A stretch of 64,000 bases of DNA from the NCBI GenBank assembly GCA_019637225.1, contig JAHBWC010000003.1:1-64000 (forward strand), given 5' to 3'. Each line of letters begins with the position of its first letter. Positions within the stretch are counted from its first letter, which is position 1. The DNA comes from Labilithrix sp. (GTDB lineage Bacteria; Myxococcota_A; Polyangia; Polyangiales; Polyangiaceae). A program made the translations under genes and the position numbers. Under the pieces are notes generated by a model. The model searched no databases and was not told where the DNA came from. It worked only from the letters and a program-made list of their open reading frames with translations. Of this stretch, positions 1 through 64,000 are shown piece by piece.

Positions 1-117
1 CGGCGGGATCTCGGGGCACGGCTCGGCCGGAGGCGGAGGCGTGGGCTCGGAGATGGAGTCGGACCCACACGCCGCGAGCGCGGCGAAGAACCAGGGAAGA
101 ACGGAAGCGCGACGCAC
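1..117 (-). CDS. Putative lipoprotein, N-terminal part only (runs off the left edge)
   Basis: Reading leftward from a GTG at 117, the frame is open for 39 codons to the window edge and encodes a classic lipoprotein signal peptide. It has Arg-Arg near the start, a hydrophobic core (VLPWFFAALAA) and a lipobox Leu-Ala-Ala-Cys with Cys at residue 17. A Gly-Ser-Asp run and a Pro-rich linker (PTPPPPAEP) follow, typical of exported myxobacterial lipoproteins. No strong ribosome-binding site precedes the GTG and no ATG is available, so the start is uncertain. The function cannot be told because the mature domain lies outside the window. The 281 bp to the next gene (118-398) hold nothing I can recognise except the presumed divergent promoters. 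Confidence 0.6.
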   Translation of the reverse strand, partial: MRRASVLPWFFAALAACGSDSISEPTPPPPAEPCPEIPP

Positions 118-398
118 GGAGCCAGGTATAGAGCAACAGGGCGGGGCGCGCCGGTGCCGATTTCGAATCCGAGGGGAGCAGGGCCGAATCGGAGGGTCGC
201 CTTCATTTCCGCTGTCGCGTTCGCACCACAGATCCGAGGCGAGTGTTGCGTGTCGGCACTGTCCGACAGGTCGTGTCCGAGGCACGCGGCGACCACCGCG
301 TCGCGATCGAGCCGAGCGAGAGGCCCACATTCTTGCTGGTATCACCGCGTCCGCCGGCATCGGGAGCCGCGCGGCACGGAAGTCGCTAGGCTCGACGT

Positions 399-1187
399 AT
401 GCATCATGCAAGGTGGTGGTTCGTGGGTCTCGTCGCCCTCTTCGTCTCGGCTCCTGCGTGCTCGAGCGACTCCGAGGACGACGACAAGTTCTCCGAGAGC
501 CATCAGGTCAGCGAGCTGAACGCGTCGTACGGCGCGTTCGCCGACGAGGGCAGGCTCAGGATCTTCGCCGCGCTGCTCGGTCGGAAGGGGTTCGTTCGCC
601 TGCGCGGCGGCGACGCGATCGAGATCGACGTCGACGGCCAGCGCACGCCGAGCACCGAGCGGCTGCTCGACGATCGGGTCCACTACATCGCCGACGTCCC
701 CGCGCCGGCGGGTGAGACCGAGGTCACGATCACGTTCGTGCGCGGCGTCGAGCGCGTCGTCGGCAAGATCCGGATCTACTCCGCGTTCGAGCTCGTGGCG
801 CCGCCGAAGAGCATCAAGAAGGGCGGACGCGCCGAGATCGACGTCGACCCGCGGCCCGACCTGTCCAAGTGGCCCGGCTTCTTCGGGCCGGGCCTCGTCG
901 CGAAGGCGGAGCTGATCGGCGACTGCATCGAGACCGGCTCGCAGCTGATCGATCTGTGCGCGGCCGACAGCGAGGCGGGCAAATGCACGCAGGCGTATCC
1001 CGTGACGCTCGACGCCGCGAAGCTCGTGCTCCGACCCGGCACGAGCTCCTGCAAGTTGGCCGCGCAGGTGCGCCTCGCCGCCGGCGGCTCACCATTCGAA
1101 GGGACGGGGCCCGCGAAGAAGACGTTCAAGGGAGGCGGCTTCGAGGGCTACCGCGTTCGCGGGTTCGAGCTCGAGCTCACGGACTGA
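399..1187 (+). CDS. Hypothetical lipoprotein (262 aa)
   Basis: Secreted protein of unknown function. The N-terminus (residues 1-20) is a signal peptide with His-His-Ala-Arg, a hydrophobic core (WWFVGLVALFV) and the lipobox Ala-Pro-Ala-Cys, placing the lipidated Cys at 21. An acidic Ser/Asp linker follows (SSDSEDDDK). The rest is a soluble domain with alternating beta-rich stretches (for example residues 110-140, a beta-sandwich-like pattern) and four or five Cys near residues 180-225 that could form disulfides in the periplasm. ATG at 399 is chosen because it gives the complete signal peptide. No family was recognised. It stands alone, 131 bp before the next plus-strand gene. Confidence 0.8.
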   Translation: MHHARWWFVGLVALFVSAPACSSDSEDDDKFSESHQVSELNASYGAFADEGRLRIFAALLGRKGFVRLRGGDAIEIDVDGQRTPSTERLLDDRVHYIADVPAPAGETEVTITFVRGVERVVGKIRIYSAFELVAPPKSIKKGGRAEIDVDPRPDLSKWPGFFGPGLVAKAELIGDCIETGSQLIDLCAADSEAGKCTQAYPVTLDAAKLVLRPGTSSCKLAAQVRLAAGGSPFEGTGPAKKTFKGGGFEGYRVRGFELELTD

Positions 1188-1318
1188 CGCGGTCACTGCG
1201 GCCCCACGGTGGCAAGGCGACTGACCGTGGGCCCGTATCCTCCACAAGTGTGTTCGGCCTGCGGTTCGAGCGGGCGTGACGTCGGGGCCGCTCGTAATCT
1301 CGACGTCGGAGGATCTCG

Positions 1319-2113
1319 ATGAAGAAGGTGTTGGTTTCGGTCGTCGTCGGTCTCGTTTCGATCGCGTGCGGGGGAAGCAGCGGTGAAGGCCCGCCCCCCG
1401 GCGATCCGTACGGGACGGAGTCCGGCACGACCGTCGTCGTCGGTGCGGGCGCGGGCGCCGGCACCGTGACGAAGACGCCCGGCGGCGATCAGTGCATTCA
1501 GCTTCCGTCCGGCGAGTGCGTGCGGCCGCAGGACAAGTGCAAGCAGGGTGAGCGGGCGGACGTCGTCATCGATTCGCGCGGCAAGGTCGTCGAGATCATC
1601 TGCTATCCGGCCGCGCCGAAGCCGGCGCCCGTCGATGCGGAGGGAAACGTCGACCTCGGCAAGGAGAACAAGGCCGTCGTCTCGATCGGCGACGTCGCCG
1701 GCGACGTGACGTCGAAGGGGAACAACGTCACCGTCTACGGTCAGGGCCCGGGCCTCTCGACCATCGGCGGCAAGGTGGCCGCCGAGGGCAACAACTTCGC
1801 GATGCGCGGCGTCACCGTGAAGGGAAACGTCGAGCTGACCGGGAACAACGCAGCGCTCGTCCTGTGCGTGGTCGAGGGTGACGTCATCATCCGCGGCAAC
1901 AACACGGTCATCGCCGACTGCACCGTGCTCGGCAAGATCGACATCGACGGCAACAACAGCGTCCTCGTCGCGAACAAGGTCGGCAAGGGCATCGCGCTCT
2001 CGGATGCGAAGAACACCGTCTGCGACGGGAACACGTCCTGGACCGACGCGAACGGGAACAAGATCCTCGATCCGGGAGAGGGCGGCGACGCGATCACCTG
2101 CTCGCAGAAGTAG
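1319..2113 (+). CDS. Lipoprotein with DUF3060-like Gly-Asn-Asn repeats (264 aa)
   Basis: Residues 1-16 form a signal peptide (MKKVLVSVVVGLVSIA) with lipid-acceptor Cys17, followed by a Gly/Ser/Pro-rich linker. The C-terminal half (about residues 110-240) is built of short repeats of roughly 20 residues containing Gly-Asn-Asn (KGNNVTV, EGNNFAM, TGNNAAL, RGNNTVI, DGNNSVL) alternating with Val/Ile strands. This is the pattern of DUF3060 and of small right-handed beta-helix or bactofilin-like folds, and suggests an elongated surface or periplasmic scaffold. A Cys pair around residues 58-65 and another near the C-terminus could be disulfides. The chosen ATG at 1319 follows GAGGATCTCG, a reasonable ribosome-binding site. 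No enzymatic residues are evident, and the role is unknown. Confidence 0.82.
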   Translation: MKKVLVSVVVGLVSIACGGSSGEGPPPGDPYGTESGTTVVVGAGAGAGTVTKTPGGDQCIQLPSGECVRPQDKCKQGERADVVIDSRGKVVEIICYPAAPKPAPVDAEGNVDLGKENKAVVSIGDVAGDVTSKGNNVTVYGQGPGLSTIGGKVAAEGNNFAMRGVTVKGNVELTGNNAALVLCVVEGDVIIRGNNTVIADCTVLGKIDIDGNNSVLVANKVGKGIALSDAKNTVCDGNTSWTDANGNKILDPGEGGDAITCSQK

Positions 2114-2152
2114 CGCGGGCCGCGTCGTCGTCCACGCGACGATGTCACTCAC

Positions 2153-2183
2153 ACCTCCTCGCGACCGAGGTCGTCGAGGAGGT
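2153..2183 (+). terminator. GC-rich stem-loop after the DUF3060-like gene
   Basis: Arms ACCTCCTCG (2153-2161) and CGAGGAGGT (2175-2183) are perfectly complementary. The 13-nt interval can itself pair CGAC with GTCG, giving a nearly continuous hairpin 40 bp past the stop codon. There is no U-tract, so this is a terminator-like structure or transcript-stabilising hairpin and not a canonical intrinsic terminator. Confidence 0.4.
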
Positions 2184-2334
2184 CGTGCGCGTGGACCCTC
2201 GCAGAGACCTTCGGGCTCGTCCAGCGATCCTCCAGGCGATATCCCGGTCGGCTTCGTCCTCACCCCGGCGGGTGATGGGCGGGGGCCCGCTTTGGCTGGT
2301 CCGATGTCGGCTCGGCGACAACAGGGGAGGAACG

Positions 2335-3948
2335 ATGGGTCACAAGGTGCTCGTCACGAACGTCGGGATGCTCGAGCGGAAGTACAAGGCCGCCGGCTGG
2401 AAGAAGATCGACGCCGCGCTCCAGGCGCTCGTTCAGGCGGACGACAAGCGCGGGATCACGACGTCGGTCGTCGCCCTCGACAGCGCGACGGCGATGAGCC
2501 CGTACAAGGCGCCCATCGTGTCGGCGGTCGACGACGAGAAGGCGACCAAGCGTGGCATCGACGCGATCGCCGCCAAGCACCCCGGCGCCGCCATCGTCAT
2601 CGTCGGCGCCGGTGACGTCGTCTGCACGCAGTCGCTCGAGAACCCGCTCTTCACCGGCGACCTCGAGGACGATCCCGACGAGACGGTGCCGAGCGATCTC
2701 CCCTACGCCAGCACGGCGAAGTACTCGACGCGCATCCTCGACTTCATCCGCCCGACGCGCGTCGTCTCGAGGGTCCCCGATCTCGTCGCGGCGAGCACGA
2801 CGAAGCACCTCCTCGCCAACCTCGCGACGGCGGCCTCGTGGAAGTCACGGCGAGCCGTCAGTTACGCGAAGGGCCACGCGGTGAGCGCGCACGTGTGGAG
2901 GAAGGCCACGCGCCGCCTCGTCAACACGCTCTTCGGGAAGGAGGCCGGTCTCCATCTGTCGCCGACGGCAGGCCCGGACTGGACGGCGTCGCAGCTGTCG
3001 CCGCGCCTCCACTTGATCAACTGCCACGGCGGCGAGGCCGACCCGAAGTTCTACGGCGAGGACGAGCACGCACAGGTCGTCTCGCACGTGGCACGAAAGC
3101 TCCGCGGAAAGTTCGTGGACGGCACGGTCGTCGCGGCGGAGTGCTGCTACGGCGCCCAGCTCTACGATCCGAGCATCGACGACGAAGGCATCTGCCACGC
3201 GTACCTCGGCGGCGGAGCCTACGCGTTCGTCGGGAGCACCAACGTCGCGTACGGACCCGCAGAGCCGCCGAACGGCTACGCGGACGTGCTCTGTCTCCAC
3301 TTTCTGCAGGGCATCAAGAAGGGCATGACGACCGGCGAGGCGCTGCTCTCGGCGCGCGCCGCGCTCGTCGCCAAGGCCGGCAAGATCGATCCCGTCACGC
3401 AGAAGACCGTGGCTCAGTTCTATCTCCTCGGAGACGCGACCGTGCGGCCGGTGCAGGGCAGCCCGAGCAAGTCGGCGGCCGTCGCGCCGAAGGGGCTCGT
3501 CGGGGCACGTGCCGGGTTCGATGCGATGTTCGCGACGCAAGGGCCCGTCGCGGTCGAGAAGCGCTCCGCACGAGGCGCTCCGGCGGCCGTCCGGAGCGAG
3601 CTCGCGGCGCTCACCGCCTCGCGCGGGCTGGTCGTCTCGAAGACCCTCTCGTTCGACGTCGAGGCGCCGGACGGGGGCGATGGGCCGGCGTCGCTCCCGG
3701 CGGCGGCCGCGCTCGGGTTCGCGGTAGCTCGCCCGAAGGCCGCACACCGAGCGCGGCGTTCGGCGTCTCCGGCACGCCTTCACGTCGTGTTCGCGAAGCG
3801 AGACGGCGCCGCCTCGGCGCCGGCGCCGGCGAAGAAGACGTCGTCGCGTCGCGCGCCCGCGGATCGGAAGCTCAGCGGTCGCGTGCTCTTCCTCGTCGAC
3901 GAGGTGGACGGCGAGGTGCGTCAGGTCCGGGAGTTGCACCGCAAGTAG
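2335..3948 (+). CDS. Caspase-fold cysteine peptidase, C25 (gingipain)-like (537 aa)
   Basis: Predicted clan CD cysteine peptidase. The likely dyad is His231 in LINCHGGE and Cys270 or Cys271 in VVAAECCYGAQ, about 40 residues apart at the ends of consecutive hydrophobic strands, as in C25 and CHAT-type proteases. After it comes the glycine-rich strand GGGAYAFVGSTNVAYG, and then FYLLGDATVRPV, which matches the LLGDP-type strand that closes the C25 catalytic domain. The C-terminal 150 residues are Ala/Lys/Arg-rich and low in complexity. ATG 2335 is chosen because AGGGGAGG precedes it. The frame is open further upstream, but that part has no domain. There is no signal peptide, so the enzyme should be cytoplasmic, unlike secreted gingipains. 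The neighbouring 80-aa gene starts 25 bp downstream on the same strand and may be co-transcribed. Substrate unknown. Confidence 0.72.
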   Translation: MGHKVLVTNVGMLERKYKAAGWKKIDAALQALVQADDKRGITTSVVALDSATAMSPYKAPIVSAVDDEKATKRGIDAIAAKHPGAAIVIVGAGDVVCTQSLENPLFTGDLEDDPDETVPSDLPYASTAKYSTRILDFIRPTRVVSRVPDLVAASTTKHLLANLATAASWKSRRAVSYAKGHAVSAHVWRKATRRLVNTLFGKEAGLHLSPTAGPDWTASQLSPRLHLINCHGGEADPKFYGEDEHAQVVSHVARKLRGKFVDGTVVAAECCYGAQLYDPSIDDEGICHAYLGGGAYAFVGSTNVAYGPAEPPNGYADVLCLHFLQGIKKGMTTGEALLSARAALVAKAGKIDPVTQKTVAQFYLLGDATVRPVQGSPSKSAAVAPKGLVGARAGFDAMFATQGPVAVEKRSARGAPAAVRSELAALTASRGLVVSKTLSFDVEAPDGGDGPASLPAAAALGFAVARPKAAHRARRSASPARLHVVFAKRDGAASAPAPAKKTSSRRAPADRKLSGRVLFLVDEVDGEVRQVRELHRK

Positions 3949-3973
3949 CCTCCGTCATACTGGAGAGGTGCTC

Positions 3974-4210
3974 GTGGAGAAGTTCACCGGGCTCGTGCAA
4001 CGACGCGTCGTCGCCAGAGGCTCGAAGAGCGAGCGCGAGGCGATCACACTGGTGACGCCCGAGCGTGAGCTCATCCTGCGGCGCCGTGGCGGAAATGCCT
4101 ACGGCGACGACACGCTCGACGGCCTCGTCGGCAAACGGGTCGCCTTCGACGGCGTGGCTCAAGGCACGACGCTCATCGTCTCCGACTGGCAGCTCCTGCC
4201 GAGCCGCTGA
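3974..4210 (+). CDS. Small hypothetical protein (about 78 aa)
   Basis: A short protein with good codon bias and a compact, beta-rich pattern (EKFTGLVQRRVVARGSKSE, then RELILRRRGGNAYGDD, then GKRVAFDGV and TTLIVSDWQLL). It resembles a small five-stranded barrel or OB-like fold, but I do not recognise the family. Two GTG codons are possible starts, 3968 and 3974. I chose 3974 because the GGAGAGG at 3962-3968 is then correctly spaced, whereas it overlaps the first GTG. The gene lies 25 bp after the C25-like peptidase on the same strand and could be a partner of it. It ends just before a hairpin at the convergent junction. Confidence 0.6.
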   Translation: MEKFTGLVQRRVVARGSKSEREAITLVTPERELILRRRGGNAYGDDTLDGLVGKRVAFDGVAQGTTLIVSDWQLLPSR

Positions 4211-4232
4211 GGGCGCCGGACGCGCTCGCGGG

Positions 4233-4258
4233 CGCGGCGCGTCGTAGGGCGCGCCGCG
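4233..4258. terminator. Stem-loop at a convergent gene junction
   Basis: CGCGGCGCG (4233-4241) and CGCGCCGCG (4250-4258) form a perfect 9-bp stem with an 8-nt loop. It sits exactly between the stop codons of a plus-strand and a minus-strand gene. No T-run follows on either side. It probably serves as a bidirectional terminator-like hairpin. Confidence 0.42.
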
Positions 4259-4259
4259 A

Positions 4260-6809
4260 TCAGAAGAAGATCGGGTTCGTGACGGCGAACGGCTTGCGGC
4301 CCGGGTGCACCGGCGCGAGATCGCCCTCACCCTTGGCGTGGAAGACGACCCAGTGGCGCGCGCTGCTCTGCGCGGCGGCGACGTTCACGGTCGCCTCGTA
4401 GCGCTTGCCGGGATCCGCGGACGGGACGGCCGTGAGGCCGATCGTCTCCGTCGTCACGCCGTCGACGATCACCTCGAGCGACGATGCCGAGAACCAGCTC
4501 GGCGACTGAACGACGACCTTGTACGCGCCGGCCGCCGCCGTGCCGCCGGGGCCGACGCCGCCGGGCGCCTCCGCCGTGATGTAGAGGCCGCCGCTGATCG
4601 TCGCGGCGCCGGCGCGGAGCGCGTCGCGCACGAGCTCGGGGGTGAGCTTCGTCGGATCGTCGTGGCCGAAGCGCATGCACGTGCGGGGGTAGCCGACGGG
4701 CGAGCTCCTCTGATCGTGGCTGTCGGATGCGCCGGTCGCCCAGTAGGTGTGCCCGGCGTTGAGGAGCGCGAACCAGTCGGCGACGGACTTGTCGCGGTTC
4801 TCGTCGAGGCCGCTGTCGTTGAAGACCTCGATGGCGCCGAACTCGTTGCTCCACAGCTCCGGATCGCCCTTGCCGGTGGCGCGATCGAGGCTGGCGGCGC
4901 TGAAGTAGCCGCCGAAGCCGGCGCTGCTCGGGTGGTTGATGATGAGGACGGGCTTCTCCGGGAGCTCGTTCACCTGCTTGAAGAAGCCGGGCGGCTCCTT
5001 GCCGACCCAGTCGACGGCGCCGTTGTTCGGCGCGCCGGGACGCGGGTAGAGCGGGATGACGCCGAAGTGTCCCCACGTGAACGTCGTCAGCTCCTCGGAC
5101 GGCATGCCGAAGGCCCACTTCGTCAGGCCGAGGCGCTGGATGATCGGCTGAAAATCGATGATCCACTCGTGCTCGCTCGAGACGGGGATGTCGAGACCGT
5201 CGGCGATCGCGCCCTTGACCTTCTCGTCGGCGGGATCGGACGAGTCCGCGGAGTAGAACGAGTGGATGTGGAAGTCGGCGCACATGACGCCGCCCGTGTC
5301 GACCGTGCGCGCGAGCTTCGCCTCGACCACCACGGGCGCCGCCGGATCGGCGGTCACCGGCGTGTCGAGGAGCTCGTACTCGTAGCCGCGCGAGACGATG
5401 ACGCGGTGGTCGCCCGGCGGCACCGGGAGCGCCGTGTTGCCCGTGACCGCGAAGTCCTGCCAGAGGCGTCCGTTCACCTCTTCGCGGAGGCCGAACGCGG
5501 CGGGCGCGGGCACCGGCGGCGTCGTCGGGATGACCTGGACGCGCACGGGGATCGCCTCGCCCGTGACGCTGTCGGTCGCCTTCACCTGGATGATGGCGCG
5601 CTTCGGCAGCGTGAGGTCGGCGGTGGCTGCGCCGTCGGCCACGGCGGTCGCGGACGGGATCGCCCATCCCTTCAAGGTCGGCGTGAGCGAGACCGCGCCC
5701 GGAGGGACGTGGAGGACGTACTGGCCCTCGGCGTTCGTGAGCGCGCGCGTGAGGTACCTGCCGTCGGGAGCGGTCGCGTGAACGAACGCGCCGGCGAGGC
5801 CCGCGCCGCCCTCTTCCTTCAGCGTGCCGCGGACCTCGCGCCACGCCGGCTCGCCGTACGCGCGGCGCTTGGCCTCGAGCAGCCCGTCGATGCCGGGGCC
5901 GCCGGTGGCGATCTCGAGGTAGTCGACGGTCTTCTTCTCGCACGCCTCTGCCGAGAGGCCCTGGATGCTGAAGAGCTGGAAGCCGCTCACCTCGAGCTCG
6001 GAGCGGATCGGACGGCCCTCCGCGGCGCGGACGAGGAACGCGGAGTCGCCGCTGTCGAACGCGACCCACGGCCCCTCGCCCTTCGGCGGCGCGAAGCCAT
6101 TCGCCTCCGTGAAGATCTGGCTGCGCGACGCGTGGAAGAAGCCGACGCGCTGGAGGTTCGCGAAGTCGACGAGCTCGTCGCTCGCGTTCGCGATCGAGAG
6201 GCGGTAGGTGATCTTCTCGGCCCCCGGCTCGAGGACGTAGTCGATCGCCGCGGGGAAGCCGTACTCCGCCTGGGACAGGGCCTTGAAGGTGTCGAGGAAC
6301 GGGATGTTCTCGAGGACGCCGGAGACGCGCACGATCGCCGCCTTGCCGTCGCTGCCGTCGGCGATGACGCTCACCTTGTCGGGCCTCACGGTCTGGCGCG
6401 ACAGCGCGACGAGCGTCTCGCCGTACTGCGAGACGCCGGTGGGCTTGCCGTCGGCGCCGACCGGCTCGATCGCGACGATGTCGCCGCCGAACGGCGAGTA
6501 GCCGTCGGCGCGGCCCTCGGCCTCGATGTAGACCGCGATGCGATCGTTCGCGAGCGCGAAGTCGCCCACGCGGACGTGCTGGCGCGCGAGCGGGCTCCGG
6601 ATGATCTGCGCGGCGTCGACGATCTTCCCGGCGCGGGCCTGGCCGGCCGCCTTGGCGCCAAAGGGATCGGCGTGGCCGTCGCCTCCGCTCTCGAAGCGGA
6701 AGTCCGCGAGGCCGTTGCACGGGCTCGTCAGGGCGGTGCGAGCGGGATCGGAGGAGCAAGCGAAGACGGCGACGCCGAGGGCGGCGAGCACGAGGCCACG
6801 GCACTTCAT
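4260..6809 (-). CDS. PHP-domain metallohydrolase lipoprotein (CehA/McbA-like, 849 aa)
   Basis: Exported lipoprotein: signal peptide MKCRGLVLAALGVAVFA with Cys18, then CSSD. Residues about 60-310 are a beta-rich region. About 320-380 is a carboxypeptidase-regulatory-like (CarboxypepD_reg) domain (REVRGTLKEEGG through TRALTNAEGQYVLHVPPG), and a second beta domain follows. From residue 508 there is a PHP phosphoesterase domain: DFHIHS with His514 and His516, VSSEHEWIIDF, INHPSS, EVFNDSG and TGASDSHD supply the scattered metal ligands expected of the family. PHP domains hydrolyse phosphoester or related bonds with a trinuclear metal site; the substrate here is unknown. The start at 6809 is fixed by the signal peptide. 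It is the last gene of a minus-strand run, 127 bp after the DUF4129-like gene, and its own promoter is likely. Confidence 0.82.
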   Translation of the reverse strand: MKCRGLVLAALGVAVFACSSDPARTALTSPCNGLADFRFESGGDGHADPFGAKAAGQARAGKIVDAAQIIRSPLARQHVRVGDFALANDRIAVYIEAEGRADGYSPFGGDIVAIEPVGADGKPTGVSQYGETLVALSRQTVRPDKVSVIADGSDGKAAIVRVSGVLENIPFLDTFKALSQAEYGFPAAIDYVLEPGAEKITYRLSIANASDELVDFANLQRVGFFHASRSQIFTEANGFAPPKGEGPWVAFDSGDSAFLVRAAEGRPIRSELEVSGFQLFSIQGLSAEACEKKTVDYLEIATGGPGIDGLLEAKRRAYGEPAWREVRGTLKEEGGAGLAGAFVHATAPDGRYLTRALTNAEGQYVLHVPPGAVSLTPTLKGWAIPSATAVADGAATADLTLPKRAIIQVKATDSVTGEAIPVRVQVIPTTPPVPAPAAFGLREEVNGRLWQDFAVTGNTALPVPPGDHRVIVSRGYEYELLDTPVTADPAAPVVVEAKLARTVDTGGVMCADFHIHSFYSADSSDPADEKVKGAIADGLDIPVSSEHEWIIDFQPIIQRLGLTKWAFGMPSEELTTFTWGHFGVIPLYPRPGAPNNGAVDWVGKEPPGFFKQVNELPEKPVLIINHPSSAGFGGYFSAASLDRATGKGDPELWSNEFGAIEVFNDSGLDENRDKSVADWFALLNAGHTYWATGASDSHDQRSSPVGYPRTCMRFGHDDPTKLTPELVRDALRAGAATISGGLYITAEAPGGVGPGGTAAAGAYKVVVQSPSWFSASSLEVIVDGVTTETIGLTAVPSADPGKRYEATVNVAAAQSSARHWVVFHAKGEGDLAPVHPGRKPFAVTNPIFF

Positions 6810-6936
6810 GGATCCGGATGTTAGACGCCCTGGCGGATCCGCGCGAGCGGGCCCGACCGCCGTGGCGGCATGGAGACGCGTAGCGCGGGGCGTCGGACCG
6901 CGCCGACACGCGGGCGCCCGGACGTGGCGCGCGGGT

Positions 6937-8223
6937 TCACTCGAGCGGGCGCCACAGGTTCTTCACCGTCGCCCAGACGCCGAGGCGCTCGCGGAGCGAT
7001 CGCGCGGCTCCGGTCGCGTGGCCTCGCATCGCGATCGCGTCCCCGCGCTGCACGGTGAAGCCGTAGCGGGTGCGAACGTAGATCTCCGCGGCCTTCTCGA
7101 GATCCGGCGTCGAGCGGTCGACCGCGCGGATCCGCGTCATGAGCTGCTCGACCGAGTCGGCGGACGTCGGCACGACCCCGGCGTCCTCGGCGGCGATGCG
7201 TACGTACTCCCAGAGGTTGTCGATTCGCTCCGACGGAGGCGTCAACACCACGGGCGTCTTCAGGTGCGAGAGCAAGAGCGCGCGCTTCGCGGGCCGGTAG
7301 AGGACGAGCAAGAAGAGCAGCGGCCAGAGCTTCGGGAGCGTCTCCTTCGCGGCCGCGGCCATCTTCTGGAGCTGGCGGGCGATCCCCTCGCCGTCGAAGC
7401 TCGGCGTCCGGCGCTCCGACCGATCGCGCTCGCTCGACTCGCGGTGCCCCTCGCGATCGCCCTTGCCGGTGCGCCACAGGTACGGAGCGAGCAGGGCGGT
7501 GCCGCCGAAGAGCAGCGCCGCGACGACGAGGAGTGGCAGGACGTTTCGCCGCGGGATCGCCGCGGCGCGTGTCTTCTTCGCCTCCGCCTTCGCGATGCGC
7601 CGGGCCGCGGCGCCCGAGAGCGCCTGCCACATCTCGACCCGCGCGGCTTGCTTCGCCGCGAGGTAGAAGAGCCAGAGGACCAGAAAGCAGCCGAGGAAGA
7701 GGAGCGGGACCGGGAGCCAGGCCGAGACCTTGTTCTCTTCCCACGCGTTGACGCGGCCTTCTTCGTTGAGGATCAGAAAGACGCCGCCGATCCATCCGAC
7801 CGCGGGCCAGAACGAGGCGAAGAGCTCCCACCGGTGCATCAGCGAGAGCAGCCCGCACGGGAACGCGAAGCAGAAGAAGACCATCGGCACCGCGAGGTAT
7901 TCGCCGCCGGGCGGACGGGCGAGCGACATCATCCACGCGGCTCCGGTGATGAAGCAGCCCGAGGCGATGAAGACCGGGAGCGCCCGCAACCGCAGGATCG
8001 CGATGAGCTGTCCGAGGAGGACTCCGACGAGGCCGGCAGCGGTGCCCAGCATGAAGATCAGGACGTCCCTGCCGCTGCCACGCGAGTACCACGCGGAGGT
8101 GAGGACGAGCGCGAGCGAGCCGAGCGCCGTGAAGAGGAAGTACGCGAGCGCGGGGCGCCACGCGAGGCGCAGCGCCTCCTTGAGCGGCGGAGTCCAGCGC
8201 GGGACGCGCGTGCGGCTGGTCAT
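6937..8223 (-). CDS. Multi-pass membrane protein with DUF4129-like C-terminal domain (428 aa)
   Basis: ATG at 8223, 14 bp after the DUF58 gene stop, is preferred over an upstream in-frame start because the extra N-terminal residues are only Arg/Ser-rich shadow sequence. There are six to seven hydrophobic segments in the first 230 residues (for example ALAYFLFTALGSLALVL, FMLGTAAGLVGVLLG, LPVPLLFLGCFLVLWLFY). Two more follow around residues 235-260 and 315-335. The cytosolic C-terminal part (NLWEYVRIAAEDAGVV through VRTRYGF) has the pattern of DUF4129, the helical domain that accompanies transglutaminase/DUF58/MoxR clusters. The gene order MoxR-DUF58-this gene supports a role in a MoxR-type envelope chaperone or maturation module. 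The exact function is unknown. Confidence 0.72.
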   Translation of the reverse strand: MTSRTRVPRWTPPLKEALRLAWRPALAYFLFTALGSLALVLTSAWYSRGSGRDVLIFMLGTAAGLVGVLLGQLIAILRLRALPVFIASGCFITGAAWMMSLARPPGGEYLAVPMVFFCFAFPCGLLSLMHRWELFASFWPAVGWIGGVFLILNEEGRVNAWEENKVSAWLPVPLLFLGCFLVLWLFYLAAKQAARVEMWQALSGAAARRIAKAEAKKTRAAAIPRRNVLPLLVVAALLFGGTALLAPYLWRTGKGDREGHRESSERDRSERRTPSFDGEGIARQLQKMAAAAKETLPKLWPLLFLLVLYRPAKRALLLSHLKTPVVLTPPSERIDNLWEYVRIAAEDAGVVPTSADSVEQLMTRIRAVDRSTPDLEKAAEIYVRTRYGFTVQRGDAIAMRGHATGAARSLRERLGVWATVKNLWRPLE

Positions 8224-8236
8224 TGGGCGCCCGCCG

Positions 8237-9949
8237 TCACGGCGCCTCCAGCGAGATGGCGAGTCCGCGCCGCCGGACGATCGTGACCGGCGCGTTGGAG
8301 GAGCGCGCATGCTCGACCGCGAACGACGTCGCGCGCGCCAGCTCCGCGCGCACCTTCTCGGGCTTCGGCGGACGCGGGGAAAAGAGCGCGAGCAGATCGG
8401 TGCGGTTGTCGTCGGCGCCGACCGGGTAGTCCGAGATGAGCAGGCGGCGGAGGAAGCCGAGGTCGTCGCTCGGGGGATCGACGACGACGGACGCGCCGTC
8501 GGCGATCACGAACGACGTGCCGGGCAGAGGGCGCGTGCTCCCGGCGAAGAGGCCGGCCGACACGACGATGCTGCTCGCCTTGGCGTTCGTCGGATCGACG
8601 CGAGCCATCAGCGCGTCGGGATCGACGGCGTGCTGCCAGGTCGCGTCGGAGCCGATCGCCCGCCATTTTCGCTCCTCGCCGCGCTTGCACTCGATCTCGC
8701 GGACGACGATCTCGTCACCGTCGCGCACCGGCGCCACGAGCGTCACCTTCTCCCCGCGCTTCAGGAGCATGTGGGCGAGCCCGATCCAGCCCTCGACGAG
8801 GAGGTCCATCACGTCGTCCATCGCGTCCGGGGCGCGCGCCACAGCCCGCTCGCCCGCCTTGAGCTTGCGTCCGCCGGTGGTCGCGGCCATCCGCCATCCG
8901 GGCGGGAGGAACGTGTCGAGGACGAGGCGCACGCGCGTCGGCGCGTAGGGGATCGCCTCGGCGACGCGGACCATGAGGTTGCCGGTGTTGATCGACTGCT
9001 TCCAGTGCACGCGACGGAGATCGTCGCCCTGGACGTAGGGACGTGTGCGGAAGTGCTCCTCGGTGGCGATCCGCGCGAGGACGCTGAGCGGCCCTTCGGC
9101 CTTCGAGCTCGATCGCGGCTTGCGATCGAAGACGACCGGGCGGAGCCGCGGCAGCGAACGGAGCGACGCCGACGCGCGCGAGGCGACGAAGACGCGCGTG
9201 AGGCCGAGCACGTCCTCGTACCAGACGTCGGCGGGGCCGAGCCGATAGACGCCGCGCGGCGTCCGCGGCAGCGGCGCCGACACGGTGACCTCGGCGCGCG
9301 ACACGCTGCGATCGAGCGCGAAGCGTGTGTCGCCGCCGAGGCGATGAGGGAGCTGTTCCTCGATGTGCATGCGGAAGCCCGGAGGCACCGGGACGCGCGC
9401 GAGGAAGAAGCGCTCCTCGACCGGATCGCCCGCGTCGACGACCGTGGGCGACATCTCGCGATCGATCGCGCCGCGTCCGCGGCGCACGCGATCGTCGAAC
9501 GAGCGGACCGCGAACGCGGAGACGAGGGTGGCCGCGGTGGACGCGATGTACATGATCGCGAGCCCGGCGACGGCGAGGACGCCGAACTGCCCCCACTTGG
9601 CGCTCAGCGCGATCGCGACCATCACGAGCGAGATGGCCGCCATCCCGAGGCCGCGGCCGGTGAGGATGCGGACGTGACGGTCGACGGCGTCGACGAAGAC
9701 CCCGAAGCCGCGGCGCCCGGCGGCGCGCTGGAGGCGGATCTCACGGCTCACCTTGATCGAGATCGCGACGAGCTGCAGGACGAGCAGCGGGACGATGACC
9801 AGCGCGAACACGCTCGCGAACTGCCCACCCGTCTCGGTGACCTCGCCGACGTCGAACGCCATCCCGGTGAGCGCGCCCGTGAGCCACGGGAGCACGAAGA
9901 GGAGCCCCGTGTGGAAGCCCGCTCGCAGGAGCCTGTAGAGCGTCCGCAT
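8237..9949 (-). CDS. DUF58 domain protein with N-terminal membrane segments (570 aa)
   Basis: The diagnostic DUF58 motif is present around residues 300-330 (RPYVQGDDLRRVHWKQSINTG). The pattern is Tyr-x-x-Gly-Asp-Asp-x-Arg-x-x-x-Trp-Lys, found in nearly all members next to MoxR ATPases. The N-terminal 150 residues contain four hydrophobic helices (GLLFVLPWLTGALTG, FASVFALVIVPLLVLQLVA, GLGMAAISLVMVAIAL, GVLAVAGLAIMYIAS). After the motif the fold should be a von Willebrand A-like domain (VRLVLDTFLPPGW begins the first strand). In this class MoxR is thought to act as a chaperone for DUF58/VWA partners. The gene lies 13 bp before the DUF4129-like gene. Its MoxR partner is separated from it by a convergent P450 gene. 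Confidence 0.85.
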   Translation of the reverse strand: MRTLYRLLRAGFHTGLLFVLPWLTGALTGMAFDVGEVTETGGQFASVFALVIVPLLVLQLVAISIKVSREIRLQRAAGRRGFGVFVDAVDRHVRILTGRGLGMAAISLVMVAIALSAKWGQFGVLAVAGLAIMYIASTAATLVSAFAVRSFDDRVRRGRGAIDREMSPTVVDAGDPVEERFFLARVPVPPGFRMHIEEQLPHRLGGDTRFALDRSVSRAEVTVSAPLPRTPRGVYRLGPADVWYEDVLGLTRVFVASRASASLRSLPRLRPVVFDRKPRSSSKAEGPLSVLARIATEEHFRTRPYVQGDDLRRVHWKQSINTGNLMVRVAEAIPYAPTRVRLVLDTFLPPGWRMAATTGGRKLKAGERAVARAPDAMDDVMDLLVEGWIGLAHMLLKRGEKVTLVAPVRDGDEIVVREIECKRGEERKWRAIGSDATWQHAVDPDALMARVDPTNAKASSIVVSAGLFAGSTRPLPGTSFVIADGASVVVDPPSDDLGFLRRLLISDYPVGADDNRTDLLALFSPRPPKPEKVRAELARATSFAVEHARSSNAPVTIVRRRGLAISLEAP

Positions 9950-10001
9950 CCTCGCGCTCCAAACGTAGCGCGGCGCGGGCCGTCACTCTAGCATCGACAC
10001 G

Positions 10002-11345
10002 ATGCTCCCTCCCGGGCCGCGCAGCCCTGCGTTCTGGCAGACCTACCGCTTCGTCACGGCACCGGAGGTGTTCGTCGACGACCTTCGCGCGCGCTACGGC
10101 GACGTCGTCGGAGTGAAATCGCTCGTCGGACGCGGCGTCGCGGTCCTCGACGCAGGGCTGGCGCGCGAGGTCTTCGCGGCGCCGCCGGAGACGTTCACCG
10201 TCGTGTCGCTCTTCGAGGCGCTCTTCGGCCCGCATTCCGTGATCGCGGTCTCCGGCGCCGCACACAAGAAGCTGAGGAAGCTCCTGAACCCGCAGTTCCA
10301 CGGCGCGCAGGTGAAGGGCTTCCTCGCGGCGATGCAGCGCGCGATTCGGCGAAACCTCGACGACGCGTTCGACGCCGCGGCGAAGAGCGGGGAGGTGGTG
10401 CGGCTCACGGACGTCACGCAGGCGATGGCGCTCGACGTCATCATCGAGACGGTGTTCGGCGCGGCCCCCGTCGACCGAGACGCTGCGCGCGCCGCGCTCC
10501 GCGGTATCACGCACGGCTTCTCCCCCATGCTCGCGGTGGGCACCGCGCTGCACGAGCGTTGGTTCCCGCCGTGGCGTCGCTTCACACGCGTGCGCGACGC
10601 GTTCGATCGCTTCGTCTACGGCGCCATCGCCGATCGGCGCGCTCGCGCCGCCGCGGGTGACGCGCGAGACGACGTGCTCGGGGTGCTCCTCGGCGCGCGC
10701 TACGAGGACGGCTCTCCCATGACCGATGTAGAGGTGCGCGACCAGCTGGTCACGCTCCTCCTCGCGGGACACGAGACCAGCGCCACCGCGATGGCGTGGT
10801 GTCTCTACTTCCTCCTCCGTCATCCGAGCGCGCTCGCGCGCCTGCGGGCCGACGTCGATGCGCTCGGCGAATCGCCCGCGCCGGAGGCGCTCACGAAGGT
10901 TCGCTACCTCGACGCGGTCGTGTCCGAGACGCTGCGCATCGAGCCGATCGTGACTGACGTGGTCCGGATCTGCCGCGAGCCCTTCACGCTCGGCGGCCGC
11001 TGGGAGCTGCCGAAGGGCGGCATCGTCGCCGTGTTCCTGATGAGCATCCTGCGTGACGCCCGCATCTTCGCCGATCCGCACGCGTTCAAGCCCGAGCGGT
11101 TCCTGGAGAAGAAGTTCAGCGCGTCCGAGTTCTTGCCCTTCGGCGGCGGCGCGCGGCGCTGTCTCGGCGCCGCGTTCGCGGAGGCCGAGCTCGCGATCGC
11201 TGTGGCGGAGATCGTCTCCGGCTGGGAGCTCTCGCTCGCGGACAGCGCTCCCGAGCGCTCGGTGCGGCGGAACCTCACGATGGGGCCGAAGCGCGGGGTT
11301 CGCGTCAGGGTCAACGGCCGGAGAGGCGCGCGCGCGCGAACGTGA
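10002..11345 (+). CDS. Cytochrome P450 (447 aa)
   Basis: A complete soluble P450. The oxygen-binding I-helix motif AGHET is at residues 255-259, the K-helix ETLR has Glu309 and Arg312, and PERF follows. The haem-binding loop FGGGARRCLG has the thiolate ligand Cys387. The N-terminus LPPGP is the proline-rich entry motif common to bacterial homologues of eukaryotic-type class II P450s. At 447 aa the length is normal, and no reductase domain is fused. It would hydroxylate or oxidise a small organic substrate using separate ferredoxin or flavodoxin partners, none of which is nearby. It is transcribed opposite to and wedged between the MoxR and DUF58 genes, which suggests an independent insertion into that operon. 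Confidence 0.93.
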   Translation: MLPPGPRSPAFWQTYRFVTAPEVFVDDLRARYGDVVGVKSLVGRGVAVLDAGLAREVFAAPPETFTVVSLFEALFGPHSVIAVSGAAHKKLRKLLNPQFHGAQVKGFLAAMQRAIRRNLDDAFDAAAKSGEVVRLTDVTQAMALDVIIETVFGAAPVDRDAARAALRGITHGFSPMLAVGTALHERWFPPWRRFTRVRDAFDRFVYGAIADRRARAAAGDARDDVLGVLLGARYEDGSPMTDVEVRDQLVTLLLAGHETSATAMAWCLYFLLRHPSALARLRADVDALGESPAPEALTKVRYLDAVVSETLRIEPIVTDVVRICREPFTLGGRWELPKGGIVAVFLMSILRDARIFADPHAFKPERFLEKKFSASEFLPFGGGARRCLGAAFAEAELAIAVAEIVSGWELSLADSAPERSVRRNLTMGPKRGVRVRVNGRRGARART

Positions 11346-11361
11346 CTCCGCGGCGCGCGCG
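11329..11361. terminator. Alternating CG stem-loop at convergent P450/MoxR stops
   Basis: CGCGCGCGC (11329-11337) can pair with GCGCGCGCG (11353-11361) across both stop codons, which are only 18 bp apart. The arms are self-complementary, so slipped pairings are possible, and no T-run follows. It may act as a shared terminator-like hairpin, but simple low-complexity sequence is an alternative. Confidence 0.28.
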
Positions 11362-11363
11362 GG

Positions 11364-12344
11364 TCAGGCCGGCGCCGGGACGCGCTCGAGGCAGTGGGCG
11401 ACGAGCTCGCGGCCGACGCCCGAGTCGCTCGTCATCACGCGATGGCCGAGCACGTCGGGCGCGAGCGCCTTCACGTCCTCGACCGAGACGAAGCTACGCC
11501 CCGAGAACATCGCGCGCGCCTGGCACGCGCGCGCGAGGAGGAGCGTCGAGCGGGGCGAGACGGACCGGAGGTTGCGATCGTCGGTGCGGATCGACTTGAG
11601 GACGGCGACGAAGTAGCGCCGCATCTCGGGGGAGACGTAGACCTTCGGGACCTCCTTTTGCCAGTGGACGACGTCGGCCTTCGTGATCACATGCTCGATG
11701 TTCGAGATCGCCGGCGACTGCCCGAGGTGCACCTCGAGCATCTTCGCCTCGGCCTCCTCCGGCGGGTAGCCGACGGAGAGCATCATCATGAAGCGATCGA
11801 GCTGCGCGGCGGGGAGGGGGTAGGTGCCCTCGTCGTCGAGCGGGTTCATCGTCGCGATCGAGATGAACGGCAGCTCTAGCTTGTGCGTCGTGCCCTCGAC
11901 CGTGACCTGACGCTCCTCCATGACCTCGAGGAGCGCGGACTGCGTCTTCGGTGGGGCGCGGTTGATCTCGTCGGCGAGCAGGACGTTCGTGAAGACGGGG
12001 CCGGGCTGGAACTGGAACGTCTTGTTGCGCATGTCGAAGACGTTCGAGCCCGACACGTCCATCGGGAGCAGATCGGGCGTGAACTGGATGCGCTTGAACG
12101 TGCACTCGACGCTGGCGGCGAACGCCTTCGCGAGCATCGTCTTGCCGACGCCGGGCACGTCGCGGAGGAGCACGTGGCCCTGCGCGGCGACGGCCCAGAG
12201 CAGCCGCGCGATCACCTCGTCCTTGCCGAGGATCACCTTGCGGATGTTCGCGGCGACCTTCTGGAACTGCTCGGGGATCTGCGGATCGACGGCCTCGTGC
12301 GCGGACGGGCCGGGCGAGGAGCCGGACGGCTGCGGGACGTTCAT
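11364..12344 (-). CDS. MoxR-family AAA+ ATPase (326 aa)
   Basis: MoxR-type AAA ATPase. The Walker A is RDVPGVGKT (Gly65 to Thr69), and Walker B is LLADEIN with Asp125-Glu126. INRAPPKTQSALLEVMEERQV is the hallmark MoxR segment, and sensor 1 is IATMNP. The arginine-finger/sensor 2 part (QLDRFMM, then RSTLLLARACQA) follows. The length is typical. These ATPases act as chaperones for VWA/DUF58-type proteins, and a DUF58 gene and a DUF4129-like gene lie downstream in the same direction beyond the P450. The Pro/Ser-rich first 20 residues are not part of the fold. GTGAGAG precedes the ATG at 12344. Transcription probably starts at or above the TerB-like gene 88 bp upstream. Confidence 0.93.
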   Translation of the reverse strand: MNVPQPSGSSPGPSAHEAVDPQIPEQFQKVAANIRKVILGKDEVIARLLWAVAAQGHVLLRDVPGVGKTMLAKAFAASVECTFKRIQFTPDLLPMDVSGSNVFDMRNKTFQFQPGPVFTNVLLADEINRAPPKTQSALLEVMEERQVTVEGTTHKLELPFISIATMNPLDDEGTYPLPAAQLDRFMMMLSVGYPPEEAEAKMLEVHLGQSPAISNIEHVITKADVVHWQKEVPKVYVSPEMRRYFVAVLKSIRTDDRNLRSVSPRSTLLLARACQARAMFSGRSFVSVEDVKALAPDVLGHRVMTSDSGVGRELVAHCLERVPAPA

Positions 12345-12432
12345 CGGTCTCTCACGCTATCCGATCGGGGGAGGCCCTTCACGGAGAAGGTGGTGCTCGC
12401 CGCCGAGCTGTCGACCGAGCGGACGACCGCGG

Positions 12433-13686
12433 TCAGCGCTCCTTCGCCTCGTCGTCGCTCCACCGCGCGGAGAGCACGAAGCGCCGGAGCTTCAAGAAGA
12501 GCTGGCGAGCGAGCGAGGTGTTCATGCTCTCGTAGCCCCACATCCAGAAGTCGAGCTTCTCGTCGTCGACGTGCCACGCGGTGGCGTACGCGCGGATGAC
12601 GCGGCGCTCGCTCTCGTCGGGCATGCCGTCGATCGAAGCGGTCTCGCACATCAACTTCACGACGTCCTCACGGCGCTCCTTCGGGACGAAGTGCGCGACC
12701 TCCGACGGGTGGTGGACGCAGAACTCGTGGTCGCCGAGCGGCGGGAGACCCTCGCTCGCCAGGAACCGGTCGACGAGCGCGCGCTCCTCGGGGTGGATCT
12801 CGCCGTCGGCGGCGATGACGCTGACGAGCGGGTAGACGATCGCGCGCGGAGGCGCCGACGGCGGCGGCGGGGTGAGCGGCGGCGCGAGCGGATCGGTCGG
12901 CGTCGCGCCCGGAGCTCCCTTCGGGGCGCGCGGCGCGAGCGGGCTCGCCAGCGGATCGGTGGGCGCGTAGGCGGGATCCGGGAGCGTCTGGGCGAGCGGG
13001 TGCGCGGCGGTGGCTCCTCGTCGCGTCGCGACCGCGACCTTGGCGTTCGACGTGGCGAGGTCCGGGGCCTCGCGCGGCCCGAGCCCGCGCACCGTCTCGG
13101 GTGCCGTCGTCGCCTCGGAGGTCGCCGCGGGCTCGCGCGGCCCGGACCTGTCCGGCTCTCGCTTGCGCTGCGCGCCGCCGCCGGTCGTCCGCGTGCCCAT
13201 GTTCGCGAACGGATCGGCCAGGGCCTCGAGCGGCTCTCGGCGCTGGATCGCGGCGAACAGCTTCGCGACGTCGCGCTCGACGAAGGTCGCCGAGACCAGC
13301 GCCTCGCGCGACGGGAAGCCGTCCCGCTCGGCCCACGCGTCGAGCGCGCGCTCGAGGTCCGCGCGCGTGTCGAAGCGCGCGGGCGCGCTCGCGTCCTCGA
13401 GCGCCGCGCGCGCCCCGCAGCTCGGACAGCGACGCTCGTCGACGGCCGCCGGCGCGAGCTCGTCGAGGCACGCCGGGCAACGGTTCGCGGGCACCTCGCG
13501 GAGCGGCTTCGCGGGCGGGCGATCGAACGCGCCCTGGCGCGCCGACGCGCAGAGCTTGCAGCGGGTCGTGGCGGGGAGACCGAAGCGGCACGCGGGGACG
13601 AGCGCGTCGTAGATCTCGACGACGCCGCCCTCGAGCCCGCATGCCTCACAGTCCGCGGTCAGCTCGACGGGGGCAAGGCCTGGCAT
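12433..13686 (-). CDS. TerB-like protein with N-terminal zinc-ribbon pairs (417 aa)
   Basis: The N-terminus carries four CxxC pairs (Cys13/16, Cys43/46, Cys70/73, Cys87/90), consistent with two zinc ribbons. Residues about 180-285 form a Pro/Ala-rich disordered linker. The C-terminal domain from about 285 (VYPLVSVIAADGEIHPEERALVDRF) matches the TerB/DjlA-like helical metal-sensing fold, with the ADGEIHPEE acidic motif and a second-half DGMPDESE motif. This family is linked to tellurite resistance or stress signalling at the membrane, but no other ter gene is present. ATG 13686 is chosen because the first CxxC begins soon after; the few in-frame codons upstream are Arg-rich. It precedes the MoxR gene by 88 bp and may belong to that module. 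Confidence 0.7.
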   Translation of the reverse strand: MPGLAPVELTADCEACGLEGGVVEIYDALVPACRFGLPATTRCKLCASARQGAFDRPPAKPLREVPANRCPACLDELAPAAVDERRCPSCGARAALEDASAPARFDTRADLERALDAWAERDGFPSREALVSATFVERDVAKLFAAIQRREPLEALADPFANMGTRTTGGGAQRKREPDRSGPREPAATSEATTAPETVRGLGPREAPDLATSNAKVAVATRRGATAAHPLAQTLPDPAYAPTDPLASPLAPRAPKGAPGATPTDPLAPPLTPPPPSAPPRAIVYPLVSVIAADGEIHPEERALVDRFLASEGLPPLGDHEFCVHHPSEVAHFVPKERREDVVKLMCETASIDGMPDESERRVIRAYATAWHVDDEKLDFWMWGYESMNTSLARQLFLKLRRFVLSARWSDDEAKER

Positions 13687-13764
13687 GCGAACGCCATGGT
13701 AGCGCCTCGCGGGCCGACGGCGCATCCGGCGGCGTCGAGCGTCGCGCCCTTCGGCGCCGAGTCG

Positions 13765-15063
13765 TCACCAGCCGGTGGTTTGCTTGACGAACACGGCGAG
13801 CTCGCCTGCGACGCGCGCGTGGAGCGCCGGCGTGCCGTGGCCGTTGCACGCCGTCAGCTCCGAGGGCGTCGCGACGTTCGGGGCGAACGCGTGGACCCTG
13901 GCGTCGCTCGCGGCGGTACGCTCGGCGGCCACGGTCGTCGTCGCGTTCGCGATGTTCGTGCGCGTGCTCCGCCCCGGCGGATCGCTGTCGCTGACGGACG
14001 GAGACACGGTCAAGATGAGGTGCGCGTCGGGGTACGTCGTGCGGAGCGTCCCGACGAAGGTACGGTACGCGGCGAGGAACTCGGCGGCCGTCGCCGGGCC
14101 GTTGCCGGCGGTCTCGTCGGGCTGGCCCAGGGCGAAGTCGTTGCCGCCGATCATGACGACGACGACGTCGGGCTTCCACGCGAAGTCGTACGTGCTCGAG
14201 AAGTCGATCGGGTTGGCGAGCGAGAACAGGTACGGCATCGCGGCGGTGTCGGGCCGCCAGATGTTCTTCACGAGCCCCTTGCCCGAGTACGCGGTGCCGT
14301 GCACCTCGGCGCCGAGCGTCGTTCCGAGCAGCGCCCCGAAGGACTTGCGGAAGTTCTGCCAGCTCGCGCCGTAGTCGACGCCGGGGCAGTCGTTGTCCGG
14401 GTAACCCACGCCCTCGACGCCGAAGCCGCTCGCGGCGGAGTCGCCGACGATCTCGATCCGTCGCGTGGCTCGGGGAGGCGGCGCGAGCAGCGCGCCTCCG
14501 CCGAAGTCGAAGCCCACGAACCGCGTGACGCCGTTCTGCGGCTCGCTCCGCTTGTAGAGCTCGACCTTGTGCGGACCCGCGGCGAGGCCGGTCGCGATCG
14601 AATACGTCCTCTTGCCTGGCGTCGTGACGATCTTCGGTTTCCAGACGTCGTCGACGGCGACGTCCCACTCGCTCGGCGCCCCTTCCATCCAGGTCTCGTC
14701 GATCTCCTCGAGGTCGACGGATACCTGCGTACCCTCGAAGCGCGCGAGGATCCGGCATCCGGCCCACGCGCACTTCGGCCCGGCCGCCTGGCGGGCGTCG
14801 AAGCGGCCGATGAGCTGCACCGCGGGCGGTCCGGCGTCGACCTCCTCGGGTGCGCCGTCGCTCGATGCCGCGTCGTCCGAGCCGTCGCCCGACGCCGCGG
14901 CGTCGCCGCCGGTCGCACGGTCGCGCTCGTCGGACGCGTCGGCGGGGACGCTGCCCGACGAGCTCATTCCGTCGGGCCCCGCCGAGTCGGACGAGCACGC
15001 GGCGACCCACGCGACGGCGCATGCGACGCCGAGCCCGATCCGCGCGAAGGCGACCTTCCCCAT
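13765..15063 (-). CDS. SGNH/GDSL esterase lipoprotein, CE2-like (432 aa)
   Basis: Signal peptide ending AWVAAC with lipidated Cys23, then an Asp/Ala/Ser-rich linker to about residue 80. An N-terminal beta-sandwich (about 85-195) precedes the SGNH hydrolase domain. Block I is IVGDSAASGFG with nucleophile Ser209, block III is GGNDFALG with Asn308, and the catalytic His415 lies in GHGTPALH near the C-terminus. A jelly-roll domain ahead of an SGNH domain is the layout of carbohydrate esterase family 2 (acetyl-xylan or other sugar deacetylases), so deacetylation of a polysaccharide outside the cytoplasm is likely. ATG 15063 is chosen because it gives the exact signal peptide. It is on the same strand as the TerB-like gene, 78 bp upstream of it. 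Confidence 0.83.
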   Translation of the reverse strand: MGKVAFARIGLGVACAVAWVAACSSDSAGPDGMSSSGSVPADASDERDRATGGDAAASGDGSDDAASSDGAPEEVDAGPPAVQLIGRFDARQAAGPKCAWAGCRILARFEGTQVSVDLEEIDETWMEGAPSEWDVAVDDVWKPKIVTTPGKRTYSIATGLAAGPHKVELYKRSEPQNGVTRFVGFDFGGGALLAPPPRATRRIEIVGDSAASGFGVEGVGYPDNDCPGVDYGASWQNFRKSFGALLGTTLGAEVHGTAYSGKGLVKNIWRPDTAAMPYLFSLANPIDFSSTYDFAWKPDVVVVMIGGNDFALGQPDETAGNGPATAAEFLAAYRTFVGTLRTTYPDAHLILTVSPSVSDSDPPGRSTRTNIANATTTVAAERTAASDARVHAFAPNVATPSELTACNGHGTPALHARVAGELAVFVKQTTGW

Positions 15064-15304
15064 CGAAGCCAGTGTGACAGAACCCCGGCCGGTTGGCTTC
15101 GACCTTCTCGGCGTGCACGGGGGGGCGGCGCACGCAGAGGCGCGTTCCACGACGCCTCGAGCACGGCAGCGTCGTTCGCTTCGTGGGATCTCCGCAGCTC
15201 CCGCACGTGAATCGCGGCGCGCCTCCAGGCACGCCCGATGCTAAATTGCCGCGGATGCGTCTCGTACGGGAGCGCAGGGCGCGGGGCGGCCTGCAGCCAG
15301 GACG

Positions 15305-17308
15305 ATGCGCGGCGTGCCGGCCGTGACTCGACGAACTGCGAAGCCCGCGGTCTGCAGCGCGCTCACGTCCGCGCTCTTCGTCCTCGCGCGCGCGGCGCAC
15401 GCGGCGCCCGAGGAGACGGCGGACGCCGCCCCGGATACCGCTCCCGCGCCGCCCGTCGTCGTGGCACCGGTGCCGATCGAGGAGGTCACCGTCTCGGGCC
15501 TGCGCCGTCAGACGTCGTCCTCGACGGAGCAGAGGATGAAGCGCACGGACATCCGCCTCGTCCCCGGCGCGTTCGGCGATCCCTTCCGGGCCATCGAGGC
15601 GATGCCCGGCGTGATGCCGATCGTTTCGGGTCTGCCTTACTATTACGTGCGCGGCGCGCCGCCGTCCGCGGTCGGCTACTTCATCGACGACGTCCGCGTC
15701 CCGTACCTCTTCCACTTCGCGCTCGGCCCTGGCGTGATCCAGCCGACGCTCATCGACGAGGTCTCCCTCCATCCCGCTGCCTTTCCTGCACGCTATGGAC
15801 GTTACGCCGGCGGCGTCGTCGCCGGTCAGACGCGCGAGCCGGGGACGGAGCTTCGCGGCGAGGGCCAGATCCGCATCTTCGACGCCGGTGCCTACGTCGA
15901 GGCCCCGTTCGCGGGCGGTCGCGGAGCGGCGGGCATCGGGGGGCGCTACTCGTACACGGCCGCGATCCTCTCGCTCGTCTCGCCGAACACGTCGATCGAC
16001 TACCGCGACTACAACGCGCGGGTCTCGTACGAGCTCAGCGATCGCTGGCGCGCCACGGCGTTCACGTTCGGCTCGTTCGACATGGCTTCTCAGGTCGAGG
16101 ACGGCGTCGAGAACGTCCTCTTCGCCTCCGAGTTCCATCGCCTCGATCTACGCTTCGATCGAAGAGGCGCGGACGGCGCGACGAGCCGCGTCGGGATGAC
16201 GCTCGGCCTCGATCGTACGCGCCTCGATGGCAAGCGCTTCTCGCAGGACATGCTCGTCGGCGTGCGGGCGCGGGAGCGCACTCCGATCGGCGATGAAACT
16301 GACATCGAGCTCGGGATCGACGCGACCGTCGACCGTTACAGCGGCGACCTCCCGAGCGTGTATGCGGTCCAGCCGGCACAATACGCCGCGGCCGAGGCGC
16401 TCTTCTCGCCGCGCATCGACACCGCGACGGGCGCCTGGGCCTCGGCGAGCTGGCACCCGACGAAGCGCTTCGATCTCACCGCGACCGCGAGAGCGGACGC
16501 CTTCTCGAGCGACGGCGAGACGGCGATCGGTCCGAGCCCGCGCGTGTCGACGCGTGTGCCGGTCAGCTCGAAGCTGACGTTCCTCGGGGCCATGGGCGTC
16601 GGTACACAGGCCCCGGCGTTCGCGATCCCCGTCCCCGCCGTCGGCTATCGGCGCTTGCCCGGCGGTCTCGGCTACGCCTACCAGAAGAGCGCCGGCGCGG
16701 AGGTCGATCTGCCGCTCCGCTTCCTCTTCCGCGCCGTCGGCTTCCATCACAGCTACTTCAACCTCCGCGACTTCGCCCGCAACAGGAGGGACTTCGACAT
16801 CGTCGAGCCGCAGCTCGTCCAGAGCTCGCCGGCGCAGGCCTACGGCCTCGAGGTCCACTTGAGCCGCAGGCTGAGCGAGCGGTTCGGCGGATTCGTCAGC
16901 TACACGCTCTCGCGAACCGAGGTCGGCGCGACGCAGCGGACGCAGGCGCGCGTGAGCCCGTTCGATCGCACGCACGTGCTCCACGTCGGCGGCTCCGCCG
17001 ATCTCGGCCGAGGCTGGCGCGCGGGCGTGCGCTTCCTCACCTACCGCGGCTGGCCGGACGAAGGCACGTCGCTCACGTCGATCTCTCCTCCGTCGCGACG
17101 TCTGCCCGCGTTCACGCGCATCGACGCCCGGATCGAGAAGCGATGGAGCTGGCGTAAGGCGGGGCACATCGCGCTCGTGCTCGAGGCGCTCAACGCGACG
17201 GCGTCGACGGAGATCATCGGCCGGAGGTGCATCCCGGACGAAGGGTGCCGGGACGAGGAGCTCGGGCCGATCGTCATCCCGAGCCTCGGCGTGGAGGGGG
17301 CGTTATGA
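15305..17308 (+). CDS. TonB-dependent outer-membrane receptor (667 aa)
   Basis: Signal peptide of about 33 residues (…LFVLARAAHAAP), a Pro/Ala linker, then the TonB-box-like IEEVTVSG and a plug domain. The plug includes DPFRAIEAMPGV, YYYVRGAPPSAVGYFIDDVRVP and a Tyr-Gly-Arg-Tyr-Ala-Gly-Gly-Val end motif. The remaining 450 residues are an alternating-hydrophobic beta-barrel ending with GVEGAL, without the usual terminal Phe. The length is in the normal range. Such receptors import chelated metals, vitamins or glycans using TonB energy; the ligand is unknown. The stop codon overlaps the next gene's start (ATGA), so the downstream EF-hand lipoprotein is translationally coupled and probably works with it. 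Confidence 0.87.
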   Translation: MRGVPAVTRRTAKPAVCSALTSALFVLARAAHAAPEETADAAPDTAPAPPVVVAPVPIEEVTVSGLRRQTSSSTEQRMKRTDIRLVPGAFGDPFRAIEAMPGVMPIVSGLPYYYVRGAPPSAVGYFIDDVRVPYLFHFALGPGVIQPTLIDEVSLHPAAFPARYGRYAGGVVAGQTREPGTELRGEGQIRIFDAGAYVEAPFAGGRGAAGIGGRYSYTAAILSLVSPNTSIDYRDYNARVSYELSDRWRATAFTFGSFDMASQVEDGVENVLFASEFHRLDLRFDRRGADGATSRVGMTLGLDRTRLDGKRFSQDMLVGVRARERTPIGDETDIELGIDATVDRYSGDLPSVYAVQPAQYAAAEALFSPRIDTATGAWASASWHPTKRFDLTATARADAFSSDGETAIGPSPRVSTRVPVSSKLTFLGAMGVGTQAPAFAIPVPAVGYRRLPGGLGYAYQKSAGAEVDLPLRFLFRAVGFHHSYFNLRDFARNRRDFDIVEPQLVQSSPAQAYGLEVHLSRRLSERFGGFVSYTLSRTEVGATQRTQARVSPFDRTHVLHVGGSADLGRGWRAGVRFLTYRGWPDEGTSLTSISPPSRRLPAFTRIDARIEKRWSWRKAGHIALVLEALNATASTEIIGRRCIPDEGCRDEELGPIVIPSLGVEGAL

Positions 17309-18276
17309 TCCAAGCGCTCGTGCGACGTGCCGTCGTTCTCGCCCTCGCGATCGCCTCGTGCGTGCCGTCCGGAGAGGAGGCCGATCCGCGTGGCGCGCTC
17401 GGGCTGGCGACGGTGCCCTCGCCGATCGCGCGCGGCGAGTCCTTCGTGACGAAGGACGGCTGGACCGTGCACGTGGAGGAGCTGGTCGTCCTCGCAGCCA
17501 TCTCAGGCAACGCGCTCGACCCCGCGAGCGAAGACGTCCTCTTCCCCACCGCTCGAGCGTCTTCCCGCCAGGGCCCGTACCTCTTCAAGGCGTCCCGGCC
17601 CGAGACCTTCGTCGCGCCCGGCCTGCCCGTCGGCGCTGGAGGCGTCTGGCTTCCGTACCACTGGCTCGTGCTCGGCCCCAGTCGGAGGACGAACGAGCCA
17701 GACGAGATGGAGACGCGGAACGTCGAGCCGGCCCTCGTCGCCCGCTTTCATCTTCCCTCGGAGTCCTTCGAGCCCACGCTGTCCACCACATGGACGGCGG
17801 CGCTCGGCCCGTCGATCCTTCTCATCGCGCGCGGCGAGAAGGGCGGTCGCGTCGTGCGGATCGATTTCGCCTTCAGGGGCGCGGTCCGGCCCTTCAACGA
17901 GATCCCGCTCGAGATCCGCGCGAACACGGTGAACCAGGCGCCGCTGGCGGTGGCGGCCGAGAGCCTCTTCTCGGGACCGACGGGGTACGAGCTCCGCTGC
18001 GAAGTCGACGATGCGGGCGTCCTGAAGCCACGCAGCCCGACGCTGTCGTCCACGTCCGAGCTCGTGTTCGACGACCTCGCGAGCGCGGACGCGGACGGAG
18101 ACGGCAAGCTCTCCGCGGCGGAGCTTCGTCGTCCGCTCATTCCACCGCGGTGCGAGTGCTGCTCCTCCGTGGACGACGAGTCGGTGCGCAACTTCACGTC
18201 CTCGATGGCGGCGTTGCTCGAAGCGCGGAGCGGCGAGCTCCTCCTGCAGGGTCGCGAGCCGTCGGGCGGTCCGTGA
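17305..18276 (+). CDS. Lipoprotein with EF-hand-type calcium loop, coupled to the TonB receptor (323 aa)
   Basis: ATG 17305 overlaps the receptor stop (ATGA). The signal peptide (MIQALVRRAVVLALAIAS) ends at lipidated Cys19. Most of the protein is a beta-rich domain with no family I can name. Residues 262-273 form a canonical EF-hand/dockerin loop (DADGDGKLSAAE, ligands Asp262, Asp264, Asp266, Glu273), followed by a CECC cluster near residue 290 that could bind metal or form disulfides. The partnership with a TonB receptor suggests an outer-membrane ligand-binding lipoprotein, in the way SusD or other surface lipoproteins serve their receptors, although no SusD features are seen. That role is inference from operon structure only. 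Confidence 0.78.
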   Translation: MIQALVRRAVVLALAIASCVPSGEEADPRGALGLATVPSPIARGESFVTKDGWTVHVEELVVLAAISGNALDPASEDVLFPTARASSRQGPYLFKASRPETFVAPGLPVGAGGVWLPYHWLVLGPSRRTNEPDEMETRNVEPALVARFHLPSESFEPTLSTTWTAALGPSILLIARGEKGGRVVRIDFAFRGAVRPFNEIPLEIRANTVNQAPLAVAAESLFSGPTGYELRCEVDDAGVLKPRSPTLSSTSELVFDDLASADADGDGKLSAAELRRPLIPPRCECCSSVDDESVRNFTSSMAALLEARSGELLLQGREPSGGP

Positions 18277-18284
18277 GGTGTGAG

Positions 18285-18410
18285 TCAGTGTGTCGCGATC
18301 GGCGTCCGCTTCGGGGCGCCGAGCAGGCGCAGGGCCTTGCACGCCTCTGCACTCGAGAGGTCGCCCGAGCGCAAGGCCTCGCGCAAGGAGGATGAGGCGG
18401 CGCTCGCCAC
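18285..18410 (-). CDS. Possible small ORF (41 aa) downstream of the alpha/beta hydrolase
   Basis: From GTG 18410 a 41-codon frame with consistently G/C third positions encodes an amphipathic helix-like peptide (SSSLREALRSGDLSSAEACK, ending TPIATH). It begins 25 bp after the hydrolase stop codon on the same strand. No good ribosome-binding site is visible, and it could be a chance open frame or the tail of an older, frameshifted gene. Without it, 18277-18435 is empty. Confidence 0.22.
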   Translation of the reverse strand: MASAASSSLREALRSGDLSSAEACKALRLLGAPKRTPIATH

Positions 18411-18435
18411 GCTTCGCGTCGCCGGGCCGCCTTCG

Positions 18436-19383
18436 TCAGGCGCCCTTCGTGACGAAGTCGAGGAGCAGCTCGTTGACCCGCTCGGGGGCGGCGTTCTGGA
18501 CCCAGTGCGTCGCGTCCGGGATGTGGATGACCCGCGCGTGGGGGACGAGGCGCTTCGGAGGTTCTGCCATCTCGCTCCCGAGCGCGCGATCCTGGTCGCC
18601 CCAGATGACGAGGACGGCCTGCTCGATCGTGCGCATCTTCGGGACGCGCCCCGTGAACACGCGCCGCATGCTCGCGCGGTAGTAGGCGATCGCCGCCGGG
18701 ACGACGCCGGGGACGCGCAGCGCGTCGATGTAGCGCTCGATCTCGTCGTTGGTGAAACCGTCTTCACGAAACATCGTGCGGATCATCGCGAAGTCGTTCC
18801 TCGCGATGAGTCGCTCGGGGAGCAGCGGCAGCTGGAAGAAGAAGATGTACCAGCTCCGCCTCAGCTGGGCCGGGCGCCGGAGGCCGCGCATCATCGCGAC
18901 GGGGTGGGGCACGTTGAGGATCGCGAGCCGCTCGAGCATCTCGGGGTACTCGTTCGCGAATGCCCAGGCCACCATCGCGCCCCAGTCGTGCCCGACGACG
19001 ATCGCCTTCTTGCGACCGAGCGCGCGGATGAGGCCGGCGACGTCGCCGGCGAGGTTCTCGACCTCGTAGGCGGACGTGCTTCGCGGCTTGTCCGACTCGT
19101 TGTAGCCGCGCATGTCGGGCGCGACCGCCCAGATTCCGGCCTTGGCCATCGCCGCGAGCTGATGACGCCAGGACCACCAGAGCTCGGGGAAGCCGTGGAG
19201 GAAGACGACGAGCGGCACGTCCGCGGGGACCTCGGCCTCCATTCCTTCGGGACGCGCCTCGGCGACGTGGAGGCGGACCTGGCCGACGTCGACGGCGTGA
19301 TGCAGAAACCCGTCCGCTCGACGTTCGAGGTTGGTCGAGCGGGGACCGCGGGCGGAGGCACCATTGTTCGACGGCTGGGTCAT
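18436..19383 (-). CDS. Alpha/beta hydrolase, epoxide-hydrolase-like (315 aa)
   Basis: Cytoplasmic alpha/beta hydrolase with an Asp nucleophile. The oxyanion motif is HGFPELWWSWR (residues 63-73), with Trp following. The nucleophile elbow is GHDWGAM with Asp133, the acid lies in WGDQDRAL (Asp263 or Asp265), and the base is His293 in PDATHWVQ. The combination HGFPE/GHDWG is characteristic of soluble epoxide hydrolases and close relatives (haloalkane dehalogenases). Tyr234-Tyr235 in the cap region fit the lid tyrosines that activate the epoxide. At 315 aa the length is right. It would open an epoxide or related electrophile to a diol. It stands 51 bp upstream of nothing coding on its strand, and the HEAT-repeat gene ends just before its start. 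Confidence 0.88.
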   Translation of the reverse strand: MTQPSNNGASARGPRSTNLERRADGFLHHAVDVGQVRLHVAEARPEGMEAEVPADVPLVVFLHGFPELWWSWRHQLAAMAKAGIWAVAPDMRGYNESDKPRSTSAYEVENLAGDVAGLIRALGRKKAIVVGHDWGAMVAWAFANEYPEMLERLAILNVPHPVAMMRGLRRPAQLRRSWYIFFFQLPLLPERLIARNDFAMIRTMFREDGFTNDEIERYIDALRVPGVVPAAIAYYRASMRRVFTGRVPKMRTIEQAVLVIWGDQDRALGSEMAEPPKRLVPHARVIHIPDATHWVQNAAPERVNELLLDFVTKGA

Positions 19384-19434
19384 GGCACCTCTCGTTCTAG
19401 CGGACTCCGCGGCGACGGGCGGAGGATCGTTCCG

Positions 19435-21888
19435 TCATCCCTCGATGCGGCGAGCGACGACAGCGCTGATCTCGGTGGTCACAGGCTCGATCGGCGGCGG
19501 CAGCGCGCCGAGCGAGGTGAGCGATCTCTCCGCGCGCGACCGGAGGAAGCTCCGCGGATCGCCGAGCATCGCCATCAGCTCGGGGACGAAGCGCTCGTCG
19601 TCCGGCGCGTTCTCGGCGATGACCGCGCGGAGCTGGTGGTTGTTCGAGCGGAGACCGTCGATGAGGACGTCGTTGCTCTCCGCGCGGTTCAGCTTCGCGA
19701 GCGCCCGCACGAAAGCCACGAGATGCGGCGGCGCGTCGTCGTACTCGTACGTCGACGTCGGCGGCTCGGCGAAGAGGCGCGCGGTGGCCTCCGCGAGAGG
19801 GCGGACCGAGCGCTCGTCGCCGATCGCGGCGAGGCGCGTGGCGACGTTGTGCCGGAAGATCCCGAGCGGGTCGCGCACGGCTTCGAGGAGCGCGTCGAGG
19901 CCCCCGGCGCGCTCGAGCTCCGGGAGCGCGAACGCGAAGTACGGCCGGACGCGCGGCACCGGGAGGCTCCACGCGGCGAACGCGGAGTCGGCGGCGCGTC
20001 GCACGCGGTGATCGTCGCGTGTCACGAGATGGCGGATCGCGGCGTGCCCGAGGAAGAGCACGCCGCCCTCGATCCGGGCGCTCTTCTCCGTCTTCGCGAT
20101 GCCGGCGAGCTCCTCGAGCGCGCGGAGGCCCCACGCCCGCCGGCGCGAGGTCTCTTCCTGCCGGAACGCGGGCTCCCACAGCGCGCGATCGATCGCGCGG
20201 CGGAGCTCGGCGGACTTCGGCGCGCTCTTGCCGAAGCGCAGCTTCGCGAGCGCCGCGAAGCGCGTCGCCTCGGCGCCGGGCTCGAGGCCCGTGAGCCGAT
20301 CGAGCAGGGCGGCCGCGCCTTCGCGCGCGCTCGCGTGCGCCTGGCCGATCGCACCGACCGCCCACACGGCCTCGCAGGTGACGGGCTCCTTCGGCGAGAA
20401 GAGCAAGCGCTCGAGGGCGGCGAGCGCGGGGACGTGACGAAGGCGCCCGAGCGCGTGCGCCGCCGCCGGCAGGACGGCGCGGTACTCCTGGCTCGTCGAC
20501 TCGAGGATCGACAGGAGCTTCGGCGCGGACGCCGCGTCGTCGAGCTCTCCGAGCGCGTGGACGAGCTCGCGCACGAGCCCGCCACGCTCGAGCCCCTCGC
20601 GCCAGCCCGTGAGGGGATTGTCGTCGAGCAGCTTGCGAAGCGCGGGCAGGGCCTCCTCCGCGCGCACCGCGACGAGCGTGCGCACGACGGCGGCCTCGTA
20701 GAGGCGTACGCGGCTCGGTGCGCCGCCGAGCAGGCCGACGAGGTGGGGGACGATGCTTCGATCGCGGAGGGCGGCGAGCATGTCGACCGCCGCGGCGTCC
20801 CCCGTGAGCGCGCGGCCGAGCAGCTCGGGCGCGACGCGCTTGTCGCCGAGCTCCGCGAGCGCGAGGAGCGTCTCTTCGCGTTCGTGCAGCGCAGCGAACG
20901 ACTCGGCGTTGGGCGGCAGCTCGTCGAACCTCGCGACGATCCGGCGTGTCGTCTCGAGGGCGTCGCCCGCAGGCGATCCGGCGTGGCGCTTCGTCGGGCG
21001 GATGGCGCGGAGCGCGAGCTCGCGGCGCCGCGCGAGCTCGCGGGCGCCCGCCGAACGCTTTCCTTCGCCGAGGGCGAGGGCGAGGAGCGCCGTCGCGTCA
21101 CGCACGACGGCGTCGGACGACGCCGCATGGGCCGCGAGCCGGCTCGCGACGTCGGCTCCGCCGTCGCGGAAGAACGTCTCGACCACCGCGCCGAGCACGA
21201 GCGGTGTGGTTCGCTCCTCCCTCTTCTTGCGCCGCGCGGTCGCCGCCGGGTACTCGGGCGGGGGCTCGTCGAGCGGCTTCACGGCGAGGACGCGCATCGC
21301 CGCCTTCAGCTGCGCGTCCGTCCCGGAGACCACGAGCGCGAGCGAGCGCGCCCGCTCGAGGAGCGTCCGCACGCTCTCTTCCTCGGCGAGCCCGAACGGC
21401 GGCAGCTCGGGCTCCACGCCGGAGGCGAGCAGGCTGCAGATGACGGCGAGCTCAGCCGCACCACGGCAGAGGAGCCGCGGCGTGAGTCGTCGCGGCTCGA
21501 TCGCAGCGATCACGCCGTGCGCAGGCTCTTCCGCGAGGAAATAGACGACGATCTCTCCGGCGGGCGTCTCTCCGATCGGCACGGCCCCGGCGAAGAGCGC
21601 GATCAGGCGCGCGAGCGCGGGGCCGCCGCGCCGCGCCGCGGCGAGGAGCGACGACAACCGCGGGAGGGACGGGAGCGCGACGAAGTCGGCGATCGTTCCG
21701 CCGTCTACGGCGGTCATGAAGCGCGCCAGATCGAGCGGCAGCGCCACGCCGAGATCGAGCCCACGGGCTCGCGCGCCCTTCGCCTTGGGGTGACGAATCA
21801 CACCCGGGCGCGAAAGGAAGCGCGCGAAGCCGCGATCGAGGAACCGCTCCGGCGCCGCGGCCGCTCGAAGCATCCATCTCGAGGACAC
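19435..21888 (-). CDS. HEAT-repeat protein (817 aa)
   Basis: From about residue 240 to the end the protein is a solenoid of roughly 30-40-residue helical repeats of HEAT type. Examples are APELLGRALTGDAAAVDMLAALRD, VPHLVGLLGGAPS, EALPALRKLLDDN, APKLLSILEST and HVPALAALERLLFSP. They contain the usual Leu/Ala heptads and Asp/Arg at turns. The N-terminal 200 residues form a separate globular domain rich in Leu and Ala (LSSLLAAARRGGPALARLIALFAG) that I do not recognise. HEAT solenoids bind proteins or act as phycobilin-lyase-like or scaffolding subunits. No catalytic site is seen and no signal peptide is present. ATG at 21888 is the first Met of the frame, and Met6 is also possible. Confidence 0.78.
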   Translation of the reverse strand: MSSRWMLRAAAAPERFLDRGFARFLSRPGVIRHPKAKGARARGLDLGVALPLDLARFMTAVDGGTIADFVALPSLPRLSSLLAAARRGGPALARLIALFAGAVPIGETPAGEIVVYFLAEEPAHGVIAAIEPRRLTPRLLCRGAAELAVICSLLASGVEPELPPFGLAEEESVRTLLERARSLALVVSGTDAQLKAAMRVLAVKPLDEPPPEYPAATARRKKREERTTPLVLGAVVETFFRDGGADVASRLAAHAASSDAVVRDATALLALALGEGKRSAGARELARRRELALRAIRPTKRHAGSPAGDALETTRRIVARFDELPPNAESFAALHEREETLLALAELGDKRVAPELLGRALTGDAAAVDMLAALRDRSIVPHLVGLLGGAPSRVRLYEAAVVRTLVAVRAEEALPALRKLLDDNPLTGWREGLERGGLVRELVHALGELDDAASAPKLLSILESTSQEYRAVLPAAAHALGRLRHVPALAALERLLFSPKEPVTCEAVWAVGAIGQAHASAREGAAALLDRLTGLEPGAEATRFAALAKLRFGKSAPKSAELRRAIDRALWEPAFRQEETSRRRAWGLRALEELAGIAKTEKSARIEGGVLFLGHAAIRHLVTRDDHRVRRAADSAFAAWSLPVPRVRPYFAFALPELERAGGLDALLEAVRDPLGIFRHNVATRLAAIGDERSVRPLAEATARLFAEPPTSTYEYDDAPPHLVAFVRALAKLNRAESNDVLIDGLRSNNHQLRAVIAENAPDDERFVPELMAMLGDPRSFLRSRAERSLTSLGALPPPIEPVTTEISAVVARRIEG

Positions 21889-22030
21889 GAGGCCAAGGAG
21901 GATTCACGCGAAGTCGCGATCGGTCAAGCCCTGGTCTCGGCACGACGCAGTGCGGCTCGACCTCGGGCCCTCGCTTGTCCGACACCATCCCTCTTCGACG
22001 CAGACCACGCGCGCTGCGGTCGGACGACGC

Positions 22031-22633
22031 TCAGGTCACCATCGCGGCCGGGAGATGGGCGGTCTCGTTGTAGGAGACGACGCGCACCGCGCCGGTGTCG
22101 CGGACGAGGATTCGCGTCAGGCTGCAGTGGTTGCTGTTCATGCGTGTCCAGCGGGCGACCGGCACGTCGATCGCGCGGCACACGAGGTAGCGGATCAGGT
22201 TGCCGTGGCACACGACGATCTCGAGACGGTCCCCGCGGCTCGTCCGGAAGAGGCGCGTGAACGCGGCGTCCGCGCGCGCCCGATCCTCCAGGCGTTCGCT
22301 CGGCGGCACCTCGTAGCCCTTCACCTTCGAGTAGATTCCTTCGCGGAGGACTCCGATCGCTCGGACCTTCGAGCGCGTCACGTTGCTGGCGATGATGCTC
22401 GCGGTCTCTCTCGCGCGCGGCAGCGTGCTCGACCAGAGCGCGTCGACGCGCTGGCCGGCGAGCTGCTCGAAGATCCAGCGGCCGGTGACCTGCGCCTGCT
22501 CGCGTCCGAGCTCCGTGAGCCGGCCGCCGTCCTCGAGGCCGTACTGGCCGTGCCGCACGAGGAGCAAGGTTCGGGTGCCCAACGCGATCGACTCTACGTG
22601 AGGCGCGGGGCGATGAGGAGGGCGATCGGCCAC
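22031..22633 (-). CDS. Histidine phosphatase (phosphoglycerate-mutase superfamily, 200 aa)
   Basis: The RHG active-site motif is LLVRHGQYG around residues 25-33, where the His is the phosphorylated nucleophile. It is followed by LTELGREQA, STLPRARETA (second Arg) and EIVVCHGNLIRYL, which supplies the second catalytic His. The spacing and the closing YNETAHL resemble PGAM5-like serine/threonine phosphatases and other branch-1 histidine phosphatases. It lacks the long inserts of glycolytic PGAM. No signal peptide is convincing. It starts 12 bp after the stop of the hydrolase-cupin fusion gene on the same strand, so these may be one operon with the Kef-type antiporter. Confidence 0.85.
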   Translation of the reverse strand: MADRPPHRPAPHVESIALGTRTLLLVRHGQYGLEDGGRLTELGREQAQVTGRWIFEQLAGQRVDALWSSTLPRARETASIIASNVTRSKVRAIGVLREGIYSKVKGYEVPPSERLEDRARADAAFTRLFRTSRGDRLEIVVCHGNLIRYLVCRAIDVPVARWTRMNSNHCSLTRILVRDTGAVRVVSYNETAHLPAAMVT

Positions 22634-22645
22634 CGGCGCTCGAGC

Positions 22646-25144
22646 TCACGCGAGGCGCTCGCGGTACGCGGGCGGGGCGACGGCGCGGTAGATCCGCTCC
22701 ACGACGGCGATCGCCGCGTCGCGTCCGAGCGCGATCGACGCGCGATCGGCGCCGGAGCGGAGGCCGAGCCGGACCGGGCCGCTCCCTCGGTCGTCGACGA
22801 AGAACCCTCCGTAGGTCTCGACGTAGCCGAGCCGCAGGCCGTGGAGGCCGATCCGGAAGAGCGTCCGCGCGAGCCAGTACCGCGGGACCTCGGAGGTCGC
22901 CGGCCCGATCGTGATCGCCACGGTCGCCGTCCCGCGCTCCTCGATGCGGACGCCCGAGACGTCGAGCGGGAGCCCGCCGCCCTCTCCGTCCTCGTACGGG
23001 GCGAAGGGCGCCGCCGGCGCGGCGCTCCACGAGGGCGGCGCGGGATCGGGATCGTCCGCGTCCGACGCGAGGACGAGCGCCCGGACGATTCCGCCTGCGT
23101 CGAGCGCCGCGCCCGCAGCGATGCGATAGAGGTCCGAGGGCGCGTGGCCGATCGCCGGCAGCGCCTCGAGGACGACGACCCAGCCGCCGCGCGGCGGCGC
23201 GATCGCGCTCGGGCGCTCCACGAGCGTGAGCGTCGTTCGACCGATGGTCGCGAGCATACGAGGCTCGCCCGAGAGCGACGCGAGCACCATGGGCGGAGGC
23301 GGATCGCGATACGCCTTCACGTCCCGCTCGCGCCCCGAGGGGACCGGCACGGGACACCACGTCGACGGCGTGGGTCGATCGGCGGCGTAGACGATCGCGA
23401 GGCCGGCGCGTCGCGTTCCGGGAGGGAAAGCGAACGGCTCGTAGGGAGGACGGAGACGCCCCGGCCAGTGGAGCCATCCCTCGGGGTGGAGCACGAGATC
23501 GCCCACGCGGTGGTCGTAGCGGCCGACGTCGTCGCCGGTCTCGGGCGCGGTGAGGAACGTGCGCATCGGCACGCGGTCCACGACGTCGTCGCCGGTCGGG
23601 AGCGCGATCGCGTACTCGTCCGACACGTTGACGTGGCCGAAGTACAGCGGCTCCGAGGCGGTCGTGAGCTCGAGTCGAGCGCCGCCGACGCTCGCGCAGA
23701 CGACGAGGTGGTGCTCGAAGCGCTCGGGGCGCGCGGCCAGCTCGCGGAGGTTCGCGCGTTCGATCCCGGCGGCGAGGCCTCTGCGCGCCTTGGGATCGGG
23801 GAGCTCCCAGCCGCGCGCCGTCTCGTGGCGCTCTGCCCCGTCCGCCGGAGCCGCGCGCCGCGCCGGGCGCGCGCGCTCGAGCCTCTCGCGGATCCACGGC
23901 ACGACGACGTCCATCAGGCGATCGACGTCCGAGTCCTTCGCGCCGGGCTCGGCCTCGAAGTAGTGGCGCGCCTCGAGCGTGATCGCGCGCCGGTCGGGCG
24001 AGGCGATCGCGCGCTCGATCGCCGCGGCGTCGCCGGGGAGGATCTCGCGATCCTTGCTCGGCGTGACGAGCAGCGTGGGCTCCGTGATCCTCGCGACGTT
24101 CGCGACGAGATCGGCACGCGACGACAGCCCCGACCACGTCGAGAGCCACGCGCGCGGCGTGCACGTCCGCCCGAGCCCGAGCGCGGCGTAGTCGAGCAGA
24201 TCGGGCCGCTCGGTCAGGAGCGAGCCGTAGTCGCGCCCCGACGGATCGATCCGTCGGTCGATCGCCGCGGGGTTGGCCATCGTCCGGTAGACGACCATGA
24301 CGGTCTCGCACACCCGCCGGCGGAGCACGTCGCGGCGCTCCGCCGCCGAGCGGCCGGAGAACTCGGGTGCTCTCGACGCTCGCGCGGCCTCGTCGTGCAC
24401 CGCGATCAGCGCGCGTGCCCGGTCGTCGAGGCGCTTCACGCGCGCCTCCTGCGCCGCGCGGTACCGCGCCAAGAACGCGTCATCGTACTCGCTCCACGCG
24501 GGAGGCTCGCGGAAGCCGTTCCGCTCGTCGTACATGTCGAGCGCCGGATCGCACGAGAGCGGGTCGGACTCGTCGACGACCGACGGGTCGATGGCGCCGA
24601 GGAGCACCTTGCCCTGGCCGCGGTGCGCGGCGACGTAGATCATCGCGTCGGCGGGAGGCATCGCCGCGCGCTCGAAGTGCGTCGGGCTCCCGCCGGGTGA
24701 GCGCTTGGCTCGCTCCGCGGGCGGGAGGCGCGCCTCGGCCTGGTAGTAGGCGACGAGCGAGCCGCCGCCGCAGTTGCCGAGGAGCACGACCTGCTCGACG
24801 CCGCGCTCTTCTCGGAGGTGACGTACGCACGCGGCCACGTCGAGGAGCATCTCCTCGTGCTCGGCGCGCGTGTCGTCGTTGCCGTAGCGCGTGCACGCGG
24901 CGAGCACCGTGAGGCCGGCCTCGAGCAGGCGCGGGATCGTGTAGTGGTGGGTGAAGTCGATGCGCGGGTGGATCACGACGACGCCGACCTTCGGCGCCGG
25001 TCGCCCGCGCGTCGTCCAGTAGACGGCGCGGAGCTGCCGCCGGTCGTGCGCCGAGAGGAGCAGCGACTCGCTCACGGCGTCCGAGGGCGCGTGCCGGAAG
25101 CAGAAGGGCATCCCGTCGCGGTACGTCGTCGAGACGAGGCTCAT
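22646..25144 (-). CDS. Alpha/beta hydrolase-cupin fusion protein (832 aa)
   Basis: Two-domain protein. The N-terminal half (residues 35-420) is an alpha/beta hydrolase with strand VGVVVIHP, the nucleophile elbow LLGNCGGGS (Cys125), a candidate acid in TPSKDRE and a candidate base in EARHYFE. Cys instead of Ser at the elbow is as in dienelactone hydrolase (GYCLGG). The C-terminal half begins around residue 480 and contains a cupin-like beta-barrel. The segment GRYDHRVGDLVLHPEGWLHWPGRL has the His-x-x-x-Glu-Gly spacing of a mononuclear metal site. This suggests cleavage of an oxygenated ring product, in an oxygenase/hydrolase manner, but the substrate is unknown. The start ATG at 25144 overlaps the antiporter stop (ATGA), so translation is coupled. 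Confidence 0.72.
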   Translation of the reverse strand: MSLVSTTYRDGMPFCFRHAPSDAVSESLLLSAHDRRQLRAVYWTTRGRPAPKVGVVVIHPRIDFTHHYTIPRLLEAGLTVLAACTRYGNDDTRAEHEEMLLDVAACVRHLREERGVEQVVLLGNCGGGSLVAYYQAEARLPPAERAKRSPGGSPTHFERAAMPPADAMIYVAAHRGQGKVLLGAIDPSVVDESDPLSCDPALDMYDERNGFREPPAWSEYDDAFLARYRAAQEARVKRLDDRARALIAVHDEAARASRAPEFSGRSAAERRDVLRRRVCETVMVVYRTMANPAAIDRRIDPSGRDYGSLLTERPDLLDYAALGLGRTCTPRAWLSTWSGLSSRADLVANVARITEPTLLVTPSKDREILPGDAAAIERAIASPDRRAITLEARHYFEAEPGAKDSDVDRLMDVVVPWIRERLERARPARRAAPADGAERHETARGWELPDPKARRGLAAGIERANLRELAARPERFEHHLVVCASVGGARLELTTASEPLYFGHVNVSDEYAIALPTGDDVVDRVPMRTFLTAPETGDDVGRYDHRVGDLVLHPEGWLHWPGRLRPPYEPFAFPPGTRRAGLAIVYAADRPTPSTWCPVPVPSGRERDVKAYRDPPPPMVLASLSGEPRMLATIGRTTLTLVERPSAIAPPRGGWVVVLEALPAIGHAPSDLYRIAAGAALDAGGIVRALVLASDADDPDPAPPSWSAAPAAPFAPYEDGEGGGLPLDVSGVRIEERGTATVAITIGPATSEVPRYWLARTLFRIGLHGLRLGYVETYGGFFVDDRGSGPVRLGLRSGADRASIALGRDAAIAVVERIYRAVAPPAYRERLA

Positions 25145-27252
25145 CGCTTCCTCGATCGTGGTGACGCGCGCCGAGGACCGTCGACGCCCGAGAGGATCTC
25201 GCGCGCGGCGGCGACGTCCGCGCGCGTCCCGGCGATCGCGAGGACGTCCCCGGCGTCGAGCCGATCGTGCGCGGAGGGCATCACCATGGCGCTCTCGCCG
25301 CGCGTGATCGCGAGGACGGTGGCGCCGGAACGCCCGCGGAGATCGAGCTCCGCGAGCGTCTTGCCGACCGCGGGGCTCGTCGCGCCGATCTCGATCGCGA
25401 TCGGCTCGCCGAGGCCGTCGAGGATCGCAGCCAGCTCGACCGGGGCCGCGACCGCCTCGCCGGAGCGCGCCGGCTTTCGGCCCTGGCTCGTCAGGAGCTC
25501 GACGATGACGTGCGCGCCGGCGCGCACGTGGCCATGCAGGTTCGTGGTCGTGCGCCAGAGCACGACGCCGAGGACGAAGACGACGACGAAGAGGAGCTGC
25601 GCGCCCTGGAAGCCGGCGAGGAAGGGCTGCGTGATCGCGACGAGCGGCGCGCCGACGATGAGCACGCACGCGAGCTGCAACGTGACAACGAGCGCCCGCC
25701 GCGGCGCCGCGGCGAGATCGACGCCGTCGTCCGCGGCGGGGAAGACGACGCCGGCGACGGTCTCGGCGAGCCTGCCGGCGACGCGCACGATGCCGACGCC
25801 GAGCGGCAGGCCGAACGCCGCGACCACCGTCGCGGCGGTCGCCGAGGCGAGCTCGGGCGCGAAGCCCCGGCGAACGAGCCAGGCGTGACCGCTCTCCGCG
25901 CCGAGCGCGCTGCCGACGACGACGGCGACGAGCGCGACCGCGTCCACGACCAGCAGGCGCACGAGCCGCCGCATGCGTCCGCGCGCGTCCGAGCGTGCCT
26001 TCGCGCCGCGGAGGCGCTCGAGCCAGCTCCCGTAGAGCGTCGTGAAGGTCTGGAGGGGCTGGGGCAGCCGCCGCGTGAACCAGCTCGCCACCGGATCGGA
26101 AGCGCGGATGAGCCACGGCGTGAGGAGCGTCGTGATCGCCGAGACGGCGACCGCGACCGGGTAGAGGAACGCGCCGGTGGCGCCGAGCGAGACGCCGAGT
26201 CCGGCGATGACGAAGGACAGCTCGCCGATCTGGGCGAGGCTCATGCCCGCCTGGACCGCGGTCCGCGTGCCGTTGCCCGTGAGAAAAGTCCCGAGCGCGA
26301 CGCTGACGATCTTCCCCACGACGACGACCGCGACGAGGACGACGACCGCGAGCCAGCGCTCTCGGATCAGGTCGGGGTCGATCATCATGCCGACGGAGAC
26401 GAAGAAGACGGCGGCGAACACATCGCGCACCGGCTCGACGAGCGGCGCGATCGTCTTCTCCTCTCCCGACTCCGCGACCAGCGAGCCCGCGATGAAGGAG
26501 CCGAGCGCGACCGAGTAGCCCATCTCGCGCGCGAGCAAGGCGGTGGCGAAGCAGAGACCGATGCTCGCCACGATCGTGGTGTCGGCGCGGCGGAGCGAGA
26601 CGACGAAGCGGAGCGCGCGCGGCACGACGAGCATCCCGGCGACGATGAGCACCGCGAGGAAGACGCCCAGCCGGCCGGCGGTCTTCGCGAGCGCGACCGG
26701 CTCGATCGCGCCGCCGGTCGCGAGCGCCGTCAGCGTCGCGAGGAGGACCACGGCGACGAGGTCTTCGACGATCAGCGCGCCGACCACGAGATCGCGCAGC
26801 TTGCCGTCGACGCGTTGCTCCTCGAAGGCCTTCGCCACGATGGTCGTGCTCGAGATCGCGATGATCGCGCCGGTGAAGACGCTCTCGAGCATCGTCCAGC
26901 CGAAGACGCGTCCGACCGCGAATCCGAGCCACGCGAGGAGGCAGCAGCGGACGACCGTGGTGAGCACGACGCCCGCGCCGACGCGGGCGAGCTTGCCGAA
27001 GCTGAACTCCATGCCGAGGGAGAACATCAGCAGCGTGACGCCGAGCTCGGAGAGCGTGTGGACGATCTCGGGGCGGGCGACGAGCGGGATCGGCACGTGC
27101 GGGCCGATGACCAGGCCGGCGACGACGTAGCCGAGCACGACGGGCAGCCGGAGGCGCCGCGAGAGCGCGCTCGTCACGGCCGAGACGCCGAGCACGACCG
27201 CGAGCGCCTTCAGCAGATCATGCGCGTCCGCGAGCTCGTGCGCGTCCCCCAC
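25141..27252 (-). CDS. CPA2-family (Kef-type) monovalent cation/proton antiporter with TrkA-C domain (703 aa)
   Basis: An inner-membrane antiporter with 12-13 membrane helices in the first 400 residues. VLGYVVAGLVIGPHVP, LGVTLLMFSLGMEF and IVEDLVAVVLL are typical CPA2/Kef signatures, and the conserved Asp of EDL is present. Four more helices follow, and the C-terminus (about 610-690) is a TrkA-C-like ligand-binding domain (IAIEIGATSPAVGKTLAELDLRGRSGATVLAITRGE). There is no TrkA-N (NAD-binding) domain between, unlike KefC. It likely exchanges K+ or Na+ for protons under control of a small ligand. The GTG start at 27252 gives a short cytosolic N-terminus. It is coupled to the downstream hydrolase-cupin gene. 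Confidence 0.85.
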   Translation of the reverse strand: MGDAHELADAHDLLKALAVVLGVSAVTSALSRRLRLPVVLGYVVAGLVIGPHVPIPLVARPEIVHTLSELGVTLLMFSLGMEFSFGKLARVGAGVVLTTVVRCCLLAWLGFAVGRVFGWTMLESVFTGAIIAISSTTIVAKAFEEQRVDGKLRDLVVGALIVEDLVAVVLLATLTALATGGAIEPVALAKTAGRLGVFLAVLIVAGMLVVPRALRFVVSLRRADTTIVASIGLCFATALLAREMGYSVALGSFIAGSLVAESGEEKTIAPLVEPVRDVFAAVFFVSVGMMIDPDLIRERWLAVVVLVAVVVVGKIVSVALGTFLTGNGTRTAVQAGMSLAQIGELSFVIAGLGVSLGATGAFLYPVAVAVSAITTLLTPWLIRASDPVASWFTRRLPQPLQTFTTLYGSWLERLRGAKARSDARGRMRRLVRLLVVDAVALVAVVVGSALGAESGHAWLVRRGFAPELASATAATVVAAFGLPLGVGIVRVAGRLAETVAGVVFPAADDGVDLAAAPRRALVVTLQLACVLIVGAPLVAITQPFLAGFQGAQLLFVVVFVLGVVLWRTTTNLHGHVRAGAHVIVELLTSQGRKPARSGEAVAAPVELAAILDGLGEPIAIEIGATSPAVGKTLAELDLRGRSGATVLAITRGESAMVMPSAHDRLDAGDVLAIAGTRADVAAAREILSGVDGPRRASPRSRKR

Positions 27253-27306
27253 CCATCGGGCGTATCACCCCCGACGGTCCGATCCGAGCGACATCGGATC
27301 CTGCGA

Positions 27307-28785
27307 TCAGCTGCGGCGACGGCGCGCGAGCGCGAGGGCGGCGGCGGCCGCCACGAGCGCGAACGTGGGCGCGTCATCGCTTCGAGCCGCGCGGCACCCG
27401 CAGCCGGACGGCTCGTCGGCGCCGTCGACGCGGGGACCCTCGCCGGTGCCGTCCGTCGTCCCGTCGCCCGCGTCCGCGCCGCCGCTCGAGCCGCCGTCGC
27501 CCGACGACGACGACGCGCCTGCGTCCGCGCCCGGTGAGGGCCCGGAGCCTGGAGGAGGCGGGACGGTCGTGCAGTCGCCGAGCGAGTGCTGCAGCGCGCC
27601 GAGGTCCCACGCGCCGCCTCGCGCACGGGCGCAGTAGTCGTTCGGCACGTCGGGGTTCGCCGGCCCCTTGCCGAGGAGCGCCGAGAGGTCGCCCTTCTTG
27701 CGGAGGTCCCCGACGAGCGGCGCCGTGTACATCGCCTCGAAGGTCGCCTGCGCGATGTTCGGCAGATCGTTGGCGGCGGTGTGCGTGGAGCCGTCGCGGT
27801 TCCGGACGATGCCCGTGAGGACGTTGCCTCGCGACTCGCCGGTCGTTGTTTCATAGCGGAAGTCGACGCCCGAGGTGGCGATGAGCGTGTTGTGAAGGAC
27901 CTTCGTGTCCTTCCCGCGGTTGATGTAGATGCCGAGGGCGCTGCAGTTTGCGATGACGTTGTTCCTCATCGTCCCGCCCTCGTGCTCGACGGCGCAGGGG
28001 ACGTTCCCGTCGAACGCGGGAGCGCAGAACGCATTGCCCGTCCCGCCGCCACCGAACGACAGGCCGACGTGGCTCCCTGGGGTCGCGTCGTCCTTCGTAC
28101 AGAGGACGAGGTTCCGCTCGAAGAGGCCGTTCTTGCCGCCGCTCTTCATGAACGCGCCGTAGCTCGTCGTCCCGTTCAGGCGGTGGAAGTCGTGGATGTA
28201 GTTGGCGCGTACGATCCAGTCGTCGCCGGTGTCGATGTTGAGCTTCGTGACGGGGTTGCCCGTGTTACGGGCGCGCGTGTCGAACAGCTCGTTGTTCTCG
28301 ACGAGGCCTCCGTGAGGGATCTTCGGCGCGCCTACGAGCGTCGCGTTCACCTTGAGCTGCGCGTTGAAGTCGACGACGCGACTGTTCCTGAGGACGAAGC
28401 CGGTCGCGTCCCCGACGACGTGGAACGCGTGCTCGCAGGTCGAGTCCGTCGCGCACGTGCCCACGACGTCGAGCCCCTCGAAGTGCCAGCTCGGGCCGCT
28501 CACGAGGAACCCCTCGACCGTCGAGAGCTCGAGCTTCGCCGCGAGCGGCGTCGCGGAGCGGACGACGATCGGCTGCGCCGGCGTCCCGCTCGCGGAGCAC
28601 GAGAGGTTCGGGCCGGAGATCGCGTAGGTACCGGCGGCGAGGACGATCTCGTCGCCGGCCTTCGCCGCGGCGATCGCGGCGCGGAGCTCCGTCGGGTTCG
28701 AGACGGGGACGATCGCAGCCTCGGCGCGGGCGGCGAGCGCCAGGATGAACGCGACGGCGACGGATCCGAGGGCTTGGCGGCGCAT
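27307..28785 (-). CDS. Right-handed parallel beta-helix protein with MYXO-CTERM tail (492 aa)
   Basis: Signal peptide (MRRQALGSVAVAFILALAARAEA) cleaved after about residue 23. Next is a parallel beta-helix (residues 30-400) of the DUF1565/pectate-lyase-like type. It starts with TELRAAIAAAKAGDEIVLAAGTY and has coils marked by GLVENNELFDT, GLFERNLVLCT, GTMRNNVIANCSALGIYINRG and KVLHNTLIATS. An Asp/Ser/Gly-rich linker follows. The C-terminus has the MYXO-CTERM arrangement: GCGCR, a hydrophobic helix and a final Arg cluster, which directs proteins to the myxobacterial cell surface. Polysaccharide binding or lyase activity is possible but no catalytic residues are secure. ATG 28785 is chosen because an upstream GTG adds only six residues ahead of the signal peptide. 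Confidence 0.82.
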   Translation of the reverse strand: MRRQALGSVAVAFILALAARAEAAIVPVSNPTELRAAIAAAKAGDEIVLAAGTYAISGPNLSCSASGTPAQPIVVRSATPLAAKLELSTVEGFLVSGPSWHFEGLDVVGTCATDSTCEHAFHVVGDATGFVLRNSRVVDFNAQLKVNATLVGAPKIPHGGLVENNELFDTRARNTGNPVTKLNIDTGDDWIVRANYIHDFHRLNGTTSYGAFMKSGGKNGLFERNLVLCTKDDATPGSHVGLSFGGGGTGNAFCAPAFDGNVPCAVEHEGGTMRNNVIANCSALGIYINRGKDTKVLHNTLIATSGVDFRYETTTGESRGNVLTGIVRNRDGSTHTAANDLPNIAQATFEAMYTAPLVGDLRKKGDLSALLGKGPANPDVPNDYCARARGGAWDLGALQHSLGDCTTVPPPPGSGPSPGADAGASSSSGDGGSSGGADAGDGTTDGTGEGPRVDGADEPSGCGCRAARSDDAPTFALVAAAAALALARRRRS

Positions 28786-28812
28786 CCGCCGATCGTACGC
28801 CACCTTCGAGCT

Positions 28813-30525
28813 TCAGGCCGCGCGCACGTCGATCAGCTGGAACGCGTCGACATCCATCAACCCGCGATCGGTGAGCTTCAGGCTCGGAATGACGGGCAGG
28901 CTGAGGAAGGCGAGCTGGAGGAACGGCTCCGGGAGGACGCAGCCGATCGCCTTGCTCGCGGCGCGCAGCTCCTCGAGCGATCGCGCGATCGACTCGGGCT
29001 CCTCGAGCGACATGAGCCCGCCGAGAGGGAGCGGAAGCCGCGCGAGGACGCTCCCGTCGCGGACGACGCAGAAGCCGCCTCCCACCTCGGCGAGGCACGC
29101 GAGGGCGGCGCGCATGTCGCCGCTGCGCTCTCCGACGACCACGAGGTTGTGGCTGTCGTGGCCGACGCTCGAGGCGATCGCGCCGTGGATGTCACCGAAG
29201 CCGGAGACGTAGCCGTTCGCGGGCTTGCTCCCCTTGCCGTAGCGCTCGAGCACGGAGAGGCGCCGGACGCCGGGGGCGTCGTGACGGGCGACGTGGCGAT
29301 CGGTGAGGATGCGCCCCGCGCGTACGCCGATGACGTGGACCATGCCGGCGGGGCCCTCGAGGTCCATGGGCTCCGGGATCGCGGCGCGGATCGTGTTCGG
29401 CGGTGCGTCGATGCGAGGGCGCGGCGTCTCGAGCTCGCGAACGAGCTGCCCTGCGACGAGGACCTCGCGGATCTGGCACGTCGCGACGTCGTCGAGCACC
29501 ACGAGATCGGCGCGGAAGCCCGGCGCGATCGCGCCGACACGCTCGGCGCCGCGCGCCGGACCGGCGAGCCCGTAGTGGCGCGCCACCGACCACGAGGCGG
29601 CGCGGTACGCGACCTCGGCGGGCACGCCCTTCGCGATGGCCGAGCGCACGAGCCAGTCGAGGTGGCCCTCGTGCGCGATGTCGAGCGGGTTGCGATCGTC
29701 GGTGCAGAAGCCCATGCTCGTCGAGGTCGCCAGCGTGAGGAGCGGCGCGAGGGCGTCGAGGTCCTTCGCCACGCTGCCCTCGCGGATCCACACGGCGATG
29801 CCGTTCCGGAGCTTCTCGGCCGCCTCGCCGAGCTCGGAGCTCTCGTGGCAGCTCGTGATCCCCGCGCACGCGTACGCCGAGAGCGCCTGGCCGTGGACGA
29901 GCGGCGCGTGGCCGTCGAGCGGGCGACCGTCGAACGCGGCGAGCTTGTCGAGCACGAGCGCGTCGCCGGAGAGCACGCCGGGGACGTTCATCACCTCGGC
30001 GAGCCCGAGCGTCTTCGGGTGCGCGAGGAGCGGCGTGAGCATCGTCGCGTCGAGCACGCCCGCGCCGTTGGTCTCGAAGCTCGTCGCGGGGACGCACGAG
30101 CTCACCATGACGCGGAGGTCGAGGCCGGCGCGGCCGCGTGTCATCCGCTCGGCCGCGTCGAGGAAGAACTGGATACCGGGGACGCCGAGCACGTTCGCGA
30201 GCTCGTGCGGATCGCACACCGCCGTGGTCGTGCCGCGCGGGAGCACGGCGCGCTGGAAGCTCTCGGGGACGAGGAGCGAGCTCTCGAGGTGCACGTGCGC
30301 GTCGATGAAGCCCGGCACGACGTGCGCGCCGCGGCCGTCGATCTCGCGCGCGCCGCGGAGGCCCTCCGCGAGCCCGACCACGACGCCGTCTGCGATCGCG
30401 ACGTCGCCGGCTACGAACTCGCACGTGAAGACGTCGAGCCAGCGGACGTCGCGGAGGACGAGATCGCACGGCTCCTGACCCTGCGCTGCCCGGAGGCGAC
30501 GGCGAAGCACGTCGGCGATCGTCAT
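28813..30525 (-). CDS. ade: Adenine deaminase (EC 3.5.4.2; 570 aa)
   Basis: A cytoplasmic amidohydrolase that converts adenine to hypoxanthine and ammonia in purine salvage. The signature of this family is complete. Metal-binding GFIDAHVHLESS has His77 and His79, and PHELANVLGVPG and GHAPLVHG follow. The C-terminal adenine-deaminase-specific segments include GFGDIHGAIASSVGHDSHNLVVVG (around residue 455) and ending motifs LGGLMS and EPFLQLAFLSLPVIP. The length of 570 aa is normal for Ade/AdeC. A 27-bp gap separates its end from the beta-helix gene start on the same strand, but the two have no obvious link. Confidence 0.95.
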   Translation of the reverse strand: MTIADVLRRRLRAAQGQEPCDLVLRDVRWLDVFTCEFVAGDVAIADGVVVGLAEGLRGAREIDGRGAHVVPGFIDAHVHLESSLLVPESFQRAVLPRGTTTAVCDPHELANVLGVPGIQFFLDAAERMTRGRAGLDLRVMVSSCVPATSFETNGAGVLDATMLTPLLAHPKTLGLAEVMNVPGVLSGDALVLDKLAAFDGRPLDGHAPLVHGQALSAYACAGITSCHESSELGEAAEKLRNGIAVWIREGSVAKDLDALAPLLTLATSTSMGFCTDDRNPLDIAHEGHLDWLVRSAIAKGVPAEVAYRAASWSVARHYGLAGPARGAERVGAIAPGFRADLVVLDDVATCQIREVLVAGQLVRELETPRPRIDAPPNTIRAAIPEPMDLEGPAGMVHVIGVRAGRILTDRHVARHDAPGVRRLSVLERYGKGSKPANGYVSGFGDIHGAIASSVGHDSHNLVVVGERSGDMRAALACLAEVGGGFCVVRDGSVLARLPLPLGGLMSLEEPESIARSLEELRAASKAIGCVLPEPFLQLAFLSLPVIPSLKLTDRGLMDVDAFQLIDVRAA

Positions 30526-30571
30526 CGCCGGATCATAGCGCGGCCGGCGCTGCCGCGCCGCGCCGCGGCGC

Positions 30572-32068
30572 TCAGCGAAAGGTGCTCATGCAGTACGTGA
30601 GCTCGCCCTGATCGATCGCGGGCTCGGGGAGCTCGGGCGGCACGAGGCGCGGCGGCGCCTGGAAGTCGAAGAAGTCCATCGGCACGAGCGCGTTGGCGTC
30701 GCGCGCCGTCAGCGCCGGGAGGCGATGCTTGGCCTGGATGAAGCGGAGGATGCTGGCGTGGTCGTACACGGCGTGCGAGACGAAGCTCCGCTTCGCGTAC
30801 GGCGAGACGACGAGGAACGGTACGCGCACGCCGTAGAGGTCGAACGCGCCCTCGTGGACGGAGCCTCCCTTGCCGATGGGCGTCTTGTCGTCGGGGATGC
30901 ACGCCTTCGGCGGCGGGAGGTGGTCGTACAGACCGCCGTGCTCGTCGTAGGTGAAGAAGAGCGCGGCGTGGCTCCACTGCGGGCTCTTGAAGAGCGCGCG
31001 TGTGACGTCGCTCACGAGCTTCTGACCGATCTGGAGCTGGGCGGGCGGGTGCTCGTCGTCGCCGTCGGGCTGTCCGGTCTTGAGCACGTTGGGGTCGACG
31101 AAGACGACTGGAGGGAGCGTGCCGGCAGCCGCGTCGGCGAAGTAGTCCTCGAGCGTCCCCGTGACCTGACGTCCCCAGCGGTTCGCGAGGGCGAACCCGA
31201 CGACGGTGGCTGCCCCAGGCGGTCCGCCGTTCGTGTAGAGCTTCCAGTCGACGTGGCGCTTGTCGAGCTCGTCGAGGACCACCGCGTCCACGTCGGGGAA
31301 GGGGAACGCGTCGATGTTCGGGAAGGTGTTCTCGACGAGGCCGAAGCTCGTCCCCGCGAAGAGGTACATCCGGTTCGGCCAGGTCGGCCCCGGCACCGAC
31401 GAGAAGTAGTGGTCGCCGAGCCCGTACTCCTTCGCGAGCGCGTAGTAGAACGGCAGCTCGCGCTCGTCGTACCACCACATCGAGCGCTCACCGTCGCGGA
31501 GCGCCATCGTCGGATCGGGCACGGTCTCGCCCTTGATGTCGTGGTTCGTCTCGTAGAACCCGTCCATCTTGCCGTCGGCGATCTGCGCGTGGACCTTGTC
31601 CCACTCGTGCGCGGTGTCGAGGAAGCAGTGATGGCCGGCGCGTTGCCACGCGTGCGTCGCGCTCGAGACCGGGCCGCTGCGATCCGGGTTCGACGCCCCC
31701 TCCGGCGGGGACTCGACGTCGGTGCGACCCGCGTACTGGTTATAACGCCCGAAGTAGTGATCGAACGAGCGGTTCTCCTGCATCACGACGACGATCGTCT
31801 CGATGGGCATGTCCTTGCCCGTCGGGATCGACGCGCCGAGCGTCTCGTCGGGGAGGGCGCCGCGCCCGAACTTGCAGGCGGCGCGATCCGCGGCGGCCGC
31901 GCTCTCGTCGGGTCGGGTGACCGCGCGATCCCACTCGGCCGGCGTCGGCGGGCGCGGATCCGGCGGCGGGGGCGGCGGCGGTGCGCTCTCGCCCTTCGAG
32001 CACGCGGCGAGCGCGGCGAGCGCGGCGAACGCGACGTAGGTGGCGTAGGTGGCGACCCGAGGCTTCAT
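30572..32068 (-). CDS. Phosphoesterase-family lipoprotein (phospholipase C/acid phosphatase-like, 498 aa)
   Basis: Member of the phosphoesterase family PF04185, which includes bacterial phospholipases C and acid phosphatases. The diagnostic motif MQENRSFDHYFG is at residues 97-107, with Glu98, Asn99 and Asp103. Later conserved blocks are GPTWPNRMYLFAGTS, FFTYDEHGGLYDHLPPP (Asp-Glu-His metal ligands) and VSPYAKRSFVSHAVYDHASILRFI. The signal peptide ends LAALAAC with lipidated Cys23, followed by a poly-Pro linker, so it should be anchored in the envelope. ATG 32068 is fixed by the lipobox and by AAAGAGG upstream. It hydrolyses phosphate esters, possibly phospholipids. It stands alone between adenine deaminase and the pel locus. 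Confidence 0.9.
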   Translation of the reverse strand: MKPRVATYATYVAFAALAALAACSKGESAPPPPPPPDPRPPTPAEWDRAVTRPDESAAAADRAACKFGRGALPDETLGASIPTGKDMPIETIVVVMQENRSFDHYFGRYNQYAGRTDVESPPEGASNPDRSGPVSSATHAWQRAGHHCFLDTAHEWDKVHAQIADGKMDGFYETNHDIKGETVPDPTMALRDGERSMWWYDERELPFYYALAKEYGLGDHYFSSVPGPTWPNRMYLFAGTSFGLVENTFPNIDAFPFPDVDAVVLDELDKRHVDWKLYTNGGPPGAATVVGFALANRWGRQVTGTLEDYFADAAAGTLPPVVFVDPNVLKTGQPDGDDEHPPAQLQIGQKLVSDVTRALFKSPQWSHAALFFTYDEHGGLYDHLPPPKACIPDDKTPIGKGGSVHEGAFDLYGVRVPFLVVSPYAKRSFVSHAVYDHASILRFIQAKHRLPALTARDANALVPMDFFDFQAPPRLVPPELPEPAIDQGELTYCMSTFR

Positions 32069-32286
32069 GCGAGGACCTCTTTCCAGAGGGCTCGCTGCGG
32101 CGCAAGAGGGCCGTGGGGCGGACAGGTGACGACGGCGCGAAGAGGTCGCGGCGTCGTCGACGTTGCGTGCGCGACGCCCTCGCCGACCGGCCGTCGCTCC
32201 GTCGCTCGCGGGTGGCGGCCCCCCTCCGGGCTGATTATGGTCGCCAGCTGAGCCGGATGCTCGAGTCCGGCGAGCGAGGTCTGCAC

Positions 32287-32469
32287 ATGGCGCATTCGGA
32301 TTTCGTGGACGACAGGTGGGCCGTCTCTGCCGGCCGCAGCGTTGGAATGGCCGTCGCCGTCGTCGCCGCGTTGCTCCTCGGTGTGGCCGTCGCGTCTTAC
32401 GCGCGCGCCGGCGGTGAAGATCCGGAGGGCGCCGCCGCGCCACCCCGCGCCGGCCTGAGCGTTCGATGA
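32287..32469 (+). CDS. Possible small single-span membrane protein (60 aa)
   Basis: The 473-bp space between the phosphoesterase gene start and pelG (32069-32541) is otherwise empty. Within it, ATG 32287 opens a 60-codon frame with one strong hydrophobic helix (VGMAVAVVAALLLGVAVASYA, residues about 19-39), a charged N-terminal end and a Pro/Ala-rich tail. GAGCGAGG lies about eight bases upstream as a ribosome-binding site. An in-frame ATG at 32257 could add ten residues. No homologue is recognised. Codon use is compatible with a gene, but the short length leaves real doubt. Confidence 0.42.
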   Translation: MAHSDFVDDRWAVSAGRSVGMAVAVVAALLLGVAVASYARAGGEDPEGAAAPPRAGLSVR

Positions 32470-32541
32470 AGTCGCGCGTGGCGCTCGTGACGCGACGACC
32501 GCCGCTTCGCGCCGCGAGCGCGTAGGGCACGGCCGCGGCCC

Positions 32542-33918
32542 TCACGTCATGAACGTCTCGTAGTCGAGCCGATCGAGCTTGCGCGACAGGACCGCGAGCG
32601 CGACGAGGCTCGTGAGGGCCGCCGCGACGAGGAACCCGAAGCCGTAGAACCGCGGCCCGAGGTGCTGGCTCGCGATCGAGAAGGCGAGGTTCGAGCCCGC
32701 GAAGAGCGCCGCGAGCCAGAGCGCGAGCTTCCGGCAATCGAGGTAAAAGAGGATCGTGAGGGTGGCCAGGAGGAGGACCTGGAAGCCGACCGCGGCGACG
32801 TCGACGTTGAACAGGTACGAGTAGAACGCGGGGATCCGGAAGACTGCGAGCACGCGCTCGCCCACGAGCAGGAGGACGACCACGGTGAGGCCCTGGATGC
32901 GGAAGATGTCGTCGATGCCCGAACGCGCGGCGTCCGCGAGCGCGCCGCGGAGCCGCCGGAGCTCGTCGAGCGTCTCACCCTGCCGGACCGCTGCGTAGTA
33001 GCGCTCGTACTGTTCGGCGAAGTCGGTCTCGATGCGGACGAAGAACACGGCCATGCCGGGGATGACCGAGAGATAGGCGACGAAGATCGGGACGTCGTAC
33101 ACCACCGAGTGGCGTATCGGGCCGAGGAGGGGCTCCGACGTCACCGGGTTCATCCAGAAGACGAACTTGTCCACCCAGACGGCGCCGTTCACGAGCGCGC
33201 CGGTCAACGCCAGTCCGGCGTGGACCTTCTTCCTGTCGAGGAACTCGAACGCGATGAAGCGATCGCTCGGGTAGCGGCGCAGGATCAAGAGGAGCATCGC
33301 GAAGAGCATCACCGCGTGTCCGACGAAGAACCCCGCGAGGTAGCCGGCGAGGCCCACCCGCCCGAGCACCGGCGCGAGCGTGACCGTGACGCCGTAGCCG
33401 AGGGCGAACACCACGACCACGCTGCGGTACGCCTTCACGCCGGAGAGCAGCCCGCTCAGCAGCCAGACGTTGCAGAGCGTCACGAAGGTCGCGACGAGGA
33501 GGACCCGAAACGCGACGCCACCGTCCGCCGCGCTCCACGTCGTCAGCGACACCACGAGCGCGCCGGTGACGCCGCTCGCGACGGTGGTGACGAGCATCGC
33601 GCCGAGCAGGTTCGGCGCGATCGCGTCGTCGCGCTTCTCGAAGAGCCGGTCGGCGATGAACCGCACGAAGAGGAGCTGGAGGAGCCCCGACAGAGTGAGC
33701 GAGCACGCCATCAGGTACGTGACCGTCGCGAGGAACGGCGTGACGGTGTCCGAGCCGCGTCCGCTCGCCTGCGTCAGCACGCCGATGAAGAGCATCGAGC
33801 CGATCGAGATCAGCCACGGCCCGGAGCCCACCATTCCTGCCAGCAGGTAGGCCCGGAGGACGCCGGCGTACGTGTCCTTGCGGAGGTGCTGCCGTAGCTC
33901 GAATCCGATCCCTGCCAA
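32542..33918 (-). CDS. pelG: PelG, Pel exopolysaccharide inner-membrane transporter (458 aa)
   Basis: MATE/Wzx-like polytopic protein that, with PelD/E/F, moves the growing Pel polymer across the inner membrane. The N-terminus MAGIGFELRQHLRKDTYAGVL, followed by AYLLAGMVGSGPWLISIG, is the PelG hallmark. About 12 hydrophobic segments fill the sequence (for example SMLFIGVLTQA, ATVTYLMACSLTLSGLLQLL, GYLAGFFVGHAVMLFAMLLLIL). The length matches Pseudomonas PelG. It is the last gene of the minus-strand pel arm, 15 bp after pelF, and should be transcribed with it. Confidence 0.93.
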   Translation of the reverse strand: MAGIGFELRQHLRKDTYAGVLRAYLLAGMVGSGPWLISIGSMLFIGVLTQASGRGSDTVTPFLATVTYLMACSLTLSGLLQLLFVRFIADRLFEKRDDAIAPNLLGAMLVTTVASGVTGALVVSLTTWSAADGGVAFRVLLVATFVTLCNVWLLSGLLSGVKAYRSVVVVFALGYGVTVTLAPVLGRVGLAGYLAGFFVGHAVMLFAMLLLILRRYPSDRFIAFEFLDRKKVHAGLALTGALVNGAVWVDKFVFWMNPVTSEPLLGPIRHSVVYDVPIFVAYLSVIPGMAVFFVRIETDFAEQYERYYAAVRQGETLDELRRLRGALADAARSGIDDIFRIQGLTVVVLLLVGERVLAVFRIPAFYSYLFNVDVAAVGFQVLLLATLTILFYLDCRKLALWLAALFAGSNLAFSIASQHLGPRFYGFGFLVAAALTSLVALAVLSRKLDRLDYETFMT

Positions 33919-33933
33919 CGCGACCTCCTCGGC

Positions 33934-35478
33934 TCAGTCGTGCGCGAGCGCGCTCTCGTAGATCGTTCGGTAGCGGTCGAGCATCAGCTCCTGCGTGTAG
34001 CCCTTCTCGACGCGCGCGATGCCGGCCGCTTGCGCGGCGCGCCAGCGGGTTGGATCGGCGAGGAGCTCGAGGGCCGCGCGCGCGGTCGCCTCCGGGCTCG
34101 CGATGTCGACGACGTCGCCGGCGCTCCCGAGCGCGCGATCGTCCGGCGTCGCGCCGTGCACGAGCTCTCGAACGCACCCGACGTCCGTGGAGAGGCACGG
34201 CACGCCTGCGGCGAACCCCTCGAGCACGACGAGCGGCTGGGCCTCGCTGATCGACGTGAGCACGTTGAGCCCGATCCGCGGCAGAACCTCCGCCACGTTC
34301 TGGAAGCCGAGGAACTTGACCGTACGTTCGAGCCCGAGGCTCCGGACGAGGTGGTGACACTCTTCGGCGTAGCTCTTGTCTTCGTCCTCGGGGCCGACGA
34401 TCCAGCCCTCGGCGTCCGGCAGCGCCGAGGCGACCACGCGCATCGCGCGGATGAACGTCTTGATGTCCTTGATCGGGACGACGCGTCCGATCAGCCCGAG
34501 CACGCGCGGGATCTCCTCCGTGCGCCTGCCGCGCAGCGCGGCGAAGCGGGTCAGATCGATCCCGTTGGGCACGACGCGCGTCCGGCCTTCGCCGGCTCCG
34601 TCGCGCACCTGTCGGCGCCGGTTGCCTTCGTAGAGCGAGATGATCGGCCTCGCGGCGGCGTAGGACATCCGGCCGAGCGCCTCGAAGAAGCGGATCCACA
34701 TCTGCCGGAAGAAGCCGACCGCCTGCGCGCCGCCGTCCTCGTCGTCGGCCGATCCGTCGTCGCGGATCCACGTCGCCTGGAGCAGCTCGATGCCTCGCTC
34801 CTTCGTGTAGATGCCGTGCTCGGTCAGGATGAGAGGCCGCCGGCGCTTCTTCTGTACGAGCGCGCCGAGGAAGCCCGCGAATCCGGTGGAGACGACGTGG
34901 AAGGTCCTCGACGGTGGGAGCGCCGCCGCGACGCGCGCCATCTTGAAGAGCGGCGCGTGCATCGAGCGCACGGTCCAGAAGTACTCGAGGAAGCTCCGCG
35001 TCCGCGCCGAACGCCCGTACCGCTCGCAGATCTCCACCCACGACGACTCGCTGGAGAGGAAGTCCTTCTCGTGGCGTGCGGGATCCTCGAGCAGGGCGCC
35101 GGCGACCCTGTCGAGCATGCGATCGAGCCGCTCGCGCGCCGCGTCGGTGGCCTCGAACGCGTCGTGGAGGTCGCCGCTCAGCCGGTAGAAGTCGCGATCG
35201 CCGACGTGCCCGCCGACCCGCTGGAACCGCGGCACCTCGGCGAGAAAGTGCTCCTCGAGGTGGACGACGTTCTTCGGCAGCTCGTAGCGAAGGCGATCGT
35301 AGCTCTCCGGGTTGCCGCCGATGAACACGAGCGCGAAGCGGAGGCTCGGCAGGCCGCTCACGATCTGGTGCACCCAGCTCGACACGCCGCCGCTCACGAA
35401 CGGGTAGGTCCCCTCGAGCAGGAGCGTGACGTCGGCGGACTCGCCGGGGCCGAGCGTCGGGCCTCCGAAGCGGCTCAC
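33934..35478 (-). CDS. pelF: PelF, GT4 glycosyltransferase of Pel synthesis (514 aa)
   Basis: Cytoplasmic glycosyltransferase that polymerises UDP-GalNAc-type sugars into Pel. LLLEGTYPFVSGGVSSWVHQIVSG near residues 18-40 is the PelF signature. The GT-B fold continues with LTEHGIYTKERGIE, VVPNGIDLTRF, LGLIGRVVPIKDIKTFIRA and the Glu-rich donor-site motif SISEAQPLVVLEGFAAGVPCLSTDVGCVRELV. The length fits the family (about 507 aa). The GTG at 35478 overlaps the pelE stop (GTGA), so translation is coupled, and the spacing to pelG is 15 bp. ATG is not available near this point. Confidence 0.94.
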   Translation of the reverse strand: MSRFGGPTLGPGESADVTLLLEGTYPFVSGGVSSWVHQIVSGLPSLRFALVFIGGNPESYDRLRYELPKNVVHLEEHFLAEVPRFQRVGGHVGDRDFYRLSGDLHDAFEATDAARERLDRMLDRVAGALLEDPARHEKDFLSSESSWVEICERYGRSARTRSFLEYFWTVRSMHAPLFKMARVAAALPPSRTFHVVSTGFAGFLGALVQKKRRRPLILTEHGIYTKERGIELLQATWIRDDGSADDEDGGAQAVGFFRQMWIRFFEALGRMSYAAARPIISLYEGNRRRQVRDGAGEGRTRVVPNGIDLTRFAALRGRRTEEIPRVLGLIGRVVPIKDIKTFIRAMRVVASALPDAEGWIVGPEDEDKSYAEECHHLVRSLGLERTVKFLGFQNVAEVLPRIGLNVLTSISEAQPLVVLEGFAAGVPCLSTDVGCVRELVHGATPDDRALGSAGDVVDIASPEATARAALELLADPTRWRAAQAAGIARVEKGYTQELMLDRYRTIYESALAHD

Positions 35479-36563
35479 GACGACGACTCCGCGAGTCGCG
35501 GTGCGCGCGGGGGAACGGAGCGCGCCGGCTCGCTCTCTGCCCACAGGTCGATCACCGGGCGGAGGGCCGCGCTCGCGTGCGGTGAGGCCGCGAGCTCCGC
35601 GAGCAGGGCGCCGACCGCTTCGTGCTCGCGCTGCTCGAACGCGCACTCCGCCAGGAGGGGTAGCGCCTTCTTCCGCGGGTAGCCGGCGGCGATCGCCCGC
35701 TCGAACGCGACCTCGGCGCGCGCCGGATCGCGCAGCCGGACGAGGACCCTGCCGAGGAAGAACTCGGCCGCGGCGTTCCCGGCGACGAGCTCGCACGCGA
35801 GCGCCGCGTGTCGGTGCGCGCATCGGAGCGCGTGGTCGAGCACCGCTCCTTCCGCCAGGCCCGACCAGGCGAGCTCCCCGTAGCTCTCGGCGAGGCGCAG
35901 GTTGAGCCGTGGCTCCTCGTCTCTGTCGCCGACGGTGAGCGCCCTCGCGAGGCGCTCGATGCGCCGCTCGATCTCGCCGCGCATGGTCTCGAGGCGCGAG
36001 AACGCGTAGAGGCGCACCTCGTCGGTGGGATCGCTCTGCGCGGCGCGGAGGAGCGGGACCGCGATCGTCGCCGGGAGATGCCTCGTCGCGAGCACCGCGC
36101 GGAACCGCGCGCCTGCGGCCTCGGGGGAGCGGTCGCGCAGCGCGCTTCCGACCTCCTCGGCCGAGGCGCGACGACGAAGGCCTCGCGCCTCGCGCCTCGT
36201 GCGCTCTTCGAGGTCGGCGGGGCCGTCGTGGACGAGCCACGGCTCGCGGCTGGGCGGGCGCGCCTCGGTCAACCCGCGTGTCAAGACGATGAGCGCGCCG
36301 AGCACGCCGAGGACGGGCACGAAGAACGAGAGGCACGCCGTGAAGACCGCGACCTCGCTCGCGCGGTGTCGGACGAACGGCGGCGCCGCGCCGGCGAGCA
36401 GCGCTCCGGCGCCGAGCGAAATGGCCGCGTGCGCGGCGAGGAGGACCACCGGCGGAAGGGCCGCGCGCGGCGACGGCGCGAGGAGCGACGCGCAGGCCGC
36501 GAGGTCGACGAGGGCGACCGCCAGAGCGCCGGCCGAGCGCGCGAGGCGCCGCGAGCTCGTCAT
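35475..36563 (-). CDS. pelE: PelE, inner-membrane TPR scaffold (362 aa)
   Basis: Two to three hydrophobic helices at the N-terminus (SAGALAVALVDLAACASLLA, VVLLAAHAAISLGAGALLAGA, SEVAVFTACLSFFVPVLGVLGALIVLT) precede a soluble helical domain. Its repeats (RLNLRLAESYGELAWSGLAEG, AAEFFLGRVLVRLRDPARAEVAFERAIAAGY) are TPR-like. This architecture and the position between pelD and pelF identify PelE, which recruits PelF and PelD into the inner-membrane complex. ATG 36563 overlaps the pelD stop (ATGA). The size is close to the roughly 330 aa of Pseudomonas PelE. No catalytic residue is expected. Confidence 0.85.
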   Translation of the reverse strand: MTSSRRLARSAGALAVALVDLAACASLLAPSPRAALPPVVLLAAHAAISLGAGALLAGAAPPFVRHRASEVAVFTACLSFFVPVLGVLGALIVLTRGLTEARPPSREPWLVHDGPADLEERTRREARGLRRRASAEEVGSALRDRSPEAAGARFRAVLATRHLPATIAVPLLRAAQSDPTDEVRLYAFSRLETMRGEIERRIERLARALTVGDRDEEPRLNLRLAESYGELAWSGLAEGAVLDHALRCAHRHAALACELVAGNAAAEFFLGRVLVRLRDPARAEVAFERAIAAGYPRKKALPLLAECAFEQREHEAVGALLAELAASPHASAALRPVIDLWAESEPARSVPPRAPRLAESSS

Positions 36564-37501
36564 GCGCTCGCGTCCTCGGTGAGCGCCGCGCGCGTCTCGC
36601 GGTCGCGAGGCTCGGCGGCGAATCGCGACGCGAAGCTGGTGGCGACGGTCACCATCGTGTCGAGGTTTGCTCGCTCGAACGACATGAACGGCATCGCCTG
36701 GACCGAGAGCACGGCGCGGACGTCGCCCGAGGCGTCGACGAACGGGACCGCCGCGAGCAGCGACGAGCGGAGCAGCGCTCGATCTCGCTCGGGGGCGGCG
36801 GCCGCGGGAATGTAGGTGAGCCGGCCGGAGCGCACCGCGTGGGCGAGCAGCGGGTCGTCGCGGCGCGTGCGCTCCGGTCGACCCACCGAAGCGCATCGCT
36901 CGCCGATGACGGCGCCTCGCTCGACCCTGAAGAGCTCACCGATCTCGAGCCCGCAGTGCGCGGCGAAGAGATCCACGATGGCGGCTCCGTCGGCGCCGAG
37001 CGTGACGTCGGCTTGCGCCAAGGCGCTCGCCGCGTCCATCGCGTCACGCAGGCTGCTCGCCTTGCACTGCAGCTGCTCGTCGAGGCGGTCGTGCGAGGCC
37101 TCGAGGACGACGTGCGCGCGCGCGAGCCTGTCCGCTTCCCTTCGAATCGCGGCGAGCCCGCCTTCGAGGCGCCGCACCTCGCGCTTCCACAGCTCGGCGA
37201 ACTGGCCCGCGATCATCGCGAGCGCGACGAGGCCGACCACCGGCTCGCCGGGGAAGCTCGCCATCGGGACGAGCCGCGTGCGCCAGCCGAGGATCAACGC
37301 CGCGCCCAGCGCGAACGCGCTCCCGAAGCCGAGCGTGAAGCCGTGTCGCAACGCGACGAGCAGCGGCGCGAACACGAGCCAGGGGAAGCGGTAGTGCAGA
37401 AAAAACGGATCGCTACGGTCGACGAGCCAGCCGATGGCCGGGATCGCAGCGGTGACGACGATGCTCTCGGCGAGTCGCCGGGTCGCGAGCGAAGGTGTCA
37501 T
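36560..37501 (-). CDS. pelD: PelD lacking the GGDEF domain (313 aa)
   Basis: Four hydrophobic helices (about residues 8-100) and a coiled-coil-like segment (KREVRRLEGGLAAIRREADRLA) are followed by a GAF domain. That domain runs from about residue 165 (DVTLGADGAAIVDLFAAHCGLE) to about 300 (MVTVATSFASRFA). Canonical PelD (about 455 aa) then has a degenerate GGDEF domain whose inhibitory RxxD site binds c-di-GMP. Here the protein stops about 15 residues after the GAF domain, and the next gene starts at once. I see no GGDEF remnant in any frame of the following sequence. Function as an inner-membrane assembly partner of PelE/F/G is likely, while direct c-di-GMP activation is doubtful. Start ATG 37501 is eight bases after the pelC stop. 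Confidence 0.88.
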   Translation of the reverse strand: MTPSLATRRLAESIVVTAAIPAIGWLVDRSDPFFLHYRFPWLVFAPLLVALRHGFTLGFGSAFALGAALILGWRTRLVPMASFPGEPVVGLVALAMIAGQFAELWKREVRRLEGGLAAIRREADRLARAHVVLEASHDRLDEQLQCKASSLRDAMDAASALAQADVTLGADGAAIVDLFAAHCGLEIGELFRVERGAVIGERCASVGRPERTRRDDPLLAHAVRSGRLTYIPAAAAPERDRALLRSSLLAAVPFVDASGDVRAVLSVQAMPFMSFERANLDTMVTVATSFASRFAAEPRDRETRAALTEDASA

Positions 37502-37509
37502 GTCTCGCC

Positions 37510-38106
37510 TCAACGCGTGTCGTGGAGCTCGTGGACGAGCCTGTCGAGGAGTCGGAGCGCGGTGCCGCTCGCGTTCTCCGCGCTCGTCCCGGTTTGGGTG
37601 CCGGTCGCCGCCCAGACGACCTTGCCGCTCGCCAGCTCGAGGACCCGCATCGACACGCCGATCGCCGGCTCGCCGTCGAGCCCGCTCTTGTAGCGCCACT
37701 CCTCGACGCTGCCCGTGACCGCGTAGTCGTACTTGCTCCCGCGGGCCCACTCGAGCGCGGCCTCGTAGCGCTGACGGTCGCTCGTGAAGAGCTGCGCGTC
37801 GCCCTCCTTCGGAGAGGGATAGTGATCGAGCTGCCCGACGCCGCCCTTCCGGAGCAAGGTCTCGAGGATGGCCTCGACGCGCTCGCCCGCCTGCGGCGTC
37901 TCGGAGTGGTTCTGCACGGGCAAGAGGGCCCACCGCGAGCTCGCCTTCACCTCACCGGCGCGGTGAACGCTCGTGATCGGACCCGCGCACCCGAGACCGA
38001 GGCCGACGGCGAGGAGCGCCGGCGCGAGGGGAGCGATCGAAAAGAGCGCGCGCCCAGGGCCGCGAGCACGCGCGCGGCCCCGGCTGGAGAGTAGGACATG
38101 AACCAC
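37510..38106 (-). CDS. pelC: PelC, outer-membrane lipoprotein of the Pel secretion complex (198 aa)
   Basis: Residues 1-39 form a long signal peptide with an Arg-rich start and a lipobox (GLGLGC, Cys40). The mature part has the PelC pattern SSRWALLPVQNHSETPQAGERVEAILETLLR. It is followed by an Ala/Gly-rich body and EWRYKSGLDGEPAIGVSMRVLELASGKVVWAATG. PelC forms a dodecameric ring at the periplasmic face of the outer membrane that guides Pel into the PelB barrel. The GTG at 38106 is chosen because AAGGGGG precedes it by five to six bases. Upstream lies a 142-bp gap to pelB, longer than between the other pel genes. Confidence 0.85.
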   Translation of the reverse strand: MVHVLLSSRGRARARGPGRALFSIAPLAPALLAVGLGLGCAGPITSVHRAGEVKASSRWALLPVQNHSETPQAGERVEAILETLLRKGGVGQLDHYPSPKEGDAQLFTSDRQRYEAALEWARGSKYDYAVTGSVEEWRYKSGLDGEPAIGVSMRVLELASGKVVWAATGTQTGTSAENASGTALRLLDRLVHELHDTR

Positions 38107-38248
38107 GATGGCCCCCTTGTCGTTCCGTCCGTCGAGCGTCACGTACGGAGCGTGCTCTTTCTGATGGCTGCCGGCATCGCGGTCAAGACGACGAGTGATC
38201 GCACGTTCACCCTTCGGCGCGACGACGGCAGCGGAGATGCCGCGAACA

Positions 38249-40987
38249 TCAGAACGGCAGCGTGTACGAGAGCGCGAGCTCCGCGTTCTCGTTGTTCCGC
38301 ACGCCGGCGACGCCGCGATTGTAAAAGACGAGCAGCGTCGTGTAGCCGCCGGGCGCGCGGACGCTCGCGCCGCAGAGGACGTGCAACGCCACGTCGGTGT
38401 CCGGCAGGAGCGCCCCGAGCGCGGCCTCGCAGTCGTAGCGCGGGAACGGCGCGCGCTCCGGGCGCGAGCGCTCCGTCGGGTCGCCGCGCGCGAGGTGGAC
38501 CACGCCGCCCACGAGCTGGAAGCTCGGAGGCAGCTCGCGGACGAGGCCGACGTTCGGCGAGACGAGCCGCGCCACGTCTCCGGGCAGACGCGTCGGGTAC
38601 TCGCGCTGCGATGCCTGCACCTGCGCGCCGACCGAGAGGTGGGGCTCGCGCGAGAGCAGCTTGAAGCCGCCTTCGGCGCTCGCCAGGGCCTCCCACGCCA
38701 GGTGCTCGTAGCTGCGGGTGTGCTCCTCGCGGCCTTCGACCTCGGCGCTGGCGTACCAGCGCGCGATGTCGTAGCGGAGCCCGACCGACGCCGCGTTGCG
38801 CACGGCGGCGACCCGGAGGAAGCCCGTGTCGTAGATGCGACTTCCGCCGCGCACCTCGGTCGTGAGACCGAGCTGACGTGTGAGGCGGCGCTGATCGTAC
38901 ACGCCCGCGCGCGCGATCGGCGCGCCGACCTGATAGTCGACGGCCGCGGTGATGTCGGTGACTCCGCGGAGCGTCGAGAGGCGGAGGAGCAGGCTGCCCT
39001 CGGCCTCATCGCGCGGGCCTCGAAGCAGCAGCTGGCCCCCGCCGTCGGTCATGCGCGCCGCCGACGCAGCGTAGGTGAGGCGTCCGCCGAGCCCGTCGTG
39101 GCTCGCCGCCAGCGACGGCCCGGCGACGTCGACGCCGGCGATGTGCTCGTAGGCCGCGCCCACCCGGACGTTCGGGCGGTGGAGCAGCGTGAGCCGGGCG
39201 AGCTCCTCGCTCATCGCCGGCGCGTCGGCGCCGCTCGGCGCGCGCGACAGCTCCTGACGGAGCACACGCATCGCCTGGGGATCGCGCTCGAGCGCGACGT
39301 ACGCGTGCGCCCGGTCCTCGGGCGACAGCCCCGTCTCGTCGGCGAGCAGCACCCGCATCTCGGTGGGATCTCCGTCGACGAGCGCGAGCGCGAGGCGTTG
39401 CCTGCGGAGGGCGTCGGGCGAGCTCCTCGCGATGATCCGGCGCGCGTGCTCCGGCCTGCCCGTCGCGAGGTACCAGTCTGCGGCGAGCTCGTCGTCGCTG
39501 CGCGGCCTCCGGGCACGCGTGAGCGTCGAGCCGCGCGACGAGCGGCCGCGTGAGCTCCCGAAGAGCTCCGACATCCAGGGCTCGGCGCGGGTGACGCCGG
39601 CGTGCGAGCGCAGCGCGAGCGCCGTCGACTCGACGAGGTGCCGATCCTCCTCGGTCTTGCGCGTGCTTCGCGCGGCGAGCCGGATCTCCATGGGAAGGTG
39701 GGCCACCGCGCGACGCCGCAGGTCGTCCGCCAGCGTGTCGCGCCCGAGGATCGAGAGCGCGTCGGAGAGATCGAGCAGGAGCCGCGCGTCGCGAGGGGTC
39801 GTCTGGAGCTGAAGCGAGAACCAGACGAGCGCCTCGCTGGCGCGCCCGATGCTCGCGAGGCCGTGCGCCAGCGGGAGCCAGAGGGCCGGCTCGTCACGCG
39901 TGCCCTGGCGGAACCGGTCGACGTACGTGCGGACCTGCCGGGCGTCGCCGCGCTCGATCGCCGTCCAGAGCGCGCTCGCGCGTACGCTCGGATCGGTCGG
40001 CGCGAGGGCGAGCGCGGCCGCGTAGGCCCTCGATGCCTCGTCGAGGTCGCCGAGGTGCTTCGCTGCGTCGCCGCGCAGCCCGAGGTACTCGGCGTGTTCG
40101 GCGAGCGCGCTCGGCGAGCGCGCCAGCTCCTCGAACAGCGCCCAGAGACCGGCCCAGTCGCCGTCGCTCTCGAGGAGGTGCGCGGCGAACAGGGCAGGAG
40201 CGGGCTCGCGCGTGCGCGCGTGCTCGGCCACGGCGACGCGCACCGCCTCGTCCCGTCGCTTCGCGTTCGCGAGGAGCGTCATGAGCCGCAGCCCAGCGTG
40301 GAGCGTCTTCGGCTCGAGCCGATACACGTGCTCGTAGGCGACGAGCGCCGCTTCGGCGTCGTCGCGTTCCCACGCGAGCGTCGCCAGATCGATCCAGTAG
40401 GCCTCTCTGTCGCGCGGCGCTCGCGCCCGCGTCGCGAGCAGCGCGGCGTACGCGGCGTCCACGTCGCCGACCCGCGATAGGTCTCGCGCGTACCGCACCG
40501 TCTCGTCGACCGAGAGCGCCTCGAGCCCGAACCGCTCGACGAAGCGCTGCCAGATCGTCACGGCCTCGCGCGAGCGGCCGCTGCGCGCGAGGAGCTCGGC
40601 GAGGAGCACGCGCGGACGCCGCTCGTCCGGGTAGCGCTGGACGCGCGCGCGCAGGAAGTCGACCGCGAGCTCCGGCGTCCCCGCCAGCTCGTGGGCGTCG
40701 ATCACGGCGACGAGGTCGGCCTCCGTCGCCCCCTTTCCGCTGCCGTGCATCACGAGCAGTCGAGCGACGAGCCGCTCGTCGTGGAGCATGCGGGCGATGC
40801 GCAGGGCGTTCGAGTACGCCGATCCGGTGCCGGGCAGCGGGCCGCGCGCCTGCTCGCTCGACGCGCCGTCGGGGTGTGCGCGTGCGTGTGCTCGATCGTC
40901 GGCGGACGCGACGTGCCCGCTCGCCGTCGCGGCGATGAGCAGGGCGACGGTCGAGAGGACCGCCCGTGCATCGGGACGGCGGCGCAT
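38249..40987 (-). CDS. pelB: PelB, TPR plus outer-membrane beta-barrel part (912 aa)
   Basis: Signal peptide (MRRRPDARAVLSTVALLIAATASGHVASA) then about 500 residues of TPR-type helices (for example PRVLLAELLARSGRSREAVTIWQRF, EAYWIDLATLAWERDDAEAALVAYEHVY). The C-terminal 300 residues are an outer-membrane beta-barrel with the final strand AELALSYTLPF, ending in the usual aromatic Phe. This is the periplasmic/exit half of PelB, whose barrel secretes Pel. Pseudomonas PelB is one 1193-aa chain with an N-terminal membrane helix. Here the N-terminal membrane-anchored part appears as a separate gene in the divergent arm, and this chain has its own signal peptide. A 10-bp palindrome GAACGCGTTC sits at 41031-41040, upstream of the start. 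Confidence 0.86.
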   Translation of the reverse strand: MRRRPDARAVLSTVALLIAATASGHVASADDRAHARAHPDGASSEQARGPLPGTGSAYSNALRIARMLHDERLVARLLVMHGSGKGATEADLVAVIDAHELAGTPELAVDFLRARVQRYPDERRPRVLLAELLARSGRSREAVTIWQRFVERFGLEALSVDETVRYARDLSRVGDVDAAYAALLATRARAPRDREAYWIDLATLAWERDDAEAALVAYEHVYRLEPKTLHAGLRLMTLLANAKRRDEAVRVAVAEHARTREPAPALFAAHLLESDGDWAGLWALFEELARSPSALAEHAEYLGLRGDAAKHLGDLDEASRAYAAALALAPTDPSVRASALWTAIERGDARQVRTYVDRFRQGTRDEPALWLPLAHGLASIGRASEALVWFSLQLQTTPRDARLLLDLSDALSILGRDTLADDLRRRAVAHLPMEIRLAARSTRKTEEDRHLVESTALALRSHAGVTRAEPWMSELFGSSRGRSSRGSTLTRARRPRSDDELAADWYLATGRPEHARRIIARSSPDALRRQRLALALVDGDPTEMRVLLADETGLSPEDRAHAYVALERDPQAMRVLRQELSRAPSGADAPAMSEELARLTLLHRPNVRVGAAYEHIAGVDVAGPSLAASHDGLGGRLTYAASAARMTDGGGQLLLRGPRDEAEGSLLLRLSTLRGVTDITAAVDYQVGAPIARAGVYDQRRLTRQLGLTTEVRGGSRIYDTGFLRVAAVRNAASVGLRYDIARWYASAEVEGREEHTRSYEHLAWEALASAEGGFKLLSREPHLSVGAQVQASQREYPTRLPGDVARLVSPNVGLVRELPPSFQLVGGVVHLARGDPTERSRPERAPFPRYDCEAALGALLPDTDVALHVLCGASVRAPGGYTTLLVFYNRGVAGVRNNENAELALSYTLPF

Positions 40988-41077
40988 GAGATGAAGAGGC
41001 TTGGGTCGCCGCCGAGCTTTGAGAAGGCGCGAACGCGTTCTCTCCGAAAGAAATTCAGGGCCGGCGTCGCAGCGACA

Positions 41078-42172
41078 TCAGTCCCAGTAGCAAACGACCT
41101 TCTGTCCGCCGCTCGCGTCGCTCGCGTACGGCGAGAAGCCGCGCGCCGATGCGCGCGCCGCCGCGGCTCGCGCGGCGCTCTTGTTGCGGCAGCTCCCCAC
41201 GTAGTCCTCGACGCCGATCCAGAAGCGTCGGTGGTCGCGCGCCGAGAGCCCCATCGCCCTCCACGCGAGAAGCTCCGTCTCCGCGTTGGCGTCCGGCACC
41301 GGCGCGTAGACCTCCTCGTGCGCGACGCCGTCCAAGAGGAGCGGGAACGGGACGCCGCCCGTGAGCCCGAGCCGCGTCACGTCGCTCGTCGCGTTCTGCA
41401 TGACGATGAGATGACCGGGGAACTTCTCCCGGAGCTTCCGCACGAGATCGAGGCCGCCCTGCTTGCACGCCGCGGGGCACGAGCCGTTGGTCGAAGAGGC
41501 CGGGTGCTCGAGGAGCTCGAGGTTGTCGACGTAGAACCCGTCGACGCGCGCCGCGAGGCGCGGCGCGACGTGCTCGAGGATGAGCGCCTGATAGGCGGCG
41601 TTGCCGGGATCCATCCAGACCTCGTCCGGGTATCCCTCGTACGCGCCGCGCTGCGCGTCCACGTTCGCGGCGCAGGGCACGAGCCCGCGCGGCGCGGTCG
41701 ACCAGTAGGTGCGGAACGTCTCGCACGAGCCGACGTTCATGTAGCTGAGGACGCGGTTCTTTCCTCCGGCCCGGAGGACCTCGAGCTCCGCGTCGGTGAA
41801 GTTCCGCGCGCCTGGATCGGCGTCGACGTTGATGATGCGGTACGTCCGCGCGACGCGCGACAGATCGCGCATCTGCGCTGCGCTGCCGTAGAAGGACACC
41901 CACGGTCCGGCCTCGGGAAAGCCAGGGCCGAGCGTCGAGCGAGCCGCGGGGGAGGCGGCGTGCGTCTCGCCGGGCGGCGCGGCAGGACGACGAGCGCTCG
42001 CCTCGTCGCCCTCGTCTTCGGCCTCGCGGCTCTCGCTCCGTGGGCCGTCGGCGCTCGTCGTGCGTGGCGAGGGCGGCCTCCGCGTGCACGCTGCGGCGCA
42101 AGCGATCGCAAGCGCGATGACGATCGTCGTTCGCACGCCGCCTCTGCTCCTGCAGCGAGGGCTCGCCGTCAT
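41078..42172 (-). CDS. GH114-like endo-alpha-1,4-polygalactosaminidase lipoprotein (364 aa)
   Basis: Signal peptide with lipobox (IACAAAC, Cys29), a Ser/Asp/Pro-rich spacer to about residue 85, then a TM1410/GH114-type TIM barrel. Conserved stretches are LSYMNVGSCETFRTYW, DEVWMDPGNAAYQALILEHV and RVDGFYVDNLELLEH, where the acidic residues after Val-Asp line the site. A later strand GHLIVMQNATSD follows. GH114 enzymes cleave the alpha-1,4-GalN backbone of Pel-like polymers. Its position, divergent from pelA and directly ahead of pelB, supports trimming or release of Pel. It would be anchored in the envelope and could assist PelA. It is unusual in pel loci as an extra hydrolase. Confidence 0.82.
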   Translation of the reverse strand: MTASPRCRSRGGVRTTIVIALAIACAAACTRRPPSPRTTSADGPRSESREAEDEGDEASARRPAAPPGETHAASPAARSTLGPGFPEAGPWVSFYGSAAQMRDLSRVARTYRIINVDADPGARNFTDAELEVLRAGGKNRVLSYMNVGSCETFRTYWSTAPRGLVPCAANVDAQRGAYEGYPDEVWMDPGNAAYQALILEHVAPRLAARVDGFYVDNLELLEHPASSTNGSCPAACKQGGLDLVRKLREKFPGHLIVMQNATSDVTRLGLTGGVPFPLLLDGVAHEEVYAPVPDANAETELLAWRAMGLSARDHRRFWIGVEDYVGSCRNKSAARAAAARASARGFSPYASDASGGQKVVCYWD

Positions 42173-42184
42173 GGCGGCATCTCG

Positions 42185-42243
42185 TAATCACGGCCGGTCG
42201 CTTTGTCCGTCCAGAAGAGCAGCACGCGACCGTCCGGTGATTA
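42185..42243. promoter_or_regulatory. Near-symmetric inverted repeat in the divergent pel promoter region
   Basis: Left arm TAATCAC-GGC-CGGTCGC (42185-42201) is the reverse complement, with one extra base, of the right arm GCGACCG-TCCG-GTGATTA (42226-42243). The 24-bp centre lies midway between the ATG of the GH114-like gene (42172) and the ATG of pelA (42255). Thus each gene has GCGACCG(n3-4)GTGATTA eleven to twelve bases before its start codon. This is either an operator for a dimeric regulator or a duplicated leader element. Binding partner unknown. It occupies nearly the whole 82-bp intergenic space. Confidence 0.5.
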
Positions 42244-42254
42244 GCTTCGCGCGC

Positions 42255-45071
42255 ATGTCCGTCTCGACGCGCTCGGTCGCGATCGCGCTCATCCCGGCGG
42301 TGCTCTTCGTCCTGCCGGCGTCGGCCGCGCCCGGAGCGCCCGACGCGGGCCCGCCGTCGGTGCCGACGGCGTTCTTCTACGGCAAGGACGTGCCCTCGGA
42401 GCTGTTCGCGCACTACGACCGCGTGGTCGTCGAGCCCGATCACGTGAGGTCGGTGCCGAGCTCGCCGCGCGCGGAGGTCTTCGCGTACGTCTCGGTGGGA
42501 GAGGTCCACCCTTCGCGCGCGTGGCACAAGGACGTCCCGAAGCGCCTCTTCCTCGGGCGCAACGACGCGTGGGGCAGCGACGTGGTCGACACGCGGAGCC
42601 GCGAGTGGGCCACCTTCCTGCTCGATCGCGTGGTCGAGCCGCTCTGGGCGCGCGGCTATCGAGGCTTCTTCCTCGACACGCTCGACAGCTACGAGCGCCA
42701 CACGGCCAGCGCCGCAGATCGCGCCGAGCACGCGCGCGCGATCGCCCGCATCATCGTCGCGCTCCAGGAGCGGCACCCGAGCGTGAAGGTGGTCCTCAAC
42801 CGCGGCTTCGACGTCCTCGCTCACGCGCCGCGCGTCGACGGCCTCGTCGTCGAGTCGCTCTTCTCGACGTGCGACGCGAGGGGCGGCGGGGGCTGTCGGC
42901 CCGTGGCCGCGGCGGAGACCGAGGCTCTCCTCCGTCGCCTGCGCGAGGTGCGGTCGCGCAGGCGCGTCCCGATCGCGGTGATCGACTACGCGCCGGCGCG
43001 CGATCGCGCGGAGCGCCGCGCGCTGGCGAGGCGCATCGCCGAGCTCGGCTTCGATCCCTGGGTGTCGACGCCCGCGCTCGACGAGGTCGGCGTCGGCCAT
43101 GTCGAGATCGTCCCCCGCCGCATCCTCCTCCTCTACAAGAGCAACAGCGAGGGGTACCTCGGCGTCCATGACGCGTCCGTGCTCATCGCGCCCGTGCTCG
43201 AGTGGTACGGGTACGCGGTCGACTACGCGGACGTCCGGCGTCCGCTCCCGGAGGGGAAGCTCGCCGGTCGCTACGCCGGCGTCGTCACGTTGCTCCCCGA
43301 GGGGGTCGACGCGAAGGACCCGTACCGAGCGTGGCTCCTCGCGCAGATGTCCGCCGGCCTTCGCGTCGCGTTCGTCGAGGGGTTCGGCTTCGACGCCGAC
43401 GCGCGCTTCCTCGCGCGGCTCGGCCTCACACCCGCGAGTCCGACCGCCGCGGGGCCCGTGCGGATCGTCTCGGCGAGCGCTCACTTCGGCTTCGAGGCGC
43501 CGGCGCGCCCGCGGCTTCACGAGCGGCCGCCGGTGGTGGCGGCCTCCGCCGACGTGCGGTCGCTCCTGCGCGTGACGGACGCAGCGGGCGCGACGTGGGA
43601 CGGCGCGGTCCTCGGACCGTGGGGCGGGGCGGCGTTCATGCCCTACGTGATCGAGGAGCGGCTCGAGCAGGAGCGTCGCTGGATCCTCGACCCCTTCGCG
43701 TTCGTGCGGGACGCGCTGGCGCTCGAGCCGATCCCGGCGCCCGACGTCACGACCGAGGCGGGGCGCCGGATCTTGACCGCGCACCTCGACGGTGACGCCT
43801 TCGTGAGCCGCGTGGAGCGCCCCGGCGCGCCCTTCACCGCCGAGGTCGTGCTGAGCGAGGTGCTCGAGCGCCATCGCATCCCGCACACGGTCTCGATCGT
43901 GGAGGGCGAGGTCGGACCGACGGGCATGTACCCCGAGCACACCGAGAAGCTCGAGGCGTTCGCGCGCAGGATCTTCGCGCTCCCGCACGTCGAGATGGCG
44001 TCGCACACGTACAGCCATCCCTTCGAGTGGGAGGACGCCGAAGCGGGGCGTCGCGGCGGGCACGTGCCTCACCTGGCGATCCCCGGCTACACGTTCGATC
44101 TCCAGCGCGATCTGGCCGGGTCCGTCGCGTACATCGACAAGCTCGCTCCGCGCGGCAAGCGCGTGAAGGTCCTCCTCTGGTCGGGGAACTGCTCGCCGAG
44201 CCAGCGCGCCGTCGCGACGTCGAAGGAGCTCGGCCTCTTCAACGTGAACGGCGGCGGCTCGACGCGCACGCGTGACCTGCCGTCGCTGACGCGCGGCACG
44301 GCGATGGGGATCCCGAAGGGTGATGGCGCGTACCAAGTCTTCGCGCCGGTCGAGAACGAAAACGTCTACACGAACGACTGGCTCGGACCGTTCGACGGGT
44401 ACCGGCACGCGATCGAGACCTTCGAGCTGAACGACGCACCACGGCGCCTCGGCATCATCAGCATCTACTACCACTTCTACTCGGCGGCGAAGGCGGCCTC
44501 GCTCCGCGCGCTCGAGCAGGTGTACGCGTGGGCGCTCGCGCAGGAGACGACGCCGCTCTTCCTCAGCGAGTATGCGGCCAAGGTGCTCGCGTTCCAGGAG
44601 GTGAGCCTCGCGCGGCGCGTGGGCTCGGGCGCGTGGGAGCTCGGCGGGCTCGGCGAGCTCCGCACCGTGCGCGCGGACCCGGCGCTCGGATGGCCCGACC
44701 TCGCACAGAGCGCCGGGGTCGCCGGCGTGCGCGACGCGCGGCAGGGACGCTTCGTGCACCTGACGGACGAGCGCGAGCGAGGCGTCGCGGTGCTCGCGTT
44801 CGGCCCTTCGGCGCCGGCGGGACCTCGCCTCGTCCACGCCAACGGCCGTGCGCGACGCTGGCATGTGCGCGAAGGCGGCCGGGCGTCGATCCGCGTCGCG
44901 GGCAACGTCCCGCTCGAGCTCGAGATCGCCGGCGCCGCGCCCTGCGTGCTCACCGTCGCGGGCAGACGCCACACGGGGACGCTCCAGCCCGCGGTGGCCG
45001 GCGGCCGCTTCGTGACGCGCTTTCGGCTGCCGGCGACCGACACGGGGGAGGCGGACGTTGAGTGCCGCTGA
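42255..45071 (+). CDS. pelA: PelA, Pel hydrolase/deacetylase (938 aa)
   Basis: Signal peptide (MSVSTRSVAIALIPAVLFVLPASA). The N-terminal GH166-type TIM barrel has FYGKDVPSELFAHYDRVVVEPDHV and the catalytic-site strand LVVESLF with Glu200, equivalent to the essential Glu of Pseudomonas PelA. The C-terminal CE18 deacetylase has TAHLDGDAF (Asp512, Asp514) and ASHTYSHPFEWE with His584 and His588, the metal ligands, in the same His-x3-His spacing. The total length agrees with the 948 aa of Pseudomonas PelA, so the gene is intact. It removes acetyl groups from GalNAc residues and can cleave the chain. ATG 42255 is chosen because it gives the signal peptide and leaves the inverted repeat upstream. 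Its end overlaps the following TPR gene. Confidence 0.94.
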   Translation: MSVSTRSVAIALIPAVLFVLPASAAPGAPDAGPPSVPTAFFYGKDVPSELFAHYDRVVVEPDHVRSVPSSPRAEVFAYVSVGEVHPSRAWHKDVPKRLFLGRNDAWGSDVVDTRSREWATFLLDRVVEPLWARGYRGFFLDTLDSYERHTASAADRAEHARAIARIIVALQERHPSVKVVLNRGFDVLAHAPRVDGLVVESLFSTCDARGGGGCRPVAAAETEALLRRLREVRSRRRVPIAVIDYAPARDRAERRALARRIAELGFDPWVSTPALDEVGVGHVEIVPRRILLLYKSNSEGYLGVHDASVLIAPVLEWYGYAVDYADVRRPLPEGKLAGRYAGVVTLLPEGVDAKDPYRAWLLAQMSAGLRVAFVEGFGFDADARFLARLGLTPASPTAAGPVRIVSASAHFGFEAPARPRLHERPPVVAASADVRSLLRVTDAAGATWDGAVLGPWGGAAFMPYVIEERLEQERRWILDPFAFVRDALALEPIPAPDVTTEAGRRILTAHLDGDAFVSRVERPGAPFTAEVVLSEVLERHRIPHTVSIVEGEVGPTGMYPEHTEKLEAFARRIFALPHVEMASHTYSHPFEWEDAEAGRRGGHVPHLAIPGYTFDLQRDLAGSVAYIDKLAPRGKRVKVLLWSGNCSPSQRAVATSKELGLFNVNGGGSTRTRDLPSLTRGTAMGIPKGDGAYQVFAPVENENVYTNDWLGPFDGYRHAIETFELNDAPRRLGIISIYYHFYSAAKAASLRALEQVYAWALAQETTPLFLSEYAAKVLAFQEVSLARRVGSGAWELGGLGELRTVRADPALGWPDLAQSAGVAGVRDARQGRFVHLTDERERGVAVLAFGPSAPAGPRLVHANGRARRWHVREGGRASIRVAGNVPLELEIAGAAPCVLTVAGRRHTGTLQPAVAGGRFVTRFRLPATDTGEADVECR

Positions 45072-46152
45072 TCTCGACACGTCGCGCCGCGGCGTCTTCG
45101 CCGGCGCGCCGATGCTCCTCGGCGTGGCGTTCGTGATGGGCGTCGTGCTCGCCGTCGTCTTCCCGACGGGGCACGAGTTCGCGGCGCTCGCGGGCAAGCA
45201 CCGCGTGGACGCGTACTCGATCGCCTACCTCTCGGTGCTCACCCGAGCGAAGCGCGACGACGGACACCTCCGCCTCGTGTACGCGCGGCAGCTCGCGTCC
45301 CTCGGCCGCTGGGACGCTGCGCTCGCCGAGCTCGACCGCGAGACCTTCGCGCCCGCCTTGGTCGGCGACGCGGAGGGCCTCCGTCTCGAGCTGATGCTCG
45401 CCCGCGCGTACGCCCTCGATCCGACGTCTGTTGCGCGCCGCGCGGCGCTCGACGCGGTCCACGACGAGCTCCGGAGGCTCCGAGGACGCTCGTGGCCTCC
45501 GTCCCGCGCGCGCGAGCTCGGCGCGCTCGCCCTCGAGCTCGAGGACCCCGGGCTCGCCGCGCGGTACTTCCTCGCGGCGGCCGAAGCCGAGCCGAGCCGC
45601 TCGGCGCGCGCAGCGACGTTGGCCGACGCAGGGCGATGGCTCCGCGCGGCCGGCGACGACGCAGCCGCGAGCGAGTGCCTTCGCCGCGCCGCCGAGACGA
45701 CCGACGACCCCGAGCGAGAGGTCGTCTACGTCACCGCCCGCGCCGGCGCGCTGGAGGCAGGGGGCCGCCCCTGCGACGCCGCCCGCGCCCTCCTGCCGTT
45801 CGCCGTCTCCGCGAACGACGTCGCGCTCGTCACGAGGGCGGCGACCCTCGCGACGTCGTGCGGCGACGTCCGTGAGGCGAAGATGCTCGGCCGCCGGATC
45901 CTCGCGCTCGCGCCGGACGACGAGGCCTCGATGCGCGCGCAGGTCGGGCGCGAGCTCGCCGCGGGCGATCCCCCTGGAGCGCTCGTGCTCCTCCGGCGCC
46001 TCGTGAAGTCCCGGCCGGAGGACGGCGACCTACGCTTGACCACCGCGCGCGTGGCGGAGTGGTCCGGTCAACCGCAGGTCGCGCTCGAGCACTGGCTCTT
46101 CCTCGTATCGACGGGCCGGATCGCCGCGCCCACGCGAGCGGCGCGCCGATGA
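45058..46152 (+). CDS. Inner-membrane TPR protein resembling the N-terminal part of PelB (364 aa)
   Basis: One membrane helix (PMLLGVAFVMGVVLAVVFP, residues about 18-36) is followed by GKHRVDAYSIAYLSVLTRAKRDDGHLRLVYARQLASLGRWDAAL. This is the PelB N-terminal pattern of a membrane anchor leading straight into TPR repeats that count polymer or chain partners in the periplasm. Further TPRs run to the end. There is no signal peptidase site and no beta-barrel. The TTG start at 45058 follows GGGGGAGG, overlaps the pelA stop by 14 bp and suggests translational coupling. Together with the 912-aa barrel protein it would total about 1276 aa, close to a one-piece PelB. The name pelB-N is inference from order and pattern. 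Confidence 0.72.
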   Translation: MSAADLDTSRRGVFAGAPMLLGVAFVMGVVLAVVFPTGHEFAALAGKHRVDAYSIAYLSVLTRAKRDDGHLRLVYARQLASLGRWDAALAELDRETFAPALVGDAEGLRLELMLARAYALDPTSVARRAALDAVHDELRRLRGRSWPPSRARELGALALELEDPGLAARYFLAAAEAEPSRSARAATLADAGRWLRAAGDDAAASECLRRAAETTDDPEREVVYVTARAGALEAGGRPCDAARALLPFAVSANDVALVTRAATLATSCGDVREAKMLGRRILALAPDDEASMRAQVGRELAAGDPPGALVLLRRLVKSRPEDGDLRLTTARVAEWSGQPQVALEHWLFLVSTGRIAAPTRAARR

Positions 46153-46155
46153 GCG

Positions 46156-46177
46156 CCGCTCGCCGTCGCGCGAGCGG
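46156..46177 (+). terminator. Short stem-loop after the PelB-N-like gene
   Basis: CCGCTCG (46156-46162) pairs with CGAGCGG (46171-46177) around an 8-nt loop, four bases past the stop codon. No U-run follows. It could reduce readthrough into the two glycosidase-like genes, or be mere base composition. Confidence 0.3.
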
Positions 46178-46229
46178 GACATCGTGACCGATTGCGCCCG
46201 TCGCCGGCCGACACAAGCTGTGGCGCGCG

Positions 46230-48455
46230 ATGCGGGGGAGAAGCGGTCGCGTGGCTCGGATCTCAGCGCCGGCGCGCCTTGGCCGTCGCGCGCTCTTCGA
46301 GGGCGTGCTCGGCTTCGGGGTCGCGCCGGCGCTCGGTGGCGTCGTGGCGAGCCTCGGAGGGTGCGCTCGCGAGGACGACGTGCCGAAGGCCGACCCGCCC
46401 GGCTCCGGTTGGATGAGGTATGCACGCATCGCCGGCCTCGACCTGAGCGATCCCGATTTCGACGCCGCGCCCGCGCTCGACGCCGCCGTGCGCGCGGGGG
46501 TGAGCGTCATCGAGGGAGACAGCATCCTGTCGGACTACGCGAGCGACGCGACGTTCGACCTCGAGGTCCGACGCATCGCCGAGTACGCGCGGAGCTGCCA
46601 CGCCCGGAACCTGAAGCTCGTCTGGTACTACCCGTGCCTCGAGGTCGTCACGCCGGACGGCGAGAAGCCGGGCGTTCGGTCGCTCTACAAGGACCACCCG
46701 GACTGGGTGCAGGTGAGCATCGACCGCCGGCCGAACGTCTTCTACGGGAGCAAGGAGCACTGGGTCGACCCGTTCGCCGAGAGCGCGTGGCTCTGCCACA
46801 ACTCCGGCTACCGCGAGTACTTCTTCGAGCGCATTCGCAAGCTCGCGGGGGCCGGCCTCGACGGCTTGTGGATCGACGTGCCGCTGTTCATGGACACGGT
46901 GCTCCGCTGGACGTGCCTGAACCGCGCCTGCCTCGACAAGTTCCGCGCGGACACGGGGCTCTCCGCCGAGAGCATGCTCGAGGACTGGAGCGATCCGGTC
47001 TTTCGCACGTGGGTCTACTGGCGCCACGAGGAGCTCACGCGCTTCTGCATGGAGATCCTCGCGGTCGCGCGCAGCGTGACGCCCGACTTCGAGATCGTGT
47101 TCGAGACGGTGACGATGGATACCGACATCGCGACGGTCCAGGGGCTCGACGCGAGCTTCCGGACCTTCGAGCTGAGCAAGCCGCTGGCGTCGGCGGAGGC
47201 CCTCGTGCTCGCCGAGCGGATCGACCGCGTCTGGGAGCTCGACTCGGTGAGCAACATGTTCGGGATGCGTCCGGCGCTCGCGGACGACTGGCTGTGCAAG
47301 GTCCGCGGCGCGAAGTTCGCGCGGGGCTGCGATCGCCCGCGGCCGTCGTGGGTCTTCAGCTACGGCGCGGAGGAGCCCGACGCGGGCCTCGCGATGTCGC
47401 TCCTGTGCGCCACCGGCTGCAATCCGTACGAGACGAAGACCCCCGAGATGACGACCACCGTCGGCGCCGCGTTTCGCGCTCGCATGTTCCAGTTCATCCG
47501 GCGGCACGCGGAGCTGCTCTTCGACGCCGAGCCGTCGGCGACGGTGGGCGTCCTGCACTCGTCGTCGAGCCGCGACTACGTCGATCGCGGGCCGGTGGAC
47601 ACGGCGTTCTTCGTGAGCGCGGTGAACGAGGTCGAGCATCGCGAGGTCTACGCGGCGGACAAGTCCTTCTTCTGGGGGGCGTCCCTGCGCGACCGGACCT
47701 ACTGCGGCGACTACGGCGGAGCGGTGAAGGCGCTCTCGCACCTCCACGTGCCGTTCGCGATCGTCCCCCTGCAGACGATCACCGCGGCCGACGAGGCGTA
47801 CCTCCGGTCGTTCCGGCTCCTCGTCGTGCCGAGCCTCCAGCACGTGAGCGACCTCCACGCGGAGATGCTCGTCCGATACGTCGCCTCGGGAGGTCGGCTG
47901 CTCGTCCTCGGGCAGGCGCCGGGGCACGGCGACCAGCTCGGCTCCCCGCGTCCGGAGGCCACGCGGCTCGACCGGCGGCTCGGCTTCGACGCGGCCGGCG
48001 GAGCGGTCTCGATCGGCGGCAAGGTGATCTACGAACCGGCGCTCCTCGGGCGGGAGTACCTGCTCCGCGAGGACGCTCAGGCGCTCGCGGTCTTCGAGGC
48101 CGCGGTTGAGGACGCGGGGGCGAGGCGCGTCACGATCGACCGGCGCGAGCACCCTCACGTCCACGTGGAGCTCGCGAGGCACGCCGGTCGCTGGGTGTTG
48201 CACCTCGTGAGCTACGCGGGAGCGCCCGCCGCGCTCGCGGTGAAGCCGGGGGCGCCGGCCGCGTATCCCTTCGAGCACGACTACGCGATCGTCCGGCGTG
48301 ACGTCACGGTCGAGGTGACTGTGCCGGAGGCGATCAAGGGCGCGACGTTCCTCTCGCCGGACAGGCAGTTCGACGCCGCGGAGGCGCGGTGGCTCGGCGG
48401 CGGGAAGGTCCGGGTGCCCCTGTTCCAGTACTCCGTCGTCGTCCTGGAGACCTGA
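46230..48455 (+). CDS. Glycoside-hydrolase-like lipoprotein, TIM barrel plus beta-galactosidase-trimerisation-like domain (741 aa)
   Basis: N-terminus with twin Arg (GRRALFEG), a hydrophobic core and lipobox LGGC (Cys45) suggests a Tat- or Sec-exported lipoprotein. Residues about 62-420 look like a TIM barrel: MRYARIAGLDLS, KLVWYYPCLEV and GLDGLWIDVPLF with Asp216 at the end of a strand. Residues 440-590 (VGVLHSSSSRDYVDRG, VKALSHLHVPFAIVP and FRLLVVPSLQHVSDLHAEMLVRYV through GGRLLVLG) match the amidotransferase-like trimerisation domain of GH42 beta-galactosidases. A beta-sandwich follows. The paralogous gene begins four bases downstream. The catalytic acids and substrate are not established; in the pel locus it plausibly cuts Pel or a related aminosugar polymer. 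Confidence 0.68.
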   Translation: MRGRSGRVARISAPARLGRRALFEGVLGFGVAPALGGVVASLGGCAREDDVPKADPPGSGWMRYARIAGLDLSDPDFDAAPALDAAVRAGVSVIEGDSILSDYASDATFDLEVRRIAEYARSCHARNLKLVWYYPCLEVVTPDGEKPGVRSLYKDHPDWVQVSIDRRPNVFYGSKEHWVDPFAESAWLCHNSGYREYFFERIRKLAGAGLDGLWIDVPLFMDTVLRWTCLNRACLDKFRADTGLSAESMLEDWSDPVFRTWVYWRHEELTRFCMEILAVARSVTPDFEIVFETVTMDTDIATVQGLDASFRTFELSKPLASAEALVLAERIDRVWELDSVSNMFGMRPALADDWLCKVRGAKFARGCDRPRPSWVFSYGAEEPDAGLAMSLLCATGCNPYETKTPEMTTTVGAAFRARMFQFIRRHAELLFDAEPSATVGVLHSSSSRDYVDRGPVDTAFFVSAVNEVEHREVYAADKSFFWGASLRDRTYCGDYGGAVKALSHLHVPFAIVPLQTITAADEAYLRSFRLLVVPSLQHVSDLHAEMLVRYVASGGRLLVLGQAPGHGDQLGSPRPEATRLDRRLGFDAAGGAVSIGGKVIYEPALLGREYLLREDAQALAVFEAAVEDAGARRVTIDRREHPHVHVELARHAGRWVLHLVSYAGAPAALAVKPGAPAAYPFEHDYAIVRRDVTVEVTVPEAIKGATFLSPDRQFDAAEARWLGGGKVRVPLFQYSVVVLET

Positions 48456-48459
48456 CCTG

Positions 48460-51400
48460 ATGGCGCACCGAACCCGCCTCGCGCTCACGCTCACGCTCGC
48501 GCTGTCGCTCCCCTCCGGCTGCTCGGACGACGCGCGGACGGAGGCGCCGATCGCGATGCTCCCGCCCGCGCCGTGGCTCGCGGGGGCGACGTTGGCCGGC
48601 CTCGAGCTCCCGGCCGAGGCGTCGAGCGCCGCTGTCGACCGCGCCCTCGACGAGCTCCACGCCGAGAACGTCTCGGCCGTCGTCCTCCGCTCGCCGATGG
48701 CCGAGCACTACCGCAGCGACGCGGAGCTCGACGTGGACCTCCGGCTCGCGCGCCTCGTCTCCGATCGCGCGCACCGGCGCGGCATGCGGGTCCTCTGGAC
48801 GATGCCGACGCTCGCGCAGCGCGACGCCAGCGGCGAGGTGCCGGCGATCGCGCGCGAGCATCCGGACTGGCTCCAGCTCCCGCTCGAGGCTCGGTTCGAG
48901 AGCGACGGCGCGCTCCTCTGTCCGCTCGGACCGGCGCGCGACTGGCTCCTCGCGCGCGTGCGGAGGGTCGCGCGGAGCGGCGTCGACGGGATCTTGCTCG
49001 AGGCGCCCACGCTCGCGCCTCTCCGCGGCGAGGCCGCGTTGCTCTGCCCCGAGCAGCGAGCGAGGTTCGAGGCCGACACCGGCTTCGGTCTTCCCACGCG
49101 CGTCCCGTGCGACGATCCCTACGCGAGCGTCGACGTCGCGTGCGAGGAGGTCTGGCGTCAGCCGGCGTGGGCGGCGTTCCTCCGGCATCGTCACGTCCTC
49201 GTCGCCGAGCTCGAGGCGGCGATCGCGGACGCCGCGCGCGAGGCGTATCCGGACGTGCTCGCCGTGATCCAGGAGCGCGCGTTCGACACGAACCTCGCGA
49301 CCGATCGCGGCGCCGACGCGACGTTCGCGCGGCAAAAAGACGGGCTGAATCGGCTCTGGGACGTGCCGGTGCCCTCGGGCACGGAGGGGATGCGACGCGC
49401 CACCCCCGACGACTGGATCCAGCGGATCGCGATGCTGAAGCTCGCCCGCGGGGTCGATCGGGAGCGCGCCTCCGTCGCCTCGAGCGCCGGGGCGTCGGAG
49501 TGGGACGCCGGGCTCGCGCTCGGCACGACGTTCGCGGCCCAGGCGAGCCCGTGGGAGCAGAGGAGCGGGATCCCGCACGCCGGAGTCGCGCGCGAGCTCC
49601 GGACGCGTGCGTTCGCGTGGGCCAGAGAGCACCTCCCGGCGATCCAGTCGGCACGATCTGCGGCGCGCGTCGCGGTCATCCAGTCGTCGGCGTCGCGCGA
49701 TCTCGTCGACTTCGGGTACGGCTCCGGGACCTTCGCCTCCGCGATCGCGCCGCTCACCGGCGTGGGGCAACGTCACGTCGTGCGCGACAGTTCGTGGTTC
49801 GCCGCGGACGCGGCCGACGGCGCGGGCGCGCTCGAGGCGGTCGGCGAGCTCCGCGGGATGATCAAGGCGCTCTCGCACCTGCACGTGCCGTTCGACGTCC
49901 TCCCGGCCGAGACGCTCACCGCCGCGGACCTGTCGAAGTACCGCCTCGTCGTGGCTCCCGACGTCGTCGCGGTGAGCGACGCGGCTGCGAACGCGGTGCG
50001 CGAGCTCGTCGCGCGCGGCGGGGCGGCGCTCTCGTCCGGGCTCGGCGTCTGGGCGCGAGACGAGCTCGGCAGGGAGCGACCGGAGCTCGCCGTCGGCGAT
50101 CTCTTCGGGATGACGCGGGCCTCCAACCTCGGCGCCGACGCGACGGCGTCGCGCGCCGCGTGCTCGCACGTGGAGGCGCTCTTCGGACGCCGCTACCTGC
50201 GCTACGGCGACGAGCTCAGCCTCGACCGCATCCGCGACGCGATCGATCGCGCGGAGGCCTCGCCGATCGCGACGGACGCCCCGCGCGACGTCTGGCTCGA
50301 TCTGCTCGAGGGCGACGGCGAGCTCCTCGTCAGCGTGGTCAACCTCACGGGGGCCTCCTCGGCAGGCGGGCAGAGCGCCCCGCTCAGGGTGAAGATCGAC
50401 GTCGAGGTCGCGAGGCGCGTCGCGGGCGCCTCGGTCACGTCCCCCGATCCGGGCGCGCATGATCGCGACGTCGCTGTCGCCTCGCCCGAGCCCGGCGTCG
50501 TCTCGTTCGAGGTCGACGTGTCGGAGTACTCGCTCGTCCGCCTGCGGCTCGGGGCGGAGCCGGTGCGACGGGCTCCGCGCGTCGAGGGCGCGCCGGCGAT
50601 CGCCGCCCTCGGGGAGTCGTCCGGGCTCGCGGGCCACTCGGTGGCGCTGCGCGGCTCGGGCTTCGGCCACGCGGCGGGCACGGTCACCTGGGGAGGGGCG
50701 CCGTGCGTCGTGACCGCGTGGCATCCGGACGCGGTCGCGTGCTGGCTCCCGCACGACGCCGCGCCGGGGACCGCCGACGTCGTGCTCCACCGCGGCGGCG
50801 CGAGCTCGAACGGCGTTGCGTTCACGGTGATCGCGCCCCGGCTGACGGCCTCGCAGCCGATGAAGGACGCCTTCTCGTTCATCAAGACGAAGATGCGGAG
50901 CTCGTTCGGCGGCGTGTTCACCAACTTCAAGGACCGCGTGGACGAGCCGGGGTCGAACGAGGTCTATCCGTACGGCCACCACCAGACGGCAGAGCACCTC
51001 GGGCTCTTCTTGTGGGTCGCCGCCGCGCTCGAGGATCACGCCGCGTTCGAGCAGGCGTTCGCGTTCCTCTCGTCGCGAATGCTGTCGCCGCGGCTCGAGG
51101 TCGTCAACTGGGCGATCGACAAGACCAGCGGCACCCCGATGCTCCACCGCGACGATCCGTCGGGGCCGCTCCTCAACTCGAACGCGCCCCTCGACGATTT
51201 TCGGGTCGTGAACGGCCTCGTCGCCGGCTGGGAGCAGTGGAGAGATCCGCGCTACCGCTGGGCCGCGCTGCGCATCGGCAACGCGCTGCTCGAGACGTCG
51301 ACGACCGTGACGACGGCGCTCCCGGAGTTCCCCGAGGGCGTCGTGGCCTACGCGTACAACTGGCCCGAGGGCAGAGGTCGCGGCGCGACCGACTACGAGG

Positions 51401-52035
51401 TCATTCCGATCGACTACGCCGACCTCTGGTCGATGCGGTGGCTGTCGGCTTACGACCCGCGCTGGAATCCGGTCATCGACGCGAGCGTGCGCCTGATGGA
51501 GCGCGCGTCGTTGCCGGTGGGGCACTTCTACAACTCGTACCTCACCGAGACGAGGGCGCTGAGCGGCGACTTCGAGTTCCGCGACACGATCGCCGGTCAG
51601 AAGATCAAGGCGATCCAGTCGCTGTGGACCGCCATCCACCTCGCGCGCGTCGGGCAGACGGCGCCCGCACGCCGGGCGCTCGACTTCTACGAGAAGGTCT
51701 ACGCCGAGCGCGGCCGCGTCGCCGAGTACCTGAACTACGACGGCTCGGAGGTCACGGAGCCCGAGCTCGCGAGCTCGCTCGCCCAGGGCGAGGCCCGCAT
51801 CTACGCGCAGCTCGTGCGGCTCGCGTACTACCTCGGAGACAAGACCTTCGGCGACAAGGTGATCACAGAGAAGATCGTGACCGATCAGGTCGACGAGCCG
51901 ACGTCGGCGCTCTTCGGCAACATCGGCAAGAGCTCGACCGACGCCGACGACGCCGAGGCGTGGAACACGCTCGAGGCGCTGCTCGCGCTCGCCCTGCAGC
52001 GCGACAGCGCGGTCGTCGCGCACGTCTATCGATGA
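48460..52035 (+). CDS. Giant glycoside-hydrolase-like lipoprotein with IPT/TIG and GH8-like toroid (1191 aa)
   Basis: Signal peptide with lipobox (LPSGC, Cys21). The first 600 residues are paralogous to the preceding protein: a TIM-barrel-like region (GLELPAEASSAAVDRALDELHAENVSAVVLRSP, VDGILLEAPTL) and a trimerisation-like region. The latter has VIQSSASRDLVDFG at about residue 406, VKALSHLHVPFDVLP and YRLVVAPDVVAVSDAAANAVREL. Residues about 708-795 form an IPT/TIG-like immunoglobulin domain (GHSVALRGSGFGHAAGTVTWGG, APGTADVVLHRGGASSNGVAFTV). From about 800 to the end is an (alpha/alpha)6-type domain (KDAFSFIKTKMRSS, EVYPYGHHQTAEHLGLFLWVAAALED, DFRVVNGLVAGWEQWRDPRYRWAALRIG) like GH8 or related toroid glycosidases. 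This four-part fusion is unfamiliar to me. It closes the plus-strand pel arm. Confidence 0.7.
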   Translation: MAHRTRLALTLTLALSLPSGCSDDARTEAPIAMLPPAPWLAGATLAGLELPAEASSAAVDRALDELHAENVSAVVLRSPMAEHYRSDAELDVDLRLARLVSDRAHRRGMRVLWTMPTLAQRDASGEVPAIAREHPDWLQLPLEARFESDGALLCPLGPARDWLLARVRRVARSGVDGILLEAPTLAPLRGEAALLCPEQRARFEADTGFGLPTRVPCDDPYASVDVACEEVWRQPAWAAFLRHRHVLVAELEAAIADAAREAYPDVLAVIQERAFDTNLATDRGADATFARQKDGLNRLWDVPVPSGTEGMRRATPDDWIQRIAMLKLARGVDRERASVASSAGASEWDAGLALGTTFAAQASPWEQRSGIPHAGVARELRTRAFAWAREHLPAIQSARSAARVAVIQSSASRDLVDFGYGSGTFASAIAPLTGVGQRHVVRDSSWFAADAADGAGALEAVGELRGMIKALSHLHVPFDVLPAETLTAADLSKYRLVVAPDVVAVSDAAANAVRELVARGGAALSSGLGVWARDELGRERPELAVGDLFGMTRASNLGADATASRAACSHVEALFGRRYLRYGDELSLDRIRDAIDRAEASPIATDAPRDVWLDLLEGDGELLVSVVNLTGASSAGGQSAPLRVKIDVEVARRVAGASVTSPDPGAHDRDVAVASPEPGVVSFEVDVSEYSLVRLRLGAEPVRRAPRVEGAPAIAALGESSGLAGHSVALRGSGFGHAAGTVTWGGAPCVVTAWHPDAVACWLPHDAAPGTADVVLHRGGASSNGVAFTVIAPRLTASQPMKDAFSFIKTKMRSSFGGVFTNFKDRVDEPGSNEVYPYGHHQTAEHLGLFLWVAAALEDHAAFEQAFAFLSSRMLSPRLEVVNWAIDKTSGTPMLHRDDPSGPLLNSNAPLDDFRVVNGLVAGWEQWRDPRYRWAALRIGNALLETSTTVTTALPEFPEGVVAYAYNWPEGRGRGATDYEVIPIDYADLWSMRWLSAYDPRWNPVIDASVRLMERASLPVGHFYNSYLTETRALSGDFEFRDTIAGQKIKAIQSLWTAIHLARVGQTAPARRALDFYEKVYAERGRVAEYLNYDGSEVTEPELASSLAQGEARIYAQLVRLAYYLGDKTFGDKVITEKIVTDQVDEPTSALFGNIGKSSTDADDAEAWNTLEALLALALQRDSAVVAHVYR

Positions 52036-52056
52036 CGGGGCGCCGGTCGCCGCGGC

Positions 52057-52080
52057 CACGCCGCGCGCCGGCGCGGCGTG
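52057..52080. terminator. Perfect 10-bp stem-loop between convergent genes
   Basis: CACGCCGCGC (52057-52066) and GCGCGGCGTG (52071-52080) pair perfectly around the tetraloop GCCG. It lies between the stop of the 1191-aa gene and the stop of the ArsB-type gene. No T-run is present. It is a good candidate for a bidirectional terminator-like hairpin that closes the pel region. Confidence 0.5.
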
Positions 52081-52083
52081 CGG

Positions 52084-53376
52084 TCAGCGGAAAATGAGCG
52101 TCTCGAGCCAGAGCACGGCGAGCGACACCGCCAGCGTTGGCACCGTGACGATGAAGCCCGTGCGCACGAAGTCCCACGTCTTGATCTCGACGTTCAGCCG
52201 TCGCGCCATCTCGATCCAGAGCAGCCCGGCGAGCGAGCCCATCGGCAGGAGCCGCGGGCCGAGATCGCCGCCGATCAGCGCGGCGAGCGTCCGCCAGCCG
52301 TGGTCGCCTTCCATCGAGCGCATGGTCAGCGCGTTGAGCGCGGCCATCGGGTGGTTGTTCAGCACGGCGGAGCCGAGGGAGGACACGCCGCCGACCAGTC
52401 CGATGCCGCCGGCGCCGTCGGCCGGAGCGCTGGCGTAGACGTCCCTCATCGTCGACGTCACGCCGATGTTCTCGAGGCCGAGCGCCGTGAGGAAGATGAG
52501 GAACAAGAAGGCGAGGATGTCCCAGGCCACGCCGTGGAATACGTGCGCGCGCGTGACGTGTTTCTCGCGGAGTCCGATCGCGCACACGAGGACGGCGCCG
52601 GCGAGCGCCGCGATCCAGACCGGGGCGTCGAAGTACGAGAGGATCGGATACGAGGCGAACATCGCGCCGACGATGGCGAGCACGGCGCGCGGGCCCCCGC
52701 CCATGTCGGCGAGCGAGCCCTGCTCGCGTCCGCGCGCGGGAACGTCGTCCTCGAGCTGCTTCCGGAACACGAGGCGCAGCATCAGGTACGTGCAGACTGA
52801 GCCGGCGAGGGCCACCGGCACCATGCGAACGGCGTACGTGTTGAAGCGGATGCCGGCCGCCTCGGCGACGACGAGGTTCATCGGGTTCGACGTACACAGC
52901 GGAGCAACACCGGCGGACATGAAGACCGCGAACGCGAACGGCGTCGCGAGGTGCTGCCGTCGCGGGTAGAGCCGCTGGACGAGAGGCACGACGATCGGCG
53001 TGAGCAGGAGCACGGCCGCGTCGTTGTTGAAGAGCGCGGCCGTGGCGGCGCCGATGACGAAGACCGTGGTGAAGGCGTGGGGAACCGGCCCTCGCGCGCG
53101 GAGCTCGATGCTCCGCGTCACGCGATCGAAGATGCCGAGGCGGTGCGCCACCGACGTCATCGCCATCACGGAGGCGATCGTGACGAGCGGGCGCCAGAGC
53201 ATCGCCGCGCCGCGCACGACGTCCTTCGGCGCGAGCACTCCGGCGACGATCATCACGACGACGCCGGGGATCGCGCCCGCGACCGGGTTGAGGCGGCCGA
53301 AGCGGCCCACGGCGGGCCGCGTGACGACGAGCATCACGGTCAGGCACAGGGATCCGAAGGCCGCGGCCTGCTCCAC
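52084..53376 (-). CDS. ArsB/SLC13-type ion transporter (430 aa)
   Basis: Polytopic inner-membrane protein with about ten helices and the inverted-repeat layout of the ion-transporter superfamily. The first half contains AALFNNDAAVLLLTPI and CTSNPMNLVVAEAAGI. The second half contains AVLNNHPMAALNAL and GGDLGPRLLPMGSLAGLLWIEM. These correspond to the Asn-Asp and Asp-Leu-Gly-Pro-x-x-x-Pro-x-Gly-Ser blocks of arsenite pump ArsB. The length is that of ArsB (429 aa). It may export arsenite or another oxyanion or dicarboxylate. No arsR, arsC or arsA is nearby, so the substrate is uncertain. The start is a GTG at 53376. It has no gene partner on its strand within 60 bp except the PEGA gene upstream. 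Confidence 0.82.
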   Translation of the reverse strand: MEQAAAFGSLCLTVMLVVTRPAVGRFGRLNPVAGAIPGVVVMIVAGVLAPKDVVRGAAMLWRPLVTIASVMAMTSVAHRLGIFDRVTRSIELRARGPVPHAFTTVFVIGAATAALFNNDAAVLLLTPIVVPLVQRLYPRRQHLATPFAFAVFMSAGVAPLCTSNPMNLVVAEAAGIRFNTYAVRMVPVALAGSVCTYLMLRLVFRKQLEDDVPARGREQGSLADMGGGPRAVLAIVGAMFASYPILSYFDAPVWIAALAGAVLVCAIGLREKHVTRAHVFHGVAWDILAFLFLIFLTALGLENIGVTSTMRDVYASAPADGAGGIGLVGGVSSLGSAVLNNHPMAALNALTMRSMEGDHGWRTLAALIGGDLGPRLLPMGSLAGLLWIEMARRLNVEIKTWDFVRTGFIVTVPTLAVSLAVLWLETLIFR

Positions 53377-53439
53377 CCTAGAAGACTACGCGATCGCAGC
53401 GCCAAGGGCCCGCGCGCGATGCGTCGCGGGCGGCGCCGC

Positions 53440-54384
53440 TCAGAAGCGGAGCTCGGCTTTCACGCGGCCCGGCGGGATCGAACCCGTGTCGGGGCTCTGC
53501 TCGGTGGTGAGCGCGAAGACGGTCGCGACGCCGCCGGCGACGGCGACACCGACGGCCGTCCAGAACCACCATCGGCTGAGGATCGAGGCGCGCTCCGCCA
53601 TCGGAACGTCGACGACCTTCTTCTCGCCGGCCGCGAGCACGGCGCTGGTCTCGGCGCTCTCGTAGCCGTCGCGCGACAGCGAGATCTTGTGCGAGCCCGG
53701 CGTGACCGCCGACTCCGCCGGCACGATGCCGAGCGGCTTGCCGTCGAGCGACACCGCCGCGCCGGCCACCGGAGACGTCACGCGGAGCAGCCCCGAGCTC
53801 GCGCGCGGGACGAGCACGGCATCGACGGTCTCGATCTTCGAGCCGGGGAGGGTCACGTCCTTCTCGTACGGGAAGAACCCGTCCTTGCTGACGACGAGCC
53901 GCTGCTTGCCCGCGTTCACGCGGACGATGACCTGACCGGTCTTCGTCCTGGCGACGACGCGCTCGCCGAGGCGGATCTCGGCGTCGTCGACGGGCGCGCT
54001 CACCACCAGCGTCGAGACGCGGCTCCGGACGTCGCGCACGAGCTCGTCGAGCTTCGGCACGCGCGCCTTGAGGGCGGGGGGAGCCTTGTCGACGAACTCC
54101 TCGAGCGCGTCGAGCGCCTTCGGGAAGTCCGCGAGCCCCTCGTACGCGCGGCCCATGTTGTAGAGGATGGCCGGGTTCTTCGAGGCCTCGTACGCGGCGC
54201 GGTACTGCTCGAGCGCCTCCTCGTAACGGAGCGCCACCATCGCGTCGTCGCCCTTGCGCTTCGCTTCGTCGGCCGCGGCCTCGGCGCCCGTCGGGGTGGA
54301 CTGGGCGTAGGCGATCCGCGGCGCCGTGCCCGTCGTCATCGCCACGATCACGAGAGCGCCCAGGATGCGTAGGACAAGCCCCAT
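53440..54384 (-). CDS. TPR/PEGA-domain protein with C-terminal membrane helix (314 aa)
   Basis: Signal peptide (MGLVLRILGALVIVAMTTGTAPRIAYA). One or two TPR motifs follow (AKRKGDDAMVALRYEEALEQYRAAYEASKNPAILYNMGRAYEGL, residues about 40-85). There are then two PEGA-type beta domains (GKQRLVVSKDGFFPYEKDVTLPG and GAAVSLDGKPLGIVPAESAVTPGSHKISLSRDGY). A single membrane helix (WWFWTAVGVAVAGGVATVFAL) lies near the C-terminus. This arrangement is very common in myxobacteria, where it is found in envelope proteins of unknown role. ATG 54384 is chosen over 54405 because it starts the signal peptide cleanly and has AGGATGG upstream. Confidence 0.82.
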   Translation of the reverse strand: MGLVLRILGALVIVAMTTGTAPRIAYAQSTPTGAEAAADEAKRKGDDAMVALRYEEALEQYRAAYEASKNPAILYNMGRAYEGLADFPKALDALEEFVDKAPPALKARVPKLDELVRDVRSRVSTLVVSAPVDDAEIRLGERVVARTKTGQVIVRVNAGKQRLVVSKDGFFPYEKDVTLPGSKIETVDAVLVPRASSGLLRVTSPVAGAAVSLDGKPLGIVPAESAVTPGSHKISLSRDGYESAETSAVLAAGEKKVVDVPMAERASILSRWWFWTAVGVAVAGGVATVFALTTEQSPDTGSIPPGRVKAELRF

Positions 54385-54561
54385 CAGGACGCGCCATCCT
54401 ACCACGAGGCGGTCGGAGCAAGAGCCGTCCGTCTCCGCCGACAGCGTCCGTAGGTGCCCGGCGCGACGTCCAGGGCCGACCGCTTCCCTGGAAAATTGCG
54501 GCCCCGCCGCGCGATACGCCCACGCGCGCGTCGTCGAGGCGGCATTTGGGCTCCGTCACCG

Positions 54562-54567
54562 TATACT
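54562..54567 (+). promoter_or_regulatory. Possible -10 element (TATACT) upstream of the trypsin-like protease
   Basis: TATACT at 54562-54567 is close to the consensus -10 hexamer and stands out in this GC-rich sequence. It lies 72 bp upstream of the ATG at 54639. I do not find a convincing -35 at 16-18 bp, so the call is weak. Confidence 0.28.
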
Positions 54568-54638
54568 GTGGAGCCCGTCGCTCGGGCGAGGCCGTGTGGG
54601 TCACGCGGCGCCATGCCTGAAGCGCAGCAGAGGTAACG

Positions 54639-56078
54639 ATGCGGCTCTCCGTTGTGCGATTGGTGCCTTTCCTCGTCCTTGGCGTCGCGTGCTCGATGCA
54701 GCCCGCCGGGCTGACCGAGACCGAGCGCGCCGGCAACGAGGAGATAGGCCGCGCGTCGAGCGCGGTGATCAACGGCGCGGTCGACACAGCGCATCCGGCC
54801 GTCGTCGCGCTCATCCTCTCGAAGGGCAACCAGGGAGGCCTCTGCTCCGGAACGATCGTGAAGAAGGACGTGCAGCGCGGCATCGGCTGGGTCGCGACGG
54901 CCGCGCACTGCGTGGACGTCCCGCCGGCGATCGTCGTCCAGGCGCAGGACTTCTCGGCGCCCGACGCCATCCGCTACAGCGTGATCGACTTCAAGGCCGA
55001 CCCTCGCTACTCCCCGCAGCGCAACACCTACGACTTCGCGATGGTGCGCATCGCGGGCGTCGACGAGTCGACCCCGGTCATCCCGCTGACGACGGCGCCC
55101 GACGGCGTCGCCCGCCAGACGCCGGTGACGAGCGTGGGCTTCGGACGAACGTCGCTGAACGAGCCGTCGTCGCCCGACGACCAGAACACCGAGCGCCGCG
55201 TCGTGTCGAAGACCGTCGACGAGGTCACGACGACGCTCATCGGCTACGACATGAGGACCCAGGGCATCTGCCAGGGCGACAGCGGCGGGCCGGTGCTCGT
55301 CGGGACGGGCGCGAACAAGCGCATCGTCGGGATCCACTCGTTCGTCCAGGGCAACTGCAACGGCCGCGGCTACAGCGCGCGCGTGACGGCGGCGCTCGAC
55401 TTCTTCCAGCAGGAGCTGACCAAGAGCCTCCCCGCCGAGAGCTGCGGCCTCTGCGAGAAGATCGCCAACTCCGGCAAGCAGGAGTGCGCCGCGATGAGCG
55501 CGTCCTGCCTCGCCGACAAGGAGTGCAGGGGCTACTACGAGTGCCTCGCGGAGGGGAAGAAGGCCGCCGACTGCTTCGAGGCGTTTCCGCTCGCCGAGGG
55601 GCCCTTCTACGCCGCGGCGAACTGCGTGTGCGGTCGCGCGTGCGCGTCCAAGTGCTCGAGCTCGAGCTCGTGCCGCGGCGTCCCGAAGTGCGGCTACAAG
55701 ATGGAAGACGGCGCCTGCTCGACCTGCGTCGAGAAGTCGTGCTGCCAGGAGGAGACGGACTGCGCCGCGGACGGCCAGTGCTACGTCTGCCTGAAGAACG
55801 GTGACGCCGACGCTGCGTGTACGACGAACGCCGCGCGGAAGAAGCTCGCGACGTGCGCGGCGACCAACTGCAAGACGGAGTGCGCGGACTCCGGCATCCA
55901 GACCGGCGGAGATGGCGCGGCGTCGGAGGAGGAAGGGGAGGACCCGGCGGCCGGCGGCGTGACGACGACGACCACGACGAGCGGCTGCGCGACGTCGTCC
56001 GGCGCGTCGAGCTCGTCGGCGCTCGCGCTCCTCGCCGGCGCGCTCGTCATGGCGGGCGCGCGCCGTCGTCGGCGCTGA
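54639..56078 (+). CDS. Trypsin-like serine protease with Cys-rich region and MYXO-CTERM-like tail (479 aa)
   Basis: S1-family protease. The catalytic triad is visible as His90 in ATAAHC, Asp132 in YDFAMV and Ser215 in CQGDSGGP. SAVINGAVDTAHPAVVAL marks the activation-type N-terminus (Val-Ile-Asn-Gly). After the protease domain (about residues 42-265) comes a Cys-rich region of about 140 residues with many CxxC-like pairs, then an acidic/Thr linker. The C-terminus is a MYXO-CTERM-like signal (Gly-Cys, Ser/Ala/Leu helix, final Arg run). The signal peptide also ends in a lipobox-like Gly-Val-Ala-Cys (Cys18). It is likely an exported protease displayed at the cell surface and possibly used in predation or protein processing. 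The start follows AGAGGTAACG. Confidence 0.87.
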   Translation: MRLSVVRLVPFLVLGVACSMQPAGLTETERAGNEEIGRASSAVINGAVDTAHPAVVALILSKGNQGGLCSGTIVKKDVQRGIGWVATAAHCVDVPPAIVVQAQDFSAPDAIRYSVIDFKADPRYSPQRNTYDFAMVRIAGVDESTPVIPLTTAPDGVARQTPVTSVGFGRTSLNEPSSPDDQNTERRVVSKTVDEVTTTLIGYDMRTQGICQGDSGGPVLVGTGANKRIVGIHSFVQGNCNGRGYSARVTAALDFFQQELTKSLPAESCGLCEKIANSGKQECAAMSASCLADKECRGYYECLAEGKKAADCFEAFPLAEGPFYAAANCVCGRACASKCSSSSSCRGVPKCGYKMEDGACSTCVEKSCCQEETDCAADGQCYVCLKNGDADAACTTNAARKKLATCAATNCKTECADSGIQTGGDGAASEEEGEDPAAGGVTTTTTTSGCATSSGASSSSALALLAGALVMAGARRRRR

Positions 56079-56093
56079 GCGAGGGCGGCGCGA

Positions 56094-56134
56094 CGGCTCG
56101 TGGCGGCGGGCGATCTCCGCCCGGGGGCGAGCCG
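56094..56134. terminator. Two-part stem-loop between convergent genes
   Basis: An outer stem CGGCTCG (56094-56100) / CGAGCCG (56128-56134) encloses an inner stem CGGGCG (56107-56112) / CGCCCG (56118-56123). It sits between the protease stop and the histidine kinase stop. No U-tract. Terminator-like. Confidence 0.42.
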
Positions 56135-56140
56135 CGCGCG

Positions 56141-57691
56141 TCACGTCGCAGGGAGGCGAATCTCGAAGCGAGCACCCTTCGGGACGTCGACGCACGCGAT
56201 CTTGCCGCCGTGCGCCTCGACGAACCGCCGCGCGGTGACGAGGCCCAGGCCGATCCCCATCGGCTTGGTGCTGTGGAGCGGCTCGAACAGGTGCGAGCGG
56301 ACGTGCGGGCTGATGCCGACGCCCGTGTCGGTGACGGTGATGACGATCTCGCCGTCGCACACGGCGAGCGCCATCGAGAGCTCGCCGCCGTCCGGCATCG
56401 CGTCGACCGCGTTGCGCACGAGGTTGGCGATCGCGCCCTGGAGCTGATCGGCGTCGACCTCGCTCACGACCGCGTTCACGTCCGGGAGCTCGCGCACGAC
56501 GCGGATGTTGGAGGGGATCCAGTCGGCGTCGAGGATGCGCTCGAGCAGGTCGACGATCGCCGCGGGGTGCCTGTCGGGGGTGCGCACGCGCGCGTAGTCG
56601 AGCAGCCCGGTGATGATGATGTTCGCGTGCCGGACCTCGTCGTGGATGATGCGGATCGCGTCGTCGACGTTCTGGTGCTGACCGGGGGACAAGTGCCGCT
56701 TGAGCACGTAGGTCGCGTTCATGATCGCGGCGAGCGGGTTCCGGATCTGATGCGCCACGCCCCCGGCGAGCTGGCCGAGCACCGCCAGGCGCTCCTGGCG
56801 CACGAGGTTCTCCTGCGCCTCGGCGAGCGCGACGGTCCGTTCGAGCACGCGTCGCTCGAGGTCGTCCTTGGTCGAGCGCATGGCCTCTTCGGTCCGCTTG
56901 CGCTCCGTGATGTCGCGCGCGATCCCCGTGGTGCCGATGACCCTGCCTTGGTCGTCCACGATGCAGGTCTTGAAGGTCTCGAGGCAGAACCGCTTGTCGG
57001 TCGAGTCGACGAACGGTTCCTCGACGCGCTTGTGGAGCCGCGTCCGCATGACCTCCGCGTCGTCCGCGCGGTAGCGCTGGGCGAGCTCGTGGGGCCAGAG
57101 GTCGTCGTCGGTGAGCCCGACGACGTCGTCGGGCGAGGCGTGACCGGCGTACGTCGCGAGCGGCTGGTTCACGAGCAGGTAGCGTCCGCGCTCGTCCTTG
57201 AGCCACGCCATGTCCGGCAGGTTGTCGAGGATCGCCTTCTTCTGGCGGGCCCCCTCGCGTAGCTGAGCCTCCTGCTGGCGCGTGACCGAGACGTCGCGGA
57301 GGATGCACGCGCCGCCCCGGATGCCCCCGGCTTGGTCGCGGAGCGGCGCCGCGCTCGCGAGGATATGGATCCCGTCCGGGACCGCGACGTTCCTCACGAA
57401 CATGCTCACGTCACGTACGTCTTCGCCGTTCACGAGCGCCCGGACGAGCGGGAGCTCGGCGGCAGGAAAGAGCGTCCGCTCGTCGGGGAGGAAGACCCCG
57501 TGGACCTGGCTCCACTGTCGGGTGTCGGGGCCGAGGTCCTGGAGGCCGACGAGCCGCTCCGCCGCTGGGTTTCGGTAAACGAGGCGCGCGTTCTCGTCGA
57601 CGATGATCAGCGCGTCGCTGATGCCGGCAACGGCGTCGAACACCCAAGCGCGCGCGGAAGACCCGGGCGCACCGTCGGCGCGTCTGTCCAT
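56141..57691 (-). CDS. PAS-PAS sensor histidine kinase with HQ-type H-box (516 aa)
   Basis: Soluble two-component sensor. Two PAS domains (residues about 15-135 starting VFDAVAGISDALIIVDENAR, and about 150-275 starting AILDNLPDMAWLKDERGR) each end in a C-cap of the form RDVSVTRQQ / RDITERK. A coiled-coil (DDLERRVLERTVALAEAQENLVRQE) leads into the H-box GGVAHQIRNPLAAI with His314. The N-box is NLVRNAVDAM, the G1 box DTGVGIS and the G2 box GIGLGL. The residue after the phospho-His is Gln where nearly all such kinases have Glu, so autokinase activity may be altered. No transmembrane segment is present and no response regulator is adjacent. ATG 57691 or the GTG one codon earlier may be the start. 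Confidence 0.88.
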   Translation of the reverse strand: MDRRADGAPGSSARAWVFDAVAGISDALIIVDENARLVYRNPAAERLVGLQDLGPDTRQWSQVHGVFLPDERTLFPAAELPLVRALVNGEDVRDVSMFVRNVAVPDGIHILASAAPLRDQAGGIRGGACILRDVSVTRQQEAQLREGARQKKAILDNLPDMAWLKDERGRYLLVNQPLATYAGHASPDDVVGLTDDDLWPHELAQRYRADDAEVMRTRLHKRVEEPFVDSTDKRFCLETFKTCIVDDQGRVIGTTGIARDITERKRTEEAMRSTKDDLERRVLERTVALAEAQENLVRQERLAVLGQLAGGVAHQIRNPLAAIMNATYVLKRHLSPGQHQNVDDAIRIIHDEVRHANIIITGLLDYARVRTPDRHPAAIVDLLERILDADWIPSNIRVVRELPDVNAVVSEVDADQLQGAIANLVRNAVDAMPDGGELSMALAVCDGEIVITVTDTGVGISPHVRSHLFEPLHSTKPMGIGLGLVTARRFVEAHGGKIACVDVPKGARFEIRLPAT

Positions 57692-57748
57692 CACACCGGG
57701 ATGCTACCGCAACTCCCAGCGCCTTGCCTCGCGCGCATCTCAGCCGGG

Positions 57749-58798
57749 CTACGGGCGGTCGCCAGAGCGTGCGCCCTTCGGCCGAGGCGTGGCGAGGAGG
57801 CGGCGGTGCGCGTAGATCGAGTAGCCGACGACCGCGGCCATGCCGGGCAGCCACCACGCCAGCCCCACGCCGAGCGCGTACGCCGGCGCCGCGGCGTCGC
57901 CGAGGAGGACGCTCCGTGACGGGTCGCGCGCGACGATCCCGAACGGATGGAGGCCGATGCAAGCGCAACCGAAGAGCCCGACGAGCGCCGCCGACGATCC
58001 GTGGAACGCGCGGGCGAAGCGTCGGCGGCGGGCCGAGACCGCCGAGAAGGCCAGACCACCGCCGGCGACGAGACCGAAGACGCCTTCGTAGGGACGCTCG
58101 CCCAGGCTGCGGGCGACGTTCGGCTGGACGGCGAACGTCGCGAACGTCGCCAGCACCGCGAGCGCGACGCTCGGCGCGAGGAGGCGGGCCGCGAGCCGAG
58201 CCGAACGCGCGCCGGTGTCGTCGTCGAGGTGGGCGGCGAGACGGAGCGCGCCGTGGCGGGCGAGGAGGACCACGGCGGTCGCGCCGACGAGCAGCGTGTA
58301 CCAGTCGAGGACGCCGACGTCGTCGCCGACGCGGAAGCTGGTCCAGAGGGGCGCGAAGAAGTCGCCGTGCTCGTCGACGGAGACGCCGCGGACGACGTTG
58401 CCGAGCGCTGCGCCGTAGACGAGCCCGAGGAGCGTGCTCGACAGGAAGAACACGCCGTCCCAGAGCTGGTTCCAGAGCGGATGATCGAGCTTGTGCCGCA
58501 TCTCGATCCCGAGCCCGCGGCCCATCAGGAGCCACAGCACGATCATCACCGGCAGGTAGAAGCCGCTCACGTACGCCGGGAACAGCCGCGGGAAGGCGAG
58601 GTAGAGCGTGGCCCCTCCCGCGACGAGGTAGACCTCGTTGCCGTCCCAGTGCGGGAGGATCGTGTGGAGAACGGCGCGCCGCTCGGCGTCGGTCTTCGCC
58701 ACGAACGGCGACACGATCCCCGCGCCGAGGTCGTAGCCATCGAGCACGACGTACGCGGCGAACATCGCGCAGACGAGGAAAAACCAGAGATCGACCAT
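57749..58798 (-). CDS. cydB: Cytochrome bd-type quinol oxidase subunit II (349 aa)
   Basis: Membrane subunit of the bd oxidase. The start (MVDLWFFLVCAMFAAYVVLDGYDLGAG) is the CydB signature with Trp and Asp-Gly-x-Asp-x-Gly. LPHWDGNEVYLVAGGATLYLAFPRLF and FLSSTLLGLVYGAALGNVVRG are also conserved. Eight to nine membrane helices fit the family length. It binds no haem but stabilises subunit I. The ATG overlaps the cydA stop (TGATG), so the two are translated together. I see no small CydX-type gene. Confidence 0.94.
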   Translation of the reverse strand: MVDLWFFLVCAMFAAYVVLDGYDLGAGIVSPFVAKTDAERRAVLHTILPHWDGNEVYLVAGGATLYLAFPRLFPAYVSGFYLPVMIVLWLLMGRGLGIEMRHKLDHPLWNQLWDGVFFLSSTLLGLVYGAALGNVVRGVSVDEHGDFFAPLWTSFRVGDDVGVLDWYTLLVGATAVVLLARHGALRLAAHLDDDTGARSARLAARLLAPSVALAVLATFATFAVQPNVARSLGERPYEGVFGLVAGGGLAFSAVSARRRRFARAFHGSSAALVGLFGCACIGLHPFGIVARDPSRSVLLGDAAAPAYALGVGLAWWLPGMAAVVGYSIYAHRRLLATPRPKGARSGDRP

Positions 58799-60210
58799 CA
58801 GGCGCCGCCCTCGCTCGGCTCCGGCGAACCCTCGGGTCGATGGGACGGCGCCAGGTCCAGCGGCGCTCCGGCGGCGGGTGCGGCGCCGGCGAGCGGCTTC
58901 GGGCCATCCGAGACGATCCGGTAGGCGACGAACGCGAAGAGGAGCGAGAGGAGCACGTAGAGCCCCATGAAGCCGAGCATCGTGAAGAGCGCGTTGCCGG
59001 CCGACACGTTCGCCGAGTATCCGTGCGCCGTCCGCATGACGCCGTAGACGAGCCACGGCTGGCGTCCGAGCTCCGTCGTCATCCATCCGGCGGTGTTCGC
59101 GACGTAGGGCAGCGGGGAAGCGAGCATCAACGCCCAGAGCAGCGGTCGCGCGCGCGGACCGAAGAGGCGACCCTTCCGGAGGAGCGCGGCGCTCGCGCCC
59201 ATGAGCGCCATGAAGACCGTCCCGAGGCCGACCATCACGTGGTACGCGTAGTAGAGGAGCGGGATGTTGTCCGGCCAATCGTCGCGGTCGAACGACGTCA
59301 GTCCCTCGATGCGGGCGTCCCAGCGCTGGTGGGTCATGAAGCTCAGCGCGCGCGGGATCTGGATCGGGTTGTCTACCCGGAGTCGCTCGACGTCGGGTTG
59401 ACCGATCAGCGTGAGCGCCGCGCCGTCCTCGGTGTGGAAATGGCCCTCCATCGCGGCGAACGTGATCGGTTGATGCTTCGCGAGGAGGCGCGCATGGAGG
59501 TCGCCGGTGGGCAGCGCCATCATGATCGACGCGACGATGCCGGCGACGACCCCGACGCGGAGGAAGGTCTTCGCGTGCGCCACGTGTCTCCCCTGGAGGA
59601 GGTAGAACGCGCCGGCCGCGGCCATCACGAACGACGCCGTGACGACGGAGCCGGTCATCGTGTGGGCGTACTGGACCCAGGCCCATGGATTGCCGAGGTA
59701 GTCGGCGATGCTCGCCAAGCGCACGATGCCGTCGTCGCCGACGACGTGGCCGACGGGGTGCTGCATGAACGCGTTGGTCGTGACGATGAAGTACCCCGAG
59801 AGCCACGAGCCCGTCATGACGAGCACGGCCATCGCCAGGTGCGTCCGCGGCGCCATCCACTTCTCGCCGAAGAGGAACAGGTAGAGGAACGTCGACTCCA
59901 GGAAGAACGCGAAGACGCCTTCCATCGCGAGGGTCTGGCCGATGACCCCGCCGGTCGCGTGGGCGAACCGCGACCACCCGGCCCCGATCTGGAACTCGAG
60001 CGGGATCCCGGTGACCACGCCCATCACGAACGTCAGCCCGAAGACGCGGCCCCAGAACCGCGCCGAGTCTCCCGCGACCGTGTTGCCACGGATGCTCATC
60101 ACCTTCAGGACCACGATGAGGAGACCGAGGCCCATCGTGAGCTGCGGAAAGAGATAGTGGTAGACGATGCTGAAGGCGAAATGCAGCCGGTGCGCCGTGA
60201 GGGCGGTCAT
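58798..60210 (-). CDS. cydA: Cytochrome bd-type quinol oxidase subunit I (470 aa)
   Basis: Haem-bearing subunit that oxidises quinol and reduces oxygen at the inner membrane. Haem ligand His18 lies in VYHYLFPQLTMGLG. GIPLEFQIGAGWSRFAHATGGVIGQTLAMEGVFAFFLES contains the conserved Glu cluster, and AAMEGHFHTEDGAAL begins the Q-loop. GWMTTELGRQPWLVYGVMRT is the conserved block after the loop. The Q-loop is short, as in cyanide-insensitive (CIO-type) oxidases, and the total of 470 aa fits. The C-terminal tail is Pro/Ala-rich. The divergent promoter region shared with the plus-strand gene at 60303 is about 90 bp. Expression in low oxygen is usual for the family, but no regulator site is recognised. 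Confidence 0.95.
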   Translation of the reverse strand: MTALTAHRLHFAFSIVYHYLFPQLTMGLGLLIVVLKVMSIRGNTVAGDSARFWGRVFGLTFVMGVVTGIPLEFQIGAGWSRFAHATGGVIGQTLAMEGVFAFFLESTFLYLFLFGEKWMAPRTHLAMAVLVMTGSWLSGYFIVTTNAFMQHPVGHVVGDDGIVRLASIADYLGNPWAWVQYAHTMTGSVVTASFVMAAAGAFYLLQGRHVAHAKTFLRVGVVAGIVASIMMALPTGDLHARLLAKHQPITFAAMEGHFHTEDGAALTLIGQPDVERLRVDNPIQIPRALSFMTHQRWDARIEGLTSFDRDDWPDNIPLLYYAYHVMVGLGTVFMALMGASAALLRKGRLFGPRARPLLWALMLASPLPYVANTAGWMTTELGRQPWLVYGVMRTAHGYSANVSAGNALFTMLGFMGLYVLLSLLFAFVAYRIVSDGPKPLAGAAPAAGAPLDLAPSHRPEGSPEPSEGGA

Positions 60211-60302
60211 TCACCTCGGGTTCTAGGGTCGAGCGATCCTCCGCGCAACGGCGAACGCATGCCGTGAAGGTCGGTTAGGATGGCGTGAACGGAGGCACCC
60301 AC

Positions 60303-60941
60303 GTGGGCCAGGAGATCAAGACCCAGCTGCGTTTGGATGGCCGCATCATCGACGTCACGGCGCTCCTCGAGACCGACACGCTCGTCTTCCGCGGAGGAGC
60401 GACGATGACGATCCCCTTCGCGGAGATGTTCTCCGTCGAGGCGAGCTCGGGATGGCTCGAGCTGAAGACCGCGCGCGGTCTCGTCCTGCTCGAGCTGGGG
60501 CCCAAGGCCGAGGTCTGGCGGGAGAAGATCAAGAACCCGAAGGCCCTCGTCGAGAAGCTCGGGCTCGACGCGACCAAGAAGGTCTGCGTCGTCGGCAAGC
60601 TCGACGCGGACCTCCGCGCGGACGTCGAGGCCTCGGGGGCGAAGGTGGCCAAGAGCGCGCGCGGCAAGGGCTTCGACGTCGTCTTCGTCGCGGCGAACGC
60701 GAAGAAGGACCTCGAGAAGCTCCCGGCGATCAAGGAGACGATCGTCCCCGACGGCGCCATCTGGATCGTCTACCCGAAGGCCACGGCGGAGGGGGTGAAG
60801 GTCGATCCCGAGCTGACCGAGCGCGCCGTCCTCACGGCGGGGCGCACGCTCACGCTCACGGACAACAAGCAGGTTAAGGTCAGCGAAGACCTGACGGCCG
60901 TTCGGTTCGTCATTCCCGTCGCGTACCGAAAGAAGAAGTAG
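60303..60941 (+). CDS. Hypothetical protein, possible DUF3052-like (212 aa)
   Basis: A cytoplasmic protein with an N-terminal beta-rich part (QEIKTQLRLDGRIIDVTALLETDTLVFRGG, SVEASSGWLELKTARGLVLLELG). A C-terminal Rossmann-like alpha/beta part follows (DATKKVCVVGKLDADLRADVEASGAKVAK, FDVVFVAANAKKDLEKLPAIKETIVPDGAIWIVYPK). The second half resembles the DUF3052 type of small alpha/beta proteins, but no catalytic residues are seen. Two GTG starts are possible, 60285 and 60303. I chose 60303 because GGAGG at 60291-60295 is ideally spaced. The function is unknown. It is transcribed divergently from cydA and ends 58 bp before the hybrid kinase gene. Confidence 0.72.
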   Translation: MGQEIKTQLRLDGRIIDVTALLETDTLVFRGGATMTIPFAEMFSVEASSGWLELKTARGLVLLELGPKAEVWREKIKNPKALVEKLGLDATKKVCVVGKLDADLRADVEASGAKVAKSARGKGFDVVFVAANAKKDLEKLPAIKETIVPDGAIWIVYPKATAEGVKVDPELTERAVLTAGRTLTLTDNKQVKVSEDLTAVRFVIPVAYRKKK

Positions 60942-60999
60942 CTGCGTCCCACACGACTCCGCCGGGACGTCGGGGGGCCGTGCTACTAGTTGTCTCTCG

Positions 61000-62556
61000 A
61001 TGTCGGAAGATGCCGGCGCGAAGACGCACTCCATCGGGACCTACCTCGACGACGGGAGCATGCCTCGCGACGTCGAAGCGCTCGAGGCGCGCATCGCCCT
61101 CCTCGTCTCGTTCGTCGGAGGGATCCTCTTCGAGGTCGACGTCGAAGGGCGCTACCTCGCGGTCTGGACGGGAGAACCGCATCTTCTCCTCCGGCCCGTC
61201 GAGGAGCTTCGCGGACGAACGGTGAAGGAGATGATGGGGACCGAGCTCGGGGCCCAGTTCATCGCGACCTTCCAGAACGTCCTCCGGACCGGCACCCCCC
61301 AGCTCATCGAGTACATGCTCGACGTCCCGGCAGGGCGTCGAAACTTCCGCTGTGAGACGCGACGGACGCCGCGCCGTGCGGACGGGACCGAGCCGCAATC
61401 GCTCACGCTGCTCGTGCGCGACATCACCGAGGAGGTGGAGCTCAAGGCGAAGCTCGTCGAGGCCGAGCGTCTCGCCGCGATGGGCCTCGTGGCGGCGAGC
61501 ATCGGTCACGAGATCCGTCAGCCGCTCGCCTTTGCCACGACGAGCGTCGAGGTGCTCGCTCGCGAGCTCGGCGCGTCGGGGCCCGCGACCCCGCGCGCGA
61601 CCGAGGCGCTCGACCACGTGCGCGACGCCATCCAGCGCATCGGCGGCATCGCGGCGAGCGCCGGCGTCGTCGCGCCCGATCGCCCGCGCGACGCGACCAC
61701 GGACGTGCGACGCCCGATCGACGCCGCCCTCGACCTCTGCGCGAGCGAGCTCCAGGGACGGGCGAAGCTGGTCGTCCACGTGCCGGCGCTCCCGCGCGTG
61801 CGCCTCAACGAGGGCGAGCTGTGTCAGGTCGTCGCGAACCTCCTGCTCAACGCCGCGCACGCCGTCGACCCCGAGCGCTCTCCTGCGAATCGCATCGGCG
61901 TCAGCGCTTCCCTCAGCGAGGACGGGACGAAGGTGCGGATCGCCGTCGAGGACGACGGACACGGGATCGATCCGGCGCACGTCGTGCGCGTCTTCGATCC
62001 GTTCTTCTCCACGAAGGCGCCTGGCCGCGGGACGGGGCTCGGCCTCTTCGTCTCGAAGCGCATCGTCGAGGCCGCCGGCGGCGCCCTCGAGATCTCGTCA
62101 CGGCTGGGCGAGGGCACAGCCGTGGTCGTCACCGTCCCGGTCTCCACGGCCGAGAGCGCCCCGCCGTCGATCGAGCCCGTCGCGAGCCCGGAGCGGCTCA
62201 CCGTGCTCGTCGTCGACGACGAGCCTGCGTTCCTGCGCTCGCTCGAGCTCGTGCTCGAGGACACCCACGACGTCGTCGTCTGCGCGCGCTCGCCGGACGC
62301 GCTCGCGCTCGTGCGCGCGGATCCGAGCCGCTTCGACGCGATCCTCTGCGATCTCTCGATGCCGGAGATCGACGGCGTGGCGTTCTACGGGCACGTCGAG
62401 ACGCTCGGGCTCGCGCGGCGGTTCGTCCTGATGACCGCCGGCGCGTTCACGCCGCACGGCGACGCGTTCATCCGTCAGGCCCGGTGCCGTCGCATCGCGA
62501 AGCCGTTCACGCTCGAGAAGCTCCTCGCGGTGCTCTCGGCGGTCACGGCGCGCTGA
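61000..62556 (+). CDS. PAS sensor histidine kinase with C-terminal receiver domain (518 aa)
   Basis: Soluble hybrid kinase. The PAS-like domain is residues about 30-150 (LLVSFVGGILFEVDVEGRYLAVW to LLVRDITEEVELKAKL). The HisKA region has the H-box ASIGHEIRQPLAFA with His170. The N-box is NLLLNAAHAV, the G1 EDDGHGIDPAHVV and the G2 GTGLGLFVSKRIVEA. A linker precedes a REC domain (LTVLVVDDEPAFLRSLELVL) with phospho-acceptor Asp451 in ILCDLSMPEIDG. The final Lys-Pro-Phe is in RRIAKPFTLEKLL. It can autophosphorylate and pass phosphate to its own receiver; the output partner is not adjacent. It begins 58 bp after the hypothetical gene in the same direction and may be co-transcribed with it. Confidence 0.92.
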   Translation: MSEDAGAKTHSIGTYLDDGSMPRDVEALEARIALLVSFVGGILFEVDVEGRYLAVWTGEPHLLLRPVEELRGRTVKEMMGTELGAQFIATFQNVLRTGTPQLIEYMLDVPAGRRNFRCETRRTPRRADGTEPQSLTLLVRDITEEVELKAKLVEAERLAAMGLVAASIGHEIRQPLAFATTSVEVLARELGASGPATPRATEALDHVRDAIQRIGGIAASAGVVAPDRPRDATTDVRRPIDAALDLCASELQGRAKLVVHVPALPRVRLNEGELCQVVANLLLNAAHAVDPERSPANRIGVSASLSEDGTKVRIAVEDDGHGIDPAHVVRVFDPFFSTKAPGRGTGLGLFVSKRIVEAAGGALEISSRLGEGTAVVVTVPVSTAESAPPSIEPVASPERLTVLVVDDEPAFLRSLELVLEDTHDVVVCARSPDALALVRADPSRFDAILCDLSMPEIDGVAFYGHVETLGLARRFVLMTAGAFTPHGDAFIRQARCRRIAKPFTLEKLLAVLSAVTAR

Positions 62557-62560
62557 CTCG

Positions 62561-62586
62561 GGACGCGCCCGCTCGAGAGCGCGTCC
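62561..62586. terminator. Stem-loop at a convergent junction
   Basis: GGACGCGC (62561-62568) pairs with GCGCGTCC (62579-62586) between the hybrid-kinase stop and the M15-peptidase stop. The loop includes a self-complementary GCTCGAG. No U-tract. Confidence 0.42.
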
Positions 62587-62601
62587 ACGCGGCGTTCGTC
62601 C

Positions 62602-63654
62602 TCAGCGACGCCGCCGCCGGCGCTGCGCGAGGCCGACGCCGGCGAGGCCGAGCGCGAAGGCGGCTCCGAGCGAGCTGCGCGCGCTCGCGCCGGGCGACAC
62701 CGCGCAACCCTGCTCGGCAGCCTCGGCCGCTGGAACGTCGAGCGATGCGCCCGTCGTCGTCTTCTCTTCGTTCGCGGAGGCCGCCGGCGCGTCGACCGAG
62801 GGCTCGGTCGCGTCGGGGATCGCGATCGGATCCTGCTCGTCGCCCGAGCCGTCCTCGGGGAAGTCATCCATCGGCGCCGACATCGTCTGCCCGCAGAGCG
62901 CGCCCTTCGCGAACCCTCCGACGGGCGCCTTCGCGAGGCGCGTCTCGGTCTGCGGGCCATACGACCCGTCCTCGGCGATCTTGTCTTGCGGGTTGTTCCG
63001 GTTCCACAGCCGCTGAAACGCCAGCACGGAGAGGCCCTTCATGCTGACGGTGCCGCCGCCGCGGAAGTCGAAGTGCACCGGGTCGCTCGCGCCGAGCCAG
63101 CTGAAGCCCTTGCTGTTCATCGCGGAGCGCCACGAGGCGTTGTTGGCGATGTCGACCGCGATGCCCGACTCGTGGTTGCTCGTCCCCGGCTTCGCCGCGA
63201 GGCCGATGCCGCAGCGCTTGGTCTGGTACCACCGGTAGAGCAAGTACTGCTGGGGGAGCGCGCGCAGCCCGGAGTTGATCGAGAGCGTGACGCCGCGAGC
63301 CTTCTGCGCGGCGATGAGGGCGTTGGCCGCGGGGGTCTGCAAGTACGGAAACACCGCAGCGCCGAGGGCGAGGCCGGGGGTGGCGTCGATGCGCTTCATC
63401 GACCCCGGCTTGAGGCACTGGATCTCCTGCACGAGCTGGAGCGAGAGCGCCTTCACCGACGTCGTCGAGCAGCTCCCCGTCACGGCGGACGAGACGGGCG
63501 ACGTCGCCGTCAGCTCGCTCGAGACGGTGCCGATGTTCTCTTCTTCGGCCTCGTGGCTGTGGTGGTCCTCGGGATCGTCGAGGTCGTCGGCGCCCGAGCA
63601 GGCGGCGGCGAAGAGCGGGAGCAACATCCACGCGGCATGACGAAGCGAGCGCAT
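62602..63654 (-). CDS. M15-type D-Ala-D-Ala carboxypeptidase/endopeptidase-like lipoprotein with MYXO-CTERM-like tail (350 aa)
   Basis: Signal peptide with lipobox (FAAAC, Cys19) and a His/Glu-rich spacer. An M15/VanY-like domain follows: SGLRALPQQYLLYRWY (Arg131), GTSNHESGIAVDIA with His161 and Asp168, and DPVHFDF with His194. These supply the zinc ligands of the family. After it lies a peptidoglycan-binding-like repeat (LSVLAFQRLWNRNNPQDKIAEDGSYGPQTETRL), then an acidic Pro/Ala linker. The C-terminus is a MYXO-CTERM-like tag (Gly-Cys-Ala, hydrophobic helix, Arg run). Such enzymes trim peptide cross-links of peptidoglycan. An N-terminal lipid and a C-terminal sorting tag together are unusual. 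ATG 63654 is chosen because it starts the signal peptide. Confidence 0.85.
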   Translation of the reverse strand: MRSLRHAAWMLLPLFAAACSGADDLDDPEDHHSHEAEEENIGTVSSELTATSPVSSAVTGSCSTTSVKALSLQLVQEIQCLKPGSMKRIDATPGLALGAAVFPYLQTPAANALIAAQKARGVTLSINSGLRALPQQYLLYRWYQTKRCGIGLAAKPGTSNHESGIAVDIANNASWRSAMNSKGFSWLGASDPVHFDFRGGGTVSMKGLSVLAFQRLWNRNNPQDKIAEDGSYGPQTETRLAKAPVGGFAKGALCGQTMSAPMDDFPEDGSGDEQDPIAIPDATEPSVDAPAASANEEKTTTGASLDVPAAEAAEQGCAVSPGASARSSLGAAFALGLAGVGLAQRRRRRR

Positions 63655-64000
63655 TCGAGGAAGCGCTCTGCATCGATCGGGCCCACGGGCCATCGCTCCC
63701 TTCCGCTCATCGGCCGCATGTGTGCGCGATCACGGATCTTCCGTCGATCCGACGAGGCGAAGGGCACCCCCAAGGTGCGCCGTGCGCGGTGGTCTCCGAC
63801 ATCCTCGCGTTTCGCCGCGAGCGCCGGGCGCGTGCCGGCGCGACGTCGCGAAGCCTCGCGAGCCGGGCGCGGGTGATCGGAGACGTCATGGATCGCGTCG
63901 TCCGGGCTACGCAAACCTGTGTCGAGGTAGGAGACGCCTCGACCGCCGCGGGGACGCTGGAATCGCGCGGCGAGGACCCTCCGCGAACACCGCCGACTCG
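63655..64000. other. Mostly empty right end (346 bp)
   Basis: No confident gene. A plus-strand frame opening at ATG 63888 (GGAG 6 bp upstream) runs to the window edge for 37 codons, but its composition is not convincing and it has no signal peptide or domain. The rest is probably the promoter region of the M15-peptidase gene. No repeat or RNA structure stands out. Confidence 0.35.

Follow-up and report, generated by a model that had tools for sequence, protein, structure and literature searches.

The polymer Pel occurs widely in biofilms, and passages of PMC9894940 report that its cutting in Pseudomonas aeruginosa sets the amount secreted. Several described systems lie close to the one analyzed here, which occupies part of a 64,000-nucleotide stretch of Labilithrix sp. 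(contig JAHBWC010000003.1; hereafter, the window). With the P. aeruginosa pelABCDEFG operon, the window has in common the seven functions, the PelA catalytic residues, PelC, and sequence corresponding to residues 20-349 and 359-733 of P. aeruginosa PelB (PaPelB). It differs in having two arms, a PelB broken between PaPelB residues 349 and 359, a PelD without GGDEF domain, and three added glycosidase-like genes, which we call gh114, gha, and ghb. Passages of PMC7112194 describe pel clades of other bacteria with pelB fission, locus gain, and rearranged pelA. The split PelB and the moved pelA are common to these clades and the window, whereas the gene order of the window and gha/ghb do not occur in those passages; the text of that paper, figures and supplements apart, has no match for "myxo" or "Deltaproteobacteria." Pel genes are also on record for Myxococcota metagenome bins, namely three bins of Palsa-1104 (PMC11821767, citing Dueholm et al. 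2023), in passages that are silent on extra hydrolases and gene order. Earlier publications thus already cover the fission of PelB, the relocation of pelA, and the occurrence of Pel in Myxococcota. Finally, passages of PMC7112168 and PMC12345266 describe Gram-positive systems: pelDEADAFG with the divergent hydrolase BCE_5582, and Streptococcus intermedius with SIR_1591 and a PelD without GGDEF, so that the receptor domain is not universal in Pel loci. These share with the window an extra TIM-barrel hydrolase near pel, partly surface-exposed in the Gram-positives, and, in streptococci, the absence of GGDEF from PelD. However, they have no PelB or PelC, a degenerate SDR domain is part of PelD in S. 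intermedius, and SIR_1591 carries DUF4832, which is not a family that gha or its relatives match.

A Pel locus in two divergent arms

A sequence-only reading had proposed a Pel locus with all seven functions in two divergent arms, and Pfam, NCBIfam, and PDB sequence matches agree on it (Table 1). The coordinates likewise bear out its noncanonical gene order, gh114-pelB-pelC-pelD-pelE-pelF-pelG in the minus arm and pelA-tprX-gha-ghb in the plus arm. The PelF and PelG homologues pass curated cut-offs. PelG has a single match in the draft assembly (83% complete, 182 contigs), and therefore a second pel operon was not found there.

Table 1. Features of the pel locus, in window positions. We picked the starts of pelF, pelE, pelD, pelC, and pelA within longer open frames.
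Feature	Positions	Strand	Basis
pelG, inner-membrane exporter	32542..33918	-	Pfam PF16933, 460.7 bits, profile 1-452
pelF, GT4 glycosyltransferase	33934..35484	-	NCBIfam NF038011 (PelF equivalog), 713.7 bits
pelE, membrane + TPR	35475..36563	-	gene position; HMM similarity with pelE elsewhere
pelD, membrane part + GAF only	36560..37501	-	PDB match and tail length
pelC, lipoprotein	37510..38097	-	PDB 9h80_C, E 7e-42
pelB, outer-membrane half, TPR + beta barrel	38249..40987	-	Pfam PF24604, 82 bits; PaPelB match
gh114, small GH114/GH191-like hydrolase	41078..42172	-	Pfam GH114, 26.4 bits versus cut-off 27
intergenic region, 82 bases, separating the two divergent arms (gh114 and pelA)	42173..42254	.	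coordinates
pelA: hydrolase, mixed alpha/beta, deacetylase, and C-terminal domains	42255..45071	+	PDB 9cgy match
tprX, PelB N-terminal half: membrane helix + TPR	45058..46152	+	PaPelB 20-349 match
gha, exported GHL6/GHL10-like barrel + GATase-like (GH42M-type) domain	46230..48455	+	sequence matches
ghb: degenerate barrel, GATase-like, TIG, GH8/GH126-like (residues 801-1179)	48460..52035	+	gha paralogue

PelA residues 38-909 of 938 match the PelA structure 9cgy in a PDB sequence search (4e-193). Its motifs (D141, E200, HLDGD at 510, ASHTYSH at 582, and YYHFY at 738) align with residues that PMC12022489 names as catalytic, both for the hydrolase and for the CE21 deacetylase. The PelB scaffold and barrel and the PelC ring subunit are present, with PelB being two proteins: PelB residues 60-439 match PaPelB 359-733, and tprX residues 19-351 match PaPelB 20-349 (4.7e-15). 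The plus-strand gene tprX, earlier called PelB-N-like, is indeed the N-terminal half of a split PelB; in two relatives whose PelB is a single protein (G351 and G089), it likewise matches the N-terminal part.

We consider it rather probable that the locus encodes a Pel export system in two divergent units, together with exported glycosidase-like proteins (gh114, gha, and ghb) that act on Pel. The arms would correspond to two divergent transcription units, serving the synthase-dependent export of what is presumably Pel, a partially deacetylated alpha-1,4-GalNAc polymer. PelF would synthesize the chain; PelD, PelE, and PelG would pass it across the inner membrane; PelA would trim and deacetylate it; and the split PelB would export it, with tprX on the inner-membrane side and the pelB barrel and PelC ring on the outer side.

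Three glycosidase-like genes of different kinds

The three extra genes are glycosidase-like, as first read, and each is of a different kind: a GH114-like protein, a member of another barrel family, and a degenerate barrel joined to a GH8/GH126-like domain. The sole PDB match of gh114 is 9ep5 (E 1.9e-7, 34 bits), whose deposited name is GH114 TIM-barrel domain protein. This entry appears to be Env-GH191, near a Myxococcus fulvus protein, of PMC12054363, passages of which treat GH191/GH114/GH166 endo-galactosaminidases; gh114 matches 9ep5, but its similarity is low. Its candidate acids, D216 and E286, are 70 residues apart, the former aligned to 9ep5 and the latter placed by spacing only.

Judged by sequence, gha and ghb are members of an undescribed, exported, glycosidase-like family, in whose tree both are long branches. 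Pfam scores of gha stay below cut-off (GHL6, 24.3 versus 35; GH42M, 17.6 versus 25.8), ghb passes GH42M (29 versus 25.8) for its GATase-like part only, and the relative L065 barely passes GHL10 (28.3 versus 27.9). Neither barrel matches the PelA hydrolase (GH166) by sequence: the window pelA profile misses both at E 1e-3, and their matches include neither GH114 nor any PelA chain. A profile of the ghb C-terminal domain matches 3ren at 1.6e-13, with the Glu of TAEHLG aligned to SESEG of 3ren; no Pfam family was reached at 0.01 in six sequences. We take 3ren to be a GH126 protein and 6r2m, the other GH8/GH126 enzyme compared, to be PssZ. Both window genes had been called lipoproteins. The signal is clear for gha, with LGGC after a twin-arginine-like stretch, but only plausible for ghb, because a lipobox pattern search gave no match, although PSGC follows a hydrophobic stretch. 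In the family, signs of export include lipoboxes, twin-arginine stretches, a Por_Secre_tail in Caldithrix, and cadherin/PKD repeats in five gammaproteobacterial proteins.

These lipoprotein signals and adhesin-like repeats would also suit noncatalytic surface lipoproteins that bind Pel and anchor the cationic polymer to the cell, as would the ghb barrel, which has A, E, Q, and P in place of E138, D216, E292, and D338 of its relatives. We regard this as unlikely: all 13 tabulated acidic residues are kept exactly in gha and in 15 other rows of an alignment of 23 (30 rows minus seven duplicate loci, the fragment L096 retained), and the GH8/GH126-like domain of ghb is conserved, with 39-45% identity between the window copy and five relatives. 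The role of gha and ghb is more likely the trimming or remodeling of exported Pel. Under this reading gha would be an active barrel hydrolase, whereas the degenerate barrel of ghb probably binds Pel and its GH8/GH126-like domain probably cuts it; gh114, gha, and ghb would most likely act at the cell surface or within the matrix, remodeling Pel or releasing it.

The gha family and Pel across genomes

We compared the family with PelG in 377 Myxococcota genomes, 81 relatives of a Nitrosomonas, and 63 relatives of Leucothrix, taking as carriers those among the matches listed in a contig scan. PelG is present in 24 of 25 carriers over the three samples, where 4.95 would be expected (stratified p 4e-21, a value that ignores kinship), and in 27 of 28 when three more lineages are included. 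By sample, the counts are 11 of 12 strong carriers in Myxococcota (PelG in 25 of 377 genomes), 11 of 11 among Leucothrix relatives (20 of 63), and two of two among Nitrosomonas relatives (27 of 81), the last not significant alone (p 0.11, again ignoring kinship). With the seed genomes left out, p is 2e-11 for the phylum and 3e-5 for the Leucothrix group, both likewise uncorrected for kinship. Myxococcota matches of 44 bits or less were not scored as carriers, nor were two weak matches without PelG from another search (G002 and G008); the contig-end fragments of G495 and G513 were scored. One genome, G237 (68% complete), has the family with no PelG and no PelF above cut-off. Of the 13 carriers in the Nitrosomonas and Leucothrix groups, eight came to light only once the idea was in place, and each of these has PelG. 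Among non-myxobacterial genomes, PelG accompanies 8/8 strong carriers, although in one of them, G379, it is only a fragment of 32 residues at the end of a contig, versus 0/25 genomes with distant (22-28% identical) relatives, 25 of 54 distant relatives having been checked. The converse does not hold: the family is missing from 14/25 Pel genomes of the phylum, 25/27 of the Nitrosomonas group, and 9/20 of the Leucothrix group, and is therefore not essential to Pel.

Physical linkage of the family to pel is seen in the window, in G093, and at loci of Caldithrix (L057), Thiohalocapsa (L059), and a member of Thiotrichaceae (L096), and in G513 as fragments on one contig. In G515 and G482, it lies on the same contig as pel, unlinked, at about 0.6 and 1.9 Mb. 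Among the genomes checked, the family is thus nearly confined to those with Pel genes, whether the two are adjacent or far apart, and this co-occurrence supports a Pel-related role for gha and ghb. Alternatively, they could be glycosidases that serve nutrition or defense by acting on other glycans, tied to Pel only in that both are common in biofilm-forming bacteria. Many family genes are indeed unlinked and sit among housekeeping genes or sensors; the neighbors, 20 chosen proteins including polyphosphate kinase, Fe-S proteins, sensors, and a TRAP transporter, reveal no functional pattern, apart from a DUF2194 protein resembling f27 PelA that adjoins the family gene in G204. Moreover, the GATase-like part has general glycosidases as its relatives by sequence, and the ghb TIG part matches alpha-amylase and cyclodextrin glucanotransferases. 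Yet PelG accompanies the family in 27 of 28 strong carriers but is absent from 91 of 114 Myxococcota genomes that have a domain of GH114, likewise a glycosidase family, and linkage to pel recurs in several lineages; we thus think this explanation improbable.

Beyond a role of gha and ghb in Pel remodeling, we raise, as a tentative possibility, that gha and its relatives constitute a new Pel-specific glycoside-hydrolase family that spans at least three phyla, reaches the cell surface or matrix by unlike export routes (as lipoproteins, by twin-arginine signals, or with a type IX-like tail), is functionally tied to Pel even megabases away, and performs the cutting step where the PelA hydrolase domain is absent. 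G093 has a PelA without hydrolase domain, two family members, and no GH114 domain in the genome. A strict replacement of the PelA hydrolase was dropped: a GH114 domain is still present somewhere in 17 of the 20 carriers tested, the others being G093 (94% complete), G113 (82%), and G237, and simple replacement is therefore not general. We found no paper tying the family to Pel in the open-licence PMC listings searched. If it does track Pel across phyla, it would be a marker for Pel users and a source of candidate enzymes for dismantling Pel biofilms; together with a receptor-less PelD (see below), it would allow the control of such a Pel system to be tested.

Gene order and PelD in relatives

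The D-E-F-G block has a constant order in Myxococcota pel loci wherever the contig shows it (the G142 contig ends within E-F-G, and pelD of G118 is broken in two), while the A, B, and C parts vary. The comparison across the phylum turned up a canonical A-B-C-D-E-F-G operon in G351, of the same class, an outcome that the sequence-only reading had itself listed as refuting its interpretation. In G089, of the same genus, pelA and a fused pelB face pelG-F-E-D. In G349, of the same family, one contig has a gh114 gene divergent from pelA-tprX-pelB and another has pelB-C-D-E-F-G, a near-canonical order that nevertheless shares the PelB split and the divergent GH114-like gene of the window. The proposal of a myxobacterial version of Pel, made from gene order, was consequently dropped; the arrangement is local, with genus, family, and class members each differing. 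That the two-arm order reflects a decayed or misassembled locus no longer making Pel is very unlikely: the assembly is a draft, PelD is truncated, and several orders exist inside one genus and family, but all 11 genes are open frames, pelE overlaps pelF by 10 bases and pelD by four, pelA overlaps tprX, four bases separate gha from ghb, the PelA catalytic residues are retained, G349 likewise has a divergent gh114/pelA pair and a split PelB, and passages of PMC12345266 describe a GGDEF-less PelD as functional in S. intermedius.

PelD residues 158-295 of 313 match the initial portion of the PelD structure (4.5e-6), and the match ends there. The tail past the conserved part is 22 residues long, versus 137-164 in G351, G349, and G089. 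The protein ends after GAF, and the degenerate GGDEF domain with RxxD, the c-di-GMP receptor, is absent, whereas near relatives retain it. Because this domain is missing, Pel synthesis would probably not be switched by c-di-GMP at PelD. Tails shorter than 60 residues occur in five of 29 genomes, with the broken pelD of G118 excluded: the window, G093, Caldithrix G378, Thiohalocapsa G380, and G369. The family lies near pelA or pelG in four of these five, a small number, and G369 is without it; G384, with the family linked to pel, retains a 122-residue tail without RxxD. A coupling between GGDEF loss and pel-linked gha was dropped. The PelD tails of G037 and G067 look unlike the domain by eye.

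The locus and its order in relatives

The window (71.6% G+C) corresponds to contig C106; the draft genome to which it belongs measures 8.2 Mb in 182 contigs and is 83% complete. Profile matches and open frames confirmed that all genes named in the sequence-only reading are present there, in two divergent arms. The minus arm runs gh114-pelB-pelC-pelD-pelE-pelF-pelG (gh114 being a small GH114/GH191-like gene); two of its neighbouring gene pairs overlap, and the others are 8 to 151 bases apart. In the plus arm the order is pelA-tprX-gha-ghb, where pelA overlaps tprX, 77 bases separate tprX from gha and 4 bases separate the glycosidase-like genes gha and ghb. Residues 38-909 of PelA align with the solved PelA structure 9cgy; with catalytic residues taken from an excerpt of PMC12022489, the alignment retains both the hydrolase pair (D141/E200, equivalent to D149/E207 in 9cgy) and the deacetylase motifs. 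Matches to solved Pel proteins were also obtained for PelC, for the two halves of PelB and for the GAF portion of PelD.

PelB is split into two proteins, with tprX covering residues 20-349 of Pseudomonas aeruginosa PelB and the window pelB covering 359-733, followed by the Pfam PelB barrel, whereas the corresponding parts form one protein in G351 (same class) and G089 (same genus). Split PelB, moved pelA and Pel in Myxococcota are not new, since excerpts of PMC7112194 (PelB fission, rearranged pelA) and PMC11821767 (pel genes in Myxococcota bins) already describe them. We compared the loci of the PelG genomes in the phylum (25/377), mapping domains with HMMs made from the window sequences. G351 has the canonical A-B-C-D-E-F-G. 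In G089, pelA-pelB faces pelG-F-E-D, and pelC went undetected by these HMMs in 31 kb of the locus. In G349 (same family) the genes are divided between two contigs, one holding pelA-tprX-pelB with a divergent gh114 and the other pelB-C-D-E-F-G, an arrangement that would read as the canonical order with a split PelB if the two contigs are neighbours. The arrangement had been proposed as a myxobacterial version of Pel, which these differing orders do not bear out; it is best seen as a local rearrangement, judging from gene order.

A DUF2194-type PelA without the PelA hydrolase domain occurs in eight genomes of f27, a family in the phylum, and in G204 (absence judged by Pfam for G030 and G204 and by profile for the rest, two of which are cut by contig ends). 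The G204 gene adjoins a gha-type gene.

Coordinates of features in the window and in other pel loci
Feature	Locus	Coordinates	Remark
pelD	window	36560-37501	
Phosphoesterase-family (PF04185) protein gene	window	30572-32068	inside ORF 30572-32737; adjoins pelG
Protein with two FHA domains	L036 (G093)	3529-4908	
galE-like epimerase	L036 (G093)	5161-6195	judged by eye
PelA, mixed alpha/beta + DUF2194	L019 (f27)	12078-14588	
PelA, mixed alpha/beta + DUF2194	L163 (f27)	365-2746	
PelA	L057 (Caldithrix)	3313-7029	three successive mixed alpha/beta domains ahead of deacetylase
pelD broken into two frames	L051/L052 (G118)	17220-18671	oriented locus; draft genome

Co-occurrence of the gha/ghb family with PelG

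Most of the genome-level statements here are based on draft assemblies. Within the phylum sample, 12 of the 377 genomes are carriers, with a strong match to the gha/ghb family (the next genome reaches only 44 bits); 11 have PelG, and the carriers fall into 8 genera, all with at least one PelG genome. Scanning named genomes gave at least 68 family loci, at least 14 of them strong. Among the matches listed, 8 strong carriers lie outside the phylum (records titled Nitrosomonas, Caldithrix, Thiohalocapsa, Leucothrix, Thiotrichaceae and Granulosicoccaceae) and all 8 have PelG, in G379 only as a fragment of 32 residues where a contig ends; PelG was absent from 25/25 weak matches checked, out of 54 weak, mostly acidobacterial, among those listed. 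Both carriers among 81 relatives in the Nitrosomonas family have PelG (27/81 overall), as do all 11 among 63 in the Leucothrix family, some as fragments (20/63 overall); 8 of these 13 carriers were newly found in the two samples. PelG is thus present in 27 of 28 carriers overall, including the outside carriers from among the matches listed. The one carrier without PelG is G237, a genome 68% complete, and no PelF exceeded the cut-off there either.

Across the three samples, 24 carriers with PelG were observed versus 4.95 expected (p 4e-21, which overstates the case because related genomes are not independent); the Nitrosomonas sample by itself is not significant (p 0.11). The converse fails, with the family missing from 14/25 PelG genomes in the phylum, 25/27 in the Nitrosomonas sample and 9/20 in the Leucothrix sample. 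As a control, the GH114 domain occurs in 114/377 phylum genomes, including 23 of the 25 with PelG, which leaves 91 of the 114 without PelG.

Family and pel genes are linked in the window, in G093 and G513, and in the Caldithrix (L057), Thiohalocapsa (L059) and Thiotrichaceae (L096) loci. The f27 carriers have the two on separate contigs; G515 and G482 have them far apart on a single contig. Such co-occurrence without linkage argues for a function shared by the family and Pel, rather than hitch-hiking.

Domains and a favoured role in Pel remodelling

The gh114 product is a predicted GH114/GH191-like barrel. The paralogues gha and ghb (29% identical) combine a GHL6/GHL10-like barrel with a GATase-like (GH42M-type) domain, according to profile and sequence matches. 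All 13 tabulated acidic residues are exactly retained in gha and 15 others, among 23 rows (one a fragment); in the window ghb, E138, D216, E292 and D338 are replaced by A, E, Q and P, respectively, and tabulated residues are also altered in the second G113 copy and the G237 copy. Two further domains are present in ghb, one TIG and one GH8/GH126-like, the latter 39-45% identical to copies in five relatives, with many acids invariant. Strong GH8/GH126-like domains occur in 7/377 phylum genomes, 6 of them with PelG. We take 3ren to be GH126 and 6r2m to be PssZ.

According to an excerpt of PMC9894940, the PelA hydrolase produces the secreted form of Pel in P. aeruginosa. G093 has a PelA without the hydrolase part, and no GH114 domain was found in its genome; its two family members are for these reasons the leading candidates for cutting, as putative Pel cutters. 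Export signals differ among family proteins (lipobox, twin-arginine, type IX-like tail, cadherin/PKD repeats) and would place them outside the inner membrane, several probably at the surface. The PelA role, the G093 gene content and the export signals together favour a role in which family proteins would remodel Pel during or after export, where we infer both substrate and activity.

A PelD without GGDEF

A degenerate GGDEF (c-di-GMP receptor) domain, kept in the same-genus and same-family relatives, is missing from the window PelD. Past the conserved part, PelD extends 137-164 residues in G351, G349 and G089, with RGLD, RELD or RTTD, and only 22 residues in the window, where no GGDEF remnant can follow because the last 4 bases of pelD already belong to pelE. 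The PDB match of the window PelD is limited to the first domain of the solved PelD. Such a loss is compatible with function, since Streptococcus intermedius PelD, as described in an excerpt of PMC12345266, likewise lacks GGDEF. A short PelD was also seen in G093, G369, Caldithrix G378 and Thiohalocapsa G380.
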